Shown here: positions 1 through 64,000 of the stretch, one piece after another | How positions within the stretch are numbered: position 1 is the first letter of the stretch | How the letters are laid out: the number at the start of each line of letters is the position of its first letter | Source: Nostoc favosum CHAB5714 | Lineage (GTDB): Bacteria; Cyanobacteriota; Cyanobacteriia; Cyanobacteriales; Nostocaceae | NCBI RefSeq assembly: GCF_020829495.1 | Contig: NZ_JAIVFQ010000034.1 | Location: 1 to 64,000, forward strand | Direction: 5' to 3' | DNA: 64,000 nt | Position numbers and translations under genes: made by a program | The notes under the pieces: generated by a model | Told to the model about the DNA's origin: nothing | What the model saw: the letters and a program-made list of their open reading frames with translations, nothing else | The model's database searches: none

Positions 1-30
1 ATTATTGAGGCAGTTAACTTAATTTTTTTC

Positions 31-82
31 TTCCCGTGTAATACACGGGAAGGGAGGTTTCTCCTCTCCATGTAATACGCGG
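31..82. repeat. Palindrome plus a second imperfect copy upstream of the recombinase remnant
   Basis: Positions 31-51 form a perfect 9-bp inverted repeat around AAT (TTCCCGTGT / ACACGGGAA). The core CCGTGTAATACACGG (34-48) recurs 34 bp later as CCATGTAATACGCGG (68-82), matching at 13 of 15 bases. Repeated palindromic sites just upstream of a tyrosine recombinase fit a recombinase binding or resolution site, but that is inference. No T-run follows the hairpin on either strand, so it does not look like a terminator. Confidence 0.4.
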
Positions 83-108
83 TACAATCGGCGTTTTTAT
101 GTTAAGTA

Positions 109-252
109 ATGTTTCGCCAACGGTATCAGTTACGCTCCCTAATGGGACATGAAAGTATCCAAACCACTTTACGTTATCAGAAAGTTACTTCACAAAAAGC
201 AGAATCAGCTGCACGTCATGCTTTAAATATTCTGATAAATCCAGACACTTAG
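109..252 (+). pseudogene. Tyrosine recombinase/integrase, C-terminal fragment
   Basis: A 47-codon open frame from ATG 109 to TAG 250-252 reads as the last part of a phage-integrase-type tyrosine recombinase. It contains LMGHESIQTTLRYQKVT, the LGH...TT..Y motif that holds the second active-site histidine and leads to the nucleophile region. The catalytic domain before this point, including the first arginine, is absent, so the fragment cannot recombine DNA. It lies upstream of, and parallel to, the Tn3 transposase remnant. That matches Tn3-family elements that use a tyrosine recombinase as co-integrate resolvase (TnpI type). The alternative is a chance neighbour from another element. The family call is firm; the link to the Tn3 remnant is inference. 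Confidence 0.65.
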
Positions 253-434
253 AAGCAACATTTATTGCCTATTCGTCATCTCCATCAACAGCATCATTTA
301 CCAAAAAAGTGCTGAAATTAATTCAATTAATTATCTCTACCCAAAAGAATATAAAATACTATGGGGTTGAACAGTGAGGGATCAAGCACCATCTAGTTGT
401 TTTTGGTATTTTTTATGTTTTAAATATCACCTTA

Positions 435-1827
435 ATGACCTTAATTGACCGTACTGCATATCCTAAATTCAAACAATTTCCCAACCCGAAAGAGCTTGCA
501 GAGCTTTATACACCACAAAGCGCAGAAATCAAGTTTGCAAAGTCCAAAACTAAGAGCCACGAAGGATTTCTTAGTTTTATGGTCATGCTAAAATCCTTCC
601 AACGGCTTGGTTATTTTCCCCACCCCGAACTAGTACCAATTGCGGTTATCAAACATTTACGGTCGTGTTTAAAGTTACAAGATTGGGTAAAAGCAATTCC
701 ATCTGAACGCCAACGCTACACTTATCTTCAGGCGATTCGGGATTATCTGAAAGTCAAACAGTATAATAAAACAGGTCAAAGATTAATAGCCGCATTAGTT
801 GCAGAAGCTGCGGAGGTTAAAGACCACCCTGCTGATTTAATCAATGTAGCCATTGAAGAATTAGTTAAAGAACGATACGAGTTACCAGCATTTAGCACTC
901 TTGACCGATTAATTCGCCACATTCGTTCAATGGTCAATAATCGCTTGTTTGTACTTTGTTCTGAGGGGCTTTCCATCAACGAGCAGATTTATTTAGACCA
1001 ATTGCTAGCGGTGACAAATAATGAAGTAGATGAAAATGCCACTCTTAATTTACTAAAATCGCCACCTAAAAGTGCCAAACTTAGTGGGATGAAACTCCTA
1101 CAAAGTAAGTTTGATGTTCTCATGACCTTTGGTGATGCCAAGCGACTGCTACAAAGTATTGCCATCACCAAAGTTAGACATTTTGCGGCACAGGCTAGGG
1201 CTTTGGATATCTCGGAATTTCAAGATATTAATTTACCCAAACGTCGGACGTTGCTGTTATGTCTATTGTACGAGGCACAGGTTAACACCCGTGATTATCT
1301 TGTCGATATGTTTATTAAACGTATCCTCAAGATTCAAAATAATGCTAAACAGCGATTGCAGGAATTACGCGACAAACATTTGACGGAAACATCAGAGTTA
1401 TTGGCTACCTTTGGGCAAGGTAGTGCGAACAATGTTTTTGCTCGACTATGTTTCTAATGTGGCTCTTCGGCATGAGATTACAGCGATAACGAATATTGTG
1501 GAGATGTACAATGCCTTTCTGGACTGGGTGTTCTTCGGTAAGCTGGGAGCGATTACTGAAAATGATCCTATTGAGCAGGAAAAGCGGCTGAAATATCTTG
1601 ATTTGGTAGCAAGCGCAGTTATTTTGCAGAATACGGTTGATATGTCGTTGGCTATCCAAACGTTAATGTCACAGGGAGAACTGATTCCTATGCGACACCT
1701 TGCAGCAATGAGTCCATACATAACAAGACATATCAAAAGATACGGTGATTATGTGGTGAATTTACATAATATTCCCCAACCATTGGAGGCTGCTATTAAT
1801 CTCCCACCAGAAATCTTTGAAATGTAG
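435..1827 (+). pseudogene. Tn3-family transposase (TnpA) with the catalytic core deleted
   Basis: Two reading frames together cover the ends of a Tn3-type transposase. Frame one (435-1457, 340 codons) has the N-terminal DNA-binding region of TnpA (DUF4158 type), beginning MTLIDRTAYPKFKQ. After about residue 325 it shifts into nonsense and stops. Frame two (open from 1411, stop at 1827) carries the extreme C-terminal TnpA segment, with the block LVASAVILQNTVDMSLAIQ. Family members are close to 1000 residues; here roughly 450 residues, including the DDE catalytic region, are missing at a junction near 1425-1450, and the frame changes there. The gene therefore cannot encode an active transposase. 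Weak GGGG (363-366) and CCCC (about 1881-1884) motifs lie outside it, but I could not align convincing terminal inverted repeats. Confidence 0.75.
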
Positions 1828-1913
1828 ATATAGCAACGCTTTCCAGACCATCTTGCAGGTTTTTACATTCGCTATATTTACCCCTTATAAACTAATCTTA
1901 TCATTAAGCCTAG

Positions 1914-2212
1914 CAGTTAGCTTTTGTATATTTCCGCCAAAAACTGTATCTTAAACTACCATTTTTTAGCGATCGCAAAAGTTTTCGGTCTACTGACCTT
2001 GGCAGAAGTCTCAGGGTAATTTGACCCCTGGAAGAGTTGCTCAAGCTATGGGTGGAGTTTTCGCGGCCATTGGTACTCCTGCCCAACCACCCAAACCTCG
2101 CGGAAAGTCCCCGGGTTGGGAAGCAGGAAAAAAGCGTCACCGTAAAAACCGATGCCCGATTGTTAAAAAAATCGTAACACGACCACGTAAAGAGCCATCA
2201 GTTGCGGTTTAA
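1914..2212 (+). pseudogene. IS4-like transposase, C-terminal remnant with a frameshift
   Basis: The frame ending at 2212 reads TPGRVAQAMGGVFAAIGTPA, then QPPKPRGKSPGW, and finishes with a basic tail. This is the characteristic tail of a group of IS4-like cyanobacterial transposases (GTPA.PPKPRGKSPG). An upstream frame (1914-2024) reads QLAFVYFRQKLYLKLP and resembles the segment that normally precedes it, so a frameshift near 2015-2025 separates the two. No ATG and no catalytic DDE residues remain. Its orientation is opposite to the neighbouring minus-strand gene, whose stop lies only 3 bp away. It is a remnant of a different element from the Tn3 relic and from the IS701-like piece at 4567. 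Confidence 0.6.
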
Positions 2213-2214
2213 TA

Positions 2215-3120
2215 CTAAAGATTATTCTTGTGCTGTGGAATACTTACTATTTGGATTTTATCTGCTGCAATCTCGTCAAAATCAGTACTCATAGACACTT
2301 CCCTCCAAGCATCTAATTCTGATTTCATAAACTCTAATGCAGCTTCAATAGTTTCTACCGTATAGGCTCCCAGAGCCAATCTAGCTGGTGGATTATCGCT
2401 ATCAACCACTTTAGTTATTGCCAGAGCCACTTTTTTCGGATCACCTGGTAAGCCCCCGTTGATAACCTCTTGCACACCCTGGCGTATTTCATTAATCAAT
2501 GGCTTATAGTCCTCAATTTGAGTTTCAGTTAAGACAAAAGAGCGCGTGAAAAATTCTGTACGAAGACCATTCGGTTGAGCTGATGTTACTCTTATACCGA
2601 AAGGTGCAACTTCGCCAGCCAAAGAACCAGAAATTCCCTCTAGCGCAAGTTTACTACTAGCATAAACCCCAGGACCAAGTTCAAAACAAGCAACTGATGA
2701 AATATTAATAATGTGTCCGCTACGTTGTTGTCGCATATGGGGTAATACAGCTCTGAGAATTTCTAATACACCAAAAAAGTTCGTTTCAAAGGTATGGCGA
2801 ACTGCTTCATTACTAAGTTCTTCAATTACCCCCGCGACCTCACATCCAGCATTGTTAACTAGTACATCAATACGTCCAAAACTTTCAATTGCCTGTTTTA
2901 CAGCTTCTCGTACTTGTTCAGGTTTTGTTACATCAAGTTGCACTGCTAATGTACGACCCGGAAAACTTGCAGCTAAATCTGCTACCTGCTGTGGATTTCG
3001 TGCTGTTAGCACCACAGTCTCACCCCGTTCGAGTACTGTTTCTGCTAATGCTCGACCAAGGCCACTTGAAGTACCAGTAATAAACCATACTCGTGTATGT
3101 TTATCTGAGGACATTACCAT
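2215..3120 (-). CDS. Short-chain dehydrogenase/reductase (classical SDR)
   Basis: A 301-residue NAD(P)-dependent oxidoreductase of the classical SDR family, cytosolic. The Rossmann motif TGTSSGLG sits near the N terminus, NNAG follows, then ISS with the catalytic YASSK. All required residues are present, so it should be active on an alcohol or ketone. The open frame extends upstream to 3207, but I chose ATG at 3120 because AAAGGAG (3128-3134) sits seven bases before it and the extra N-terminal residues do not resemble the family. With this start it no longer overlaps the MATE gene; the gap is 70 bp. It lies downstream of the biosynthetic genes on the same strand and could be a tailoring reductase, or an unrelated housekeeping SDR. 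The substrate cannot be read from the sequence. Confidence 0.85.
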   Translation of the reverse strand: MVMSSDKHTRVWFITGTSSGLGRALAETVLERGETVVLTARNPQQVADLAASFPGRTLAVQLDVTKPEQVREAVKQAIESFGRIDVLVNNAGCEVAGVIEELSNEAVRHTFETNFFGVLEILRAVLPHMRQQRSGHIINISSVACFELGPGVYASSKLALEGISGSLAGEVAPFGIRVTSAQPNGLRTEFFTRSFVLTETQIEDYKPLINEIRQGVQEVINGGLPGDPKKVALAITKVVDSDNPPARLALGAYTVETIEAALEFMKSELDAWREVSMSTDFDEIAADKIQIVSIPQHKNNL

Positions 3121-3127
3121 GGAAATT

Positions 3128-3134
3128 CTCCTTT
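3128..3134 (-). promoter_or_regulatory. Ribosome binding site that fixes the SDR start
   Basis: On the minus strand AAAGGAG is followed by AATTTCC and then ATG at 3120. This is the strongest Shine-Dalgarno match near this gene and argues against the longer frame that begins at 3207 inside the MATE gene. Confidence 0.6.
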
Positions 3135-3190
3135 GAAAATATGGACGTTGCATCATTGCAGGATTACAGTTAAATTTGCATAAGCTGAAA

Positions 3191-4540
3191 CTATGATAAA
3201 TGCCCAAATTCTTTTGCTGTCAGCCAAAAAACTACCAACATAAATATAAAATCTGCCAATATTGAACCAATATATATACCTTTTAAACCAATTAAGCTTG
3301 AGAGAAATATCATCATTGGCACATTTAATACTATGCTTTTAATAAATAATGCTAATAAAACAACTTTAGGCTTACCGATAGATAAAAAAAGGATATTACT
3401 ACAGTAAGCTAAAGGCCATATTGGTACTAGTAGATTGAGAATCCTAAAATTAATTATATCTTCTATCGTAAAATTAATACCTGGCAAAATCATATTCAAA
3501 GATACTGTTGGAAATATTTGTAAAGGTAGCCAAATAAATAATAGTAATGTAGTTCCTATTATTGCGAAAATTAAGTATGCATTCTTAACCCTTTTGTACT
3601 TCTTCGACCCATAGTTCATACCTATTACTGGTTTTAATGCTTGTGCTAAACCGACAATAGGAATAGCCATCAATAAATTCACTTTCATTGTTGCACCGAA
3701 AAAAGCAATATCAATATTTTTTCCATAATCAGAAATTAGATTCAACATTACAAACTCTTGAACCAATATCATCACTGGATAAAACAGGGAAGATATTCCT
3801 ATTGAAAATATTTCTGTAAGCAAGTCTATCGCGATCGCTAATTTTTTGATATGGACAGGGATAATACTTTTACCCGTAATGAAATAAGATAGATTCAGAA
3901 TACTAGAAACCAGCATTGCCATAACTGTAGCAAGAGCAATGCCTTGAATTCCCCAATTATATACAGTAATAAATATATAGTTTAATAAAATATTAACACT
4001 TACAAAAATAAAGTTAAATAGCGTGTTCAATCTAATATTTCCTTCTGCATTTATAACTTCACCACAAGCTTCTCCCAATATCAAAAATATAGAACCTAAT
4101 ACATATATTTTCAAATATTTTGTACCTTCTGATGCGGCTTCACCATTCCCACCCATGAGTGTAATCAATTCTTGACCAAACATATAACCAATAATTGTAA
4201 TAAAAGAAGAAATTACAATACTTAAAATTATAATATTTCCAAATATTTTAGATTGAGTCTTAACATCTCCAGACCCAATGGCTCGACTAAGAACAGAAGC
4301 GGAGCCTTCCCCTATCAAGCTAGCAAATCCATTTACTATACTTGTAAGTGGCATTGCAAGTGAGATACCAGCTAAAGCATTTTCACCAATGAACCTTCCC
4401 GCAAATAAAGCATCGATAAAAATGTTTAAATTAAGCATTAATATCCCCAGAATACTGGGTATTGACAGCTTAAACATTAATTTAATCAAATTACCTTGAA
4501 GGATTTCGTTTGTAATTTGAGATTGTTTTTGTGAAGTCAT
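3191..4540 (-). CDS. MATE-family efflux transporter
   Basis: A 449-residue polytopic membrane protein, the usual length for a MATE exporter, with about twelve hydrophobic segments. Features include the N-terminal block LSIPSILGILMLNLNIFIDALFAG, interrupted by polar residues typical of the first two helices, GEGSASVLSRAIGSGD in the first loop, and a repeat-like second half beginning near SIGISSLFYPVM. MATE proteins export cationic or amphipathic compounds in exchange for H+ or Na+ at the cytoplasmic membrane. Its place at the distal end of an NRPS/PKS cluster on the same strand suggests export of, or self-resistance to, the product. A Dab-containing product would be cationic and would suit this family; that link is inference. 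The ATG at 4540 has only a weak upstream purine stretch. Confidence 0.85.
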   Translation of the reverse strand: MTSQKQSQITNEILQGNLIKLMFKLSIPSILGILMLNLNIFIDALFAGRFIGENALAGISLAMPLTSIVNGFASLIGEGSASVLSRAIGSGDVKTQSKIFGNIIILSIVISSFITIIGYMFGQELITLMGGNGEAASEGTKYLKIYVLGSIFLILGEACGEVINAEGNIRLNTLFNFIFVSVNILLNYIFITVYNWGIQGIALATVMAMLVSSILNLSYFITGKSIIPVHIKKLAIAIDLLTEIFSIGISSLFYPVMILVQEFVMLNLISDYGKNIDIAFFGATMKVNLLMAIPIVGLAQALKPVIGMNYGSKKYKRVKNAYLIFAIIGTTLLLFIWLPLQIFPTVSLNMILPGINFTIEDIINFRILNLLVPIWPLAYCSNILFLSIGKPKVVLLALFIKSIVLNVPMMIFLSSLIGLKGIYIGSILADFIFMLVVFWLTAKEFGHLS

Positions 4541-4566
4541 TTATTTACTCAACCTTAGCCAAATAG

Positions 4567-5055
4567 CTAACACGATACTGCTTTAGTCATAATAAACCAA
4601 GTGTAATTTTTGGGTAAAGTTTCAGGGTCAGTCGTAACTTGCCAATATTGAATGGGATGGTGCTTGCCAAATACTATTTCCCGAATATACCTCGTTTCTT
4701 GTTTGCCATCTGAGAAAATACGATTATAAGGTCGCCAATTGTTATATCTTACTTGCTGACCTTGTGGTAGCCACACTCCATGATTGCTCCGAATCGCTAC
4801 TACAAAATCTAGTTGCAATTCACACAATACGCTAAGAAAGTTGCAATCGCTTTCCCCATATCGCTTTCCCCATATCGCTTTCCCCATATCGCTTTCCCCA
4901 TATAGACTATCTGCTAAGGCCAGCTTAAATTTAAACCCCATCGCTCGGAGTTTTCTAATCATTTTTGCAGCAATTTCTGGCTTGGTCTGATACACATCTT
5001 CTTCTAATAATCTTTGTTTGGGTTTATATACTTCAAACATCAAAGGAAATGTCAT
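4567..5055 (-). pseudogene. IS701-like transposase, internal fragment
   Basis: A 162-codon frame resembling the middle of an IS701-type DDE transposase. It contains LALADSLYGES, with the catalytic aspartate region, FVVAIRSNHGVWLP, and YWQVTTDPETLPKNYTWFIM. The N-terminal part and the C-terminal part with the last acidic residue are missing, and the frame ends abruptly after MTKAVSC. It is out of keeping with the biosynthetic genes on either side and interrupts the distal end of the cluster. It also contains an in-frame 42-bp expansion, listed separately. Confidence 0.75.
4847..4902 (-). repeat. Four tandem copies of a 14-bp unit inside the transposase fragment
   Basis: The unit TCGCTTTCCCCATA (+ strand) is repeated four times without mismatch: 4847-4860, 4861-4874, 4875-4888 and 4889-4902. 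Three extra units add 42 bp, which is 14 codons. The reading frame therefore survives and the protein gains DMGKAIWGKRYGES between two parts of an otherwise conserved block. This looks like replication slippage. Confidence 0.9.
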
Positions 5056-5069
5056 TCATAGGACTAATA

Positions 5070-5182
5070 TTTGATTTTTGAAATACACGTAGGGTGGGTA
5101 ATGCCTAACCTATCTGGGTTAAATCCGGGTTTTGGTGAACATTGCCCACCCTACAAATACTTAATTTTTTTCAAAAATCAAA
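5070..5182. repeat. Foldback (MITE-like) element with two nested inverted repeats
   Basis: The outer arms TTTGATTTTTGAAA (5070-5083) and TTTCAAAAATCAAA (5169-5182) are perfect reverse complements. Inside them GTAGGGTGGGTAAT (5089-5102) pairs with ATTGCCCACCCTAC (5141-5154), with one mismatch. No gene is present. The GTAGGGTGGG / CCCACCCTAC pair is, from general knowledge, a common dispersed intergenic repeat in filamentous cyanobacteria. It fills the gap between the transposase fragment and the SDR gene at 5211. Confidence 0.7.
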
Positions 5183-5210
5183 CCGGATTGCTATATCAGC
5201 CCGATAACAC

Positions 5211-6107
5211 CTACTTCAAATGACCATAGTTAATCTTAAAATAAATATCATAAAAATACTGATGTGGGAGTAACCTTTTCAAGAGAGATATATAAGACGA
5301 CAGCAAAATCGACGAAATTGAATAACCAAAATATTGTCTTTTAGGATTTCTATCTTCTAAGGACTTTAAAATAACATTTGCAATTTTTTCACAGGACATA
5401 CCATTCATATGTCCTGCAACGGTTTCTTGAATAAAAATTCTAGAATTTTTATCATAAATAGCTTTAGCTTCTGACGACATATTGGCAAACGTCTTTTCAT
5501 AGCTAGCTTCGACTTTTTTAAAAACCTCTGTTTTTAATTGTTGTGGAAAGATAGATATAACCTTAACATTAGAAGAACGTAATTCCATTCGCAAAGAATC
5601 TGTAAATGATTCAAGTGCAGATTTTGCAGCACATAAAAGTCCGAAATATGGTTCGGCGATTCTGCCACTAGCCGAACTAATGTTAATAACCCGTCCTTTG
5701 GCTTTTCTAAGCATTGGTAAAAATGCTTGAGTAACAGCAATTTGTCCTATAATACCTACTTCAAAATTTTCTCTTACGTCTTCTATGGGAACGCATTCTA
5801 AAGGTCCAAATACTATTGCAGTTGCATTATTGACTAATCCTAAAAGCCCTTCATCACCGACTGCTAACAAAACCAATTCAGATGCGGCTCGAATTTGTTC
5901 TTCTTTTGTGATATCCATGATGATTGGAGTTAAATTACCATACGCAGCCTGCTTTAGTGACTCTGCATCTTTTTCTGTGCGGACTCCTGCAAAAACTCGA
6001 TACCCTTTTTTGTCAAGAAAAAGTGCAATTTCCCGACCGAGACCTGTGGATGTTCCTGTAATTACAACCGCGCCTTTACTACTCTTAGTCATACCTAATT
6101 TCTCCAT
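5211..6107 (-). CDS. SDR-family protein lacking the catalytic tyrosine
   Basis: A 298-residue short-chain dehydrogenase fold. The cofactor motif TGTSTGLG (residues 17-24) is intact, the NNAG motif reads NNAT (93-96), and the serine region NISSASG (142-148) is present. The YxxxK active site reads LCAAK: Lys162 is kept but the tyrosine position is Leu158. The nearest tyrosine, Tyr154, is four residues too early. Classical SDR chemistry would therefore be lost or strongly altered, although nucleotide binding looks preserved. The C-terminal third is hydrophobic and aromatic, as in membrane-associated retinol/hydroxysteroid-type SDRs. The frame starts at 6107, but ATG at 6092 has a better spaced GGAG and is a plausible alternative start. 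It may be a redox-dead regulator or decaying gene. Confidence 0.8.
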   Translation of the reverse strand: MEKLGMTKSSKGAVVITGTSTGLGREIALFLDKKGYRVFAGVRTEKDAESLKQAAYGNLTPIIMDITKEEQIRAASELVLLAVGDEGLLGLVNNATAIVFGPLECVPIEDVRENFEVGIIGQIAVTQAFLPMLRKAKGRVINISSASGRIAEPYFGLLCAAKSALESFTDSLRMELRSSNVKVISIFPQQLKTEVFKKVEASYEKTFANMSSEAKAIYDKNSRIFIQETVAGHMNGMSCEKIANVILKSLEDRNPKRQYFGYSISSILLSSYISLLKRLLPHQYFYDIYFKINYGHLK

Positions 6108-6165
6108 ATGCCCGTTATCTAATAGCTAAGCTAAAGCCAAAAAAGTTACTGTGATTGTTTTTTAT

Positions 6166-6668
6166 TTATGTAAATACCGAATTCATAACCATTTTCACCC
6201 TACTTTTAGGATGACATTGGAGACCTACAATCCTTTCTTGTTCTGGTTGCCTATTAACCAGCGCTAATTCATAGCGAGAAAGAATTGTTGCTAACACAAG
6301 CTTCATTTGAAACATGGCAAAAGTACCTGCGATGCAACTACGAGATCCACCACCGAAAGGTAAAAATTCATAGGGAGAGAATTTTTTTTCTAGAAAGCGC
6401 TCTGGTTTAAATTGTTTCGGCTCTGGGTATACATCTTCTCGTTGATGTGTTGAATAAATATTACAAAAAACTTCTGTTCCCGGAACTAATTCGTAGCCCA
6501 TAAGTTTTACTGGGAACTCAAAACGTAAATTATTGGTTTAGAACCATCCATGATGGTAAAGATATCGCCATAGCGCTTGTAAATAGAATCCATACAGCCA
6601 AGCGGATTAGTCAAAAGCTGTAGACCTAATAGCCAAGTAGGTGTTTTTGGACTTGGGGGTAGTGTCAT
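6166..6668 (-). pseudogene. Cytochrome P450 with a large internal deletion
   Basis: The start (ATG at 6668) reads MTLPPSPKTPTWLLGLQ and about 35 further residues, closely matching the N terminus of the intact P450 at 6700-8082. A stop then appears at about 6513. In another frame the C-terminal 110-plus residues follow at once: MGYELVPGTEVF, the aromatic region KQFKPERFLEK, and the heme-ligand loop FGGGSRSCIAG. About 300 residues, including the I-helix and ExxR, are gone and the frames do not match. This is a tandem paralogue of the next gene that lost its core. No functional enzyme can be made. Confidence 0.85.
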
Positions 6669-6699
6669 AAATATTACTTGCTATAAAAAACTCCATAGA

Positions 6700-8082
6700 T
6701 TAAACTGACCCAATTACTAATGATTGTGATTGTCCTTTATGTTGATACCGACCCTGCACGATCATCTTAACGCCAGAAGCCGGATAACAAAGAAGACCAT
6801 CAAATTTTGGTTTTTCTGGTTGTTTTCTCACTAGCTTTAACTGATAGTGTAAAAGAATTGTTGTCAATACCAATTTCATTTCAAACAGAGCAAATGTTCC
6901 ACCAATACAAACACGAGAACCGCCACCAAAGGGCAAAAATTCATAGGTAGAAAACTGTTTTTCGAGAAAACGCTCTGGCTTAAATTGTTTTGGCTCTGGA
7001 TATAAATCTTTACGCTGATGTGTAGAATAAATATTTGCAATTAGTATTGTTCCCGGACTCAACTTATAGCCCATTATTTCAATAGGAGACTCTACTATCC
7101 TGGGAAACGCAAAAAGTTGAGTTGGGTAAATTCGTAAAACTTCGTTGCAAACAGCATTGAGATAAGGTAATGCCAAGATGCTTGTGATATTTGGGTTTTT
7201 GCCAAGGCGATTAAGTTCCTCTAGTAGACGATCGCGAACATGAGGTAAACGGTGAATCCAGTACAAAGCCCAAGCGATCGCAGTTGCTGAAGCTCCTTGA
7301 GCCGCTCCAATCGGTGAAATTAATAAATCTCGTATTTCCTCATCAGAAATCGGCTCACCTGTCTCATCTGTTGCCAATACTAATTCCGAAAGAAGATCAG
7401 TACGAGATGGATCTGCTTGCTTGTGGCATTCTTGAACTTCAGCATACAACAGTTGAAAAAGCTGTTGCCGGAGGTAAAGCAAATTTCCTTGAGGACTCCA
7501 CCTTCCTAAATTCCATCCCCAAAAGGGTAGTTTTGCAACCAGTTGCAGCAGTGGGGAGAGTTCATGTTTAAAAACAGAAGCAAATAATTTTTTGATTCTT
7601 TCATAGCGTTCCCCTTCACGCAATCCCATAACAATTTCTATACCTATTGCTAAGGTAATATGCTCTAGCATTGAGTAAGCAAGAAAAGGTTTTCCAATAA
7701 CTTGTTGACTCATAATGTTTTCTGTCAGTTCGCAGATATGTTGTCCGCAGGCTTGCATCCGCGCACCGTGAAAAGCTGACATTAACAATTTACGCCGATT
7801 TTTATGACGCGATCCATCTAGTTGGAGAACTCCTTTTTCTCCTGTAAATAAGGCAAACTCTTCTTTGTTTAATGCGCCCCTGGCTATAATTTCCTTACCT
7901 CGCATGAAAATCTCCTTTATTCCTGAAGGATTGCTGACATAAACTGTTGGTGTAGAACCAAACATTACAGTCACAATGTCACCGTAACGTTGAGAAATAG
8001 CATCCATATAGCCAAAGATATCAGCCTCAAATTGTAGAGCTAGTAACCAAGAAGGAGCTTTCGGTCCTGGAGGTAGTTGCAT
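6700..8082 (-). CDS. Cytochrome P450 with an atypical I-helix
   Basis: A complete 460-residue P450 (CYP110-like in general layout) with a proline-rich N terminus (QLPPGPKAP), the ExxR motif as EVLR, and the heme loop FGGGSRVCIGG with Cys392 as thiolate ligand. It would be an electron-transfer-dependent monooxygenase in the cytosol or peripheral to a membrane. The I-helix is odd. Where cyanobacterial relatives have AGHETTA, this protein has AAQGASA, with Gly263 and Ala264 in place of the conserved acid and threonine used for proton delivery to oxygen. It starts 15 bp after the stop of the terminal NRPS gene, with AGGAG upstream, so it is probably co-transcribed and tailors the released product. 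Confidence 0.88.
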   Translation of the reverse strand: MQLPPGPKAPSWLLALQFEADIFGYMDAISQRYGDIVTVMFGSTPTVYVSNPSGIKEIFMRGKEIIARGALNKEEFALFTGEKGVLQLDGSRHKNRRKLLMSAFHGARMQACGQHICELTENIMSQQVIGKPFLAYSMLEHITLAIGIEIVMGLREGERYERIKKLFASVFKHELSPLLQLVAKLPFWGWNLGRWSPQGNLLYLRQQLFQLLYAEVQECHKQADPSRTDLLSELVLATDETGEPISDEEIRDLLISPIGAAQGASATAIAWALYWIHRLPHVRDRLLEELNRLGKNPNITSILALPYLNAVCNEVLRIYPTQLFAFPRIVESPIEIMGYKLSPGTILIANIYSTHQRKDLYPEPKQFKPERFLEKQFSTYEFLPFGGGSRVCIGGTFALFEMKLVLTTILLHYQLKLVRKQPEKPKFDGLLCYPASGVKMIVQGRYQHKGQSQSLVIGSV

Positions 8083-8097
8083 CAGTCTCTTTTACTC

Positions 8098-11000
8098 CTA
8101 TTGCACATTTAAATTATGAACAGCATTATCAATGCATATTCTCAATTGTTTAGCTAATTCATGAATATGAGGTTCAAGTAGCATTGAAAAATGATTTCCT
8201 GGAACTTCAACAACCTGAGTCGATTCACTAGAATATTTATCCCAACCTAGAAAAAGGTCATCAGTACTCCAATCTGGATTATCAAAATCATGGATAATCT
8301 CTTCTTTTGCTCGAAAGACAGTTAAGGGACGGAGATAAACCCGTGGGACATAATCTCGCATTGCTTGGACATTGGCTTTGAAAAGTTGGTAATGACGGAG
8401 AAAATCCTTAAGCTCTACATCAGAAAAAATAAAGTTGGCTTTTTTGTTTACTAAATTCAGTTGCTCATCGAGCGACAAATCTCGAAGCTCCTCAAAGGGA
8501 ACATAAAAATCGATGTCATTTTCTGTTTTGATTTCTTCAGCTATACGCAGCAAAAACTTTGCATCATCATCATTTGTTGATTCAATCGTTGTCTCTGGTA
8601 ATATGGCATCTATAATAGCTACTAAACCTACTGCTTGACCCTGTTTTTGGAGTTGCTGCGCCATTTCAAAAGCAAGCACACCACCGTAACAATGACCACC
8701 TAATAAATAGGGCCCATTTGGTTGTACTTTCTGAATTTCTTGCAGATAGCGAGATGCTGTTTCCTCCACTGAAATAATTTTAGGTTGTTCGGGGTCTGGC
8801 CCATGTTCCAATCCATAAAATGGATATTCTTCACCTAGGATTTTGGATAATTTAAAGTATTGACTAATATCTCCGCCAGCACCATGCATACAGAAGAAAG
8901 GTAGCTTGTCACCAGAAGAGTTAATTGCTACCAAGTGAGAATTAGAAATTTTGCGAAATGGTTGACTAACTATTGCTGCTAGTTTTTCAATAGTTGGATT
9001 TTCAAAAAGAGTAGATAGGGGAAGATTATGTCTAAATTTATCATAAATTTGAGCCATTAGGCGAACACCTAAAAATGAGTGTCCTCCTAAGTCAAAGAAG
9101 TTATCTGTTACTCCAATAGGACTAGTATTGAGGAGATTTTCCCAAAGTTTTGCTAAGGCTAATTCGGTAAAGTTTCGTGGAGCAACAAAGGCTTTATTTG
9201 TATTTGATTGGATAACTTCACTACTTGGCAATGCACACTTATCTACTTTTCCATTAGGTGTCAGTGGAAGTTTATCAAGTACGATAAAAGCGGACGGCAA
9301 CATATAGTTAGGTAGCTTCTGTTGCAAATATGATAACAGTTGTGTTGTTATATCCTGCTTGTTTGTGACAACATAGGCAATCAAACGGGAATTCTCTTGA
9401 GCATCATTGCTAGCAGTTACAACAGATTCTCGTACATCTGGATGTTGTGCGATCGCAGTTGCAATTTCACCCAATTCTACTCGAAAACCCCTGATTTTTA
9501 CCTGTTCATCACAGCGACCTAAATATTCCAAATTACCATCTGGGAGATATCGGACTAAATCGCCTGTTTTATAAAGTTTATTTCCAGGTATAAAGGAATT
9601 ATCAATGAATCTTTCCTGGGTTAATTCTGGGCGATGTAAATAACCCTTTGCTAACCCATCACCACCAAGATAAAGTTCTCCAATTACTCCTCTAGGTGTT
9701 GGTTGTAAATCACGATTCAATACATAAATCTGAGTGTTATCTATGGGGCGACCAATAGGCACACTGTCGGCTTGTTCTGGTAAGAGACTAGTATCGTAGT
9801 AAGTTGCATTGGCGGAAACTTCCGATGAGCCATAAAGGTTGATAAGTTTGGCAAATGGCATCAATTCTCGGAAAGTTTGAACTAATTTAACAGATAATGC
9901 TTCTCCGCTAGTTATCCAAAATTTTAAATGCGTTAATTTCTTAACTAGATGACTATAATTATCTAAAATTAGTCGCAGTAATGAAGGTACAAGTATAATT
10001 CGAGAAACTTTGTGTTGTGCTAGAGATTCTATAAATAATTGCGGGTCTAGTACAGTCGCATTGCTGATAATTACTGTGGGAATTCCTTGCAGTAAAGGAG
10101 CAAAAATTTCCCAAATAGAATCGACAAAACTAATAGCTGTTTTCTGACAGCAAACTTCTCCTGGAGTGAAAGGATAAGTCTTCCATAACCAGTGTAAGCC
10201 GTTTACTGTACCGCGATGAGTACCAAGCACACCTTTCGGTGTTCCAGTTGACCCAGAAGTGTAGATAATATAAGCAAGATTGTCTGAGAAAGATAAGTTA
10301 ATGAGATTTTCTAAACTTTCTTGTGCAATTTCCTCTTTTTGGATATCCAAGCAAACAGTTTTAGCCGCAGATAATGATAGTTTTTCTAAAATTTCTTGCT
10401 TACTAATTAACAGCGATGCTTGGGAATCAGAAAGCATAAAATTTAAACGTTTCACCGGATAACTGGGGTCGAGGGGAATGTATGCACCACCAGCTTTGAG
10501 AATAGCTAAAATTCCCACTACCATATCTAGGTCGCGTTCTAAACATAGAGCAACTAAAGTTTCTTTTGTTACACCCTGTTTTTGTAAGTAATGTGCCAGT
10601 TGATTAACTCTATGGTTCAGTTGACGATAAGTTATTTCTTCAGAATCGCTAATTAGTGCTATAGATAATGGTGTTAGTTCAACTTGTTGCTCAAATAATT
10701 GATGTAGACATACGTCTTGAGAATAATCTGCATAAGTTTGATTAAACTTAAATAATAATTCTTCTTGCTCAGAAGCAGTTAGTAGCGATAATTCACTCAG
10801 ACGTTGCTCTGGATTGGCAACAATATTTTCCAATAAAGTCTGAAAATTGTTGATAAATTGAGTAATTGTTGTTGAGTCAAAAATATCTGTGTTGTATTCT
10901 AACCAGCCTGTTAATCCCTCTTCGGATTCAGACATTGATAGAAAAATATCTAGTTGAGCAGTACCGCTATCAAACCCAAAAGTACGTAAAGTTAAACCAG

Positions 11001-12198
11001 ACACTTCCTGAACGGAACTTGGAGTATTTTGCAGGACGAACATGAGATCATAAAGCGGATTTCGGCTTAAGTCCCGTTCGGGTTGCAATTCTTCTACAAG
11101 CATCTCAAAAGGCAAATCTTGATGTGCATAAGCATCTAGAGTCACCTCCCGTACTCGATGTAAAAGTTCGCGAAAACTGGGATTACCACTGAGATTATTA
11201 CGTAACACCAAAGTATTAACAAATAAACCCAGCATCCCTTCCAATTCTGCACGGTTGCGGTTAGCAATTGGAGAACCGATTAAGATATCTTCCTGGTCTG
11301 TGTAGCGGTATAGTAATACGTTAAATGCTGCCAGCAAACTCATAAATAAAGTAGCGTCTTCTCGCTGGCTTAATTGCTTGAGAGCATTAGTTAGGGATGC
11401 TGAGAATGCAAAGTATTGCTTGGCTCCAGTGAAAGTATTAAGGTTAGGACGCGGACGGTCTGTGGGTAGTTGTAGTACAGGTAACTCACCTTGGAGTTGT
11501 TCCTTCCAGTAATTTAATTGGGTTGCGAGGAATTCACCCTGAATGCGATCGCGTTGCCAAATGGAAAAATCTGCATACTGAATCGGGAGTTCGCTTAAGG
11601 AGGAAGGTTGATTTGTTGAGAAAGCAGCATATAGCGTTGACAACTCGCGCAGGAACACACCGCAAGACCATCCATCTGTAATAATGTGATGCATGGTCAC
11701 AAGCAAAATATGTTCTTCTTCACTCAATCGCAGTAAAGTAGCTCTCACCAATAGCCCTTTAGCCAAATTAAAAGATTTTTTAGCTTCCTCTGCTGCAAAT
11801 TGTTTAACTTTTGGTTCCCAATTTTTACCAGATAAATGTTGTAGGTTAATAATAGATAAATTCCAAGTAAATTGGAGAGCAATTTCTTGTATTGGCTCTC
11901 CATTTACAAGTCTAAAATTTGTTCGCCAAACTTCATGACGCTTGAGAATTTCATTCAAGCTTTGCTCAAGTGCTGCAATATTGAGGTTTCCCTGTATGTG
12001 AAAAGCTATAGGAATATTGTAGAAAGAACTGCCGTGATAAAGCTGGTCAATAAACCACAGCCTTTGTTGGGAAAAAGATAAAGGGATATTCTGGCAACCT
12101 TGACGTTTAGGAATTACATCAGCTTGAAGTTTTCCCCCTTTCCATTTTTCCAAGAGAGCTTTTTTCGCTGGTGATAAGTTAGAATATTTTGTATCCAT
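8098..12198 (-). CDS. Terminal NRPS module C-A-PCP-TE, predicted beta-alanine, Cys-type thioesterase
   Basis: A 1366-residue last module. The C domain (about 40-480) has an intact HHIITDG. The A domain (about 500-990) has YTSGSTGTPKG, but its A4 motif reads FVDSIWEIF. Aligned to GrsA PheA I read the pocket as V-D-W-I-I-S-L-A-N plus the A10 lysine. A V-D-W start with Val in place of Asp235 is typical of A domains for beta-amino acids such as beta-alanine. The PCP serine is near 1039 (GGHSFLG). The thioesterase (about 1095-1355) has GGHCYGG, with Cys1170 where Ser is usual, then IDAILPE and a C-terminal GNHFSM histidine. The TE marks the end of the assembly line. The decarboxylase at 18014 could supply beta-alanine. 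The substrate call is inference from the pocket plus that neighbour. Confidence 0.9.
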   Translation of the reverse strand: MDTKYSNLSPAKKALLEKWKGGKLQADVIPKRQGCQNIPLSFSQQRLWFIDQLYHGSSFYNIPIAFHIQGNLNIAALEQSLNEILKRHEVWRTNFRLVNGEPIQEIALQFTWNLSIINLQHLSGKNWEPKVKQFAAEEAKKSFNLAKGLLVRATLLRLSEEEHILLVTMHHIITDGWSCGVFLRELSTLYAAFSTNQPSSLSELPIQYADFSIWQRDRIQGEFLATQLNYWKEQLQGELPVLQLPTDRPRPNLNTFTGAKQYFAFSASLTNALKQLSQREDATLFMSLLAAFNVLLYRYTDQEDILIGSPIANRNRAELEGMLGLFVNTLVLRNNLSGNPSFRELLHRVREVTLDAYAHQDLPFEMLVEELQPERDLSRNPLYDLMFVLQNTPSSVQEVSGLTLRTFGFDSGTAQLDIFLSMSESEEGLTGWLEYNTDIFDSTTITQFINNFQTLLENIVANPEQRLSELSLLTASEQEELLFKFNQTYADYSQDVCLHQLFEQQVELTPLSIALISDSEEITYRQLNHRVNQLAHYLQKQGVTKETLVALCLERDLDMVVGILAILKAGGAYIPLDPSYPVKRLNFMLSDSQASLLISKQEILEKLSLSAAKTVCLDIQKEEIAQESLENLINLSFSDNLAYIIYTSGSTGTPKGVLGTHRGTVNGLHWLWKTYPFTPGEVCCQKTAISFVDSIWEIFAPLLQGIPTVIISNATVLDPQLFIESLAQHKVSRIILVPSLLRLILDNYSHLVKKLTHLKFWITSGEALSVKLVQTFRELMPFAKLINLYGSSEVSANATYYDTSLLPEQADSVPIGRPIDNTQIYVLNRDLQPTPRGVIGELYLGGDGLAKGYLHRPELTQERFIDNSFIPGNKLYKTGDLVRYLPDGNLEYLGRCDEQVKIRGFRVELGEIATAIAQHPDVRESVVTASNDAQENSRLIAYVVTNKQDITTQLLSYLQQKLPNYMLPSAFIVLDKLPLTPNGKVDKCALPSSEVIQSNTNKAFVAPRNFTELALAKLWENLLNTSPIGVTDNFFDLGGHSFLGVRLMAQIYDKFRHNLPLSTLFENPTIEKLAAIVSQPFRKISNSHLVAINSSGDKLPFFCMHGAGGDISQYFKLSKILGEEYPFYGLEHGPDPEQPKIISVEETASRYLQEIQKVQPNGPYLLGGHCYGGVLAFEMAQQLQKQGQAVGLVAIIDAILPETTIESTNDDDAKFLLRIAEEIKTENDIDFYVPFEELRDLSLDEQLNLVNKKANFIFSDVELKDFLRHYQLFKANVQAMRDYVPRVYLRPLTVFRAKEEIIHDFDNPDWSTDDLFLGWDKYSSESTQVVEVPGNHFSMLLEPHIHELAKQLRICIDNAVHNLNVQ

Positions 12199-12300
12199 AA
12201 CTAATAATTAACTATCAATTACAAATTAAATTGCTTCTACTAAAAGTAGATATGTCCGCATTTCTCACAAGCGGTGCGATCAGAACTTCGACCGTTTATA

Positions 12301-12876
12301 CTATTGCAAAACAGATGGCTTACGACAAACAAACAAAGGAGCACTAACAGGTCCATCATCACCAAAATCTCTGGAACTATATTTATTAATTTCTATGAAT
12401 CCAGCATTAGCTAAAGCAGATTTAATCTCTGATATCAAATAATCTTTTACTAGCATAGTACTATCTGAACGTTGCCAAACTTCATTTATCAATTCAAGGG
12501 AGGTAAACTTGACTTCCCTAATCTTTTCCTCGTGGTTGTGGTTGTAGTATCTTTCAATAAGAATAGATGTATCACCTTCAATAATTCTATTGAAATATTC
12601 AAAATTATATCTATTCTCAAATATTGTTGTGAGCCATGCTTCTTCTACTGTTGGAGTGGTAAATGCAAAAATACCATTACAACGCATCGCCGTATACACT
12701 TTTTGGAATACAGTTGTCAATTCTTCAAGGTTTAGGATATGACAGAAAACATCGATTGAAATAACCGCATCATAAATTGGTTGCAAATCTAATTTACGTA
12801 TATCACCAAGGATAAATTTACTTTCAGGTACATTCGTTCGAGCTATACGCAAAAGTTTCAAACAGAGCATTATCAC
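12301..12876 (-). pseudogene. SAM methyltransferase, C-terminal part without the SAM motif
   Basis: A 191-codon frame with the middle and end of a class I methyltransferase: ESKFILGDIRKL, YDAVISIDVFCHILN, and a C-terminal region running to CRKPSVLQ. The first 80 or so residues, with the glycine-rich SAM-binding motif I, are missing. The only start is a GTG at 12876, inside the coding sequence of the neighbouring fragment. The segment is a diverged copy of the adjacent fragment at a 193-bp offset. Either a deletion fused two tandem methyltransferase paralogues, or one gene suffered an internal duplication with a frameshift. It is probably non-functional unless ribosomes shift frame. Confidence 0.7.
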
Positions 12877-13045
12877 GCATCGCCCCCATAACGTTTTGGA
12901 AGACAGTTGTCAATTCCTCAAGATTCAGAAAAAAGCTGAAAACGTTTTTTGAATAAACCGCATCATAGATGGGAGGCGACTGAAATTTACGTATATCACT
13001 AAGGATAAATTTACTTTCAGGTGAATTTATTCGGGCAAAACGTAA
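12711..13045 (-). repeat. Diverged tandem duplication, 193-bp offset, across the methyltransferase fragments
   Basis: Matching landmarks recur 193 bp apart: CAGTTGTCAATTC at 12711 and 12904, and GTATATCAC at 12798 and 12991. By eye the copies are roughly three-quarters identical. Because 193 is not a multiple of three, the second copy falls in a different frame. This explains why the methyltransferase is split. Confidence 0.75.
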
Positions 13046-13273
13046 CAATTCCTCACAAACATCAAGTCCAGTAGTTTGATAACCTCTTATTTGAAGCTGT
13101 TGGAGTACCTGTCCGTTAGAACAACCAATATCGAGAATATGTGCTCCTTTGGGGAGATGTTTTAGCATTAATTGCTCTAAAACTGGCATTACAAGTTCTT
13201 CCGTATAGAAAGGGATTAGATTATATACCGACGCAATAGGAGAGTGATTTGCATCATTGTTAACTAAAGACAT
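12824..13273 (-). pseudogene. SAM methyltransferase, N-terminal part
   Basis: A 149-codon frame beginning MSLVNNDANHSPIASVYN. It holds the SAM-binding motif I HILDIGCSNGQVLQQL, an acidic residue after the second strand (GLDV), and SDIRKF. It then runs out after GAMRDNALFETF into a few unrelated residues and a stop. The C-terminal half expected of this family is missing here but is supplied in another frame by the fragment at 12301. It lies between PKS E and the terminal NRPS gene, so the ancestor was probably a cluster tailoring methyltransferase. It is unlike the FkbG family that would complete methoxymalonyl-ACP synthesis. Confidence 0.7.
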
Positions 13274-13318
13274 ACGTTTGTTTGTTATTTTTCAAAGTAA
13301 GGTTTAAAATTGAACAAT

Positions 13319-16300
13319 TCAAGAATTCTCTACAAGATTAGCTAAAAAAGTTTCTGCATCTTCTTCAGATAATTCCTCAATTTTTTCCAACAAAAGTTGC
13401 TCAACTATTTCTGCCTGCTTAATTGGTATCATCGCATCCAATAACAGGTCGCGTAGTGGTAAGTCTACAGGAAATTTAGCTCGCAATCGAGACATTAATT
13501 GAGTTGCAATTAGGGAGTCTCCCCCTAACTCATAGAAGTTGTCGTAAATACCGATTTCTGTAATCCCAAGTACCTCTTGCCATATCTCTGTAATTTGTTT
13601 TTCCAACTCATTTTTGGGAGCAACATAGGAATTACTTAGGCTTGGTCGAGAGTAGCGTGATGATGAATCTAATTGATTATTAGATTTTGAATCTACCAAA
13701 GAGTCCAGACTATTTGTATGATTTTTCCTTGCGTTAATGTCTACTGTAGAAAGAATACTTTGAGTTGGTTCCCTAAAAGAAAACACACGTTTAAATACTT
13801 CTACTGCTTCTACTGAGGTGATAGCTAATTCTGCTCCAGAAAATCGTTCCGGTGGTGTTTCGTTCTGGCTTGCACTCAGTTGGAATTTATCCCAATTTAT
13901 AACATACCACGGCAAATAATTCTTTTGATTATGTCGATTGCTAAAAGTATCGATGAATTGGTTAACTGCTGAATATAAGCCTAACCCAAATCCTCCTAAA
14001 ATGGAAGACAAAGAAGAAAAAATGATACAAAAATCTATATTAAAATCCTGTAAGACTTGTTCTAATACTAGAATGTTACTACTTTGTAATTCTAATAAAT
14101 TTTCAAATTCTACTCCAGTAATTTCGAGAATAGAAGCAAATAGGTTATCGCGCTGGATACCAGTTGAATAAATTACACCATTAATTTGTTCAACATTTGC
14201 AGATGCAAAAGCTTGATGCATCTGCTCGTAATTAGTGGTATCGGCACGTAATAATAAAATTTCTGCACCTAATTTCTCTAATGCTAAAACTTGCTGGATT
14301 TTGAAACTCACTTCATCATCTTGAGGATGAGTTTCAAGCCATTGTGAGAAATTATCTTGCTCTGGAAATTTAACATTTTCAATAAATATGAGTTTTGCTT
14401 GGAAAGTTTTTGTTAAATATTCTGCAAGCACGACCTCAATAGTTTCTAAACCACCGGGAAAAAAGTAAACACTTTGTTTTCTTAAAGATATTTTTTTCTC
14501 AACTATTAGCTCTGTGTTAACTGACTCAAATATTTGTACCCAACGGTGGCGATCGCGATAAGCGACTACCGTATCTAAGGATGCAGAGGTTAACTCGTTC
14601 AAAAGTTTGTCAATAATATTACTCTCACAATTTTCTTGTCTTTCTTCTAAGTTTCTGCTGTAAGTTAAAGCAATATCAATGCACTGACAGCTAATATTGG
14701 GATACTCTTGAGGAATTACATTACATAAACTTAATATTGTAGCTTTCTCTGGGTTTAGTTCTTCATTCCCGTTAACCTCTTGAATGTTGTTTGATATCAC
14801 CCTAAGTTGTAGGGAAGCACTAATTTTTAGTCTACTAAGGCTCTGGGTTAAAAATAGTAGGCTTTTAAATTCTAAATATTTTACTGATAGAAGGTTATCA
14901 AGATGAGTTAAACTCCATAGATAAACAATTTTTTCGGGAATTTTATTTAAAGATATTAGTTCTTGTAATAACTTATTATAATCTTCATTTATACATGGAG
15001 CAATTGTATAGATACCCTCACTGAGTTTACTAAACTCATCTCCTTGCTTAACAATAATTATACTTTTAACCTGATTTCTTAACTTATCAATTAGTTGCTC
15101 CCCTACTCCTAAATCATCAACAAAAAATAGCCATTTTTCTTCTTGTGTTGATTTTATTTCTTCGGATGATGTATAAGTCAGTAGAGAACGCTTCCATGAG
15201 GGAACATAGAACCAGTCGGCAATATCTTGCTTTTGATCTAATGTTGTCGCTTTGATGTTTACGGAATGCGATCGCGATTTAGGCTCAATCCAATAGCGTT
15301 GTCGCTCAAAAGGATAAGTAGGTAAAGGCAAACGATGACGCTGTTCGTAAGTATAAAATCCCGACCAATCTATTTCTACACCAGAAAGCCACAACCGACC
15401 CAATGTTTGTAATAAAAAGCTAACATCAGATTGTTGCTCTTTGACATGGCGTAACGAAGTCAATACCTGTTGTTTAGCATCTTTCTCTAAATGCTGCGTC
15501 GTTAACGTGCCTAAAGTTCGCCCCGGTCCCACCTCCAGAAAAACACCTTCAAACTGCTGTATTAATTGCAATATCCCATCTGAAAACCTGACTGTTTTTC
15601 GTAGATGCTGACACCAATAATCCGGACTTGTCGCTTGTTCTTGAGTAATCCAACTACCAGTGACATTGGAAATAAAGCGTATCTTTGGTGGATTCAGCTT
15701 AACTGTTTTAATTGCCTCAGCAAATGCTGACAATATCGCTTCCATCATCACAGAATGAAACGCATGAGATGTATGCAACTGACGACATTCAACTTCTTGA
15801 GAGGATAATTGCTTTTCTAGGGCTGCAACAGCGTCGTTTGTTCCAGAGACTACGCAGGAGGATGGGCTATTAATTACTGCAACTTGTAGAGATTCTCGAT
15901 ATAATTCGTTTCTATTGAGCAGCAGTTGCACATCTTTTTCCGGCAGCCTAATTGCCAACATACTTCCTGGGGATACCTGTTGCATTAACTGTCCCCTTTT
16001 TGCCACAATTTTCAAAGCATCTTCTAAAGAAAATACACCTGCAATCGTTGCAGCCACATATTCGCCAATACTATGACCAATCATCACCTCTGGACGCACT
16101 CCCCAAGACATGAATAACTGAGCTAGGGCATACTCAACTGCAAATAATGCACTTTGGGTAAGGGATGTTTGTTGGAGTTGATTGGAAACAGTTTCTGTTT
16201 CTTCTGGATTGGGATAAAGTAGGGAGCGGATATCAAGACCAAGGTGGGGTTGTAAAATAGCAGCGCAACTATCTACGTGTTTTTTAAACGTCAGTTCTAC

Positions 16301-17980
16301 TTCATACAGTTCCCGACCCATGTTTGCATATTGTGACCCTTGTCCCGAAAACATGAAGATAACTGGACAGTGACCAGGTTTGTGCTGGTGGCTAAAAATA
16401 CGTTGTGGATTTTGGCTGTCGAGGGATTTGATTGCATCATCTCGGTCTTGACAAATAATGATACGGCGATAGTCAAAAGCTCGCCGACCTACTTGCAGGG
16501 TGTAAGCTACATCTGGTAAGGGAGTATCGGGGTTTTGTTCGAGATAATCGCGCAGTTGGGTAGTTGCTGTATTTAAGGCGGTGCTGGTTTTGGCTGAGAG
16601 AAGTAATAACTGCCAAGGACGGGATGGTGGAAACGCGAAATTTCGCGTCTCTACAACTGGCGCTTCTTCTAATATGATATGGGCATTAGTTCCACCAATA
16701 CCGAAGGAACTCACACCTGCTCTGCGGGGTGTACCGTTGGCTTTCCACTCGGTAAGTTTAGTGTTGACGTAAAACGGACTATTAGCGAAATCTATCTGCG
16801 GATTCGGCTTTTCAAAATGCAAACTGGGAGGTATTTGTTGATGTTTTAATGCCAGAACTGTTTTGATTAATCCTGTCACACCCGCTGCTGTATCCAAATG
16901 TCCAACATTGGTTTTGACTGAACCAATCGCACAAAATCCTTTTTTATTGGTGCTAGCGCGAAAAGCTTGTGTGAGAGCCTTAATTTCAATTGGGTCTCCT
17001 AAAATCGTTCCTGTACCGTGCGTTTCTACATAACTAATAGTCTCAGGTTCGATGGAAGCTAAAGCTAAAGCCTCTAAAATAACTTTCCTTTGACCATCAA
17101 CACTAGGAGCTGTATATCCAACCTTTAAAGAACCATCATTATTAACGGCTGAACCTTTAATTACTGCATGAATATAGTCACCATCACTAATAGCATCCTC
17201 TAATCTTTTCAAGACTACCACACCTAAACCATTACCACCAATTGTTCCCTGAGCTTGAGCGTCAAAAGCTCGACAATGACCATCAGGAGATTGAATTCCT
17301 CCCTGTTCATAGTAGTAACCAGCTTTTTGTTGCACTCCAACGGTTACACCACCAGCTAAAGCTATATCACTTTCACCATTCAGTAAACTTTGGCAGGCTA
17401 GATGAACCGCAACCAATGATGTAGAGCAGGCAGTTTGAACGTTAATACTTGGCCCTTTGAGGTTTAATTTATAAGATATTTGTGTTGGTAAAAAATCTTT
17501 ATCATTACCAATAACAATATTGTCTTCCGATTTTATTAAATCCTGATTAGTATATAAATTGGTCAGCAAGTATGTACTAATACCAACGCCAGCAAAAAGA
17601 CCTATTTGACCACTATAAGTTTCCGAGTTGTAACCAGCATTTTCTAGAGCTGACCAAACACATTCCATAAAAAGGCGGTGTTGTGGGTCTGTAATTTCAG
17701 CTTCTCTGGGAGAAAAGCCGAAAAAGGAAGCATCAAATAACTCTATATCTTCTAATACACCGCTTGCTTTCACATAATTGGGATCATTCAGCGATGCTGA
17801 ATCTATCCCAGCAGATATTAATTCCTCGTCTGTGAAAAAAGAAATTGACTCTACACCATCCCGCAGGTTTTGCCAAAAGCTATCAACTTTATTTGCTCCA
17901 GGAAAACGACCTGCCATACCAATAATAGCGATTTCGTCTTTATCATTTAAACTATGAATAAAATTCTCTGCTATGTCCAT
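13319..17980 (-). CDS. PKS E: KS-AT-(degenerate KR)-ACP
   Basis: A 1553-residue type I PKS module. The KS (about 14-440) has TACSTSL, ETHGTG and KTNVGHLD, all competent. The AT (about 545-860) has FSGQGSQY, GHSIGEY and the HAFH motif typical of malonyl-CoA selection. The KR-like region (about 1140-1420) is damaged: the nucleotide loop TGGxGxxG reads PGGLETIE near 1175, and the HAAG equivalent reads YSTG. The Tyr and Asn of YSAVN are kept. I infer no reduction, leaving a beta-keto group. The ACP serine is near 1483 (GGDSLIAT). The acidic C terminus (EELSEEDAETFL) is a typical docking tail toward an NRPS partner, here the terminal C-A-PCP-TE protein. The upstream partner is the Ser module protein. 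Confidence 0.93.
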   Translation of the reverse strand: MDIAENFIHSLNDKDEIAIIGMAGRFPGANKVDSFWQNLRDGVESISFFTDEELISAGIDSASLNDPNYVKASGVLEDIELFDASFFGFSPREAEITDPQHRLFMECVWSALENAGYNSETYSGQIGLFAGVGISTYLLTNLYTNQDLIKSEDNIVIGNDKDFLPTQISYKLNLKGPSINVQTACSTSLVAVHLACQSLLNGESDIALAGGVTVGVQQKAGYYYEQGGIQSPDGHCRAFDAQAQGTIGGNGLGVVVLKRLEDAISDGDYIHAVIKGSAVNNDGSLKVGYTAPSVDGQRKVILEALALASIEPETISYVETHGTGTILGDPIEIKALTQAFRASTNKKGFCAIGSVKTNVGHLDTAAGVTGLIKTVLALKHQQIPPSLHFEKPNPQIDFANSPFYVNTKLTEWKANGTPRRAGVSSFGIGGTNAHIILEEAPVVETRNFAFPPSRPWQLLLLSAKTSTALNTATTQLRDYLEQNPDTPLPDVAYTLQVGRRAFDYRRIIICQDRDDAIKSLDSQNPQRIFSHQHKPGHCPVIFMFSGQGSQYANMGRELYEVELTFKKHVDSCAAILQPHLGLDIRSLLYPNPEETETVSNQLQQTSLTQSALFAVEYALAQLFMSWGVRPEVMIGHSIGEYVAATIAGVFSLEDALKIVAKRGQLMQQVSPGSMLAIRLPEKDVQLLLNRNELYRESLQVAVINSPSSCVVSGTNDAVAALEKQLSSQEVECRQLHTSHAFHSVMMEAILSAFAEAIKTVKLNPPKIRFISNVTGSWITQEQATSPDYWCQHLRKTVRFSDGILQLIQQFEGVFLEVGPGRTLGTLTTQHLEKDAKQQVLTSLRHVKEQQSDVSFLLQTLGRLWLSGVEIDWSGFYTYEQRHRLPLPTYPFERQRYWIEPKSRSHSVNIKATTLDQKQDIADWFYVPSWKRSLLTYTSSEEIKSTQEEKWLFFVDDLGVGEQLIDKLRNQVKSIIIVKQGDEFSKLSEGIYTIAPCINEDYNKLLQELISLNKIPEKIVYLWSLTHLDNLLSVKYLEFKSLLFLTQSLSRLKISASLQLRVISNNIQEVNGNEELNPEKATILSLCNVIPQEYPNISCQCIDIALTYSRNLEERQENCESNIIDKLLNELTSASLDTVVAYRDRHRWVQIFESVNTELIVEKKISLRKQSVYFFPGGLETIEVVLAEYLTKTFQAKLIFIENVKFPEQDNFSQWLETHPQDDEVSFKIQQVLALEKLGAEILLLRADTTNYEQMHQAFASANVEQINGVIYSTGIQRDNLFASILEITGVEFENLLELQSSNILVLEQVLQDFNIDFCIIFSSLSSILGGFGLGLYSAVNQFIDTFSNRHNQKNYLPWYVINWDKFQLSASQNETPPERFSGAELAITSVEAVEVFKRVFSFREPTQSILSTVDINARKNHTNSLDSLVDSKSNNQLDSSSRYSRPSLSNSYVAPKNELEKQITEIWQEVLGITEIGIYDNFYELGGDSLIATQLMSRLRAKFPVDLPLRDLLLDAMIPIKQAEIVEQLLLEKIEELSEEDAETFLANLVENS

Positions 17981-18013
17981 CGGTCAAAACCTGTTCATCA
18001 GTATTTTTTGTCT

Positions 18014-19657
18014 TCAATATGCAATTGAGATTTCTGAAGCAATCTGAATCTGGTCATTTAAAACTGCATCAATATCTGCTTCAGTAGTTAAGGGATTGGC
18101 AATGACTGCACGCATGGCGATTACAGGGATTTCTTTACCCAAACTGATAGTTGTTTTTGTCGTTCGGGAGATAAAAGTGCGACCAATCTGACGCTGCATC
18201 TTCTGCAAAGTCTCATTAAAATTATTAATCAATTGATTATCTGTTTCCGATAATTTTTTGTTGGCAACTATTTCTCTAAATTGCTCTGGAATATAACGGT
18301 AAAGCAACAAATTAGTATCAGGGTCTGCTAATAATTCAAATTCAGGCATTGCCGCAACCTGAGCAGCCATGTATTGAGTTTTACGGATTCCTTCGTCAAT
18401 CAAAAACTCATATCCATTCAGACCAATTAGCTTTAGACCAGCATGTAAAAATAAAGCCATACCTGGTCGAGAACCTTCTAAAGCACGTTTACCTAAATCG
18501 AATGACCCTTTACGCATGGTATAGCTAGCCTGCTTTTCAATGGAAGAAGCCAAATGAGGGTTGCGGAAAAATACCATGCCAATACCCATTGGTAAATACA
18601 ATTGTTTATGTCCATCAATGGTTACTGAATCAGCTTTCTCAATCCCAGCAAGCTTATGTTGATATTTTCGAGAAAAGATGACCGGACCACCCCAAGCAGC
18701 ATCCACATGAAAATGTATATTATTTTCTTGGGCAATCTCTGCAATCTCTTCTAACGGATCAACGCTACCGGAATCTGTAGTTCCAGCAATGCCAACAATG
18801 GCGATGATATGCAAGTTTTGTTGGCGACAATCTGCAACGGCTTGACGTAAAGCTTTGATATTGACTCGATTGTTAGAATCTACTGGGACTCGCATCAAAT
18901 TTTTAGTGCTTATGCCCATTAAATCCGCAGCTTTATCAAAAGAGAAGTGCATCAATTCGGAACCAATTACAACTGCTCCTTTGTAACCGTAAAAATTTAA
19001 AGCTGCACTTAAACCTTCTTTTTCTATACCTAAAAACTCATTCTTTGCACCTAAAGACTTATTTCGAGCGCACCACAGAGCAGTAATATTGGCTGTTGTG
19101 CCACCAGAAACCAAAATTCCTAATGTACTTTGATTATTTTGAATATGCTGGGCATAAAAATTATCGGATAAATTATAAATTTGCCGATGCATCATTGCTA
19201 AAGCTTCGCGTTCACAGAAGCTCAGGGCTTTAGCTGTCTCTATTTTGACAGCATTTTGATTCATCGCTGTCATTAGTTTGGCTAAAGGACGCACAAAAGC
19301 AGGAAGTGCCGAGGTCATATGACCGATAAATTGTGGTGCAGATGTGTGTATTGAATGAGCAACAACATTTTCATTTAAGGATTGAAAGTAGCTTTCAAAA
19401 TTAGTAGGTTGTGCAGGTATTTTGGTATCGCCAAAGTTTTTAACTATACATTCAATATCAACATTGGTATTTGCACTGTCTGCAATTAAAAAATCTTGAG
19501 AGAAATCCTCAACCATTTCATCTATTCGAGTTTCAATTGATTTACCTTGAATAGGCGCAAATATTTGTTTTACATACTCACCAATCTCAGTAGACAATAC
19601 TTTTTCTGATGGAGGTAAATTCTTTTTAGATAAAATTTCTTTTTCACTTAATGTCAT
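18014..19657 (-). CDS. PLP-dependent aspartate/glutamate-type decarboxylase, probable beta-alanine supply
   Basis: A group II pyridoxal-phosphate decarboxylase of 547 residues from ATG 19657. The frame reaches further up to a TTG at 19714, but the ATG gives the length of PanP-type aspartate 1-decarboxylases. It shows SGGTTANITALWCARN, the PLP-contact HVDAAWGG, and the Schiff-base lysine in TIDGHKQLYLP. PanP-type enzymes convert L-aspartate to beta-alanine; close relatives act on glutamate or cysteine sulfinate, and sequence reading alone cannot settle this. It sits between the Ser module and PKS E, two biosynthetic steps before an A domain with a beta-amino-acid pocket. Supply of beta-alanine for the last module is therefore the best reading. 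The short intergenic gaps fit one operon. Confidence 0.85.
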   Translation of the reverse strand: MTLSEKEILSKKNLPPSEKVLSTEIGEYVKQIFAPIQGKSIETRIDEMVEDFSQDFLIADSANTNVDIECIVKNFGDTKIPAQPTNFESYFQSLNENVVAHSIHTSAPQFIGHMTSALPAFVRPLAKLMTAMNQNAVKIETAKALSFCEREALAMMHRQIYNLSDNFYAQHIQNNQSTLGILVSGGTTANITALWCARNKSLGAKNEFLGIEKEGLSAALNFYGYKGAVVIGSELMHFSFDKAADLMGISTKNLMRVPVDSNNRVNIKALRQAVADCRQQNLHIIAIVGIAGTTDSGSVDPLEEIAEIAQENNIHFHVDAAWGGPVIFSRKYQHKLAGIEKADSVTIDGHKQLYLPMGIGMVFFRNPHLASSIEKQASYTMRKGSFDLGKRALEGSRPGMALFLHAGLKLIGLNGYEFLIDEGIRKTQYMAAQVAAMPEFELLADPDTNLLLYRYIPEQFREIVANKKLSETDNQLINNFNETLQKMQRQIGRTFISRTTKTTISLGKEIPVIAMRAVIANPLTTEADIDAVLNDQIQIASEISIAY

Positions 19658-19761
19658 GTGACTTATTGAATAACTAATAATGTATTTTTCTATCGTCAGT
19701 GGAGAGTAAAGCAATGATGTTTGGATGCTCCCGTTGAGAGCAAACTTTAATTTTCTAGATT

Positions 19762-22700
19762 TTATTCGTCTGATTGAGACGAAACTACCCTTTCCTTAGT
19801 CACTGCTCGATGTTCTTTTCTCGCCTGTTTCCGACGCTGTGTCGAAGCTTTCCTACTTTCAGAACGATGAGAATGTTGTATAAAAGATGTTTCTTCTCTT
19901 GATTCCTGGCTAAAATATCTAGCTAAGTGACTCACGGTAGGATGTTGAAACATTTCCACGAAGAGCAAATCTTTCTGGAATATTTTTTGTAATTTACTAT
20001 GAATCTGAACTAAAAGCAGCGAATGACCACCCAATTCAAAGAAATTATCATAGATTCCCACATTATCAACATGAAGTACTTCTTGCCAAATATCAGCAAT
20101 AGTTTTTTCTATCTCTGTTTGGGGTGGCTGATAAACTAATTCCAATTCTGGACGTACTGTATCAGGCATAGGCAGCGCTTTGCGGTCAACCTTACCATTA
20201 GGTGTTAATGGTAGCGCCTCCAACGTCACAAAAGCTGCTGGCACCATGTAGCTTGGCAACTTCGACTCTAAAAAGCCGCGTAATTCAGGAATTGCCAGTG
20301 TTTGCTCTGTTTGAGGAACTATATAGGCAACTATTCGTTGAGAATCTGCTGATTCTTCGCTAACTACAACCACAGTTTCTCGCACTGCTGGGTATTGGCT
20401 GATGATTGCCTCAATTTCTCCTAATTCAATCCGCAAACCACGTATTTTTACTTGGTTATCAATCCTACCAATATACTCTATCTCCCCATTTGCTAAATAA
20501 CGAGCTAAATCTCCTGTTCTATAAAGACGTGTTGGTTCATCACTAAAAGGATTAGGAATAAATTTCTCTGCCGTCAACTCAGGACGGTTTAAGTAACCTC
20601 TACCTACTCCCACACCGCCAATATAAACTTCACCTGTTACACCCACAACAACAGGGTTGAGATACTTATCAAGTAAATATATTTGGATATTTGCTATTGG
20701 TTGACCGATGAGAACTGTGTTTTGATTGGTAACACTATCTTTTTCACACTGCCAAAAAGTCACATCCACAGCAGCTTCTGTTGGACCATAGAGATTATGC
20801 AGTTGGGCATTCAGTCGATTAAAGAAGCGTTGCTGTAGTTGGACTGGTAACGCTTCACCACTGGCTATTACTCGCACTAAAGACTGACATTTTTCTAATC
20901 CTTCTGCTTCCAGGAATGCTTGCAGCATTGATGGGACAAAATGTAAGGTTGTAATTTGCTGCTTTAGAATTAAATTAACTATGTAGCTGGGATCTCTATG
21001 ACCTTCTGGTTGAGCTACTACTAACTGCGCACCCGTCATCAACGTCCAGAAAAATTCCCACACAGATACGTCAAAACTGAAGGGTGTCTTATGCAACACA
21101 CAATCTGCTGCGGTTAATTGGTAGGCATCTTGCATCCACAGTAAGCGATTGCAGATTCCCTGATGGGTGTTCATTGCACCTTTCGGTTTTCCTGTGGAAC
21201 CTGAAGTGTAAATGACGTAAGCAAGGTTATCAACTGTGATGTTACACCCAGGATTTTCTCTGTTTTCATCAGCGATTAATTGCCAGTCGCTATCGATACA
21301 AATTACTTGAGCTTGATTTGTGGGTAAATTTTCTACTAAGTGCTGTTGTGTTAACAATACACTTGGTCGAGAGTCTTCTAACATATAAGCCAAGCGTTCT
21401 TTGGGATAGCTAGAGTCTAGGGGTACATAAGCACCACCTGCTTTGAGGATGGCTAATAGTCCAATGACTATAGAAAGCGATCGCTCTACATAAATCCCCA
21501 CCAGTACCTCTGGTTTGACTCCTAGTTGTTGCAAATAATTTGCTAGTTGATTTGCTCTAGTATTTAGCTCACGATAGGTTAATTGCTCCGATTCAAATAC
21601 TACAGCTAGTGCATCAGGTGTTCGTTCTACTTGTGCTTCAAATAATTCATGGATGCATTGTTGTTGGGGATACTCAACTTGAGTATCATTCCACTCTACA
21701 AGCAACTGATGTTTCTCTGATTCCCTCAACAGTGGTAACTCCGACAAACGCTGCTGTGGGTTTGCAACAATACCTTCAAGCAACGTCTGTAGATGCTCCA
21801 CCATCCTGTGGATAGAAGTTTCTTCAAATAAATCAGTACTGTATTCTAAACTTCCAACTAACCCGGACTCGGTTTCTATGATATGTAAGTTTAAATCAAA
21901 GTTGGCAGTATCACTATTAGTTTCTAAAGGACTCAAAGTTAAATCAGGCAACTCTAACGCAGACATCGGTGCATTCTGAAGTACAAACATCACTTGAAAC
22001 AGTGGTGTATGACTTAAGTCTCGCTCTGGTTGCAGTTGTTCAACTAACAACTCAAACGGCAAATCCTGATGTGCAAACCCACACAATGCTACTTCCCGCA
22101 AGCGTTTTAATAGCTCTTCAAAGCTGGGATTTCCTGCCAAGTTAGTTCTCAAAACCAGGATATTGACAAAAAATCCAATTAGCCCTTCTATTTCCGCCCG
22201 GTTTCGGTTAGCGATGGGTGAACCAACTACAATATCTTCTTGCCCTGTATAACGCCATAGCAGTGTTTGAAAAGCTGCCAACAGCGTCATAAATAAAGTA
22301 CTTCCCTGCTGCTGGCTTAATTTGTTTAAGGATGCAGATAATTCTTTTGATAACTTAAATGAGTAAGTCGCACCCCGGAAAGTCTGAATGGCTGGTCTGG
22401 GATGGTCTGTAGGTAACTCTAAGACTTTTGGTGCATTTTCTAACTGCTTGAGCCAATAAGATAGTTGAGTTTCGAGTACTTTTCCTTGCAGCCATTGTCG
22501 TTGCCAAGTTGCGAAGTCTACATACTGTATTGGCAGTTCCGGCAATGGTGAGGATTGTCCAGAAAAGAAGGCTGGATAAAGTGTTGCTATTTCTTGCACC
22601 AGTACGTCTGTTGACCATCCGTCGGAGACGATGTGGTGCATTGTTAGTAATACAATATGTTCTTGTTCACTAAGACATAATAGTTTGACTCTCAATAAGA

Positions 22701-23259
22701 GGTCGCTTTTTAGATCAAAAGGTTTTTGTGCTTCTTGAAAAGCCAGTTGTTTGACTTCGGCTTCTTGTCGATTTGCAGGTAAGGAACTAATATTAAATAT
22801 TGATAATTTTAGGGGCTTTTCTTCAGAGATGACAGCTACTGCTTGGCCTTCTATTATTTGGAAATTGGTTCGTAACGCTTCATGGCGATTGATAATTTCG
22901 TTGAAAGTTTGTTGTAATGCTTCTACATTTAATTGTCCTTGTAGACGAACAGCAGCAGGAATATTATAGAATGGACTGTCTGGTTCTAATTGAGCTAGGA
23001 ACCACAGTCTTTGTTGAGCAAATGATAACGGTAAATTTTCCTGGCGTTTTACTGGGCAAATAGGCTGCTTATCAGCGACTAAATCTACACTATTATTGCG
23101 TAAAAAAGCGACGATATCTTGTTTGCGTTCAGCTATTTCTTCTTTGATAACTGCTGTTAACACATCTTTTGGAGCATTACAGCGTAGGCGATTTTCTTCA
23201 ACCCAGAGCTTGACATCCAGACTGCAAAGGTAAGACAAAAACTCTTCAATAGTTTTCAT
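19762..23259 (-). CDS. NRPS module, docking-C-A-PCP, predicted serine
   Basis: A 1165-residue protein. Residues 1-55 (EEFLSYLCSLDVKLWVEEN and onward) are a TubC-like N-terminal docking domain, which binds the acidic C-terminal peptide of the partner upstream. The C domain (about 70-510) has HHIVSDG. The A domain (about 540-1010) has YTSGSTGKPKG, and I read the pocket as D-V-W-H-I-S-L-V-D plus lysine. This is very close to known serine codes (DVWHLSLIDK type). The PCP serine is near 1077 (GGHSLLL). The C terminus is a strongly basic tail (RRKQARKEHRAV), like the other proteins here that hand over to a KS. The gene overlaps the stop of the upstream NRPS gene by 4 bp (ATGA) with GGAG before the start, so the two are translationally coupled. 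Confidence 0.92.
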   Translation of the reverse strand: MKTIEEFLSYLCSLDVKLWVEENRLRCNAPKDVLTAVIKEEIAERKQDIVAFLRNNSVDLVADKQPICPVKRQENLPLSFAQQRLWFLAQLEPDSPFYNIPAAVRLQGQLNVEALQQTFNEIINRHEALRTNFQIIEGQAVAVISEEKPLKLSIFNISSLPANRQEAEVKQLAFQEAQKPFDLKSDLLLRVKLLCLSEQEHIVLLTMHHIVSDGWSTDVLVQEIATLYPAFFSGQSSPLPELPIQYVDFATWQRQWLQGKVLETQLSYWLKQLENAPKVLELPTDHPRPAIQTFRGATYSFKLSKELSASLNKLSQQQGSTLFMTLLAAFQTLLWRYTGQEDIVVGSPIANRNRAEIEGLIGFFVNILVLRTNLAGNPSFEELLKRLREVALCGFAHQDLPFELLVEQLQPERDLSHTPLFQVMFVLQNAPMSALELPDLTLSPLETNSDTANFDLNLHIIETESGLVGSLEYSTDLFEETSIHRMVEHLQTLLEGIVANPQQRLSELPLLRESEKHQLLVEWNDTQVEYPQQQCIHELFEAQVERTPDALAVVFESEQLTYRELNTRANQLANYLQQLGVKPEVLVGIYVERSLSIVIGLLAILKAGGAYVPLDSSYPKERLAYMLEDSRPSVLLTQQHLVENLPTNQAQVICIDSDWQLIADENRENPGCNITVDNLAYVIYTSGSTGKPKGAMNTHQGICNRLLWMQDAYQLTAADCVLHKTPFSFDVSVWEFFWTLMTGAQLVVAQPEGHRDPSYIVNLILKQQITTLHFVPSMLQAFLEAEGLEKCQSLVRVIASGEALPVQLQQRFFNRLNAQLHNLYGPTEAAVDVTFWQCEKDSVTNQNTVLIGQPIANIQIYLLDKYLNPVVVGVTGEVYIGGVGVGRGYLNRPELTAEKFIPNPFSDEPTRLYRTGDLARYLANGEIEYIGRIDNQVKIRGLRIELGEIEAIISQYPAVRETVVVVSEESADSQRIVAYIVPQTEQTLAIPELRGFLESKLPSYMVPAAFVTLEALPLTPNGKVDRKALPMPDTVRPELELVYQPPQTEIEKTIADIWQEVLHVDNVGIYDNFFELGGHSLLLVQIHSKLQKIFQKDLLFVEMFQHPTVSHLARYFSQESREETSFIQHSHRSESRKASTQRRKQARKEHRAVTKERVVSSQSDE

Positions 23260-26200
23260 AATTCTATCTCCTCGCGGTCATTGTCTACCGCATCTGTAGA
23301 AATAAGCTGTAGTTGTTTTACTGTAAGCATCTTTTCGATATGTTCTACCAATTGAGCCACTGTCGGTGCTTCAAACAAACTGCGTAAGGGTAACTCTACC
23401 TTAAATGCTTCACGCAATTTGGAAATAGCTTGGGTTGCAAGTAAAGAATGTCCACCCAAATCAAAGAAGTTATCGTGAATACCTACTTGTTTAATTTTTA
23501 AAACCTGAGTCCAAATATCAGCCACCAAGGTCTCTTTATGTGTACGAGGTGGAACAAAGCTTACGTCCACTTCGCTTGTAGATTTCTGTGGCACAGGTAA
23601 AGCTTGACGATCTACTTTACCACTCGGTGCTAAAGGCAAGGCTTCTAATACCACAAAGGACGACGGTATCATGTAATTGGGTAATTTATCCTGTAGTAAG
23701 CAGCGTAAATCACTCACCAACTGATTTTGGCTGCTCCAAGTAATCTTCAAATCGGAAGTTTTATTGGAATCAGCTTTGTTCAGAAGCACTTGATCTTCTG
23801 AAATCAAAATGGCATAAATATTATAGAGATTAGTACTTTTCAGCAATGACTCCTGCTCAACAGTTATGCTATATCTATGACTCTTGAGCAACGTTGTAAC
23901 TTGTTCTAGTTGACCATTAATATCCTCAATCTCCATCACAATTTGCCTAATCTTTTGCCAGTCATTATCTTGGATACCAGCAAGTACATCCAGTTCGCTT
24001 CTTTCTGCATCTATCTTTAGTAAATCAATCTGCTCAACATCATTCTCACGAATTACATCAGAAATCGTTGTCAACTGACAAGTAAAACTATTACCAGTCA
24101 AACGTTCTGCCAACAGATCATCAAGAATCTTCTCATTTAACTTTAGTGTTTGATCCTCAGTTGCCTGTTGTCGATTTATCTCGAATGATTTGACTATCTC
24201 TCGATCTTCAATACTGTCTGCAAAGCGTCCTGACATCATCGAAAGGTAGGGATAAAAGGTAAATGTCTCACTCTTGTTATCTCTACCAATGCCAGATTTG
24301 AACAGCTTTACATTTAAGTTATAGAGAGATGAATTGAGTTGCAACACTTCAAAAATAGGTGGGATAGGCTCAAAAGCATAAATAACAGCATTTTTACATC
24401 TTTGACCCACGAAGAGCGTAAAAAAGCCGATGTTAGCCCCTACATCAAATATGCAATCTCCTTCGCTCAGAGTAATTCCATGTCTCAAATAAGTTTGCTC
24501 TTCAAATATTTCTTTGTATTGAAAGTCCGTTTCGTTTTTATTAAGATGGAAAATTGTCATCCCATTCGGCAAATCATAGCGTTGCTGATTAGTAAGTTTC
24601 CGCTCCCTTTCTAAATGTAGAAGTTGCTGAATTACTGGTGCATACTGGGAATCAGGAACAAGATAAGCCACTAAGTACTTATCGCCAGATTCACCCTCTC
24701 TAACCATTACTGCTGCGTCCTTAATTCCAGGATGCTGCTCTAATGTAGCTTCAATTTCTCCAAGTTCAATCCGGAAACCACGAATCTTCACTTGATGATC
24801 AATACGTCCAAGGAATTCAATATTTCCATCGGTCAGCCACCTTCCTAAATCTCCAGTTTTATAAATTAAATCTCTGCGATTTTCTGGTAACTTCTTGCTT
24901 GTATGTGTAAACGGATTAGGAACAAAGCTTATATTGGTTTTTTCTTCATTCTTCCAGTAGCCATTACCTACACCAATTCCCGATACGCAAATCTCTCCTG
25001 GAGCACCAATAGGTAATAATTTCATTTCCTCATCCAGAATATAGAGATTTAAGTTTGCTAATGCTTTACCAATTGGAACTGTGCGTTGATTTTCGCCAAA
25101 AGGCTTATCAACAATAAACTGAGTGATATCATCAGCAGCTTCGGTAGGGCCGTAAGCGTTAACAATTTTGATTTCGGGATAAATCTCAAGCCACTTATTC
25201 ACCCAACTCACTGATACTGGTTCGCCCACAACCATCATCCATTTCAAATCAGGCAATTCTCTTTCGTCAATTGGTAGCTGTGAAGTATATTCAAGTAAGC
25301 CCCGAAATAATGCTGGTACTAGTTCAACAACTGTAATTTTTTCTGATTTTATTACTTGAAATAGTTGTTTAGGAATGGCAACAGTTTCAATATCTACTAT
25401 TACTGTCTTTCCACCAATTAAAAGTGGTGCTAAGAATTGCCAGACAGAAATATCTGTGGAAGAAGGAGCGCTTTGGAGAAAACAAAATTCTTCTGTTAAA
25501 TGCAACTCATCGAATTGGGCATATATGTGATTGACTGCACCATCATGTCTGACAATTGCCCCCTTTGGTAGTCCTGTGGAACCGGAGGTGTAGAGCATAT
25601 AAGCTGGGTCAACAGCATCATTTATTTGCTCTAGATTATCTTTGGGAAGATGACTGAAATCCAGTTTATCGTGTATTGTTAGTTCTTTCTGGTTATGGGC
25701 AAGACGTATATTTTCAGTAACAACCTCATCTAAACAGATAACAGATTTCAAATGAGGACAGTTATGTATTAAATCTGTGAGAATATTTAATAACGAAAAA
25801 TCAGTTAATAGAAACCTCACTTCGCTATTAGATAACATATATTTAATTCTATTGGACGGATAAGTGCTATCAATTGGTATGTAAGCTCCGCCTGCCTTAT
25901 ATATAGCAAGAATAGCAATCAGAAAATTAATATCGCGGTCTTTAAATACGCCAACAAATTCGCCTTTTATCAGTCCTACTTTACGCAACATTACAGCTAA
26001 CCGGTTAGCTTTTTCATTTAGCTCTTGATAAGTTAACTTACTTTTTTTATAAACTACAGCTATATTATTAGGACTTTTACTTACTTGCTCTTGAAATAAT
26101 TTATTTATTGTTTGTGTAATTGGATATTCTTGAATATTATTATGTTGTTCAAGTAATTGATGCTTATCAGATTCATTTAACAAAACAAGATCTGATATTT

Positions 26201-26912
26201 TAATATCAATATTACTGACAATACTTTTAACTACATTTATGTAGTAATGACTCATTAATTTAATAGTATCGTCATTAAAAATGAGTTCATTATACTCTAT
26301 AGAGCCACTAATAACGTCATTTTCTACAAGAAAAGAAATGGTAATATCGTTATTAAGTTTTGCTAACTCGGTTTTACTGTGAATATTTTCTAATAATACC
26401 ACTATATCAAAAATGGGACAGCGATTCTCACTTTGAGGCAGATTTAATAACTCAACCAACTCATTAAAATAATAGTCCTGATGACTATAGGCTTGAATTA
26501 CATTATCTGTTAATTGAAGGAGAAAATTTTTAAATGTAATTCCATTATTTATCTGAGTGCGTAAAGGAATAATTTTGTCATTATTTAAATAATCTAGATT
26601 TATCCCATCTATTTTTTTATAGACTGGTATTCCAACAATTAAGTCATTATTACTAGTATACTTTTGCAGTAGTATTTTGAGTAACGATAAAAGTACCAAG
26701 TAGACCAAAAAGTAAGACCCTTTAGTTAATTTTATTATTACTTGAGATAAATTATTAGGTAACTCAAAACTATGGCTTTTATTTTTCCCATTATACTGTG
26801 GAGGTCTAACATAATCTGGTATGAGATTTGTTTCTGGTAACTCTCCGGAGAGTTTGTTTAACCAGTAGATTTTTTGAGACAATAACTCTTGAGGTTCTAA
26901 TGTTGTAGTCAT
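23256..26912 (-). CDS. NRPS half-C / A / FkbM-methyltransferase / PCP, predicted Dab
   Basis: 1218 residues. Residues 10-235 match only the C-terminal lobe of a condensation domain (from YWLNKLSGELPETNL); the N-lobe with HHxxxDG is absent. The A domain (270-755 plus the A9-A10 part near 1060-1105) has YTSGSTGLPKG. I read its pocket as D-I-W-E-M-V-A-D-D plus lysine, where Glu278 and two Asp residues suit a basic side chain. An FkbM-type methyltransferase (about 760-1045, motif IFDVGANIGFFT) is inserted between A8 and A9. The PCP serine is near 1157 (GGHSLL). The acidic end DREEIEL suits the TubC-like domain of the next protein. With the Dab aminotransferase directly upstream, Dab is the likely substrate. 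Whether the methyl goes to N, O or C is unknown. Confidence 0.9.
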   Translation of the reverse strand: MTTTLEPQELLSQKIYWLNKLSGELPETNLIPDYVRPPQYNGKNKSHSFELPNNLSQVIIKLTKGSYFLVYLVLLSLLKILLQKYTSNNDLIVGIPVYKKIDGINLDYLNNDKIIPLRTQINNGITFKNFLLQLTDNVIQAYSHQDYYFNELVELLNLPQSENRCPIFDIVVLLENIHSKTELAKLNNDITISFLVENDVISGSIEYNELIFNDDTIKLMSHYYINVVKSIVSNIDIKISDLVLLNESDKHQLLEQHNNIQEYPITQTINKLFQEQVSKSPNNIAVVYKKSKLTYQELNEKANRLAVMLRKVGLIKGEFVGVFKDRDINFLIAILAIYKAGGAYIPIDSTYPSNRIKYMLSNSEVRFLLTDFSLLNILTDLIHNCPHLKSVICLDEVVTENIRLAHNQKELTIHDKLDFSHLPKDNLEQINDAVDPAYMLYTSGSTGLPKGAIVRHDGAVNHIYAQFDELHLTEEFCFLQSAPSSTDISVWQFLAPLLIGGKTVIVDIETVAIPKQLFQVIKSEKITVVELVPALFRGLLEYTSQLPIDERELPDLKWMMVVGEPVSVSWVNKWLEIYPEIKIVNAYGPTEAADDITQFIVDKPFGENQRTVPIGKALANLNLYILDEEMKLLPIGAPGEICVSGIGVGNGYWKNEEKTNISFVPNPFTHTSKKLPENRRDLIYKTGDLGRWLTDGNIEFLGRIDHQVKIRGFRIELGEIEATLEQHPGIKDAAVMVREGESGDKYLVAYLVPDSQYAPVIQQLLHLERERKLTNQQRYDLPNGMTIFHLNKNETDFQYKEIFEEQTYLRHGITLSEGDCIFDVGANIGFFTLFVGQRCKNAVIYAFEPIPPIFEVLQLNSSLYNLNVKLFKSGIGRDNKSETFTFYPYLSMMSGRFADSIEDREIVKSFEINRQQATEDQTLKLNEKILDDLLAERLTGNSFTCQLTTISDVIRENDVEQIDLLKIDAERSELDVLAGIQDNDWQKIRQIVMEIEDINGQLEQVTTLLKSHRYSITVEQESLLKSTNLYNIYAILISEDQVLLNKADSNKTSDLKITWSSQNQLVSDLRCLLQDKLPNYMIPSSFVVLEALPLAPSGKVDRQALPVPQKSTSEVDVSFVPPRTHKETLVADIWTQVLKIKQVGIHDNFFDLGGHSLLATQAISKLREAFKVELPLRSLFEAPTVAQLVEHIEKMLTVKQLQLISTDAVDNDREEIEL

Positions 26913-26997
26913 GTTTTTACCTAATTTCGGTTTGTTAGTCTAGTAAAAAAATAATTATTTACAGGTATGTGGCACGGATAAAATTTGCTGTTTACAT

Positions 26998-27026
26998 ATT
27001 ATGCTTTGCTTGGTATTACATACTAA
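26998..27026 (-). promoter_or_regulatory. Possible promoter in the 203-bp gap before the half-C/A/MT gene
   Basis: On the minus strand TTAGTA and CATAAT are separated by 17 bp, about 85 bp before the ATG at 26912. The match to a sigma-70 consensus is weak and the region is very AT-rich. The gap (26913-27115) is the longest inside the assembly-line genes and shows no open frame or clear hairpin, so an internal promoter is plausible but unproven. Confidence 0.2.
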
Positions 27027-27115
27027 CGACAATTGTAATTTCCAGTTAATTAAAAATCAAAACTCAGTTGGTATATTATGAAAATACAATTATCTTAGTT
27101 TGTTTAAAATCTGCT

Positions 27116-28366
27116 TTACAGACACTCATTAAAAGCTGCTTCCATAATTGAACAACCTTTTTTTAAGGTAGACATTTCAATAGTTAGAGGAGGTAATAAT
27201 TTAATTACAGTATCATTTCTCCCGGCTCTTTCAACTATTAATCCCTTTTCAAAACAACGCATTGTGATATTTTTAGTTAAACTGTTACTACCACAATTTG
27301 CCAAATCTATACCCCAAATCATGCCTATCCCACGTATAGCTATACTTTCTTTTATTGGTAATATTTTTTGATATAGAAAGTTTTGCAAAAAAAGCTCTTT
27401 GACTTTAACATCCTGTTCCAAATTGCTACTTTCTCTATACTCTAAAGCAGCTGTAGCTCCTACAAATGCTAATTGATTACCTCTAAAAGTGCCATTATGC
27501 TCACCAGGTTCCCAAATATCTAATTCTGGCTTAATTAATAATACCGACATAGGGAACCCATATCCACTAATTGATTTAGAGAGTATCACTATATCGGGAA
27601 CAATACCCGCTCTTTCAAAAGAAAAGAAAGAACCTGTTCTACCACAACCAACTTGAATATCATCGCAGATTAATAAAATATCATTCTCATCACACAACTT
27701 TCTTAGTCTTTGCATCCACTCAATTGAGGCAACAACAACTCCACCCTCAGCTTGTACTGTTTCAAAAATTATCGCAGATGGTTTTTCAATCCCGGAATTA
27801 ACGTCGTTTAAAACTGACTCTATGTATTTTATTGTGTCAAAACTTTCCATAAATCCATAAGGATAAGGCATAAATGTTACATTATTTAATGTTCCAATTG
27901 CCCCTGCTCGAATTTCGGTATTACCAGTAATTGATAAACTACCTAAAGTCATTCCATGATAAGCTCCCATAAAGGAGAATATACCTGGCCTTTTTTTGAC
28001 TTTTCTAGCTAATTTTAAAGCTGCTTCGACGGCATTTGTTCCAGTCGGGCCACAGAACTGGATGCGATAATCTAAATTTTTTGTACTTAGTATGACTTCA
28101 TTAAACTTAGCTATAAACTTCTCTTTAGCAGAAGTATACATATCTAAGCCATGTGCTATTCCATCGGCATCTAAATATGATATGACCTTTTGTTTTATAT
28201 AGTCATGATTATGTCCATAATTTAAAGCACCTGCACCTGCAAAAAAATCTATGTATTCTTCACCTGATTCAGCATAAATTATGGAACCCTTAGCCCGATG
28301 GAATATGTCAGGGAAACTACGGCAATAGCTTCTGACGTTTGATTCATACTTTTCAAAAATATTCAT
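27116..28366 (-). CDS. Diaminobutyrate-2-oxoglutarate aminotransferase (EctB-like)
   Basis: A 416-residue class III PLP aminotransferase of the EctB/Dab type. Diagnostic blocks are ESNVRSYCRSFP near the start, YIDFFAGAGALNYGHNH, FCGPTGTNAVEAALKLARK, GAYHGMTLGSLS, the aspartate of CDDIQVGCGRTG, and the PLP lysine in ILSKSISGYG. The enzyme moves an amino group from glutamate to aspartate 4-semialdehyde to give L-2,4-diaminobutyrate. No ectoine synthase or acetyltransferase accompanies it, so it is probably a monomer supplier for the two A domains with acidic pockets. Those are encoded immediately downstream and at 41731. It is preceded by AGAGAAG four bases before the ATG. Confidence 0.9.
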   Translation of the reverse strand: MNIFEKYESNVRSYCRSFPDIFHRAKGSIIYAESGEEYIDFFAGAGALNYGHNHDYIKQKVISYLDADGIAHGLDMYTSAKEKFIAKFNEVILSTKNLDYRIQFCGPTGTNAVEAALKLARKVKKRPGIFSFMGAYHGMTLGSLSITGNTEIRAGAIGTLNNVTFMPYPYGFMESFDTIKYIESVLNDVNSGIEKPSAIIFETVQAEGGVVVASIEWMQRLRKLCDENDILLICDDIQVGCGRTGSFFSFERAGIVPDIVILSKSISGYGFPMSVLLIKPELDIWEPGEHNGTFRGNQLAFVGATAALEYRESSNLEQDVKVKELFLQNFLYQKILPIKESIAIRGIGMIWGIDLANCGSNSLTKNITMRCFEKGLIVERAGRNDTVIKLLPPLTIEMSTLKKGCSIMEAAFNECL

Positions 28367-28437
28367 ACAACTTCTCTTTGTTTACGACTGTTATTCACTC
28401 TGATATATTTATTTTTGGAAAAAATTATTTTTTACAA

Positions 28438-29319
28438 TTAAGAAACATAATTTAAATACGATTTATAAAATTTGAATATTACTTGAGGGGGTATTTTAAA
28501 TACTAATCCCATAGCAAGTAACAAGTTATAGTATGAGTTTTGGATGGGCATACCTTTGAAACTAGCTGATAGAGCATTCAAAGAGCTTTTTCTTGTGTGC
28601 CAATCAATATTAAAAGAAATCGACATATCTAAGCTTCTAACATGATGCAATGTCCCAGATGGCATATATAAAATCTCACCAGGATTAACGATAAACTTAA
28701 TTGGACTGGCATTTTTATATTCAGGATATTTATTGAAGTCTGGATTTTCTGGATTCACAAGAAACCATCGCCAGCCTCTGCGATAACAATATTTGGCATC
28801 TTCAGGTAGTAGTATGGTAAATTGTTTGCGTCCAACAATTTGAAAGAAAATATTGTTAGTGAGTAGACAATCAAAATGTAGTGGAGTAATACTATTAGAA
28901 CAACCCAAGAAAAACTGACAATAACGCCACCACTTATCCCAGTACCATTCTGGTAAATAATCTAAAGGGAATGGTTGAGCATCTTCTATTAATGAAGGAA
29001 TTAAGCTAAATAAAGGTAGGTCGTGACAATATGGGGGTGAGGAATTATTTAGACAGTCAGCTTCATAATTTTCTATTAATCTTATATACTTTTCCATTGT
29101 TAGCCTACATACTTCAATCCCTCCATCACTAAATCTTTTAGCGTAAATATTCAGAGATGGTGATAATTGTTTGAAGTATTTTAATGACCATTGACTAAAG
29201 CCATTCCAGCTAGGAATAACTCCAGAAATTATGACAGGTTTTCCTTGACCAACATAATTTTTTGTAAATTCATGACTTGAAAGCTTGTATCTTCTTTCAA
29301 TTTCATCTAATACTATCAT
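28438..29319 (-). CDS. JmjC/cupin_8-type Fe(II)/2-oxoglutarate dioxygenase
   Basis: A 293-residue JmjC-like (cupin_8) protein. The iron facial triad is visible as HFD (His148, Asp150) in ITPLHFDCLLTNN and a distal histidine (His225) in YMPSGTLHHVRSL. The lysine in GRKQF, between them, is a plausible 2-oxoglutarate contact. The N terminus KPVIISGVIPSW is typical of the family. Small enzymes of this type hydroxylate amino-acid side chains or carrier-bound residues. Its ATG overlaps the stop of the HH-less condensation-like gene by 4 bp, so the two products are made together, and the Dab aminotransferase follows. I infer hydroxylation of a PCP-bound residue, probably Dab. The true substrate is unknown. 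Confidence 0.85.
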   Translation of the reverse strand: MIVLDEIERRYKLSSHEFTKNYVGQGKPVIISGVIPSWNGFSQWSLKYFKQLSPSLNIYAKRFSDGGIEVCRLTMEKYIRLIENYEADCLNNSSPPYCHDLPLFSLIPSLIEDAQPFPLDYLPEWYWDKWWRYCQFFLGCSNSITPLHFDCLLTNNIFFQIVGRKQFTILLPEDAKYCYRRGWRWFLVNPENPDFNKYPEYKNASPIKFIVNPGEILYMPSGTLHHVRSLDMSISFNIDWHTRKSSLNALSASFKGMPIQNSYYNLLLAMGLVFKIPPQVIFKFYKSYLNYVS

Positions 29320-30719
29320 GATTTGGATACTCCTAGAACTGATACTTCATTCTCTAAAATTGATGTGATTAATCGCTGTTTTTCTGTAGAAAACAATAAA
29401 TCTTTTATCTGTATGTTAGGGTCAGCGATAAACTGATGCAAAAGCATTTCAATATCTCTGAGTATCCCGATGATAGTACTAACATCAAACCTTCTAGAAT
29501 CATAGGAAAATGCTATTGATAATTCTTCCTCAGGATATATAACTAAAGCAAGAGGATAGTTACCTTTATAATATAATTTACCTAGCGTAAATCCTAAAAA
29601 CTCTTCCCAATAATCGTGTGTAAATTTTACATCTGGCAACTGTTCAATAACTACATGACTATCAAATAAATCTATGTCTCTTGGTATTTCGCTCCAATTA
29701 TGAATTTCTGTTAATGGAGTATATTCATACTTACGTGTCTCAGCTAGCTGAATCTGTAAATTTTGCATCCATGATAGCCAAGACTGGTTAGTTTCTACTT
29801 TCACACAAATTGGTAGTGTATTTACAAATACACCAGCTATTGATTCCGAACAATACAAATCTGTAGGACGGCCAGTGACGGTGCAACCATACATTACATC
29901 GCTTAACCTGCTATAGCGGCTAAGGAGGATAGCCCAGATACCATTAATTATTGTTGCTAAAGTGAGACGATATTTTTTTACCAAGGATTCTATCGTCCGT
30001 GTTTTTTCTGATGATATTTTGATTATTTCCTCATCGTATCTTTCTTCCTGAGAAGACGATTTATCAATCCTTTCTATATAAGTAAGGGGAGTTGGTCTTT
30101 TTACACCTTGTAATGTTTGCCGCCAAAAAATTTCGGTTTTAGCTATGTCCTGCTCCTGTAACCAATTAATGTAATCCCTATAAGGACGGGTAGGAGCTAA
30201 AGATATTTCTTTATTTTGAACAAGTGCTTCATAAATTTGCGCAAACTCATCCATTAGTAATGCACCAGTCCAACCATCTATGATTATAAAGTTATATGTC
30301 CAAATAAGCTGGTAGAAGTCATCAGTAAGGCGAATTAAAGATAGACGCATTAAGCATGGCCGTGATATGTCAAAGTTCAATTCACGATCGCTCTTAATAA
30401 AATTTTCCAATTTATTTTCTTGTTCGATTCTGTCTAGATTGCGCCAGTCATATTGATTTATCGATACTTTTACTTGTTTGTATACAACTTGTAGTGGGTT
30501 ATCAATCTCCTCCCAGTAAAATCCAGTGCGTAAAATAGTGTGTCGATCTACTAAAAACTGCCAAGATTTTTCAAAAATATCTGTATCAAGATTACGGACA
30601 GTATAGAGATGTTGAAAAAAGTATAGCTGCGATTCATTTTCCGCATACAAACAGTGGAATAAAATACCTTTTTCCAAAGGCGTAAGTTCATATATGTCTT
30701 CAATATTTTCCGTTTTCAT
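29316..30719 (-). CDS. Stand-alone condensation-like protein without HH (C*2)
   Basis: A 467-residue protein that is only a full-length condensation fold: N-lobe from DIYELTPLEKGILFHCLY, C-lobe with YGCTVTGRPTDL and VNTLPI. The active-site motif HHxxxDG reads NFIIIDG at residues 143-149, so both histidines, including the catalytic one, are lost while Asp-Gly stays. The rest of the fold is well preserved, which argues for a non-catalytic role rather than decay. Its start overlaps PKS D and its end overlaps the JmjC gene, both by 4 bp. HH-less C-like 'interface' domains are known in siderophore NRPSs, where they recruit trans-acting beta-hydroxylases. A similar scaffold role for the JmjC enzyme is my inference. 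Other options are a docking or gating C domain, or an unusual condensation site. Confidence 0.85.
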   Translation of the reverse strand: MKTENIEDIYELTPLEKGILFHCLYAENESQLYFFQHLYTVRNLDTDIFEKSWQFLVDRHTILRTGFYWEEIDNPLQVVYKQVKVSINQYDWRNLDRIEQENKLENFIKSDRELNFDISRPCLMRLSLIRLTDDFYQLIWTYNFIIIDGWTGALLMDEFAQIYEALVQNKEISLAPTRPYRDYINWLQEQDIAKTEIFWRQTLQGVKRPTPLTYIERIDKSSSQEERYDEEIIKISSEKTRTIESLVKKYRLTLATIINGIWAILLSRYSRLSDVMYGCTVTGRPTDLYCSESIAGVFVNTLPICVKVETNQSWLSWMQNLQIQLAETRKYEYTPLTEIHNWSEIPRDIDLFDSHVVIEQLPDVKFTHDYWEEFLGFTLGKLYYKGNYPLALVIYPEEELSIAFSYDSRRFDVSTIIGILRDIEMLLHQFIADPNIQIKDLLFSTEKQRLITSILENEVSVLGVSKS

Positions 30720-33700
30720 TTGTTTATTTTCTCAATCTTTTGGCTAATTTTTGTTATAAACTTATCCAATTTTTGCTTGTTTAAGTTAGCTTTTGGAAAG
30801 TCAGAGGGGGTATACATTACTGTTTCAACCGATTTACAGTGAATAATGAGAGAACGTATTGCTTCGATAAAATCATCGGACAAAGTTTCAATTGTTTCTC
30901 GGCGGTGAATAGACTTACTGTATCCCCAATGCAGTTGCAATTGTTCTTGAACGAAAATTGCATTAAGTTCTATTAAATAAATTCGGTTTTTAGGCTGACT
31001 GTAGTTGATGCCTTGAGAATTTTTGGGTAGAGCAAATAAAGACGAATCTGAAATCACTTGCTCATAGTGACCTAAGTAATTAAAACTCACTTCACTCTCA
31101 GGAAAAGCTCGCAGTTTTGATTGTATCTCTTGTTCGCAACCCAAGTACTGTAGTACACCGTAACCAATCCCATTATTAGAAATACCATGTAAATATTCTT
31201 TTATTGCTACTAATGAATCTCCCACTTCAGAGAATTCTGTTATATCTAAAATAGCTGGAAAACAAGTGCTTAATAAACCAACAGTACGGGACAGATTTAC
31301 ATCTTTGAATATTTTCTCTCTACTATTATCCCTGATATCAACCCGCAGTTTTCGTTCTCCCGTCCATTTTGCAAAAGCTTGCACCAAAGCTGTTAGTAAG
31401 ACATTATTAATTTGAGTATTATAGGCTTTGTGTATCTCGTCTAATAAAGCTTTTGTGTCTTGTTTGCTTAGACAAACTGATACGGTATCCCAATTAGCTA
31501 CTGTATTATCAGCTGTTGAATAGTCAACGGGTAAGCAGCTAAATGGTTTTTGCATCTCTTGGAGCCAATAATCCTGCTCTCGGATCATTTCTGAAGATTG
31601 AGCATACTTTTGGAGAGATTGTACCCACTGTATATATGAGATAGTATTAATTGGCAGATGTATTGTCTCGCCTTGACTAATTTGCTGATAAGCTGTTTGC
31701 AAGTCTTCTAGCAAAATTCGCCAAGAGATACTATCAACTGCAAGTTGATGAATGATAATTAGCAAGTAGCTAGTTTGTTGTGCCGCTAGGTCAAAGAATG
31801 CGAACCTTACAAGATGTCCCTCAAATAGGTTCAAACTCGCCTCTAATTCCGCAGCTTGTGACTCTATCGCGATTTTTTGCTCAATTTCTGACAGTGCCGA
31901 TAAACCTACTCGTTTTATTTCAATAGCATCATTGGAACTAGCATAAATTTGTTGCCAACCAGATTCTTTTTGGACAAAACGCAAGCGAAATACATCATGA
32001 TGTTCAATCAAATGCTGTAAAGCCTGCTCTAACAAATCGGGATTGCACACCTGCTGTATTTCCAGTAGTAAAGATTGGTTGCAATGATGTATATTTAGCT
32101 GATTCTGTTTAAGGAACCAATGTTGAATTGGTGTAAGGGGTAACTCTTTTGTTCCTAAACCCTGCTCCAGTTGATTAGTGTGGGTAATACATAAATTTGC
32201 TGCTAATTCATCAATTGTTTGATGTTTAAAAAGCTGCTCGGATCTGAACTTCAAATTTGCTTGGTTAGCTTTGGCAGCAATTTGAATCGCATTTACGGAA
32301 TGTCCTCCCAATTCAAAAAAGTTATCGTGGATACCTATTTGTTCGATACCTAAGATTTCTTGCCAAATATCAGCCAGCAATTGCTCGATTTCTTTTTCAG
32401 GAGCAACGTAATCATTAGCTAAATTAGGACGAGCATATTTTGCTTTGGAGGTATTGACTGAAGATAAATTTTTCTCTAGAAGAGCTAATTGCTGTTCCAA
32501 ATAATTGTTAGAAGTACTCTTCTGAATTAAAGCTTGCAGATATTGTGTCGATACAACAACTTGGGATAGGCTACAGGGCAAAACACGATTAAAAGCATCA
32601 ACACCTTCTTGAGGCAATATTCCTTTTTTTAGAGTTTCTTCACGACTCTGTTGAATTTCGCTTGGTATTACAGTCTTAACTGTCATCCCTATTTCTTGCC
32701 AACCATCCCAATTTATCGATACTGTGAATTGAGAAGATATAGAATTTTTATAGTGAGCATAAGCATCTAGAAAGGCATTGGCTGCACAATAATCTACCTG
32801 CCCAGTATCACCTAATATAGAGGTTATGGATGAAAAAAGCACAAAGAAATCCAGATATATACTCTTTAAAACCTCGTCCAATACTAATGTGCCTTTAACT
32901 TTTGGTGCTAATACATTGCTTGCCATATCCTGGGTTTTGAGTTGGATAATACCACTACCAGCAATACCAGCCGCATGAAGTACACCATTAATTTGACCAA
33001 ACTTTTGTAATGCTTGAGCAATTACTGCTTGCATTTCTTGAAAATTAGTCACATCGGCACTTTTGACCTCAACTTCTGCCCCTAATTCTTCAAGCGATCG
33101 CACTTTCTGTATCTTATTACTAACAGGATCTTGGCTATCATGATTTACTAACCATTGTTCCCACTCGGAGCGTTCAGGTAGTCCCCCTCGTCCAATTAGT
33201 ATTAACTTAGCTTTTACTGTCTTTGCTAGATGTTGTGCCAATAGCAAACCAATGTCACCCAGTCCCCCAGTAATTAAGTAAACTCCACTTTCCCTTAACT
33301 TAGTTTTGCCTGCAATAGAGTCATCTAAGGGTATAGCTTCAAAGCTTTGAGCCCAACGATGAGATCCACGGTAAGCAATGATCTCATTAGTCTGCTGTAA
33401 TGTTAATTCAGTTATAAGGTTATCTATGAGTTTCTCTGATAAATGGGTTTGAGCAGAATCTATTACTATATCAACACTACTGCAATTGATGTTTGGATAC
33501 TCTTGGGGAATTACCTTGCATGGTCCTAAGACTGTAGCCTTCTCTGGACATAAATTTTCATCTCCAGTGACATCATGTAGATTGGTGGTTACGACCATTA
33601 GCTTCAAAGAATTGGTAATATCTTGTCTTCCTATTGCTTGTGCTAGAAATAGAAGACTCCAGAAACCCAAATTTTGGGTTTCTTCAAAAAACTGATGCGA

Positions 33701-36700
33701 TGATTCTGTTTGTTCTATCACCTTATAGGAGGGTAAGGTAACGCTCCAAAAGTGAGCGATCGCATTTGGGTTTAAATCCAATCTGCTAAGTTCTGCTAGC
33801 AATGTATCATAATCATTACTGGTTTGAGGATTAATTGCGTAAGCGCGATCGCCTAACTTGTTAAAACGCTCTCCAATTACTACGGTTATGACATTATGAC
33901 CCTGTGATTCCAACTGCTCTACAACTTGCGAACCAACTCCAAGAGTATCAACAAAGACTAAACAACATAGTTTTTGTGATGATTTCGATGGTAAGTGGGG
34001 AGAACGCTTCCAGGAAGGAATATAAAACCAGTCGGCAATATTCGGTTTTTTGTGTAATGCCTGTTGTGCTTGCATAGCCAAGTTAGCTTCAGGATTGACA
34101 TCAATCCAGTAACGCTGACGCTCAAAAGGATATGTTGGTAAAGGGATGCGGACGCGTTGTTCATTGGCATAAAAACCAGACCAATCTACTTCTACCCCTG
34201 CCAGCCAAAGGCGACCCAATGTATTCATTAAAAAGGCAATATCTGACTGCTGCTCGTAGGAATGGCGCAGGGTGGGGAGCATCACCAATTTAGCTCTCTC
34301 CTCACCTTCTAGACATTGGGATGCGAAACTAATTAATGCTTGACCAGGGCCAACCTCTAATAAAATCGGATTGTCTTTTTGCCATAACTGTTGCACTCCC
34401 TGAGCAAAGCGTACTGCTTGACAGAGATGCTTTACCCAATAACTGGGATCTGTTGCTTGCTCTGCTGTAATCCATGTTCCTGTGACGTTAGAAATATAGG
34501 GAATTTTCGGGGGTTTCAGGCTAAATGTTTTGACTAAATCGCCAAATGCAGGTGCGATCGCCTCCATCATCACAGAATGGAAAGCGTGAGATGTCTGCAA
34601 ACGCTTACCAATTAAATTTTTCTCGCCCAGTTGTCGTTCCCATTCTTCCACCGCATCCTTAGCACCTGCAATCACACACAATGATGACCCGTTGATTGCA
34701 GACAAGGAAATATTTTCATTCAGGAGGGGCTGTATCTCTTCTTCTGAGAGGGGAACTGCCAGCATCGCCCCTTCTGGCAACTCGTCGATCATTTGGGATC
34801 TTCTAGCTACTAAGGTTAAAGCATCTTCTAGAGACAAAACCTCGGCTAGAGTTGCTGCTACATATTCGCCGATGCTGTAGCCAATCATCGCCACAGGACG
34901 AATCCCCCACGATATCCACAATTGAGCTAGAGCATATTCAACAACAAATATAGCTGGTTGGGTGAGAACAGTTTGATTTAGTAGAGATGTTGACTGCAAT
35001 GTCTCTGCATCTGCCTGTTCCTGACCACGACCTAACATTTTTCGCAAATCTAATCCACTTGAAGGGGTATCTTGTTTTTGCTTGCGATTGTCGCTATTTC
35101 TATTGGGATACAAGACATCTCGTAAATCCAGACCAAGGAAGGGTTTGAGGATTTCGCAACATTGGTCAACACAACCACTGAATGTTGGCTCATTTTGGTA
35201 AAGCTCAAGAGCCATATCAAGATAGTGAGTTCCCAGTCCAGAAAACATAAAGGCAATAGGGCGTTGCTGAGTTTTCTGAGTACTTGTAATAACTCGCCTT
35301 GGGTCTTGGAGTGCATTTACAGCATCTTGCACATCTCGACAGACAACCGTGCGCCGGTAGTCGAAAGCCCTGCGCCCAACCTGCAATGTGTAAGCCGCAT
35401 TGGCAAGGTTTAAATTGGGATGTTCTTGGAAATAGTCAACTAAATTTGCTGTTGCCGCTTCCAGTGCGGAACTGGTTTTGGCAGATAGCATTAATAATTG
35501 CCAAGGGCGAGAGGGGGGAGAAGTTTCCACAACCGGGGCTTCTTCGATAATTATATGGACATTTGTTCCCCCTAATCCCAGCGAATTCACTCCCGCACGT
35601 CGGGGAGTACCATTACTTTTCCACTCGGTAAGTTGGGTATTAACATAGAAAGGGCTGTTAGCAAAGTCTATCTCTGGGTTAGGTGTTTCAAAGTGCAAAC
35701 TTGGAGGTATTTGTTTGTGCTTCAGGGCTAGGACGGTTTTGATTAATCCCGTTACCCCAGCCGCAGCGTTCAAATGCCCAATGTTGGTTTTAACCGAACC
35801 AATGGAGCAGAAGCCTTTCTTTTGAGTACTTAAGCGGAAAGCTTGTGTTAAAGCAGCAATTTCAATTGGATCTCCTAAAGCTGTTCCGGTTCCATGAGCC
35901 TCAATATAAGTAATAGTCTCAGGTTCTACTTCGGCTACTAATTGGGCTGTTCTAATTGCTTTTGCTTGGGTGTCGATGCGGGGTGATGCATAGCTAACCT
36001 TTAATGAACCATCATTATTAGTAGCTGAACCTTTGATTACAGCATGAATTGTATCGCGATGTGAGAGAGCATCTTCTAATCGCTTTAATACTACAATGCC
36101 GACACCTTCGCCATCAACATAACCCTGTGCATTAGCATCAAATGCACGGCAGTGTCCATCAGGAGACAGTGTTCCCCCTTCATTATATATATATCCAGCT
36201 TTTCTTACTGCATCAACGTAAACACCACCAGCTAGAGCCATATCACATTCACCATTTAACAAGCTTTGACAAGCTAAATGGACAGCAACTAAGGATGTTG
36301 AACAAGCTGTTTGAACTGTATAACTAGGTCCAGTCAGATTAAGTTTATAAGAAGTACGTGTAGAAAGGAAATCTTTATCACAAGCTATAGCTAGTTGTTC
36401 TCCATCTACTGATATAGACTTTAGATTTGAATAAACGTTGAGCGGGTAGGAATATGAGCTAGCTCCTGCGAAAACACCTATTAAAGATTCCTCTATTCCA
36501 GATTTATATCCCGCATTCTCTAATGCTTCCCATGCACACTCCAAAAAAATGCGGTGCTGAGGGTCAGTGATTTCTGCTTCTCTGGGATTAAATCCAAAAA
36601 AAGAAGCATCAAATAATTCGCCATCTACTACACCACGTGCCTTAATATAATTTGGGGAACTTAGAAGCTCTCTATCTATTCCTGCTTTTAACAGTTCTTC

Positions 36701-36847
36701 ATCGCTGAAAAAAGAGATTGATTCTACGCAGTTTTGAAGATTATTCCAGAATTCATCAGTATTTTTGGCTCCAGGAAATCTTCCTGCTAATCCAATAATT
36801 GCTATTTCTGAACCATTAGTAGAAGTTGACGCTGTTGGAATACTCAT
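30716..36847 (-). CDS. PKS D: KS-AT-KR-NRPS-type carrier-inactive epimerase
   Basis: 2043 residues. The KS has TACSTSL, EAHGTG and KTNIGHLN. The AT is the variant type: FSGLGTHY, GYSIGEY (near 654) and an insert with GLDLRKMLGR; HAFH is kept. The KR is intact (TGGLGDIG near 1194, HAAG, YCAAN near 1349), so a hydroxyl is expected. The carrier (serine near 1514, GGHSVNAIQ, then QLFKHQTIDELAA) looks like an NRPS PCP rather than the ACPs of the other four PKS proteins. It is followed by an epimerization-type domain (about 1550-2000) from LPLTPIQHWF to TPSDFPKANLNKQ. That domain is dead by sequence: HHxxxDG reads HQLAVDS (1700-1706) and EGHGRE reads RDNSRE (1839-1844). An epimerase after a polyketide module has no obvious substrate. 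The stop overlaps C*2 by 4 bp. Confidence 0.92.
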   Translation of the reverse strand: MSIPTASTSTNGSEIAIIGLAGRFPGAKNTDEFWNNLQNCVESISFFSDEELLKAGIDRELLSSPNYIKARGVVDGELFDASFFGFNPREAEITDPQHRIFLECAWEALENAGYKSGIEESLIGVFAGASSYSYPLNVYSNLKSISVDGEQLAIACDKDFLSTRTSYKLNLTGPSYTVQTACSTSLVAVHLACQSLLNGECDMALAGGVYVDAVRKAGYIYNEGGTLSPDGHCRAFDANAQGYVDGEGVGIVVLKRLEDALSHRDTIHAVIKGSATNNDGSLKVSYASPRIDTQAKAIRTAQLVAEVEPETITYIEAHGTGTALGDPIEIAALTQAFRLSTQKKGFCSIGSVKTNIGHLNAAAGVTGLIKTVLALKHKQIPPSLHFETPNPEIDFANSPFYVNTQLTEWKSNGTPRRAGVNSLGLGGTNVHIIIEEAPVVETSPPSRPWQLLMLSAKTSSALEAATANLVDYFQEHPNLNLANAAYTLQVGRRAFDYRRTVVCRDVQDAVNALQDPRRVITSTQKTQQRPIAFMFSGLGTHYLDMALELYQNEPTFSGCVDQCCEILKPFLGLDLRDVLYPNRNSDNRKQKQDTPSSGLDLRKMLGRGQEQADAETLQSTSLLNQTVLTQPAIFVVEYALAQLWISWGIRPVAMIGYSIGEYVAATLAEVLSLEDALTLVARRSQMIDELPEGAMLAVPLSEEEIQPLLNENISLSAINGSSLCVIAGAKDAVEEWERQLGEKNLIGKRLQTSHAFHSVMMEAIAPAFGDLVKTFSLKPPKIPYISNVTGTWITAEQATDPSYWVKHLCQAVRFAQGVQQLWQKDNPILLEVGPGQALISFASQCLEGEERAKLVMLPTLRHSYEQQSDIAFLMNTLGRLWLAGVEVDWSGFYANEQRVRIPLPTYPFERQRYWIDVNPEANLAMQAQQALHKKPNIADWFYIPSWKRSPHLPSKSSQKLCCLVFVDTLGVGSQVVEQLESQGHNVITVVIGERFNKLGDRAYAINPQTSNDYDTLLAELSRLDLNPNAIAHFWSVTLPSYKVIEQTESSHQFFEETQNLGFWSLLFLAQAIGRQDITNSLKLMVVTTNLHDVTGDENLCPEKATVLGPCKVIPQEYPNINCSSVDIVIDSAQTHLSEKLIDNLITELTLQQTNEIIAYRGSHRWAQSFEAIPLDDSIAGKTKLRESGVYLITGGLGDIGLLLAQHLAKTVKAKLILIGRGGLPERSEWEQWLVNHDSQDPVSNKIQKVRSLEELGAEVEVKSADVTNFQEMQAVIAQALQKFGQINGVLHAAGIAGSGIIQLKTQDMASNVLAPKVKGTLVLDEVLKSIYLDFFVLFSSITSILGDTGQVDYCAANAFLDAYAHYKNSISSQFTVSINWDGWQEIGMTVKTVIPSEIQQSREETLKKGILPQEGVDAFNRVLPCSLSQVVVSTQYLQALIQKSTSNNYLEQQLALLEKNLSSVNTSKAKYARPNLANDYVAPEKEIEQLLADIWQEILGIEQIGIHDNFFELGGHSVNAIQIAAKANQANLKFRSEQLFKHQTIDELAANLCITHTNQLEQGLGTKELPLTPIQHWFLKQNQLNIHHCNQSLLLEIQQVCNPDLLEQALQHLIEHHDVFRLRFVQKESGWQQIYASSNDAIEIKRVGLSALSEIEQKIAIESQAAELEASLNLFEGHLVRFAFFDLAAQQTSYLLIIIHQLAVDSISWRILLEDLQTAYQQISQGETIHLPINTISYIQWVQSLQKYAQSSEMIREQDYWLQEMQKPFSCLPVDYSTADNTVANWDTVSVCLSKQDTKALLDEIHKAYNTQINNVLLTALVQAFAKWTGERKLRVDIRDNSREKIFKDVNLSRTVGLLSTCFPAILDITEFSEVGDSLVAIKEYLHGISNNGIGYGVLQYLGCEQEIQSKLRAFPESEVSFNYLGHYEQVISDSSLFALPKNSQGINYSQPKNRIYLIELNAIFVQEQLQLHWGYSKSIHRRETIETLSDDFIEAIRSLIIHCKSVETVMYTPSDFPKANLNKQKLDKFITKISQKIEKINK

Positions 36848-36964
36848 TGTCTTAATTATTCCTGGAATGTTATCAATACAATTATTTATTCAAACTTGTT
36901 GACTGAGCATATGCAACTTGAGGTAAATTGCAGATGACGAAACACCACTTAATCTTAATAAATC

Positions 36965-39900
36965 TTAGATATTCTCAATAGTTTTGATTTTTTGCAGACG
37001 CTTTCTTTGTTGAGCTTTTCCATCTGCAATTTTTTCGGGTATATTAGCCATCATATCATGAGACAGTTGTTTATTTTCGTTCTGTTCCAAAGAATTTGCT
37101 AAAGAGTTGATGGTTGGATATCTAAATAGGTCTAGGAGAGACAAGTTTCGTTTGAGCACTTCACGTAACTTGCTATTAACTTGAACTTGAAGCAATGAGT
37201 CACCACCAAGTTCAAAGAAATTATCGTAAATACCTATCTCTTGAATTCCCAGGATATTTTGCCAAACTTTGGCAATAGTTGCTTCTAATTCATTTCGAGG
37301 TGCTACATAATCATTTTGTAAATTAGGACGTGGATAACTTCTTGTTGAAGCATATTTATCTTCTAAAAATGCTAATCCTTCTTCCAGATTTTCATTATTT
37401 GAAAAATCCTGATTTCGTAAAGATTCAACTTTTATCCATTGCTGAATTCTTGCTTGTAAATCTCTAGTAGAAACAAGAATTTGACTCACTTCATTTAGCG
37501 TTAACAAACGTTCAAATACTTCTACACCAGCCTTAGAGGTGATCGGATATTTAGACAAATTTGCTTCAATATTTATATCTTGTTTTCCCCCTATTTCCCA
37601 ATCATCCCAGTTAACACTACTCCAACAGCAAGATTTAGTTTGGTTATGTTTGTGAACATAAGCATCCATAAAAATGTTAGCGGCAGAATAGGAAATAAAT
37701 CCTAAACCTCCTAAAATAGATGCTAAAGATGAAGTAAATTGACAAAAATCAAGGTCTTGTTGCTGTAAAACTTTTTCTAAAACAAATATTCCAAATACTT
37801 TGGAGTCAAATTGCAATTGAGCCAAGCGATAAGAAGTTTCTTCAATAGCGCAATGTGCTTCTTCGCTATTACCTGCTGCATAAATAACGCCGTTAATCGT
37901 ACCAAAGCGCTCATTTACTATTGCGATCGCTTTTTGCATTTGTTCTTCATTTGCCACATCGGCAGCGATCGCTAAAACCTCAGCACCCAAAGCCTCAATT
38001 TCTTGTACTTTGCGAATCTTATGGCTAATGCTATCCTCTTGATCGTGAGTTTCCAACCATTCTTGCCACTGGTCTTTTTCGGGAAGTCCCTTTCGTCCAA
38101 GCAGAACCAATTTCGCCTGGACAGTCTTTGCGAGATATTCCGCCAATACTAAACCAACACCTCCGAGTCCACCAGTGATTAGATAAACTCCTTGTTTCCT
38201 TAACTTAGTTTTACCAGTAATATTTTCATCTAAACGGATAGGCTCGTATGTTTGAACCCAGCGATGATTTTTGCGATAAGCAATTAAATTGTCAGTTGGC
38301 TGTGCTGTAAATTCGGCAAGTAGATAATCAATATGCTTTTGTGATGGCTTATGTCGCGATGCCAGCACAATATCAAAGCAACAGCAGCTAATATTAGGAT
38401 ATTCCTGGGGAATTACTTTGCACGGACTTAATATCGTTGCTTTCTCAGGACACAAAATCTCTGAACCAGTTACATCATGTACATTACTGGTGACAACCAT
38501 CAGTTTAATCGGCTCAGTGAGATTTTGCTGTCCCAAAGCCTGTGCTAAGAAGACAAGACTGTACAAACCGAGATTTTGATAATCTTCAAAAAACTGACGC
38601 TTTAAGTGTATCTGTCCGTCTGGCTCTTGGCGAGTTAAAGTATCGTCAGGTGTGATGGTCCAAAAGTGCGCTATCTGTTGTGGCTTCCAATCCTGCTCTT
38701 GCAGTCCTTGGAGTAAAGCATCATAGTCATCTTTTTGTTGGGGATTAATTGTGTATGTATGGTCGTCAAGTCTGGTAAATTGCTCTCCCAGCCCCACTAT
38801 TACCACATCCTGCCCCTTTTGTCTGAGTTGCTCGGCAATTTCAGAACCAACTCCGTATGTATCTACAAAAACTAACCAGTATGACTTTTGCTCTAGCAAT
38901 TCTCCCTTTTTGAGAAGCTCAAGTGGCGTAGATTCTTTCCAACGAGGAACGTAGAACCAATCAGCAATATCTGGCTTCCTACCTGAATTGGTCTGAGATA
39001 TCATTGCTAAAGTAGCATTTCTATTTACCTCAATCCAGTAACGTTGTCGTTCAAAAGGATATGTTGGTAAAGGAATACGATGACGGCGCTCATGAGTGTA
39101 AAAACCCGACCAATCTACTTTTACACCAAATAGCCACAGCTTACCTAAACTATTAAGTAAAAATGCCACATCAGACTCTTGCTCTTGAGGGTGGCGAAGT
39201 GATGTCAGCACTGGGGATTCTTCTTTTTGATGCTGTTTAACAAAAGTGCTTAACGTTCGTCCTGGCCCTACTTCCAAGAATAACGTTTCGGGTGTTTTCG
39301 CTAACTCAATAATTCCTTCGCAAAAACGTACAGGCTGTCTGAGATGTTGTACCCAATAATTAGGATCTGTTGCTTGGGCTGTTGTAATCCAAGTACCGCT
39401 GAGGTTGGATATAAAAGGAATTTTTGGGGGATTAAGTTTTAGTTTTTGTAAAAATTGGACGAAGGTTCCAATGATGGGTTCCATCATTTGAGAATGAAAA
39501 GCGTGGGAAGTATGCAAACGCCTACAGCTAACACCTATTTGTTGTAGTTCCTGTTGCAATTGCTCTATAGCTTCTGTGCAACCCGATACCACGCAGGAAC
39601 AAGGTGCATTGCTCGCTGCGAGAGATACTTCCTGCTCTAGCAGTTTTTGTACATCCTTTTCTGGAAGCCCAATCGAGAGCATAGAACCATCAGGCAACTG
39701 CTGCATTAGTTTTCCTCGCGTTGCCACTATTGCCAAGGCATCTTCTAAAGAAAAAACTCCAGCCAAAGTGGCAGCTACATATTCTCCTATACTGTGACCA
39801 ATCATCATCTCAGGGCGTACACCCCATGCCATCCACAACTTGGCTAAAGCATATTCAATTACAAACAGCGCTGGTTGAGTAATTGCTGTTTGTTGCAATT

Positions 39901-41689
39901 TTTGTGTTGCTTCTTGAGCTTTTTCTTCGTTGGGATAGAGAACTGTACGCAAGTCCAATTCCAACTGAGGTTTGAGCAGTTCGCAGCAGTAATCAACTTG
40001 CTCTCTAAATACGGCTTCGGTCTTGTATAATTTCCGACCCATATTTACATATTGCGAACCTTGTCCGGAAAACATAAATACAATCGGGCGGTTACAAGGT
40101 TCTTGATAATGTGTGAAAGCTCTTTGAGGGTCTCGCAATGCATTAATTGCGTCTTCCTGATTTTGGCAAACTACCATGCGGCGATGATTCAAATTCCAGC
40201 GACCCACTTGTAAGGTGTGAGCAACATCGGCAAGATTTAAATCTGGATGTTCCTGGAGATAATTAGCCAGATTTTCTGTAGCAGTTGAGAGTGCTGTACT
40301 TGTCTTGGTTGAAAGTAATAATAACTGCCAAGACCTTGAAGGGCTAGAAGGTTTAAGTATGGGAGCTTCTTCTAAAATTACATGGGCATTTGTTCCACCA
40401 AAACCAAAGGAACTAACACCCGCACGGCGAGGAGTACCATTAGTTTTCCACTCAGATAATTTGTTATTTACATAGAAAGGACTGTTCACAAAGTCTATCT
40501 GGGGTGATGGTTCTTCAAAGTTTAAGCTAGGCGGGATTTGTTTGTGTTTTAAGGCTAGTACGGTTTTAATCAAACCTGCAACCCCAGCAGTTGAATCTAA
40601 ATGCCCAATATTGGTTTTCACAGATCCAATACGACAAAAGCCTTTCTTTTGAGTTTTCGCACGGAAAGCCTGCGTTAAAGCAGCTATTTCAATGGGATCG
40701 CCTAGTTTAGTACCTGTTCCATGTGCTTCAATGTAGCTAATAGTATCAGGTTCAACTTCAGCCATAACTTGAGCCGCCCTAATTACCTTCGCTTGACCAT
40801 TTACGCTCGGTGCTGTGTAACTAACTTTATCTGACCCATCGTTGTTAATCGCAGAGCCTTTGATGACCGCATGGATGCAATCTCCATCTGCGATCGCTTC
40901 TTCTAAACGTTTGAGAACTACAAGACCCAAACCCTTTCCTTTTACGGTTCCCGCAGCCTTTGCATCAAAAGCACGGCAATGTCCATCGGGAGATTCGATT
41001 CCTCCCTCCTGATATAAATAACCATCTGCTGTTGATATTGAAACTCCTCCTGCTAAAGCAATATTACACTCACCACTGAGCAGACTTTGGCAGGCTAAAT
41101 GTACAGCAATTAATGAACTTGAGCAAGTGGTTTGCACCGCATAACTGGGTCCGTTTAAGTTTAATTTATAAGAAGTAAGTGTAGTAACGTAATCTGGAGA
41201 AGTTCCCTTTTCTATCTGTGCATCACCGACAGAGGCTACAATATCGTAATTTGAATAAATGTTAAGTAGATAACTGCCAAGGCTTGTACCAGCATAGACA
41301 CCAATAGGCTTTTTATATACTTCAGAGCTATAACCGGCATCTTCAAGTGCTTTCCATGAATGCTCCAAGAAAAAACGCAGCGAAGGGTCCATGACTTCAG
41401 CTTCTCTGGGACTGAAGTCAAAGAATGAAGCATCAAACAAGTCTATATCTTTGACTACACCCTTTGCTTTTACATAATTTGGGTTGCTTAATAAAGCAGG
41501 ATCTACACCTAAATTTTTTAATTCTTGGTCGGTGAATATATGTATCGATTCTACACCATCTCGAAGATTTTTCCAGAATTCATCAATATTGTTAGCATCA
41601 CAAAAACAGCCGCTCATGCCGATAATAGCTATTTCCAAACCAGTTTGATTATTTAAATATGCTGAATTTTCCATAGGTGAGTTGTCCAT
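36965..41689 (-). CDS. PKS C: KS-AT-KR-ACP
   Basis: A 1574-residue module. The KS (about 15-440) has TTCSSSL around the active cysteine, EAHGTG and KTNIGHLD. The AT (about 550-860) has FSGQGSQY, GHSIGEY and HAFH, so malonyl-CoA is expected. The KR is complete (TGGLGGVG near 1171, YAAG, SYSAAN near 1331), so a beta-hydroxyl is predicted. The ACP serine is near 1495 (GGDSLLQV). The C terminus is basic (QQRKRLQKIK), matching other proteins here whose next partner begins with a KS, in this case PKS D. Its upstream partner is the half-C/A/PCP protein, whose stop-to-start gap is 41 bp. No DH, ER or MT domain is seen. Confidence 0.94.
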   Translation of the reverse strand: MDNSPMENSAYLNNQTGLEIAIIGMSGCFCDANNIDEFWKNLRDGVESIHIFTDQELKNLGVDPALLSNPNYVKAKGVVKDIDLFDASFFDFSPREAEVMDPSLRFFLEHSWKALEDAGYSSEVYKKPIGVYAGTSLGSYLLNIYSNYDIVASVGDAQIEKGTSPDYVTTLTSYKLNLNGPSYAVQTTCSSSLIAVHLACQSLLSGECNIALAGGVSISTADGYLYQEGGIESPDGHCRAFDAKAAGTVKGKGLGLVVLKRLEEAIADGDCIHAVIKGSAINNDGSDKVSYTAPSVNGQAKVIRAAQVMAEVEPDTISYIEAHGTGTKLGDPIEIAALTQAFRAKTQKKGFCRIGSVKTNIGHLDSTAGVAGLIKTVLALKHKQIPPSLNFEEPSPQIDFVNSPFYVNNKLSEWKTNGTPRRAGVSSFGFGGTNAHVILEEAPILKPSSPSRSWQLLLLSTKTSTALSTATENLANYLQEHPDLNLADVAHTLQVGRWNLNHRRMVVCQNQEDAINALRDPQRAFTHYQEPCNRPIVFMFSGQGSQYVNMGRKLYKTEAVFREQVDYCCELLKPQLELDLRTVLYPNEEKAQEATQKLQQTAITQPALFVIEYALAKLWMAWGVRPEMMIGHSIGEYVAATLAGVFSLEDALAIVATRGKLMQQLPDGSMLSIGLPEKDVQKLLEQEVSLAASNAPCSCVVSGCTEAIEQLQQELQQIGVSCRRLHTSHAFHSQMMEPIIGTFVQFLQKLKLNPPKIPFISNLSGTWITTAQATDPNYWVQHLRQPVRFCEGIIELAKTPETLFLEVGPGRTLSTFVKQHQKEESPVLTSLRHPQEQESDVAFLLNSLGKLWLFGVKVDWSGFYTHERRHRIPLPTYPFERQRYWIEVNRNATLAMISQTNSGRKPDIADWFYVPRWKESTPLELLKKGELLEQKSYWLVFVDTYGVGSEIAEQLRQKGQDVVIVGLGEQFTRLDDHTYTINPQQKDDYDALLQGLQEQDWKPQQIAHFWTITPDDTLTRQEPDGQIHLKRQFFEDYQNLGLYSLVFLAQALGQQNLTEPIKLMVVTSNVHDVTGSEILCPEKATILSPCKVIPQEYPNISCCCFDIVLASRHKPSQKHIDYLLAEFTAQPTDNLIAYRKNHRWVQTYEPIRLDENITGKTKLRKQGVYLITGGLGGVGLVLAEYLAKTVQAKLVLLGRKGLPEKDQWQEWLETHDQEDSISHKIRKVQEIEALGAEVLAIAADVANEEQMQKAIAIVNERFGTINGVIYAAGNSEEAHCAIEETSYRLAQLQFDSKVFGIFVLEKVLQQQDLDFCQFTSSLASILGGLGFISYSAANIFMDAYVHKHNQTKSCCWSSVNWDDWEIGGKQDINIEANLSKYPITSKAGVEVFERLLTLNEVSQILVSTRDLQARIQQWIKVESLRNQDFSNNENLEEGLAFLEDKYASTRSYPRPNLQNDYVAPRNELEATIAKVWQNILGIQEIGIYDNFFELGGDSLLQVQVNSKLREVLKRNLSLLDLFRYPTINSLANSLEQNENKQLSHDMMANIPEKIADGKAQQRKRLQKIKTIENI

Positions 41690-41730
41690 AAATAATGTTA
41701 ACTATTGGCCTATTGCTTATTAGCTATTTA

Positions 41731-44496
41731 TTAAACATTCTGTTGTTGATTGCGTAAAAAGCGTTGCTTTAATCTTCTTTTACCAAATTCTAACTCTTCA
41801 TTTAATTCATTGCTTTGATTTGCGAATACATCATCTTCTTCTTGGTTTAAATACCGAGATATGGAGCTGATAGTTGGATATTTAAAAAGATCAGTTATAG
41901 CTAAGTCTGGTTTAAATAGTTCTCGCAGTTTACTGTAGACTTGAAGCACGTTTAAAGAATGACCGCCAAGATCAAAAAAGTTATCTTCAATACCGACTTT
42001 TTCTACTTTAAGTATTTTCTGCCATATATCGGTAATTGTAAGTTCCATGTCATTTCGCGGTAACACGTAAACTGTTTCTAATTCTGGACGAAGATTATCT
42101 GGTTTAGGCAAAGCTTTACGGTCTATTTTTCCACTTGGCGCTAGAGGTAAATTATCCAGCATCACAAAGGCAGAAGGAACCATGTGGTCAGGTAATTTTT
42201 CCTTCAAGAAGCTACGCAGTTCGCTAATACTAGGAGATGGCTCTATCTTTGCAACCACATAGGCAACTAATACTGTGTTATCTACTTCCTCTTGATAAGC
42301 CACAACTACATTTTCACGAATATTCGAGTGCTGACCAAGAAATGTCTCTATTTCACCAAGCTCAACCCGGAAGCCACGAATTTTTACCTGATGGTCAATA
42401 CGTCCGAGAAATTCTATGTTCCCATCGGGAAGCCACCTGCCTAAATCTCCTGTTTTATAAATCAAATCTGCACGATTTTCTGGTAACTTCTTCCTTCCAT
42501 CTATAAACGGATTCGGAACAAAGCTTAATTTAGTTTTTTCTTCGTTTTTCCAGTAACCAGCACCCACACCAATTCCCGATACACAAATCTCTCCTGGAAC
42601 ACCAATCGGTAATAATTTCATTTGCTCATCCAGAATGTAGAGATTTAAGTTCACTAGCGGTTTTCCAATTGGAATTGTTCGCTGATTTTCTGGTAAAGGC
42701 TTGTCAACGATAAACTGGGTAATATCATCAGCAGCTTCGGTCGGGCCATAAGCGTTAACAATTTTGATTTGCGGATATACTTGAAGCCACTTATTTACCC
42801 AATTAACCGACACAGGCTCCCCTACAACCATCATCCATTTCAAATGAGGCAATTCTCTTTTGTTATTTGGTAGCCCCGAAGTATATTCAAGCAACCCGCC
42901 AAATAATGCAGGTACTAATTCAACAACTGTTATTTCTTCTGATTTGAGTACTTGAAATAGCTTATCAGGAATTGCAACAGTTTCAATATCTACTATTACC
43001 GTCCTTCCGCCAATTAATAGCGGTGCCAAAAACTGCCAAACGGAAATATCAGTTGAAGAAGGGGCGCTTTGGAGAAAACAAAATTCCTCGGTCAATTCCA
43101 ACTCATCGAACTGGGCATAAATGTGATTAACTGCACCATCATGTCTAACTATTGCTCCCTTGGGTAGTCCTGTGGAACCGGAGGTATAGAGCATGTAGGC
43201 TGGGTCACTAGCATCGTTTATTTGTTCTAAGTTGTCCTCGGGAAGGTTAATAAAACCAAGTTGATCGTATATTGTTAGTTCCTGGTTATGAGTTAGTTGT
43301 ACGCTTTCGGGAATAACCCCGTCTAAACAAATAATAGATTTTAATTGAAAAGAGTTATCTATTAATTCTGTCAAAACAGTTAACAAGGAAGTATCAGTTA
43401 AAAGAAACTTAACTTCACTATTAGATAACATATATTCAATTCTATTTGACGGATAAGTACTGTCAATCGGTACGTAAGCACCACCAGCCTTATATATAGC
43501 CAGAATAGCGATAAGAAAATTTATATCACGGTCTTTAAATATGCCTACAAACTCACCTTTCCTGATTCCTAGCTTACGCAAAATTACAGCTAGCTGGTTA
43601 GCTTTTTCATTTAACTCTTGATAAGTTAATTTCGTACCTCCATCAACTACTGCTATATTGTTAGGGGTTTTATATACCTGTTGCTCGAATAACTGATTTA
43701 TTGTCTTATCGACTGGATATTCTTCATAGTTATTATTGTACTGTTTCAATAATCGGTGTTTATCAGCTTCTTTCAAAAAAAGAATATCTGACATTTTAGT
43801 GTTCACATTATTGATAATATTATCAAGAACATTAGTATAGTATCTGCTGAATAATTTGATATTATCATTTTGAAAAAGATTTTCACTGTACTCTATACTA
43901 GCACTAATAAATTCATCATTAATTGAAAAAGAAAATGTAATATCATTGTTGAGATAATTTAAATCATTTTTATTATGAATATTTTCTAGTAAAACCACTA
44001 TGTCAAAAAGTGGACAACGATTAGAGTTTGTCGGTATCTCCAATAACTGAATTAACTCATCAAAATTGCAGTTTTGATTGTTAAAAGCATCTAAGATTGC
44101 GTCTTTGACTTGAAACAGATAATTTTTGAATGATAGTTGAGGTGTTACCTGAGTAAGCAAGGGAATAACTTTGCGATTTAAATCATTTGTAGCAATCTCT
44201 TCATATACAGGTATCCCAACAAGAATATCGTTATTTCTAGTATATTTTTGCAGCAATATATTCAATGCAGACACCAGTATCCAGTAAGTTGAAAAATAAG
44301 AACCTTTAGTTAGCTTAATGATTGCTTGAGATAAATCATTTGATAAATCGAAACAAAATAGTTTGCTTCTATCACTAAACAGTATAGGTCTGAGATAATC
44401 CAGCCTTAAATTTGTTTCTGGTAATTCTCCTGATAATTTATTTATATAATAAATTTTTTGTGACAATAATTCATCCGAGTGTAAATGCATAATCAT
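41731..44496 (-). CDS. NRPS half-C / A / PCP, predicted Dab
   Basis: About 921 residues from ATG 44496 (AAGGAA lies 4 bp upstream; ATG at 44490 is an alternative, and a TTG further up is less likely). The N-terminal 230 residues are the C-terminal lobe of a condensation domain only, beginning YYINKLSGELPETNL; HHxxxDG is absent. The A domain has YTSGSTGLPKG, and I read the pocket as D-I-W-E-M-V-A-D-D plus lysine, identical to the module at 23256. The same substrate, probably Dab, is therefore expected. This copy has no methyltransferase insert; A8 runs straight to LPDHMVPSAF. The PCP serine lies in GGHSLNVLQV. The basic tail (KRRLKQRFLR) matches hand-over to PKS C. Half-C plus A is very similar to the paralogue, so the pair arose by duplication. 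Confidence 0.9.
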   Translation of the reverse strand: MIMHLHSDELLSQKIYYINKLSGELPETNLRLDYLRPILFSDRSKLFCFDLSNDLSQAIIKLTKGSYFSTYWILVSALNILLQKYTRNNDILVGIPVYEEIATNDLNRKVIPLLTQVTPQLSFKNYLFQVKDAILDAFNNQNCNFDELIQLLEIPTNSNRCPLFDIVVLLENIHNKNDLNYLNNDITFSFSINDEFISASIEYSENLFQNDNIKLFSRYYTNVLDNIINNVNTKMSDILFLKEADKHRLLKQYNNNYEEYPVDKTINQLFEQQVYKTPNNIAVVDGGTKLTYQELNEKANQLAVILRKLGIRKGEFVGIFKDRDINFLIAILAIYKAGGAYVPIDSTYPSNRIEYMLSNSEVKFLLTDTSLLTVLTELIDNSFQLKSIICLDGVIPESVQLTHNQELTIYDQLGFINLPEDNLEQINDASDPAYMLYTSGSTGLPKGAIVRHDGAVNHIYAQFDELELTEEFCFLQSAPSSTDISVWQFLAPLLIGGRTVIVDIETVAIPDKLFQVLKSEEITVVELVPALFGGLLEYTSGLPNNKRELPHLKWMMVVGEPVSVNWVNKWLQVYPQIKIVNAYGPTEAADDITQFIVDKPLPENQRTIPIGKPLVNLNLYILDEQMKLLPIGVPGEICVSGIGVGAGYWKNEEKTKLSFVPNPFIDGRKKLPENRADLIYKTGDLGRWLPDGNIEFLGRIDHQVKIRGFRVELGEIETFLGQHSNIRENVVVAYQEEVDNTVLVAYVVAKIEPSPSISELRSFLKEKLPDHMVPSAFVMLDNLPLAPSGKIDRKALPKPDNLRPELETVYVLPRNDMELTITDIWQKILKVEKVGIEDNFFDLGGHSLNVLQVYSKLRELFKPDLAITDLFKYPTISSISRYLNQEEDDVFANQSNELNEELEFGKRRLKQRFLRNQQQNV

Positions 44497-44607
44497 TACT
44501 TTCCTTGATAACAAAATAACTTACAAAAGTTATAGATAAAACTCAATCTTTGATAACTAGTAATTTTTCATTTGTGATATTGACTTCTCAACTGTTATAA
44601 TAATCAT

Positions 44608-46002
44608 TTAATTTATTGTATCAAAATTTAATGACATTTCTTTTTCTAACGCTAATAATTTAATATGGGTTTTTTGCTCTGTAAGCAACAATAACTCCTT
44701 AATACGTACTTTAGGATTCTTCACCATACCTTCGAGCAATATTTTTAAATGCTCCAATATATTAATGATTGTTGCAGCATCAAAGCGGCGAAAATCATAA
44801 TTAATTCCAATCGTCAGTTCTGAGCCAGGATAGCCAACTATATTTAGAGGATAGTTTGTTTTATAATAGGTAGTTTGCTCAGAGATGTTTAGACTCCCCC
44901 ATTCTTGCAGAAACTTACCTGTTTTTTGGTTCTCGAACACCACAAAGCTCTCAAACAATGGTACATTACCCGGTACTTTACTGCACTTTTGAATATCTAC
45001 CAGTGGAGAATACTCATACTCTCGAATTTCTATCAATTGAGTTTGTAATTGCTGAAGCCAAGATAATAAATACTCGTCGAAATCTATCTTGATGTGTACT
45101 GGTAAGGTATTAACCATTTCCCCTACCATTGACTCCGATCGCTCTAAATCTACTGGACGACCAGAAGTAGTACAGCCATAAATTACTTCATTTTTGCCAC
45201 TGTAACGACTAAGGAGTATAGCCCAAGCTCCCTGAACTAATGTATTCATAGTCAGGTGATGCTGTCTTGCTAATGAATTTAGATTCTTTGTAGTTGCTTC
45301 TGATAGACTGATTTGTATATCCTCATAGCGTTCTTCTAAATTAGACAATTTGTTTGAGTATAAGTTAGTTAGGGGAGTAGGCTCTTTTACTCCATTTAGT
45401 TGTTGTCGCCAAAACTCCTCTGCTTTGGATAAATCCTGCTGTTTCAACCATTTAATGTAGTCTTTAAAGCAACTGCCATCTGCTAAGGGTGCATCTTGAC
45501 CCCGACAATATGCTTCATAAATTTCAATCACATCATTTAATACCAATGGATATGACCAACCATCTAGAATGATCAGGTTGCTACTCCAAACAAGATAGTA
45601 AGCGTGTTCTTGAATCTGGATTATAGCCACACGCATTAGAGGTGCTTGGGAAAAATCAAAACGCCGCAAGCGATCGCTGTCGATAAAAGATTTTAAACGC
45701 TCTTGTTGTTCTAATGAATTGAGTTCCTGCCAATCCTGGTACTCTACAGGTACTTCTACTTGCTGATGCACAACTTGTAATGGTTTATCTAATTCTTCCC
45801 AATAGAAGCTGGTACGCAAGATTGTGTGTCGGCTTGTGACTTGCTGCCAAGCGTATTTAAAAGCAGCAAGATTCAGATTGCCACTAAAAGTGTAGACAAA
45901 CTGCATATGGTATAGTCCCATTTCCGGGGCGTGCAAACCATGAAAGAGAATACCATGCTGTATTGGAGATAGTGGGTATATATCTTGGATATTTTCTCTC
46001 AT
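44608..46002 (-). CDS. Stand-alone condensation-like protein without HH (C*1)
   Basis: A 464-residue single condensation fold, paralogous to the protein at 29316. The N-terminal lobe begins DIYPLSPIQHGILFHGLH; the C-lobe has YGCTTSGRPVDL and VNTLPVHI. HHxxxDG reads NLIILDG at 142-148, so the histidines are replaced while Asp147 and Gly148 remain. Both C* proteins share Asn plus a bulky hydrophobic residue at these sites, a common derived change. It overlaps the Gly module gene by 4 bp and precedes the half-C/A module, so it lies where the condensation domain for that residue should be. It may be a docking or interface domain, or a gate. No oxygenase gene adjoins this copy; the TauD-type gene at the right edge is a candidate partner. 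The function is not established. Confidence 0.85.
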   Translation of the reverse strand: MRENIQDIYPLSPIQHGILFHGLHAPEMGLYHMQFVYTFSGNLNLAAFKYAWQQVTSRHTILRTSFYWEELDKPLQVVHQQVEVPVEYQDWQELNSLEQQERLKSFIDSDRLRRFDFSQAPLMRVAIIQIQEHAYYLVWSSNLIILDGWSYPLVLNDVIEIYEAYCRGQDAPLADGSCFKDYIKWLKQQDLSKAEEFWRQQLNGVKEPTPLTNLYSNKLSNLEERYEDIQISLSEATTKNLNSLARQHHLTMNTLVQGAWAILLSRYSGKNEVIYGCTTSGRPVDLERSESMVGEMVNTLPVHIKIDFDEYLLSWLQQLQTQLIEIREYEYSPLVDIQKCSKVPGNVPLFESFVVFENQKTGKFLQEWGSLNISEQTTYYKTNYPLNIVGYPGSELTIGINYDFRRFDAATIINILEHLKILLEGMVKNPKVRIKELLLLTEQKTHIKLLALEKEMSLNFDTIN

Positions 46003-49000
46003 TTTATTTTATTACTCCTTGAGTTGATTTTTCCCAAAAACCGTTCAAGGTCTTGTTGGTTTAAGTCTGCTTCTGGAAAGTCAAATTGTATTGGTGTAAG
46101 AGAGACTAAATCTGTGATGAGTCCTTGTTCAGCTTTGTTTACCTTTCTTATAACTGCTACAGGTGCTAAATCAGCAACTGTTTGATGTTGAAATAACTGT
46201 TTAACGGTCAGTTGTAAACCAGCTTTGTTGGCTCTAGTGATAACTACAATACCAAGGATAGAATCCCCACCTAACTCAAAAAAGTTATCCAAAATACCCA
46301 CTTGTTTTACACCAAGCACTTCTGTCCAAATTTCAGTCAGCTTGGCTTCTACAGAATTACGAGGTGGTACTAGCTCTTTGTCTAATTCTGGTCTTGCTGT
46401 ATCAGGTGCGGGTAGTGCTTTACGATTAACCTTGCCATTAGGTGTTAGTGGTAACGTCTCCAATATGACAAAAGCTGTTGGAACCATGTAGTTTGGCAAC
46501 TTTGATTTCAGAAAGCTACGTAGTTCAGTAATTGTTAGTGTTTGATCTTTCTGAGGAACTATATATGCAACTAGTCGTTGAGAATCTGCTGAATCTGAGC
46601 GTACTACAACTACTGTTTCTTGTACTCTTGCGTCTTGTGTAATGAGCGTTTCAATTTCTCCAAGTTCAATGCGGAAACCACGTACTTTAACTTGGTTATC
46701 AATCCGACCAATGTACTCTATTTCTCCATTTGGCAGATAACGTGCCAAGTCTCCTGTTTTATACAAACGTGTAGTTTCTTTACTAAATGGGTTGGGTATA
46801 AATTTCTCTGCTGTTAGGTCAGGGCGCTTGAAATAGCCTCGTGCAACACCATCTCCACCGATATGCAATTCCCCTGCTACACCAATAGGAACTAACTGGC
46901 TGTATTGGTCTAGGATGTAAAGTTGTGTGTTGGCGATCGGGTGACTAATTGGTACAATCTTACCATCAGTTTTTATTTGAGATGCTGCTGACCAAATGGT
47001 GGTTTCTGTGGGGCCGTACATATTCCACAAAGAGGCACACCGATGCAATAATTGATTAGCTAAGTGTCCAGGTAAAGCTTCTCCACCACAGAGAATTTTT
47101 AATTGATGATTTCCACTCCAGCCTGCTGTTAGAAGTAGTTGCCAAGTAGCTGGTGTGGCTTGCATAACTGTAGCTTTTGAGTCTATCAGTTTTGCTGACA
47201 ACTGCGTTCCATCGGAGGCGATTTCTCGACTGGCGACTACCAAGCGAGCACCTACTATGATTGGTAAGAAAAGTTCTAGCGCAGCAATATCAAAGGATAT
47301 AGTGGTGAGTGCTAGTAAGGTATCTTCCTCAGTTAAACCTGGGGTTTGCCTCATTGAGTACAAAAAGTTGCTCAAAGTGCTGTGGGGGATTTGTACGCCT
47401 TTAGGTTTGCCTGTTGAACCAGAGGTGTAGATGACATAAGCTAGGTTATTAATACTTAGTTCAGAGAATAAATTTTCCTTGCTTTGTTGGGCAATGCTCT
47501 GCCAGTCGGTATCTAAACAAATGACTTGCGCTTTGTGTTGGGGTATTGTCTCCACAAACGACGCTTGAGTGAGCAACACTGGCGCTTGAGTATCTTCTAG
47601 TATACAAACTATGCGTTCTTGAGGATAACTAGGGTCTAATGGTATATATGCACCACCTGCTTTGAGGATGGCTAATAGTCCGATTACCATATCAAGCGAT
47701 CGCTCTACACAAATGCCCACCAATACCTCTGGTTTCACCCCCAACTGTTGCAAATAGTGTGCTAATTGATTTGCTCTAGCATTTAGTTCCCAATAAGTTA
47801 GTTGTTCATCCTCAAACACAACTGCTATTGCATCAGGTGTGCGTTCTACCTGCGCTTCAAACAATTGATGAATGCATTGCTGTTGAGGATATTCAACCTC
47901 AGTGTTATTCCACTCCAGTAATTGCTGATTTAACTCATCAGTCGTTAATATTGGTAAATCTGATAATTTTGCTTGTGGATTTGCTACAATCCCCTGTAGC
48001 AAAGTCCGGAAATGCTCTATTATCCGAGTAATAGTTTCAGCATCAAACAAATCAGTGTTGTATTCTAATAACCCCCTCAATTCTGATGCATCCACTATGT
48101 GCAAAGTTAAATCAAACCTAGCAGTTTGAGTATGAGTAGGCAGCCAATTCAAAGTTAAATCAGGTAGTGTCAATTGCTTTTGGGTGTCTTCTTGCCAAGC
48201 AAACATCACCTGAAACAATGGCATCTGACTGAGATTTCTATCCGGTTGCAGTTCTTCCACTAATTGCTCAAAAGGGATATCTGCATGGGCATATGCACCC
48301 ACGCACACCTGGCGCACTCGATTCAGCAATTCCAAAAAACTGGGATTACCACCAAGATGAGTCCGTAGCACAAGGGTATTGACAAAAAAGCCAATCAGCC
48401 CTTGAATTTGACCTTGGTTGCGGTTAGCAACTGGGGAGCCAACGCAGATATCTTCTTGCTCTGTATAGCGATAAAGCAAAGCTTGGAAGGCTGCCAGCAG
48501 AGTCATAAATAGAGTTACCCCTTCGGCGTTGCTCAAATCCCTGAGCATATCAGTTAAGCTCGCTGATAGCTCAAAAGAAGCTACTGCGCCTCGGAAGCTT
48601 TGAACTGGCGGTCTGGGACGATCTGTGGGTAGGGCTAAGGTTGCTGCACCTGCCAACTGTTGTTTCCAATAATCAAGCTGCGTCTTTTGTAATTCCCCTT
48701 GCAACCATTGACGCTGCCAAATTCCAAAGTCGGCGTACTGAATGGGTTGTTCAGGAAGAGGAGATATTTTATTTGTAGAAAAGGCTTCATAAAGTACAAC
48801 TAATTCACGGATGAGTACTCCTATAGACCAGCCATCAACAACAATATGGTGAATCGCAAACACCAATAAGTATTCTTCTACATCTATTTGCAGCAACACA
48901 ACTTGCAGCAAGGGAACAGTTGTTAAGTCAAAGGGTTTTTGAGCTATTTCTGTTGTTAACTGCTCGATTTGTGCTTGTCGTTCAACTTCTGGCATCAAGT

Positions 49001-49385
49001 CCAATTTCACCACTGGCAACTTTACCGTTACAGCGGGATGAATCACCTGAACTGCTTGTTCTTCAACTATTTCAAAAGAAGTACGTAAAGCTTCATGGCG
49101 TTGCACAATTTCGTTGAAACTTTTTTCTAAAGCATCGACGTTTAGCGCACCCAAGAGTTGTACACACGCTAGTTCACTGTAATAAGGATTGTCGGGGTCT
49201 AATTGATGGAGAAACCACAGGCGTTGTTGAGCAAAAGATAGGGGAGCAGGACTGATTTGGGAACGTTTAGGAATGACTTCTAATTGAGATTCAACTTCAC
49301 CCCGCAGCCGTTTTTCGAGGAGCGATCGCTGAGTGGATGAAAGTTTTGACCGTCGTTGTAAAAGTTTATCTTTTGTGTTGTCCAT
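45999..49385 (-). CDS. NRPS module C-A-PCP, predicted glycine, with an epimerase deletion scar
   Basis: 1128 residues. The C domain (about 45-480) has HHIVVDG. The A domain (about 510-985) has YTSGSTGKPKG, and I read the pocket as D-I-L-Q-L-G-M-I-W plus lysine, one residue from the published glycine code DILQLGLIWK. The PCP serine is near 1040 (GGDSILGI). After the PCP the protein reads SLTPIQ and then FDFPEADLNQQDLERF, joined at Gln1100/Phe1101. In NRPSs, LTPIQ opens an epimerization domain and DFPxADL closes the following linker, so about 430 residues appear to be missing in frame. Glycine needs no epimerase. The basic C-terminal tail resembles that of PKS D, and both precede a C* gene. The short extender-unit operon lies just upstream. 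Confidence 0.92.
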   Translation of the reverse strand: MDNTKDKLLQRRSKLSSTQRSLLEKRLRGEVESQLEVIPKRSQISPAPLSFAQQRLWFLHQLDPDNPYYSELACVQLLGALNVDALEKSFNEIVQRHEALRTSFEIVEEQAVQVIHPAVTVKLPVVKLDLMPEVERQAQIEQLTTEIAQKPFDLTTVPLLQVVLLQIDVEEYLLVFAIHHIVVDGWSIGVLIRELVVLYEAFSTNKISPLPEQPIQYADFGIWQRQWLQGELQKTQLDYWKQQLAGAATLALPTDRPRPPVQSFRGAVASFELSASLTDMLRDLSNAEGVTLFMTLLAAFQALLYRYTEQEDICVGSPVANRNQGQIQGLIGFFVNTLVLRTHLGGNPSFLELLNRVRQVCVGAYAHADIPFEQLVEELQPDRNLSQMPLFQVMFAWQEDTQKQLTLPDLTLNWLPTHTQTARFDLTLHIVDASELRGLLEYNTDLFDAETITRIIEHFRTLLQGIVANPQAKLSDLPILTTDELNQQLLEWNNTEVEYPQQQCIHQLFEAQVERTPDAIAVVFEDEQLTYWELNARANQLAHYLQQLGVKPEVLVGICVERSLDMVIGLLAILKAGGAYIPLDPSYPQERIVCILEDTQAPVLLTQASFVETIPQHKAQVICLDTDWQSIAQQSKENLFSELSINNLAYVIYTSGSTGKPKGVQIPHSTLSNFLYSMRQTPGLTEEDTLLALTTISFDIAALELFLPIIVGARLVVASREIASDGTQLSAKLIDSKATVMQATPATWQLLLTAGWSGNHQLKILCGGEALPGHLANQLLHRCASLWNMYGPTETTIWSAASQIKTDGKIVPISHPIANTQLYILDQYSQLVPIGVAGELHIGGDGVARGYFKRPDLTAEKFIPNPFSKETTRLYKTGDLARYLPNGEIEYIGRIDNQVKVRGFRIELGEIETLITQDARVQETVVVVRSDSADSQRLVAYIVPQKDQTLTITELRSFLKSKLPNYMVPTAFVILETLPLTPNGKVNRKALPAPDTARPELDKELVPPRNSVEAKLTEIWTEVLGVKQVGILDNFFELGGDSILGIVVITRANKAGLQLTVKQLFQHQTVADLAPVAVIRKVNKAEQGLITDLVSLTPIQFDFPEADLNQQDLERFLGKINSRSNKIK

Positions 49386-49412
49386 AATGCCCCTATCAAG
49401 CTACAAGCACTT

Positions 49413-50483
49413 CTAATTGAGAATTTTGACGTTTACATATTCAGGCAAGGGTTGAATGCGTGTGAGGTCATTTTCTAAAATTTGCAAATTTCCCTCCTTG
49501 GCAATTTCTTGGAAGCCTGCAAACTTGTAAGAGACGTACATCATTCTGTTGCGATCGTTGGAAAGAAACTCAGAACGCAGACGAACATTGTTATTTTTAG
49601 CCAATGTCATAATATAGTTCAGCATAATTGTGCCGACACCTCTAGACATCACACGACAAGACATCAACAAAAGTTTTATAGTCCATATTAATTCTTGGCA
49701 TTCCACAAGAATTAAGCCAATTTTACCGTAACTACCGTACTTATCATCCAAACTTGCAATTAAAAGTTTATGCTTGTCTGATTGCCGAAAATGATTTAGT
49801 TCGTTATATGAGTATGTATAGCCAGTTGTATTAAGCTGGTTGGTTCTGACTGTTAATTCTTCGGCTCTTTGCAAATCCTCTTCTTGGGCAGAAGAGATAG
49901 TAAAAGTCATATTGAGTGTAGCTAAAAATTCTTCTTGAGTGCCAACAAACTTTGTTTCAGAATTATTTCTAACTATATCACTAATATACATTAATCGTCT
50001 TATTTTTGAATCTTTCGTAATAAAACGAGGATTCATTTCTGGCATATCTAGCAAATCTGCTAGTTGAGCCACATTAATACAAAAAACTTCAGGCAGTGAA
50101 AAATTGACTTCTTCCAGTTCAAATAATTGGTCATCTATAAAAGCAAATGTATCAATACCCAGGTTGAGGGACTGAGCAATTTCCTGAATAGAACTAGATT
50201 TGGAGTTCCAGTTTATTTGGGGATAAAGAAAATATTCGTGCAATTCAAACTCTTGGAGTTGTGCCATTGCTTTGGCGGCATCATTTTTACTAGCGATAGA
50301 TTGTAAAATGCCACGACTATCCAATATTTTGATAATCTCGACTACCTCGTTTCGCAAAGAAACGCGATTATCTTCCAACAACACACCATCCCAAAGCGTA
50401 TTATCCAAATCCCAAACCACACATTTAATAGCTTTTTGAGCAGCTTGTTTATTATTTAAAACTTCAGCTTTAGTACTACTCAT
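49413..50483 (-). CDS. FkbH-like glyceryl-ACP synthase (HAD fold)
   Basis: A 356-residue FkbH-type protein. The N-terminal HAD-like part has the DxDxT motif (Asp25, Asp27, Thr29 in VVWDLDNTLWDG) and ASKND; the C-terminal half is the GNAT-like region usual in this family, about 360 residues in total. FkbH takes 1,3-bisphosphoglycerate, dephosphorylates it and loads glycerate on an ACP, the first step to methoxymalonyl-, hydroxymalonyl- or glyceryl-ACP units. I place the start at ATG 50483, with AAGGA nine bases upstream and 4 bp after the stop of the acyl-CoA dehydrogenase. The longer frame to 50564 overlaps that gene and adds an atypical hydrophobic leader. It is one of four contiguous extender-unit genes. 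Confidence 0.88.
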   Translation of the reverse strand: MSSTKAEVLNNKQAAQKAIKCVVWDLDNTLWDGVLLEDNRVSLRNEVVEIIKILDSRGILQSIASKNDAAKAMAQLQEFELHEYFLYPQINWNSKSSSIQEIAQSLNLGIDTFAFIDDQLFELEEVNFSLPEVFCINVAQLADLLDMPEMNPRFITKDSKIRRLMYISDIVRNNSETKFVGTQEEFLATLNMTFTISSAQEEDLQRAEELTVRTNQLNTTGYTYSYNELNHFRQSDKHKLLIASLDDKYGSYGKIGLILVECQELIWTIKLLLMSCRVMSRGVGTIMLNYIMTLAKNNNVRLRSEFLSNDRNRMMYVSYKFAGFQEIAKEGNLQILENDLTRIQPLPEYVNVKILN

Positions 50484-50487
50484 GTTT

Positions 50488-51669
50488 TCACATCCTTGCC
50501 AATATTTTTTGAGGCACAGTAGGAGTAGATTGTGACATATACTCCTGATAACCGTAATCAGCAATGGTTATCTGTTGTATTTGCGTGCTTCCTTCAATTA
50601 TTTCCATGATTTTGGCATCTCGCAAATATCGAGCAACAGAATATTCACTTGTGCAACCATTGGCACCGTGGATTTGTACAGCATCATTGGCAATTTTGGT
50701 TGTGGTTGTAGAGGCGAAATATTTAGCAATTGAAGTCTCCATTATGGAAGTAGGATCGCCAATTTGTTTAAGATAGCCAGCTTGATAGCACAATAACCTT
50801 GCTGCTTTTACATTAGCTATCATTTCAGTGATCATTTGTCGAATCAATTGGTGTTCTTTAAGATAAACACCAAACTGTTGTCGTTCACTTGTATATTGAA
50901 TACAAGCTTCTAGACAAGCTTGAGCAATACCAACAGAACCCCACGCTACACTATATCTTCCATAATCTAGTGCAGAAGAAGCAACATAAGAGAAACCGAA
51001 ACCTAACTTGCCTACTAAATTTTCTTGGGGAATTCGACAATCTTGAAAATGTAATTCTGCTAACATGGAAGCTCTAACACCCAAGATCCCAGAAATGGGT
51101 TTTATTGAAAGTCCTGGGCTATTGTTTTCCACTAAAAAAGCAGAGGGTTTACCCGAACATTGGGCAAATACTAAAAAAACATCTGCAATTTGTCCGTAGG
51201 TAATCCACTTTTTCTGCCCATTTAAGATATAAGAATCACCCGAAAGTGTCGCCGTGGTTTCTATACTTTTGGCATCGCTACCCACGTTAGGTTCGCTTAA
51301 GGCGAAAGCAGCTACCACTTCACCAGATGCTAACTTGGGAAGCCAATACTCTTTTTGAGATTTATTACCCCATTTACACAAAGCATAACTAACCATACTG
51401 TGAACAGTGAGCAAGCTTCGTAGCGAAGAACATCCCCGGCCAATTTCTTCATTCAGCAGCCCATAGGTAATAATATCTATACTTTTCCCACCAAAATCCT
51501 TAGGTAATATCGCACCTAAATATCCCTGATGAGCGAACTTTTCAATAAGTTTGGGAGGAGTATACTCTTCTTGGTCGTAGTGATTTGCGTCAGGAACAAT
51601 CTCTTCGTTGACGAAAGTTCTAAATTCAGCTTGAGCGTTTTTTTGTTGAGCAGTCAATTCAACTTTCAT
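50488..51669 (-). CDS. Acyl-CoA/ACP dehydrogenase (FkbI-like)
   Basis: A 393-residue flavoprotein of the acyl-CoA dehydrogenase family, full length. Blocks include AFALSEPNVGSDAKS, the FAD-contact region KKWITYGQIADVFLVFA, ERQQFGVYLKEHQLIRQM, and the C-terminal IHGANGCTSEYSVARYLRDAKIMEIIEGSTQIQ. In methoxymalonyl-ACP pathways FkbI oxidises the hydroxy/keto-glyceryl-ACP intermediate after FkbK, moving toward the carboxylate. It lies between the ACP and FkbH genes with short gaps. The family call is secure; the substrate is inferred from the neighbours. Confidence 0.88.
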   Translation of the reverse strand: MKVELTAQQKNAQAEFRTFVNEEIVPDANHYDQEEYTPPKLIEKFAHQGYLGAILPKDFGGKSIDIITYGLLNEEIGRGCSSLRSLLTVHSMVSYALCKWGNKSQKEYWLPKLASGEVVAAFALSEPNVGSDAKSIETTATLSGDSYILNGQKKWITYGQIADVFLVFAQCSGKPSAFLVENNSPGLSIKPISGILGVRASMLAELHFQDCRIPQENLVGKLGFGFSYVASSALDYGRYSVAWGSVGIAQACLEACIQYTSERQQFGVYLKEHQLIRQMITEMIANVKAARLLCYQAGYLKQIGDPTSIMETSIAKYFASTTTTKIANDAVQIHGANGCTSEYSVARYLRDAKIMEIIEGSTQIQQITIADYGYQEYMSQSTPTVPQKILARM

Positions 51670-51710
51670 TTTTTGACTTCCATATACAAATATTCATCAA
51701 TGTCAATAAT

Positions 51711-51962
51711 TTATGCTGGCGTCACTACATTTGTTTTGCTTTCTACTAAACGAGTCATCGCATTTATTGTTTTAAAATTCGCAAAATCTAAATCTTCATT
51801 TTCAATAGTAATTTTAAATTCTTGTTCAATGAATAAAACAAGTTGCATGGCAAACATAGAATTAACAAAACCAAGAGCGAAGATATCTTCATCTAGCTGT
51901 AAGTCATGGTTACGAAAAAAACGTGAGAGAAATTCTTGAATTTTTGCTTGAGTTTGTTGCAT
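51711..51962 (-). CDS. Discrete acyl carrier protein for the extender unit (FkbJ-like)
   Basis: An 83-residue stand-alone ACP. The phosphopantetheine serine is in FALGFVNSMFAMQLVLFIEQ, the VNS-x-FAMQLV pattern of carriers that pair with FkbH, unlike the DSL/HSL motif of the PKS carriers here. The helix-rich, acidic sequence and length fit a free ACP. It would hold the glyceryl group while the FkbK- and FkbI-like enzymes oxidise it, then present the finished unit to an AT domain. It is flanked by the dehydrogenase genes in one tight block. Confidence 0.9.
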   Translation of the reverse strand: MQQTQAKIQEFLSRFFRNHDLQLDEDIFALGFVNSMFAMQLVLFIEQEFKITIENEDLDFANFKTINAMTRLVESKTNVVTPA

Positions 51963-51989
51963 TTTTAATTTACCTGATTCTAATTGACT

Positions 51990-52853
51990 TCAAGATACTA
52001 CATTATAAGTATAAAAACCCTGTCCACTCTTGCGGCCATGCAATCCTGCATCTACCATTTTTTTCAGCATTGGGCAAGGTCTGTATTTGCTATCATTGAA
52101 ACTTTCATACAAGACTTCGATGGAGAAAAGAATTGTATCTAATCCAATTAAGTCAGCAGTTTCCAAAGGCCCCATTTTGTGACCAAAACAATTTTTGAAA
52201 ATTCTATCCACTTGTTCAATTGAAGCAACTTGATCTTGTAGCAAGAAAATAGCTTCATTTATCGTCAACATGAGAACTCGGTTGGAAACAAATCCAGGTG
52301 AATCATTGACAAGGATGCTTTCTTTACCCATCTGTGACAACAATTCTTTAGCTGTCGAAATTGTTTCATCAGATGTGTGATATCCACGAATCATTTCCAC
52401 CATCGGCTTCATTGGTACCGGGTTCATGAAGTGCATTCCAATAACTTTGTCAGCACGTTTAGTAACTGAAGCAATACGAGTAATGGAAATGGCAGAAGTA
52501 TTGGCTGCAAATATGGTACTTTCAGGACAAATAGCATCAAGCTGGGCGTATATCCCTTTTTTAATATCCCATTTTTCCGTGGCATTTTCAATCACAAATT
52601 CTGCTGATTCCAGAAATTGATAATTGGTAGAAAATTTAATTTTATGCAGAATATTCTCGGAATTTTCTACTTTTTCATTTTTATTGAAAAATCCTTGAAA
52701 ACGAATATTTTTTTTGATTTGTGCATTAGCACGTTCCAAGATTTCTTCGGAAATATCTATGAGAATTACTTGATGACCACTTTGTGCTAGGTTTTGGGCT
52801 AACCCAATTCCCATTACACCTGCTCCAACTACACCGACAACTTGAATTTTCAT
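51990..52853 (-). CDS. 3-hydroxyacyl-CoA/ACP dehydrogenase (FkbK-like)
   Basis: A 287-residue NAD(P)-dependent enzyme of the 3-hydroxyacyl-CoA dehydrogenase family: Rossmann motif VGAGVMGIGLAQ at the N terminus, ENATEKWDIKK, NTSAISITRIA, HFMNPVPMKPMVE with the catalytic histidine region, and the C-terminal domain ending GRKSGQGFYTYN. The length matches the family. With an FkbH, a discrete ACP and an acyl-CoA dehydrogenase beside it, it should oxidise glyceryl-ACP. No O-methyltransferase of the FkbG type lies next to the set. The end product may therefore be hydroxymalonyl-ACP rather than methoxymalonyl-ACP, unless a methyltransferase acts from elsewhere. It lies 20 bp after PKS B. Confidence 0.88.
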   Translation of the reverse strand: MKIQVVGVVGAGVMGIGLAQNLAQSGHQVILIDISEEILERANAQIKKNIRFQGFFNKNEKVENSENILHKIKFSTNYQFLESAEFVIENATEKWDIKKGIYAQLDAICPESTIFAANTSAISITRIASVTKRADKVIGMHFMNPVPMKPMVEMIRGYHTSDETISTAKELLSQMGKESILVNDSPGFVSNRVLMLTINEAIFLLQDQVASIEQVDRIFKNCFGHKMGPLETADLIGLDTILFSIEVLYESFNDSKYRPCPMLKKMVDAGLHGRKSGQGFYTYNVVS

Positions 52854-52873
52854 GATTTTTATCCTGAACTGAC

Positions 52874-55800
52874 CTAATTTGACAATTGCACATTAAGAGT
52901 TTTATCTCTTTCCCAATTGCCAGATAATTGCTCTATTTCTTCTATGAGAATTTCTTCAATTACTAAAGCTAACTCATCTACAGTGGGTGCTTCAAAGAGA
53001 GAACGAACAGGTAGTTCTACTTGGAAATGTTTGCGAACCTGAGAAATAAGTACAGTTCCAGTGAGAGAGTCACCACCTAATGCAAAGAAGTTATCATGAA
53101 TACCGATTGGCTCAATACCTAGTAACTCTTGAAAAATATCAGCCAGTCTAGATTCTACATCGCTACTAGGAGCGACATAAGCATTCTTTAAATTTGGTCT
53201 GGAGTGGCGAGAAGATAAATTGACTTGTTGAACATAATTTTTCTCTTGTAAAGATTCTAGCTTAATCCATTGGTTAATTCTAGATTGTAAGTTACCAGTT
53301 GAGACAACTATTTGATGATATTGACTCCCCAATAGAATACGTTCAAGGGCATTAATACCTTCTTGGGGCTGGATGGCGAATTCTGCCAAACTTGTACTAG
53401 CAAATATTTGTTGTTTGTCTGTTGGAAATTGCCATCCATCCCAGTTAATGCTCATCCAAGGAATAGGATTTTTCTGATTGTGCTGGTACGCAAAAGTATC
53501 GATGAAAAGACTTGCTGCTGAGTAACTAACAGAACCTAATCCTCCTAAAACAGAGGTTAAGGAAGACATCAATAAACAAAAGTCAAGTTTTTGGGATTGC
53601 AAAGCTTCTTCTAATATTAAGAGTTTTTGTCTCTTTTGTTGAAATTGCTGTTCCCAGTTTTTTGGATCTATTTCTGGAATAGAGGTGAATAATTTCTCTA
53701 GAGGTATCTTCACTGTGTGAAATACGCCGTTGAGTTGACCAAGTTGTTCTTCGGTTTGAATAATAGCACTTTGCATCTGTGCTAAATTTACCACATCAAT
53801 ACTTTTAATTGAAACTTCTGCACCCAGCTTTTCTAGTTCCTGCACTTTTTGAATCTTGCGGCTGATGTTATCTTGCTCATCGTGAGTTTTCAGCCACTCT
53901 TCCCACTCCTCTCGGTTGGGAAAATCTTCTGCTTCTAAAATTAGGAGTTTTGCTTGTAGTGTCTTTGCTAAATGTTCAGCTACCACAAGTCCTATGTCTT
54001 CAATTCCACCAGTAATTAAGTAGACTCCTTTTTCTTTTAACTTTGGTGTTTCAGGGATATTTGCATCTAATTGCACAGATTCAAAAGTTTGTATCCAACG
54101 TTCCAAACCACGGTAAGCAATCACTGAATCAGAAGAATTGGCTTTGAGTTCCGTTAGTAGTTTGCTGATAAATTTCTCTTGTTGCCAATTTTCTGATAAG
54201 GGAATAATAACATCAATGCTGCGACATTTAATATTTGAATATTCTTGGGGTATGACTTTAACAAGTCCAAGTAATGTTGCTTTTTCTGGACAGAGATTTT
54301 CGACTCCAGTGACAGCTTGCATGTTGTTGGAAATGACTGCAAGTTGTAACTCATCGGTAAAGTTCTGTTTTCCTAGCGCTTGTGCCAAAAACAGCAAACT
54401 TTGGAATCCTTGGGCTGTGTTAAAATCTACAAGTTCTGACTGTGTGACACTCCACAGATGAATAATTCTGTTTGGTACGAAATTTTGGGTGTGAAGTTCG
54501 TGAATCAGAGTGTTGTAATCATCCCTTTGTTGAGGGTCTATTGTATATGTACACCTACCAAGGTGTTCTTTTGAAGATTCGCTAAATTGCTCCCCAATTT
54601 TGACAGTAATTACCTCATGACCTTCAAGTTCGAGTCGCTTGACAATTTGAGCGCCTAACCCATAGTCATCTACAAATACCAACCAGCGTTCTGCTTGTTT
54701 GACGTTTGACTGTGGTGGTAGTGAACGTTTCCAGGAAGGAATGTAGAACCAGTCAGCAATGTTGGGCTTTTTGCCAAATGAAACTTCATGCGTCTTGTCT
54801 GGTTTTTGTTCGTGAAGTAATGCTGTAAATGCTGCTGGTACTTCGCGTGTTGTTTGCGTAGTAGCCTGAGCGACAATTATGTGGTCTGTGAAAGGTGCGA
54901 ATTCTGAGAAAGCTGTCACCTGTAAAAAACCATGAGATTTGAGTTCTTGTTGCCATTTCTCCTTAGATAAAAAGGGATTGCACATATTACCATCGCCATC
55001 TGCATCTTCTATCGGATTCATCAGTAGCGCGTCAATGAACTCAAATTCTAACCTGGGTTGAGTTGTTTCCCAAAATAGAAGTAAACCTCCAGGAGCGAGT
55101 AAAGAGCGAATGCGATCAAGAGTTTCTCCAATATTTTGAGCGACGTGCAGCACCTGGAAAGCTACAATTACATCAAAGCTGTGGCTTGAGTATCCTTGTT
55201 CTTGTAGCGATCGCTCAAGGTCTAGTAACCGATATTCGATAAATGGATAATCGCTAAACTTCTTTTTGGCTGCATTCAGGAAAAAACCTCCCACATCAGT
55301 AAAGGTATAATTAGTTTTTTCTGATGGCAGTATGGGTAATAACTCTGCCGTGCCTGTACCAGTTCCAGCGCCAAGTTCCAAAATTCTCAGATTGACTTGA
55401 GGAGGTAATGCTTTTAACACCTGTTCTAAGCATACCCGCATGATTGAGTTGTAATATTTATTTTCAGGGGATTGTTGAACTGAAAATTCTCCTGACTTTA
55501 ATAAGGTAGAAACATGAAACTCCAGTGGTTCTTTTTTCCCAGTCAGCAGAGCTACCATATTTTCGCCATATAGTTGCAGCAAATCTATTTGTTGCAGTGT
55601 GTCTGCCCATTTAGCTCTGACTTCTACCAAAAGCTCACTCACAAAGTCTGTTGATATTGGAATAAAATTAGTAAATAGCTCTTGTTCTCGATTTAACTGG
55701 CCTTGCTCTACCAATATTTCCAGCCATCGACTTAACAATTCTTTATAAGTAGAAATAATCTGACATTGGTCAAATAATTCTTCCGAAGAATACTTTTTAT

Positions 55801-58744
55801 TGGGATTACTAAAAGCTCCTAAACGTGTTAATGCAAGATTAATATAAGCAATACATAAACGGTCTAAACATTCTCTTTTCTGTTGAGAAATCTGCTGATC
55901 AAATTCCAACGCCCCTGCACTAGCTTGAATTTGACCAGCTTCTACCAGAGATTGCCAAAGCTCTGATACTGTTAATTTGGGTTGGAAAATTGTTTGTACA
56001 GATGATAATTTTTGCGGTTCAATCCAATATCTTTGTCGCTCAAAGGGATATGTTGGCAAGGGAAGGCGATGTCGGCGCTCATGGGCATAAAATCCCGACC
56101 AATCTACCTTGACTCCTTCAAGCCACAGATGTCCTAATGTGTTGAGGATGAAAGCAACGTCAGACTGGCGATCGTATGCATAACGCAAGGAAGATAATAT
56201 TGCTTTGTTAGCATCACCAACATTATCTAAACATTGCATCGCCAAGCTGCTTAATGCTTGTCCTGGCCCTATCTCCAACAAAATAGGACTGTGTTGTGTC
56301 CACAACTGATTTATTCCATCGGCAAAACGCACGGCTTGGCATAGATGCTGTGTCCAGTAGCCGGGATTTGTGGCTTGCTCTGCTGTAATCCAAGTTCCGG
56401 TAACATTTGATAAATAAGGAATTTGTGGTGGTTTGAGATTGATAGTTTGCACCAGTGCGGTGAAAGAATCAGCGATCGCCTCCATCATGTAAGAATGAAA
56501 GGCATGAGAAGTCTGCAATTGCCGACAGGCTAACCCCTTAGCACTCAATTCACGTGCCAATTCCTCTACAGCCTGTGTAGTTCCAGCAAGCACACATTGA
56601 GATGATCCATTAACTGCTGACAAGGAAAGGTTTTCATTCAAGAAAGGTTGCACTTCTTCTTCTGTTAAGGGAACCGCTAGCATTGCTCCCCCTGGCAACT
56701 CTTGAATCATTTGCGCTCTTTTGGCAACAAGAGTAATCGCATCTTCTAGAGACAATACTCCAGCTATTGTTGCTGCGGTATATTCACCGATGCTGTAACC
56801 AATCATTGCTACTGGACGAATGCCCCAGGATATCCATAATTGAGCTAAAGCATACTCAATGGCAAACAGTGCTGGCTGAGTGAGATAGGTTTGATTTAAT
56901 TTTTGGGCGGCGGGATCTGGTGATTGGGAATCGCGACCAAGCATTTGGCGTAAATCGATACCCGATTTTTCTTTTGTTGCTTCTTGCTTGGCACAGGAAG
57001 GAGGATAAATAACTTCTTTGAGATTAAGACCCAACAGAGGTTGAAACAAGGAGCAACAGCGATCCAGATGTTCGCGGAAAGTTGGTTCAAATTGGTATAA
57101 TTCAGAACCCATATTTACATAATGAGTTCCCAAACCAGTGAACATAAAGGCTACTGGGCGCTCATTCATGTCCTGAGTGCTAGTGAGGACTCGTTTGGGA
57201 TTTTGGAAAGCTGCGATCGCATCTTGAGTATCTTGACAAACAACTGTCCGCCGATGGCTCAAACCATGTCGCCCGACTTGCAATGTATAAGCGACATCTG
57301 CAAGATTGAGTTCTGGGTGCTGTTGCAGGTGATTAACCAAATTTGTAGTCGCCGTCTCTAAAGCAGAGTCAGTTTTGGCAGAAACTACCAGCAATTGATA
57401 CTTTCTCCCCTGCTCCCCTGCTCCCCTGCTCCCCTGCTCCACTTCAGGCGCTTCTTCTAAAACAACATGAGCATTAGTCCCCCCAAGACCAAAAGAACTG
57501 ACTCCAGCGCGGCGTGGTGTCCCGTTTGTTTCCCATGCAGATAGTTGAGTATTAACGTAAAAAGGGCTGTTGGCAAAGTCTATTTCGGGATTGGGTTCTT
57601 CAAAATACAAGCTGGGTGGTATTTGTTGATGCTTTAAAGCCAAAGCTGTTTTAATTAAGCTCGTCACCCCAGCAGCAGTATTCAGATGGCTAACATTGGG
57701 TTTGACGGAACCGATCGCACAAAAACCCTTTTTACTAGTTCCGGCACGAAACACTTTATCTAGCGCTCGAATTTCGATTGGGTCGCCCAAGGCTGTACCA
57801 GTGCCATGAGTTTCAATGTAGGTAATGGTATCAGGATCAAAGGAGGCGATCGCTTGAGCTTGAGCAATGACTTCTGCTTGACCTGCAACACTTGGTGCTG
57901 TGTAGCTGACTTTCACTGCACCATCATTATTAATAGCTGAACCTTTAATTACCCCATAAATATAGTCGCCATCTGCTACAGCATCCTCTAATCTCTTCAA
58001 GACCACAATCCCCACGCCTCTGCCAAAAGGCCCGCCTTGGGCCTTAGCATCAAAGCTACGAGTGTGACCATCAGCAGAAGCGATTCCTCCAGTTTGATAG
58101 AAATAACCTTCTACTTGGGGAGTTTGGATAGCGATACCACCAGCCAGCGCCATATCGCACTGATAACTTAGCAGTCCTCGGCACGCCAGATGAACAGCTA
58201 CTAGGGAAGTAGAACAAGTTGTACCAACGCTAAGGCTTGGCCCTTTGAGATTCAACTTATAGGAAATTCGTGTACATAAAGTATCCTTATCATTGCCAAG
58301 AGCAATTTGCATTCTTAGCGATTTCAAAAGGTCAGGATGTGAAGCAAGATTGTTGAGCAAATAAGTACTGAGGTTAGCACCAGCATATACACCCGTTAGG
58401 TTGTTATCTGCTTTTGGGTCATAACCAGCATTTTCTAAAGCTTCCCATGCACACTCTAAAAAAATTCGCTGTTGAGGGTCAATAATTTCGGCTTCTCTAG
58501 GAGAGTAGCCAAAGAATGAAGCGTCAAACATCTCGATATCTTTTAGCACAAACCCTGCTTTCACATAGTTAGGGTCTTGCAAAGAAGCTGCATCTACGCC
58601 TTGTGCCATTAAATCTTCATCATTGAAGAGTGAAATAGACTCCACACCATCACACAAATTCTGCCAAAACTGAGCTACGCTTTTGGCTCCAGGAAACCGA
58701 CCTGCTGTACCAATGATAGCTATGCCTTTCAACCCATTATTCAT
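52874..58744 (-). CDS. PKS B: KS-AT-MT-(degenerate KR)-ACP
   Basis: 1956 residues. The KS has TTCSTSL, ETHGTG and KPNVSHLN (catalytic Cys and both His kept). The AT is the variant type shared with PKS D: FTGLGTHY, GYSIGEY (near 645), an insert with GIDLRQMLGR, and HAFH. A methyltransferase domain (about 1040-1300; LELGAGTGTGTAELLP near 1118) lies between AT and KR. The segment LLMNPIEDADGDGNMCNPFL suggests to me an O-methyltransferase-like subgroup, but a C-methyltransferase is possible. The KR is degenerate: TGGxGxxG reads TGGIEDIG, HAAG reads HTVK, and the catalytic Asn after the Tyr is Ser (YSAAS). I infer an unreduced keto or enol that the MT could methylate. The ACP serine is near 1890. 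The start overlaps PKS A by 4 bp. Confidence 0.92.
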   Translation of the reverse strand: MNNGLKGIAIIGTAGRFPGAKSVAQFWQNLCDGVESISLFNDEDLMAQGVDAASLQDPNYVKAGFVLKDIEMFDASFFGYSPREAEIIDPQQRIFLECAWEALENAGYDPKADNNLTGVYAGANLSTYLLNNLASHPDLLKSLRMQIALGNDKDTLCTRISYKLNLKGPSLSVGTTCSTSLVAVHLACRGLLSYQCDMALAGGIAIQTPQVEGYFYQTGGIASADGHTRSFDAKAQGGPFGRGVGIVVLKRLEDAVADGDYIYGVIKGSAINNDGAVKVSYTAPSVAGQAEVIAQAQAIASFDPDTITYIETHGTGTALGDPIEIRALDKVFRAGTSKKGFCAIGSVKPNVSHLNTAAGVTSLIKTALALKHQQIPPSLYFEEPNPEIDFANSPFYVNTQLSAWETNGTPRRAGVSSFGLGGTNAHVVLEEAPEVEQGSRGAGEQGRKYQLLVVSAKTDSALETATTNLVNHLQQHPELNLADVAYTLQVGRHGLSHRRTVVCQDTQDAIAAFQNPKRVLTSTQDMNERPVAFMFTGLGTHYVNMGSELYQFEPTFREHLDRCCSLFQPLLGLNLKEVIYPPSCAKQEATKEKSGIDLRQMLGRDSQSPDPAAQKLNQTYLTQPALFAIEYALAQLWISWGIRPVAMIGYSIGEYTAATIAGVLSLEDAITLVAKRAQMIQELPGGAMLAVPLTEEEVQPFLNENLSLSAVNGSSQCVLAGTTQAVEELARELSAKGLACRQLQTSHAFHSYMMEAIADSFTALVQTINLKPPQIPYLSNVTGTWITAEQATNPGYWTQHLCQAVRFADGINQLWTQHSPILLEIGPGQALSSLAMQCLDNVGDANKAILSSLRYAYDRQSDVAFILNTLGHLWLEGVKVDWSGFYAHERRHRLPLPTYPFERQRYWIEPQKLSSVQTIFQPKLTVSELWQSLVEAGQIQASAGALEFDQQISQQKRECLDRLCIAYINLALTRLGAFSNPNKKYSSEELFDQCQIISTYKELLSRWLEILVEQGQLNREQELFTNFIPISTDFVSELLVEVRAKWADTLQQIDLLQLYGENMVALLTGKKEPLEFHVSTLLKSGEFSVQQSPENKYYNSIMRVCLEQVLKALPPQVNLRILELGAGTGTGTAELLPILPSEKTNYTFTDVGGFFLNAAKKKFSDYPFIEYRLLDLERSLQEQGYSSHSFDVIVAFQVLHVAQNIGETLDRIRSLLAPGGLLLFWETTQPRLEFEFIDALLMNPIEDADGDGNMCNPFLSKEKWQQELKSHGFLQVTAFSEFAPFTDHIIVAQATTQTTREVPAAFTALLHEQKPDKTHEVSFGKKPNIADWFYIPSWKRSLPPQSNVKQAERWLVFVDDYGLGAQIVKRLELEGHEVITVKIGEQFSESSKEHLGRCTYTIDPQQRDDYNTLIHELHTQNFVPNRIIHLWSVTQSELVDFNTAQGFQSLLFLAQALGKQNFTDELQLAVISNNMQAVTGVENLCPEKATLLGLVKVIPQEYSNIKCRSIDVIIPLSENWQQEKFISKLLTELKANSSDSVIAYRGLERWIQTFESVQLDANIPETPKLKEKGVYLITGGIEDIGLVVAEHLAKTLQAKLLILEAEDFPNREEWEEWLKTHDEQDNISRKIQKVQELEKLGAEVSIKSIDVVNLAQMQSAIIQTEEQLGQLNGVFHTVKIPLEKLFTSIPEIDPKNWEQQFQQKRQKLLILEEALQSQKLDFCLLMSSLTSVLGGLGSVSYSAASLFIDTFAYQHNQKNPIPWMSINWDGWQFPTDKQQIFASTSLAEFAIQPQEGINALERILLGSQYHQIVVSTGNLQSRINQWIKLESLQEKNYVQQVNLSSRHSRPNLKNAYVAPSSDVESRLADIFQELLGIEPIGIHDNFFALGGDSLTGTVLISQVRKHFQVELPVRSLFEAPTVDELALVIEEILIEEIEQLSGNWERDKTLNVQLSN
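57405..57440 (-). repeat. 8-bp tandem repeat in the KS-AT linker of PKS B
   Basis: CTCCCCTG is repeated four times (57405-57436) followed by CTCC. It encodes EQGSRGAGEQG in the linker after the KS, a segment absent from the other PKS proteins here. Such CTCCCCTG arrays are common low-complexity repeats in cyanobacteria (general knowledge). The frame is kept open. Confidence 0.85.
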
Positions 58745-61700
58745 AATACTTTCCTTCTTTGCTTCATCAGCTGCATTTCTTCAGCGATCGCCGCTTCTTG
58801 CCTCTTGGCACGCTCTTGCGCTTGCTCAAAGATTGGTTGTTCATTTTGTGTTTGGCTAAGATATCCTGCCAAAGCATTGATAGTGGGATATTCAAATAAT
58901 TCCGATGTGGAAACGTTGCAATTAAAGGCAGCTTGCAGTCTGCTCCGCACCTGCACCATTAGGAGGGAATCACCCCCCAACTCAAAGAAGTTGTCGTAAA
59001 TACCTACTTGTTCTGTCCCAATAAGTTCTTGCCAAATAACAGCAATTCTTTGCTCGATTTCATTTTTGGGAGCAACATAAGGATTTTGTAAATTAGGTCG
59101 GGGATGGAGTAATAATGAATTGGCTTTTTGGCTAACTGTTTTTGTCTGAAACGATTCCAAATTAATCCATTGATTAATTCTAGTTTGTAATTCTCCAGTG
59201 GATACAACAATCTGATTACTTTGACTCCAATTCAAAATTCTTTGAAAAGCTTCTGTCCCCTCATTGAGTTTGATTGCCAAATCTGCTAAACCAGTGGCAA
59301 AGTATGATTCACTTTGTTTGTTTTCTTTTACAGTTTGCCAAGCATCCCAGTTTACACTTGTCCACGGTATTGCATTATTTTGGTTATGTCGGTGAACAAA
59401 AGCATCCATAAAAATATTAACAGCAGAGTAAGTAATAAATCCTAATCCTCCTAAAACTGAGGATAAAGAAGACAATAGTACACAAAAATCAATATTTTGA
59501 TTTTTTAGGACTTTTTCTAAAACAAACAGTCCGTACACTTTGGGCTGAAATTGATGTTTGCAATCAATCTGACTTGTTTGCTCAATAAATGAAAACGACT
59601 TCTCTTCAGTAATGCCAGCAGCGTGGATGACACCATTAAGCTTACCAAAAAGCGATTCACCTTGTGCGATCGCGTCTTCCATTTGCTCAATGCTGGCTAC
59701 ATTAGCACTGACTGCCAATACTTCAGCACCTAGCGCTTCCAGTTCTTGGATTTTCTGAATTTTTCTATTAATGTTATTGTGTTCATCATGAGTATTTAGC
59801 CATTGCTGCCACTCGTGTTTCGGAGGAATTTTTGAACGTCCTATCAAGAGGAGTTTAGCTTGTACTGTCTTTGCTAGATGCTCCGCTAAAGCAAGTCCAA
59901 TTCCTCCAAGTCCACCAGTTATTAGATAAACTCCTTTTTCTTTTAATCTTGGTGTCTCTACCTTAGTTTCATTTAATTGAATCGGCTCAAAAGTTTGCAC
60001 CCAACGATTACCACCACGGTAAGCAATCACTGAGTCAAAGGTAGGGTTTGTAAGTTCCTTCAATAGATAATTTGTCAGTTTTTCTTCTTGTAAACTTCCT
60101 TCTAAGGGAAGAATAATATCAATACTCCGACAGCGAATATTTGAATATTCTTGTGGAATGACCTTCACAGTACCGAGCAAAGTTGCCTTTTCTGGATAAA
60201 GGTTTTCTTCTCCAGTTACTGACTGCATATTATTAGAGATTACCGTGATTTGAAATTCATTTAAAATATTTAATTTATTTAATGCTTGTGCTATAAACAG
60301 CAGACTGTAGAATCCTTTTTCTTGAAATTTTTCAAGCTGTTCTAATTCTGATGTTATGTGATTTTGTGATGTAATGTTCCATAAATGAATAATCTTAGTT
60401 GGAAGTTTTTCTCGTGCAGACAATTCTCGAAACAAAGTATTATAGTCACTACGTTGTTGAGGATTGATCATGTATTTATTATCGTTCAGCTTGCTGAACT
60501 TAGACCCAATCTCCACACTAATTACGTCTTGATTGTGTATTTGCAGCTGTTGAACCAACTGAGAACTTAAGTTCAACTCATTAGTCAACACTAAAATACA
60601 AGATTTTTGAACTGCTAATTCTTTCTGTTCCAGTGGCGCTGGAGGTATGGATTGCTTCCATAAAGGTAAATAGAACCAGTCAGCAATATCTGGCTTTTTA
60701 CCAAGTGACGCAGGTTTAATACCATTCTGCTGTCGCTGTTTATAGTTTTCAATCCAGTAACGCTGGCGCTCGAAGGGATATGTCGGTAAGGGAAGACGAT
60801 GACGGCGCTCATGAGCATAAAATCCCGACCAATCCACATTTACTCCAGATAGCCAAAGCTTGCCTAATGTGTTCATTAAGAACGCTATATCTGAGTGTTT
60901 TTCTTGAGGATGTCGTAATGAAGATAATGCTATCGGTTCTGAATGCTTTTTGGCGAAGGTAGATAAAGTATGTCCAGGCCCAACCTCCAGCAGGATGCGA
61001 TTTGGCTCTTGCAGTAATGCAGAGATTCCTTCCGAAAATCGAACACAGGAGCGTAAATGTTTCGCCCAATAATTTGGATCTGTGGCTTGCTCTGCTGTAA
61101 TCCAGGTGCCTGTAACATTGGAAATAAAGGGAATTTTCGGGGAATTTAGTTTGACTTTACTAACTTCCTTCTGGAATGGCTCCAAGATAGTTTCCATCAT
61201 CGGAGAATGAAAAGCGTGGGAGGTATGCAAACGCCGACATTCTATCCCTTGAAGCTGGTTTTGCAATGCATCTATAGCATCATTAGTTCCCGATACTACA
61301 CACAAAGCTGGTGCATTACTAGCAGCTAAGGATAAATTTTCATTCAGTAAACCTCTAACTTCCGCTTCTGGCAGGGGGACAGAGAGCATCGCACCAGATG
61401 GAAGTTGTTGCATCAGTCGCCCACGAGCAGCTACCAGCTTTAAAGCATCTTCAACAGACATTATACTGGCTAAACAGGCAGCGACATATTCTCCGATGCT
61501 GTGCCCAATCATCGCTTGGGGAGAGATCCCCCACGACATCCACAATTGAGCCAAAGCGTATTCTATGACAAATAATGCAGGTTGAGTGATGTCAGTTTGT
61601 TGAAGTTTTTCTGCTGCGATTTTTGACTCAGACTCATTGGGATAAATTAGCGATCGCAAATCCAACCCCAAATCAGGTTGCAGCAATTGACAGCACAAAT

Positions 61701-63423
61701 CGACCTGTTCTTGAAAAATCGGCTCAGTCTGGTAAAGTTCTTTAGCCATATCCACATACTGAGCGCCCTGTCCAGGGAACATGAAGACAATGGGGCGATA
61801 CTCCTGCGGAGTCACTTCTCTACGAGAGGCTGCGCCAACGTGAACGCCATTTTCAACTGAGCGAGTCAAAACTCTTTGCGGATCTCGTAAGGCGCTGGTT
61901 GCATCCTCGATATTTTGGCACACCAGCACGCGACGATGATTAAATTCACCACGCCCCACTTGCAGGGTATGGGCAACATCCGCTAAGTTCACATTGGGAT
62001 GTAGCTGGAGATGATTAGCCAGATTTTCTGTTGCAGTTTCTAGAACCGAGTCAGTTTTGGCAGAAAGTACTAACAACTGCCAGGGGCGAGAAGGACTAGA
62101 CGGTTCCAGCACTGGCGCTTCTTCTAGAATGACATGAGCATTAGTCCCACCAATACCCAAAGAACTCACACCAGCACGCCGAGGGGTACTTCCCACTTTC
62201 CATTCTGTGAGGGTTGTATTCACATAAAAAGGGCTGTTCGCAAAATCGATTTGGGGATTGGGTTGCTCAAAATTTAAGCTGGGTGGTATCTGCTGATGTT
62301 TAAGGGCTAAAACTGTTTTAATCAATCCGGCAATCCCAGCAGCTGCATCTAGATGACCGATGTTTGTTTTAACTGAACCGACAGCACAGAAGCCTTTTTT
62401 GTTGGTATTGCTACGAAAGACTTGAGAGAGTGCGGCAATTTCAATGGGATCGCCTAAAGCTGTACCAGTGCCATGAGCTTCAATATAGTTGATTGTCTCA
62501 GGCTCAACTCCTGCCAGCATCATCGCTTCAGCAATCACCTCTGCTTGACCATTGACGCTAGGCGCTGTGTAGCCAACTTTACCAGAACCATCATTATTGA
62601 TAGCTGAACCTTTAATGACAGCATAGATGCAGTCACCATCTGCTAGAGCATCGCTCAATCGCTTCAGGACAATAATTCCTACACCATTACCAATAGTTGT
62701 TCCCTGCGCTTTAGCATCAAAAGCACGACAGTGACCATCAGGAGAGAGTGTTCCTCCTGGTTCGTACAGATAACCTGTTTTTTGGGGTACGTGGATAGAA
62801 ACCCCACCAGCCAAAGCCATATCACATTGATAATTCAACAAACTTTGACAAGCGAGTGTGGTTGCAACTAATGACGTGGAGCAAGCTGTTTGGACTGTAA
62901 TGCTTGGGCCTGTGAGATTTAATTTATAAGAAACACGAGTTGTGAGGAAATCTTTATCGTTCCCAATTACCGTTTGGTAGCATTGGGCTGAACCCAGGCG
63001 ATCGCGGTTTAAATCTAATGAATAATAGTTATTGAGGCTTGCACCAGCGTAAACTCCAATTCGACTTGTATACCTGGTAGAGTCGTAGCCAGCATTTTCC
63101 AACGCAACAGACGCACACTCTAAAAAAAGACGGTGTTGGGGGTCAGTAACTTGTGCTTCTTTAGGATTAAAACTAAAAAATGAAGCATCAAATAAATCGA
63201 CATCTTCTAATACAGCACTGGCTTTAACATAATTAGCATCGCTCAGAATTACAGGAGCTATGCCGTCTAAGATTATCTCTTCATCTGTGAAAACAGAAAT
63301 TGATTCGACACCATTTCGTAAATTTTGCCAAAATTCTTCAAGATTTTTTGCTCTTGGGAAACGCCCTGCCATCCCTACAATGGCTATTTCTTCGACTGAT
63401 TCGTATTCTTCTGCACTACCCAT
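58741..63423 (-). CDS. PKS A: KS-AT-KR-ACP
   Basis: A 1560-residue module, the first assembly-line enzyme in this window. The KS has TACSTSL, EAHGTG and KTNIGHLD, so it extends an acyl chain delivered by something upstream; no loading domain is present. The AT has FPGQGAQY, GHSIGEY and HAFH, consistent with malonyl-CoA. The KR is intact (TGGLGGIG near 1169, HAAG, TYSAVN near 1331), so a hydroxyl is expected. The ACP serine is near 1484 (GGDSLLMV). The basic tail (MKQRRKVL) precedes PKS B, which also begins with a KS and overlaps by 4 bp. The ATG at 63423 has no strong Shine-Dalgarno. The upstream gap of 174 bp could hold a promoter, but the TauD-type gene before it has the same orientation, so one operon is also possible. 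Confidence 0.93.
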   Translation of the reverse strand: MGSAEEYESVEEIAIVGMAGRFPRAKNLEEFWQNLRNGVESISVFTDEEIILDGIAPVILSDANYVKASAVLEDVDLFDASFFSFNPKEAQVTDPQHRLFLECASVALENAGYDSTRYTSRIGVYAGASLNNYYSLDLNRDRLGSAQCYQTVIGNDKDFLTTRVSYKLNLTGPSITVQTACSTSLVATTLACQSLLNYQCDMALAGGVSIHVPQKTGYLYEPGGTLSPDGHCRAFDAKAQGTTIGNGVGIIVLKRLSDALADGDCIYAVIKGSAINNDGSGKVGYTAPSVNGQAEVIAEAMMLAGVEPETINYIEAHGTGTALGDPIEIAALSQVFRSNTNKKGFCAVGSVKTNIGHLDAAAGIAGLIKTVLALKHQQIPPSLNFEQPNPQIDFANSPFYVNTTLTEWKVGSTPRRAGVSSLGIGGTNAHVILEEAPVLEPSSPSRPWQLLVLSAKTDSVLETATENLANHLQLHPNVNLADVAHTLQVGRGEFNHRRVLVCQNIEDATSALRDPQRVLTRSVENGVHVGAASRREVTPQEYRPIVFMFPGQGAQYVDMAKELYQTEPIFQEQVDLCCQLLQPDLGLDLRSLIYPNESESKIAAEKLQQTDITQPALFVIEYALAQLWMSWGISPQAMIGHSIGEYVAACLASIMSVEDALKLVAARGRLMQQLPSGAMLSVPLPEAEVRGLLNENLSLAASNAPALCVVSGTNDAIDALQNQLQGIECRRLHTSHAFHSPMMETILEPFQKEVSKVKLNSPKIPFISNVTGTWITAEQATDPNYWAKHLRSCVRFSEGISALLQEPNRILLEVGPGHTLSTFAKKHSEPIALSSLRHPQEKHSDIAFLMNTLGKLWLSGVNVDWSGFYAHERRHRLPLPTYPFERQRYWIENYKQRQQNGIKPASLGKKPDIADWFYLPLWKQSIPPAPLEQKELAVQKSCILVLTNELNLSSQLVQQLQIHNQDVISVEIGSKFSKLNDNKYMINPQQRSDYNTLFRELSAREKLPTKIIHLWNITSQNHITSELEQLEKFQEKGFYSLLFIAQALNKLNILNEFQITVISNNMQSVTGEENLYPEKATLLGTVKVIPQEYSNIRCRSIDIILPLEGSLQEEKLTNYLLKELTNPTFDSVIAYRGGNRWVQTFEPIQLNETKVETPRLKEKGVYLITGGLGGIGLALAEHLAKTVQAKLLLIGRSKIPPKHEWQQWLNTHDEHNNINRKIQKIQELEALGAEVLAVSANVASIEQMEDAIAQGESLFGKLNGVIHAAGITEEKSFSFIEQTSQIDCKHQFQPKVYGLFVLEKVLKNQNIDFCVLLSSLSSVLGGLGFITYSAVNIFMDAFVHRHNQNNAIPWTSVNWDAWQTVKENKQSESYFATGLADLAIKLNEGTEAFQRILNWSQSNQIVVSTGELQTRINQWINLESFQTKTVSQKANSLLLHPRPNLQNPYVAPKNEIEQRIAVIWQELIGTEQVGIYDNFFELGGDSLLMVQVRSRLQAAFNCNVSTSELFEYPTINALAGYLSQTQNEQPIFEQAQERAKRQEAAIAEEMQLMKQRRKVL

Positions 63424-63482
63424 TGTTTTTTTTTATCGGGTTCTTAAAATCAACTTTTTTTGGTTTAGTATGCTTTTTTATC

Positions 63483-63502
63483 TCTTTGGTTTTATCCAAA
63501 GA
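63483..63502. other. Small hairpin in the leader before PKS A
   Basis: TCTTTGG (63483-63489) pairs perfectly with CCAAAGA (63496-63502) in the 174-bp gap between the TauD-type gene and PKS A. On the minus strand no T-run follows, so it is not a standard terminator for the upstream gene. I see no other open frame or clear promoter in 63424-63597. Confidence 0.3.
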
Positions 63503-63597
63503 TTACTTTTTGAGTTATGGCATCAATACTAGACCTCTCCAGAAATAGGATATTGACCCTGACTATGTAAGGCTTCTATATTCTTTTTCGGAGATAT

Positions 63598-64000
63598 CTA
63601 CTTAAGATAACTTAGTAGAGAAAAAACTCGTCGTCGTGAATCGGTAAATGAGTTACGACCATGCAAGAATCTTGAATTATCAATCATGAGCAAGTCACCG
63701 GATTGCCATGGTATTACCCCAGTAAATCTGTCCATCAGTTGCTCGATTTGGTTAATAACTACCACAGGAATCAGAGAACCATCTTCAAAAGTTACTATAG
63801 CGTCTTCGTCGTTTTCCTCTGTGTTCTCTGTAAGGATGCTGTTGGCAAATGCATCCTGATTTCCATACTTAGTTTTGACCACAGCTGAGCAAAAATATTC
63901 TAGAGAAACAGACTGATCTTTGTATATCTGATAATTTACCTCAAGACCTTCCAGCATTCGCTTAACATCAGCGAGGGTTGCACCTGTACCCAAAAAACGC
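63598..64000 (-). CDS. TauD/TfdA-type Fe(II)/2-oxoglutarate dioxygenase, partial (5' end outside window)
   Basis: The last 134 or so codons of a TauD/SyrP-like dioxygenase gene; the frame is open to the window edge and the true start lies beyond it. The C-terminal block WQSGDLLMIDNSRFLHGRNS carries the distal iron-binding histidine, and SRRRVFSLLSYL the arginine that binds 2-oxoglutarate. The HxD pair must lie upstream. Enzymes of this type in NRPS clusters often hydroxylate carrier-bound amino acids in trans. It has the same orientation as the cluster and lies 174 bp before PKS A, so it is probably part of the pathway and a possible partner for one of the HH-less C* proteins. Confidence 0.8.
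   Translation of the reverse strand, partial: RFLGTGATLADVKRMLEGLEVNYQIYKDQSVSLEYFCSAVVKTKYGNQDAFANSILTENTEENDEDAIVTFEDGSLIPVVVINQIEQLMDRFTGVIPWQSGDLLMIDNSRFLHGRNSFTDSRRRVFSLLSYLK

Follow-up and report, generated by a model that had tools for sequence, protein, structure and literature searches.

The genome of Nostoc favosum CHAB5714 raises the question of how an NRPS module forms a peptide bond when its only complete condensation (C) protein lacks the histidines of the HHxxxDG motif. In the window (the whole 64,000-nucleotide stretch that was analyzed), the initial annotation had described two full-length, stand-alone C proteins with N[FL]IIxDG in place of HHxxxDG, and we confirm this description. 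We refer to these proteins as C*1 and C*2.

44608..46002, minus strand: C*1, free-standing C protein of 464 aa; NLIILDG at residues 142-148 (45559-45579)
29316..30719, minus strand: C*2, free-standing C protein of 467 aa; NFIIIDG at residues 143-149 (30273-30293)

Both proteins have a complete two-lobe C fold (the structure model is of C*2 only). Residues R64, D148, G149, R284 and N300 are retained, and with them the motif's D and G. The canonical HHxxxDG is absent from both, which makes them derived variants rather than canonical members. C*1 and C*2 are members of a large family of free-standing C proteins in cyanobacteria, which we surveyed at the loci that best matched C*1 or C*2 in as many as 388 genomes within a single order and 217 within a single family. 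Gene orders of loci L131-L170 were tallied by script. A contig scan with one protein as query found two loci only.

In the tree, C*1 and C*2 branch inside the inline D-C-L-type domains (node supports 99/90 to 100/97). A gene ending in an epimerase (E) domain precedes 7 of 8 inline domains of the D-C-L class and 49 of 68 free-standing members; most of the other members follow a gene with an E-derived tail. C*1 and C*2 are assigned to the D-C-L type because they group with C domains located after E. The initial annotation had proposed a phylogeny against L-C-L, D-C-L, X and interface domains, with grouping inside active L-C-L domains as the adverse outcome. The nesting of C* with HH-bearing relatives comes near to that outcome, although the class is D-C-L rather than L-C-L.

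Each of the two proteins sits between a donor with an E-derived tail and an acceptor module consisting of a half-C, an A domain with the same code, and a PCP.

45999..49385, minus strand: C*1 donor, C-A-PCP; A code DILQLGMIW; E domain deleted, E-derived docking tail FDFPEADLNQQDLERFLGKI retained
41731..44514, minus strand: C*1 acceptor module, half-C, A and PCP; A code DIWEMVADD
43735..44514, minus strand: half-C of the C*1 acceptor, C-lobe only (PF00668 positions 187-456)
30716..36847, minus strand: C*2 donor, PKS KS-AT-KR-ACP-E*, with C-terminal docking tail YTPSDFPKANLNKQKLDKFITKI
30719..32146, minus strand: E*, the degenerate epimerase domain of the C*2 donor; HQLAVDS, and DNSRE where EGHGRE is expected
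23256..26912, minus strand: C*2 acceptor module, half-C, A with an inserted FkbM-type methyltransferase, and PCP; A code DIWEMVADD
26142..26912, minus strand: half-C of the C*2 acceptor, C-lobe only (PF00668 positions 187-456)
27116..28366, minus strand: EctB-type diaminobutyrate-2-oxoglutarate transaminase (TIGR02407 above cutoff), for Dab supply

We take DIWEMVADD, found in both acceptor A domains, to be a code for diaminobutyrate (Dab), a rare amino acid, and the DILQLGMIW of the C*1 donor is presumably a Gly code. In the available part of PMC3479019, the code printed for L-Dab, DVGEISAIDK, has a different form, and DVWHFSLVDK is printed for Ser. In open-licence papers, we found nothing on point for Dab in cyanobacterial NRPS, truncated C domains, EctB together with NRPS, hydroxy-Dab lipopeptides, free-standing C in Nostoc, or the A-domain code.

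A half-C-A-PCP module lies downstream of the free-standing C in 65 of 67 checkable loci, nearly always with the Dab code; the expected half-C module is absent at L135 and L077:5657. The half-C of Dab modules is without the HHxxxDG lobe. Thus, the free-standing C is the sole evident condensation unit of the split Dab module. In the listed gene orders, no C domain that could act as a substitute lies between the donor and the acceptor. Most donors retain the docking tail, even when the E domain is deleted; among the E-less donors, those at L078, L160 and L161 are exceptions, with a tail that has diverged. The motifs of the PKS-linked E domains next to C*2 relatives suggest catalytic degeneration (EGHGRE in 0 of the 17 second motifs listed, of 24 domains).

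At other loci the C* slot is filled by HH-bearing homologues. Among the 65 free-standing C proteins with a half-C module, 34 keep the second histidine and 31 have lost it (to F, L or M), and a single gene slot, with an unchanged acceptor code, is occupied by HH, NH, HF, HM, HL, NL or NF proteins. A shared loss of HH by C*1 and C*2 was rejected by an AU test for which the group was chosen from the finding plus the tree (single clade p-AU 1.1e-9, lnL 260.8 worse). C*1 and C*2 lost the second histidine independently. Parsimony on histidine state gives 5 changes among D-C-L-like rows and 6 over all rows, which is compatible with six losses or with fewer losses plus regain. We considered a compensating catalytic residue and rejected it, as no acid or base is fixed across all His-less clades. 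A histidine was gained at position 340 in the C*2 clade (82%), but the NH clade, in which the second histidine is intact, has it as well (88%).

Other C domains carry the second histidine in 99 of 99 cases (91 L-C-L-like and 8 inline D-C-L-like), a comparison with some circularity, since HH was the criterion that defined the L-C-L-like class, and from which domains with coverage <80% were excluded, at least five of them with DLQIFDA or YDLIFDA (L081, L120, L122, L123 and L130). The remaining 36 HH-less C-like domains are all of a [PS][AGS] interface-like type. TycB1 is of the D-C-L type, like C*. According to the available part of PMC8968710, condensation is abolished when the second histidine is lost from EntF, TycB1, SrfA-A or AmbB; the role of this residue is described as still debated in the accessible text of PMC11546977.

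The histidine loss had been read at first as the mark of interface domains that recruit a hydroxylase, with one candidate enzyme encoded next to C*2.

28438..29319, minus strand: JmjC / Cupin_8 Fe(II)/2OG oxygenase family protein, overlapping C*2 by 4 bp

The overlap was correctly described (28438-29319 against 29316-30719), and the part of the pairing that stands is that JmjC belongs with the Dab cassette. Across 217 genomes, 38 of 41 close JmjC homologues have a C, free-standing or C-terminal, within 1 kb; for one other the distance is 2.9 kb, and two are on contigs without a C among the matches listed. The association with HH loss does not hold. JmjC is downstream of 21 of 34 proteins with the second histidine and 15 of 31 without it (p = 0.32 in a Fisher test, which ignores kinship among loci), leaving 16 of 31 His-less proteins, C*1 included, with no JmjC downstream. 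JmjC accompanies HH, NH, HF, HM, HL, NL and NF proteins, and in the N. favosum genome a 90% identical JmjC adjoins an HH paralogue (HHITGDG). This paralogue is encoded at 29072-30445 of contig C215, and its half-C module falls past the end of that contig. In the JmjC tree, HH and His-less partners are interleaved (6 changes). JmjC presence follows the cassette, not histidine loss.

A second oxygenase, suggested in the initial annotation as a partner for C*1, is encoded at the right edge of the window.

63598..64000, minus strand: TauD-type oxygenase, full gene to contig position 64473; judged to be outside the C*1 cassette

We reject this pairing. The gene is 17.6 kb away and next to a PKS, and related TauD genes are followed by an A-fused HH-less C-like domain, not by a free-standing C*. 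These A-fused domains ([PS][AGS]xxxD) sit mostly in modules with what are presumably Asp codes. Of the 36 HH-less C-like domains, 35 are fused to A and one is free. The next upstream gene is TauD in 22 cases and a C-ending gene in four; six were unassigned (two were checked by Pfam, and both are TauD), and four upstream genes were out of view. In the tree, the I-like domains from related loci are separate from C*, and the A-fused domain after TauD genes is a better interface-domain match than C*.

It is thus unlikely that C*1 and C*2 are free-standing interface domains recruiting TauD or JmjC, respectively, to carrier-bound Dab. Interface domains are expected beside a functional C domain, whereas only a half-C is present here and C* is not extra to a functional C of its module. 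HH relatives share the gene slot, C* nests in the D-C-L type, and JmjC is indifferent to histidine state. The lost HHxxxDG motif and the proximity of JmjC do fit recruitment, and the available part of PMC8949500 provides X domains as a precedent for HH-less C-like recruiters. It is far less credible that C*1 and C*2 are decaying remnants in Dab modules that are skipped. Both histidines are gone and the E domain adjoining C*2 is degenerate, but the reading frames are intact, the genes hold 4-bp coupled operon positions, a median dN/dS of ~0.2 indicates that selection is retained, and the His-less clades have many members.

The main rival to histidine-free condensation is a scaffold role, in which C*1 and C*2 have no catalytic activity and serve to dock the donor carrier protein, JmjC and half-C-A-PCP together; the bond would form uncatalyzed between a well-positioned thioester and amine, or through another C domain. 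The bulky hydrophobic residues (F, L, M) that replace the second histidine in several clades could equally reflect a retired active site. Fold, docking tail and selection are all retained, and the neighboring PKS-linked E domains also look degenerate. We consider a scaffold possible but not probable, given the conservation of R64, D148, G149, R284 and N300 and the gene orders in which no other C lies between donor and acceptor. The reading to which we give slightly better than even chances, from sequence and gene order, is that C*1 and C*2 each act in trans as the condensation unit of a split Dab module and form the bond without the second histidine. The donor tail would dock on the C* protein in the fashion of COM domains, and Dab-PCP would reach its acceptor side, where C* would form the amide bond. 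The half-C may preserve the C-A platform, which we infer, as the structure model of half-C-A-PCP is weak (pLDDT 58.6). The second histidine may have become dispensable in the free-standing C family, perhaps because the second Dab amine is a local base or because C* mainly positions both thioesters. We suggest only tentatively, and with some doubt, that the diamino acid on the carrier protein provides the base itself, through the Dab side-chain amine, which would have allowed the histidine to be lost repeatedly. JmjC, where present, would act on the Dab unit whatever the histidine state of the C protein.

If the diamino acid does provide the base, the family would form peptide bonds naturally without the second histidine, and the pairing of a free-standing C with half-C-A-PCP would define its own split-module architecture, with acceptor-assisted condensation in place of histidine chemistry. 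C*1 and C*2 are natural tests of whether this residue is needed. As the same slot and acceptor code occur with histidine states from HH to NF, each with donor and acceptor, matched natural enzymes exist for a direct test. The available part of the antiSMASH 8 description states that C domains are flagged inactive when catalytic residues are absent; our findings suggest that such annotation rules may mis-call whole modules. The Dab cassette (trans C, optional JmjC, EctB, half-C-A-PCP) appears portable and may be of use in engineering.

The closest solved relatives of C*, in both sequence and fold, are D-C-L domains at inter-protein E/C junctions, among them McyB C1, SrfA-C C and TycB C1. Inline D-C-L domains, among which C* is placed in the tree, mostly follow E, and the C* donor has an E-derived tail, like COM junctions. 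Unlike these domains, C* is free-standing, adjoins half-C-A-PCP, its presumed partner in trans, and has lost the second histidine. The interface (I) domains of siderophore NRPSs have a C fold without an intact HHxxxDG and a nearby Fe/2OG oxygenase. In contrast to them, C* shares its module with no other full C, is nested in the D-C-L type and has a histidine state independent of the oxygenase. Interface domains are named as such in the available part of PMC12230676. The X domains of glycopeptide NRPSs are also C-like and have lost HH; as far as the available source text goes, they differ in having HRxxxDD, a motif absent from C*1 and C*2 (NLIILDG and NFIIIDG), and in recruiting a P450. The X domain is only a weak sequence match (4tx2, 35 bits; McyB, 328).

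VibH keeps HHxxxDG and uses a free amine as acceptor instead of an amino acid bound to a carrier protein. In the accessible parts of the sources, VibH is a stand-alone C protein like C*, mutation of its second histidine has little to moderate effect, and VibH-like enzymes take diamines and polyamines as substrates. The streptothricin ORF18 C domain (HQxxxDM), which we set beside C* by description, differs from it in being fused to a PCP, in having Gln for Phe/Leu and in belonging to an unrelated pathway. In the available part of that description, it is like C* in the absence of the second histidine, in the involvement of a diamino acid, and in having A domains on other proteins.

The loss of the HHxxxDG histidines that the initial annotation reported for two free-standing condensation (C) proteins, C*1 and C*2, is real. 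These proteins are probably the trans-acting C components of split diaminobutyrate (Dab) modules rather than interface domains that recruit a JmjC oxygenase, and a supposedly catalytic histidine has probably been lost repeatedly from such components. The finding is more interesting than was first stated, but in another way. The relevant features are:

44608-46002 (-), C*1, with NLIILDG replacing HHxxxDG
41731-44514, gene after C*1, annotated with a half-C (C-lobe only; PF00668 187-456), adenylation (A) domain and PCP
29316-30719 (-), C*2, with NFIIIDG replacing HHxxxDG
23256-26912, gene after C*2, JmjC and EctB, annotated with a half-C (PF00668 187-456), A domain and PCP
49413-52853, FkbH, FkbI-like acyl-CoA dehydrogenase and FkbK-like hydroxyacyl-CoA dehydrogenase, in a row
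18014-19714, PanP-type pyridoxal-dependent aspartate decarboxylase (TIGR03799, above cutoff)

Both half-C modules have the A code DIWEMVADD, which we take to be a Dab code. This reading is supported by the presence in the operon of an EctB-type (Dab) transaminase (TIGR02407, 587.8 bits vs. a cutoff of 552.2). EctB and the JmjC gene both occur in the second cassette, that of C*2; the first cassette has neither of its own. An FkbM-type methyltransferase (PF05050) sits inside the second Dab A domain, and in combination with JmjC it could produce O-methyl-beta-hydroxy-Dab. The FkbH, FkbI-like and FkbK-like genes, presumably as for hydroxymalonyl-type extender units, also adjoin several related cassettes. 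The PanP-type decarboxylase, which probably supplies beta-alanine, recurs in several related clusters. By eye, 12301-13273 contains two overlapping ORFs, each resembling part of a methyltransferase. The cluster edge (4567-6501), also judged by eye, bears signs of rearrangement: a short ORF resembling a transposase (4567-5055), and a C-terminal piece of a P450 (6166-6501) adjoining a full-length P450-like ORF.

Annotation of 81 related stretches and the window, using a library of window-derived domains, identified 76 distinct C proteins (68 free-standing, 8 C-terminally fused). The second histidine is present in 43 and absent from 33 of the 76. For the 67 C proteins whose available downstream sequence spans at least 4.5 kb, a half-C module follows in 65, and EctB and JmjC are found within 6.5 kb in 56 and 36, respectively; L135 and L077:5657 (a C ending a half-C protein) lack the downstream half-C module. 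Thus, such a cassette typically comprises a donor, a trans C, in some cases JmjC, EctB and half-C-A(Dab)-PCP. A third cassette on another contig of the same genome encodes an HHITGDG C protein, a JmjC (90% identical) and EctB, and its half-C module falls beyond the contig end. The second cluster of this genome includes an unusual region (contig C215, L113:11033-15618) with an Asp/Asn beta-hydroxylase-type gene (PF05118) and short fragments that are KS, JmjC-like and FkbK-like.

The initial annotation proposed that C*2 may recruit JmjC, and C*1 a TauD-type enzyme, as interface domains. Across 65 loci, JmjC accompanies 21 of 34 C proteins that keep the second histidine and 15 of 31 that lack it (Fisher p 0.32, uncorrected for relatedness). 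Among 217 genomes of the family there are 41 JmjC matches at E 1e-90, in 38 genomes; a C* homologue lies within 1 kb of 38 of these and 2.9 kb from one, and two are on contigs without a C* homologue among the matches listed. The histidine state of the C partner switches six times in a 40-row JmjC tree, and the other partners in the clade of the window JmjC (n=9) are five HH, two HF and one NH. These counts and the tree indicate that JmjC tracks the Dab cassette rather than histidine loss, and C* probably does not serve as an interface domain that recruits JmjC.

Another type of C-like domain without HH, with the motif [PS][AGS]xxxD, is absent from the window. In related loci (L064, L066, L067, L071, L073-L075, L077, L116, L117, L119, L124, L126-L128, L131-L133 and others) it is nearly always A-PCP-fused and usually directly follows a TauD gene; in several, an HH C domain ends the gene preceding this TauD. 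The A codes of 33 of 40 such modules start with DLTK, which we take to specify Asp. This arrangement with TauD looks like a real interface-domain arrangement, and it may be connected with the beta-OH-Asp hydroxylases of cyanobacteria named CyanoBH_Asp in the available text of PMC12971057. Yet another C-like domain that lacks HH (DLQIFDA or YDLIFDA; L081, L120, L122, L123, L130) opens A-methyltransferase-PCP proteins two genes upstream of HM-type C proteins; it is poorly covered by the window-derived library and lies outside the counts.

At E 1e-3, searches for homologues gave 311 and 872 proteins, and the best 120 of each were taken (213 distinct). Almost all contain one C domain and are ~465 aa long, and all organism-named homologues among the matches listed are cyanobacterial. 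Their motifs start with HH, NH, HF, HM, HL, NL, NF, HQ or rarer forms. In a FastTree phylogeny (215 rows), all 26 rows (25 distinct) of the C*2 clade have Phe at the second histidine; NF is private to CHAB5714 within it, as the 24 others retain the first histidine. The 25 rows of its sister clade are NH except for one SH, and the next clade out comprises 29 HH. The C*1 clade (48 rows) has L/M/I at the second position and H/N/S at the first. In an IQ-TREE phylogeny (121 rows, both histidine columns taken out), the free-standing proteins fall among inline D-C-L-type domains, all of which are HH, and the C*1 (99/100) and C*2 (100/99) clades are set apart by HH and NH clades. The second-histidine state changes at least five times among the free-standing and inline D-C-L-type rows and six times over all rows. 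A tree constrained to unite the two His-less clades was rejected (p-AU 1.1e-9).

COM docking serves junctions between epimerase (E) and C domains on separate proteins, according to the available text of PMC9113145. Donors preceding free-standing C proteins terminate in a tail resembling YTPSDFPRANLSQQDLDKFLAKIN. In the C-A-PCP donor of C*1 the E domain is gone and a short E-derived C-terminal tail remains, as it does in E-deleted donors of L066, L076, L115, L118, L119, L120, L133, L137, L139, L143, L146, L148, L162 and L163; the tail has diverged in L078, L160 and L161. Eight of the E-less donors are NRPSs, and the last A code is DILQLG[ML]IW in 6/6 of the code set (window, L076, L115, L118, L119, L120; L133 and L162 are outside it). 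We take this to be a Gly code, and epimerisation is pointless for Gly. Survival of the tail where E is gone suggests a continuing need for C* to meet its donor, whether or not the histidine is present. Upstream of C*2, the PKS carries a C-terminal E domain (30719-32146) that has HQLAVDS and lacks EGHGRE. EGHGRE occurs in 0/17 second motifs among those listed for PKS-linked E domains (24 domains), and HGRE in 19/24 NRPS-linked ones; judging from motifs, the PKS-linked domains are probably not epimerases.

Conserved C residues other than the two histidine positions are still present in C*. Median dN/dS is 0.21 (n=8) in the C*1 clade and 0.25 (n=5) in the C*2 clade; values are 0.12 for HM (n=9), 0.20 for other HF (n=10), 0.21 for NH (n=4), and 0.18 (n=23) and 0.19 (n=9) for HH groups. 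We lean slightly towards predicted activity, with C* still making the bond. That C* is a scaffold only seems rather unlikely. The second histidine occurs in 99/99 other L-C-L-like or inline D-C-L-like C domains of the same loci, which is weak support because HH served to define the L-C-L-like class and domains with poor coverage were left out. Comparison of conserved residues found no substitute base fixed in the His-less clades; His340 was gained in the C*2 clade and is common to the NH clade, which retains the second histidine.

In the available text of PMC8968710, the second histidine is essential in EntF, TycB1, SrfA-A and AmbB, and for VibH and VibF its effect ranges from little to moderate. 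An active C domain with HQxxxDM, ORF18 of the streptothricin pathway, is described in the accessible part of PMC11546977. The histidine-tolerant cases involve beta-lysine or, for VibH-like enzymes, diamines/polyamines. Dab is likewise a diamino acid, and we infer a possible parallel between such C enzymes and the split Dab modules, in which C* would still form the bond.
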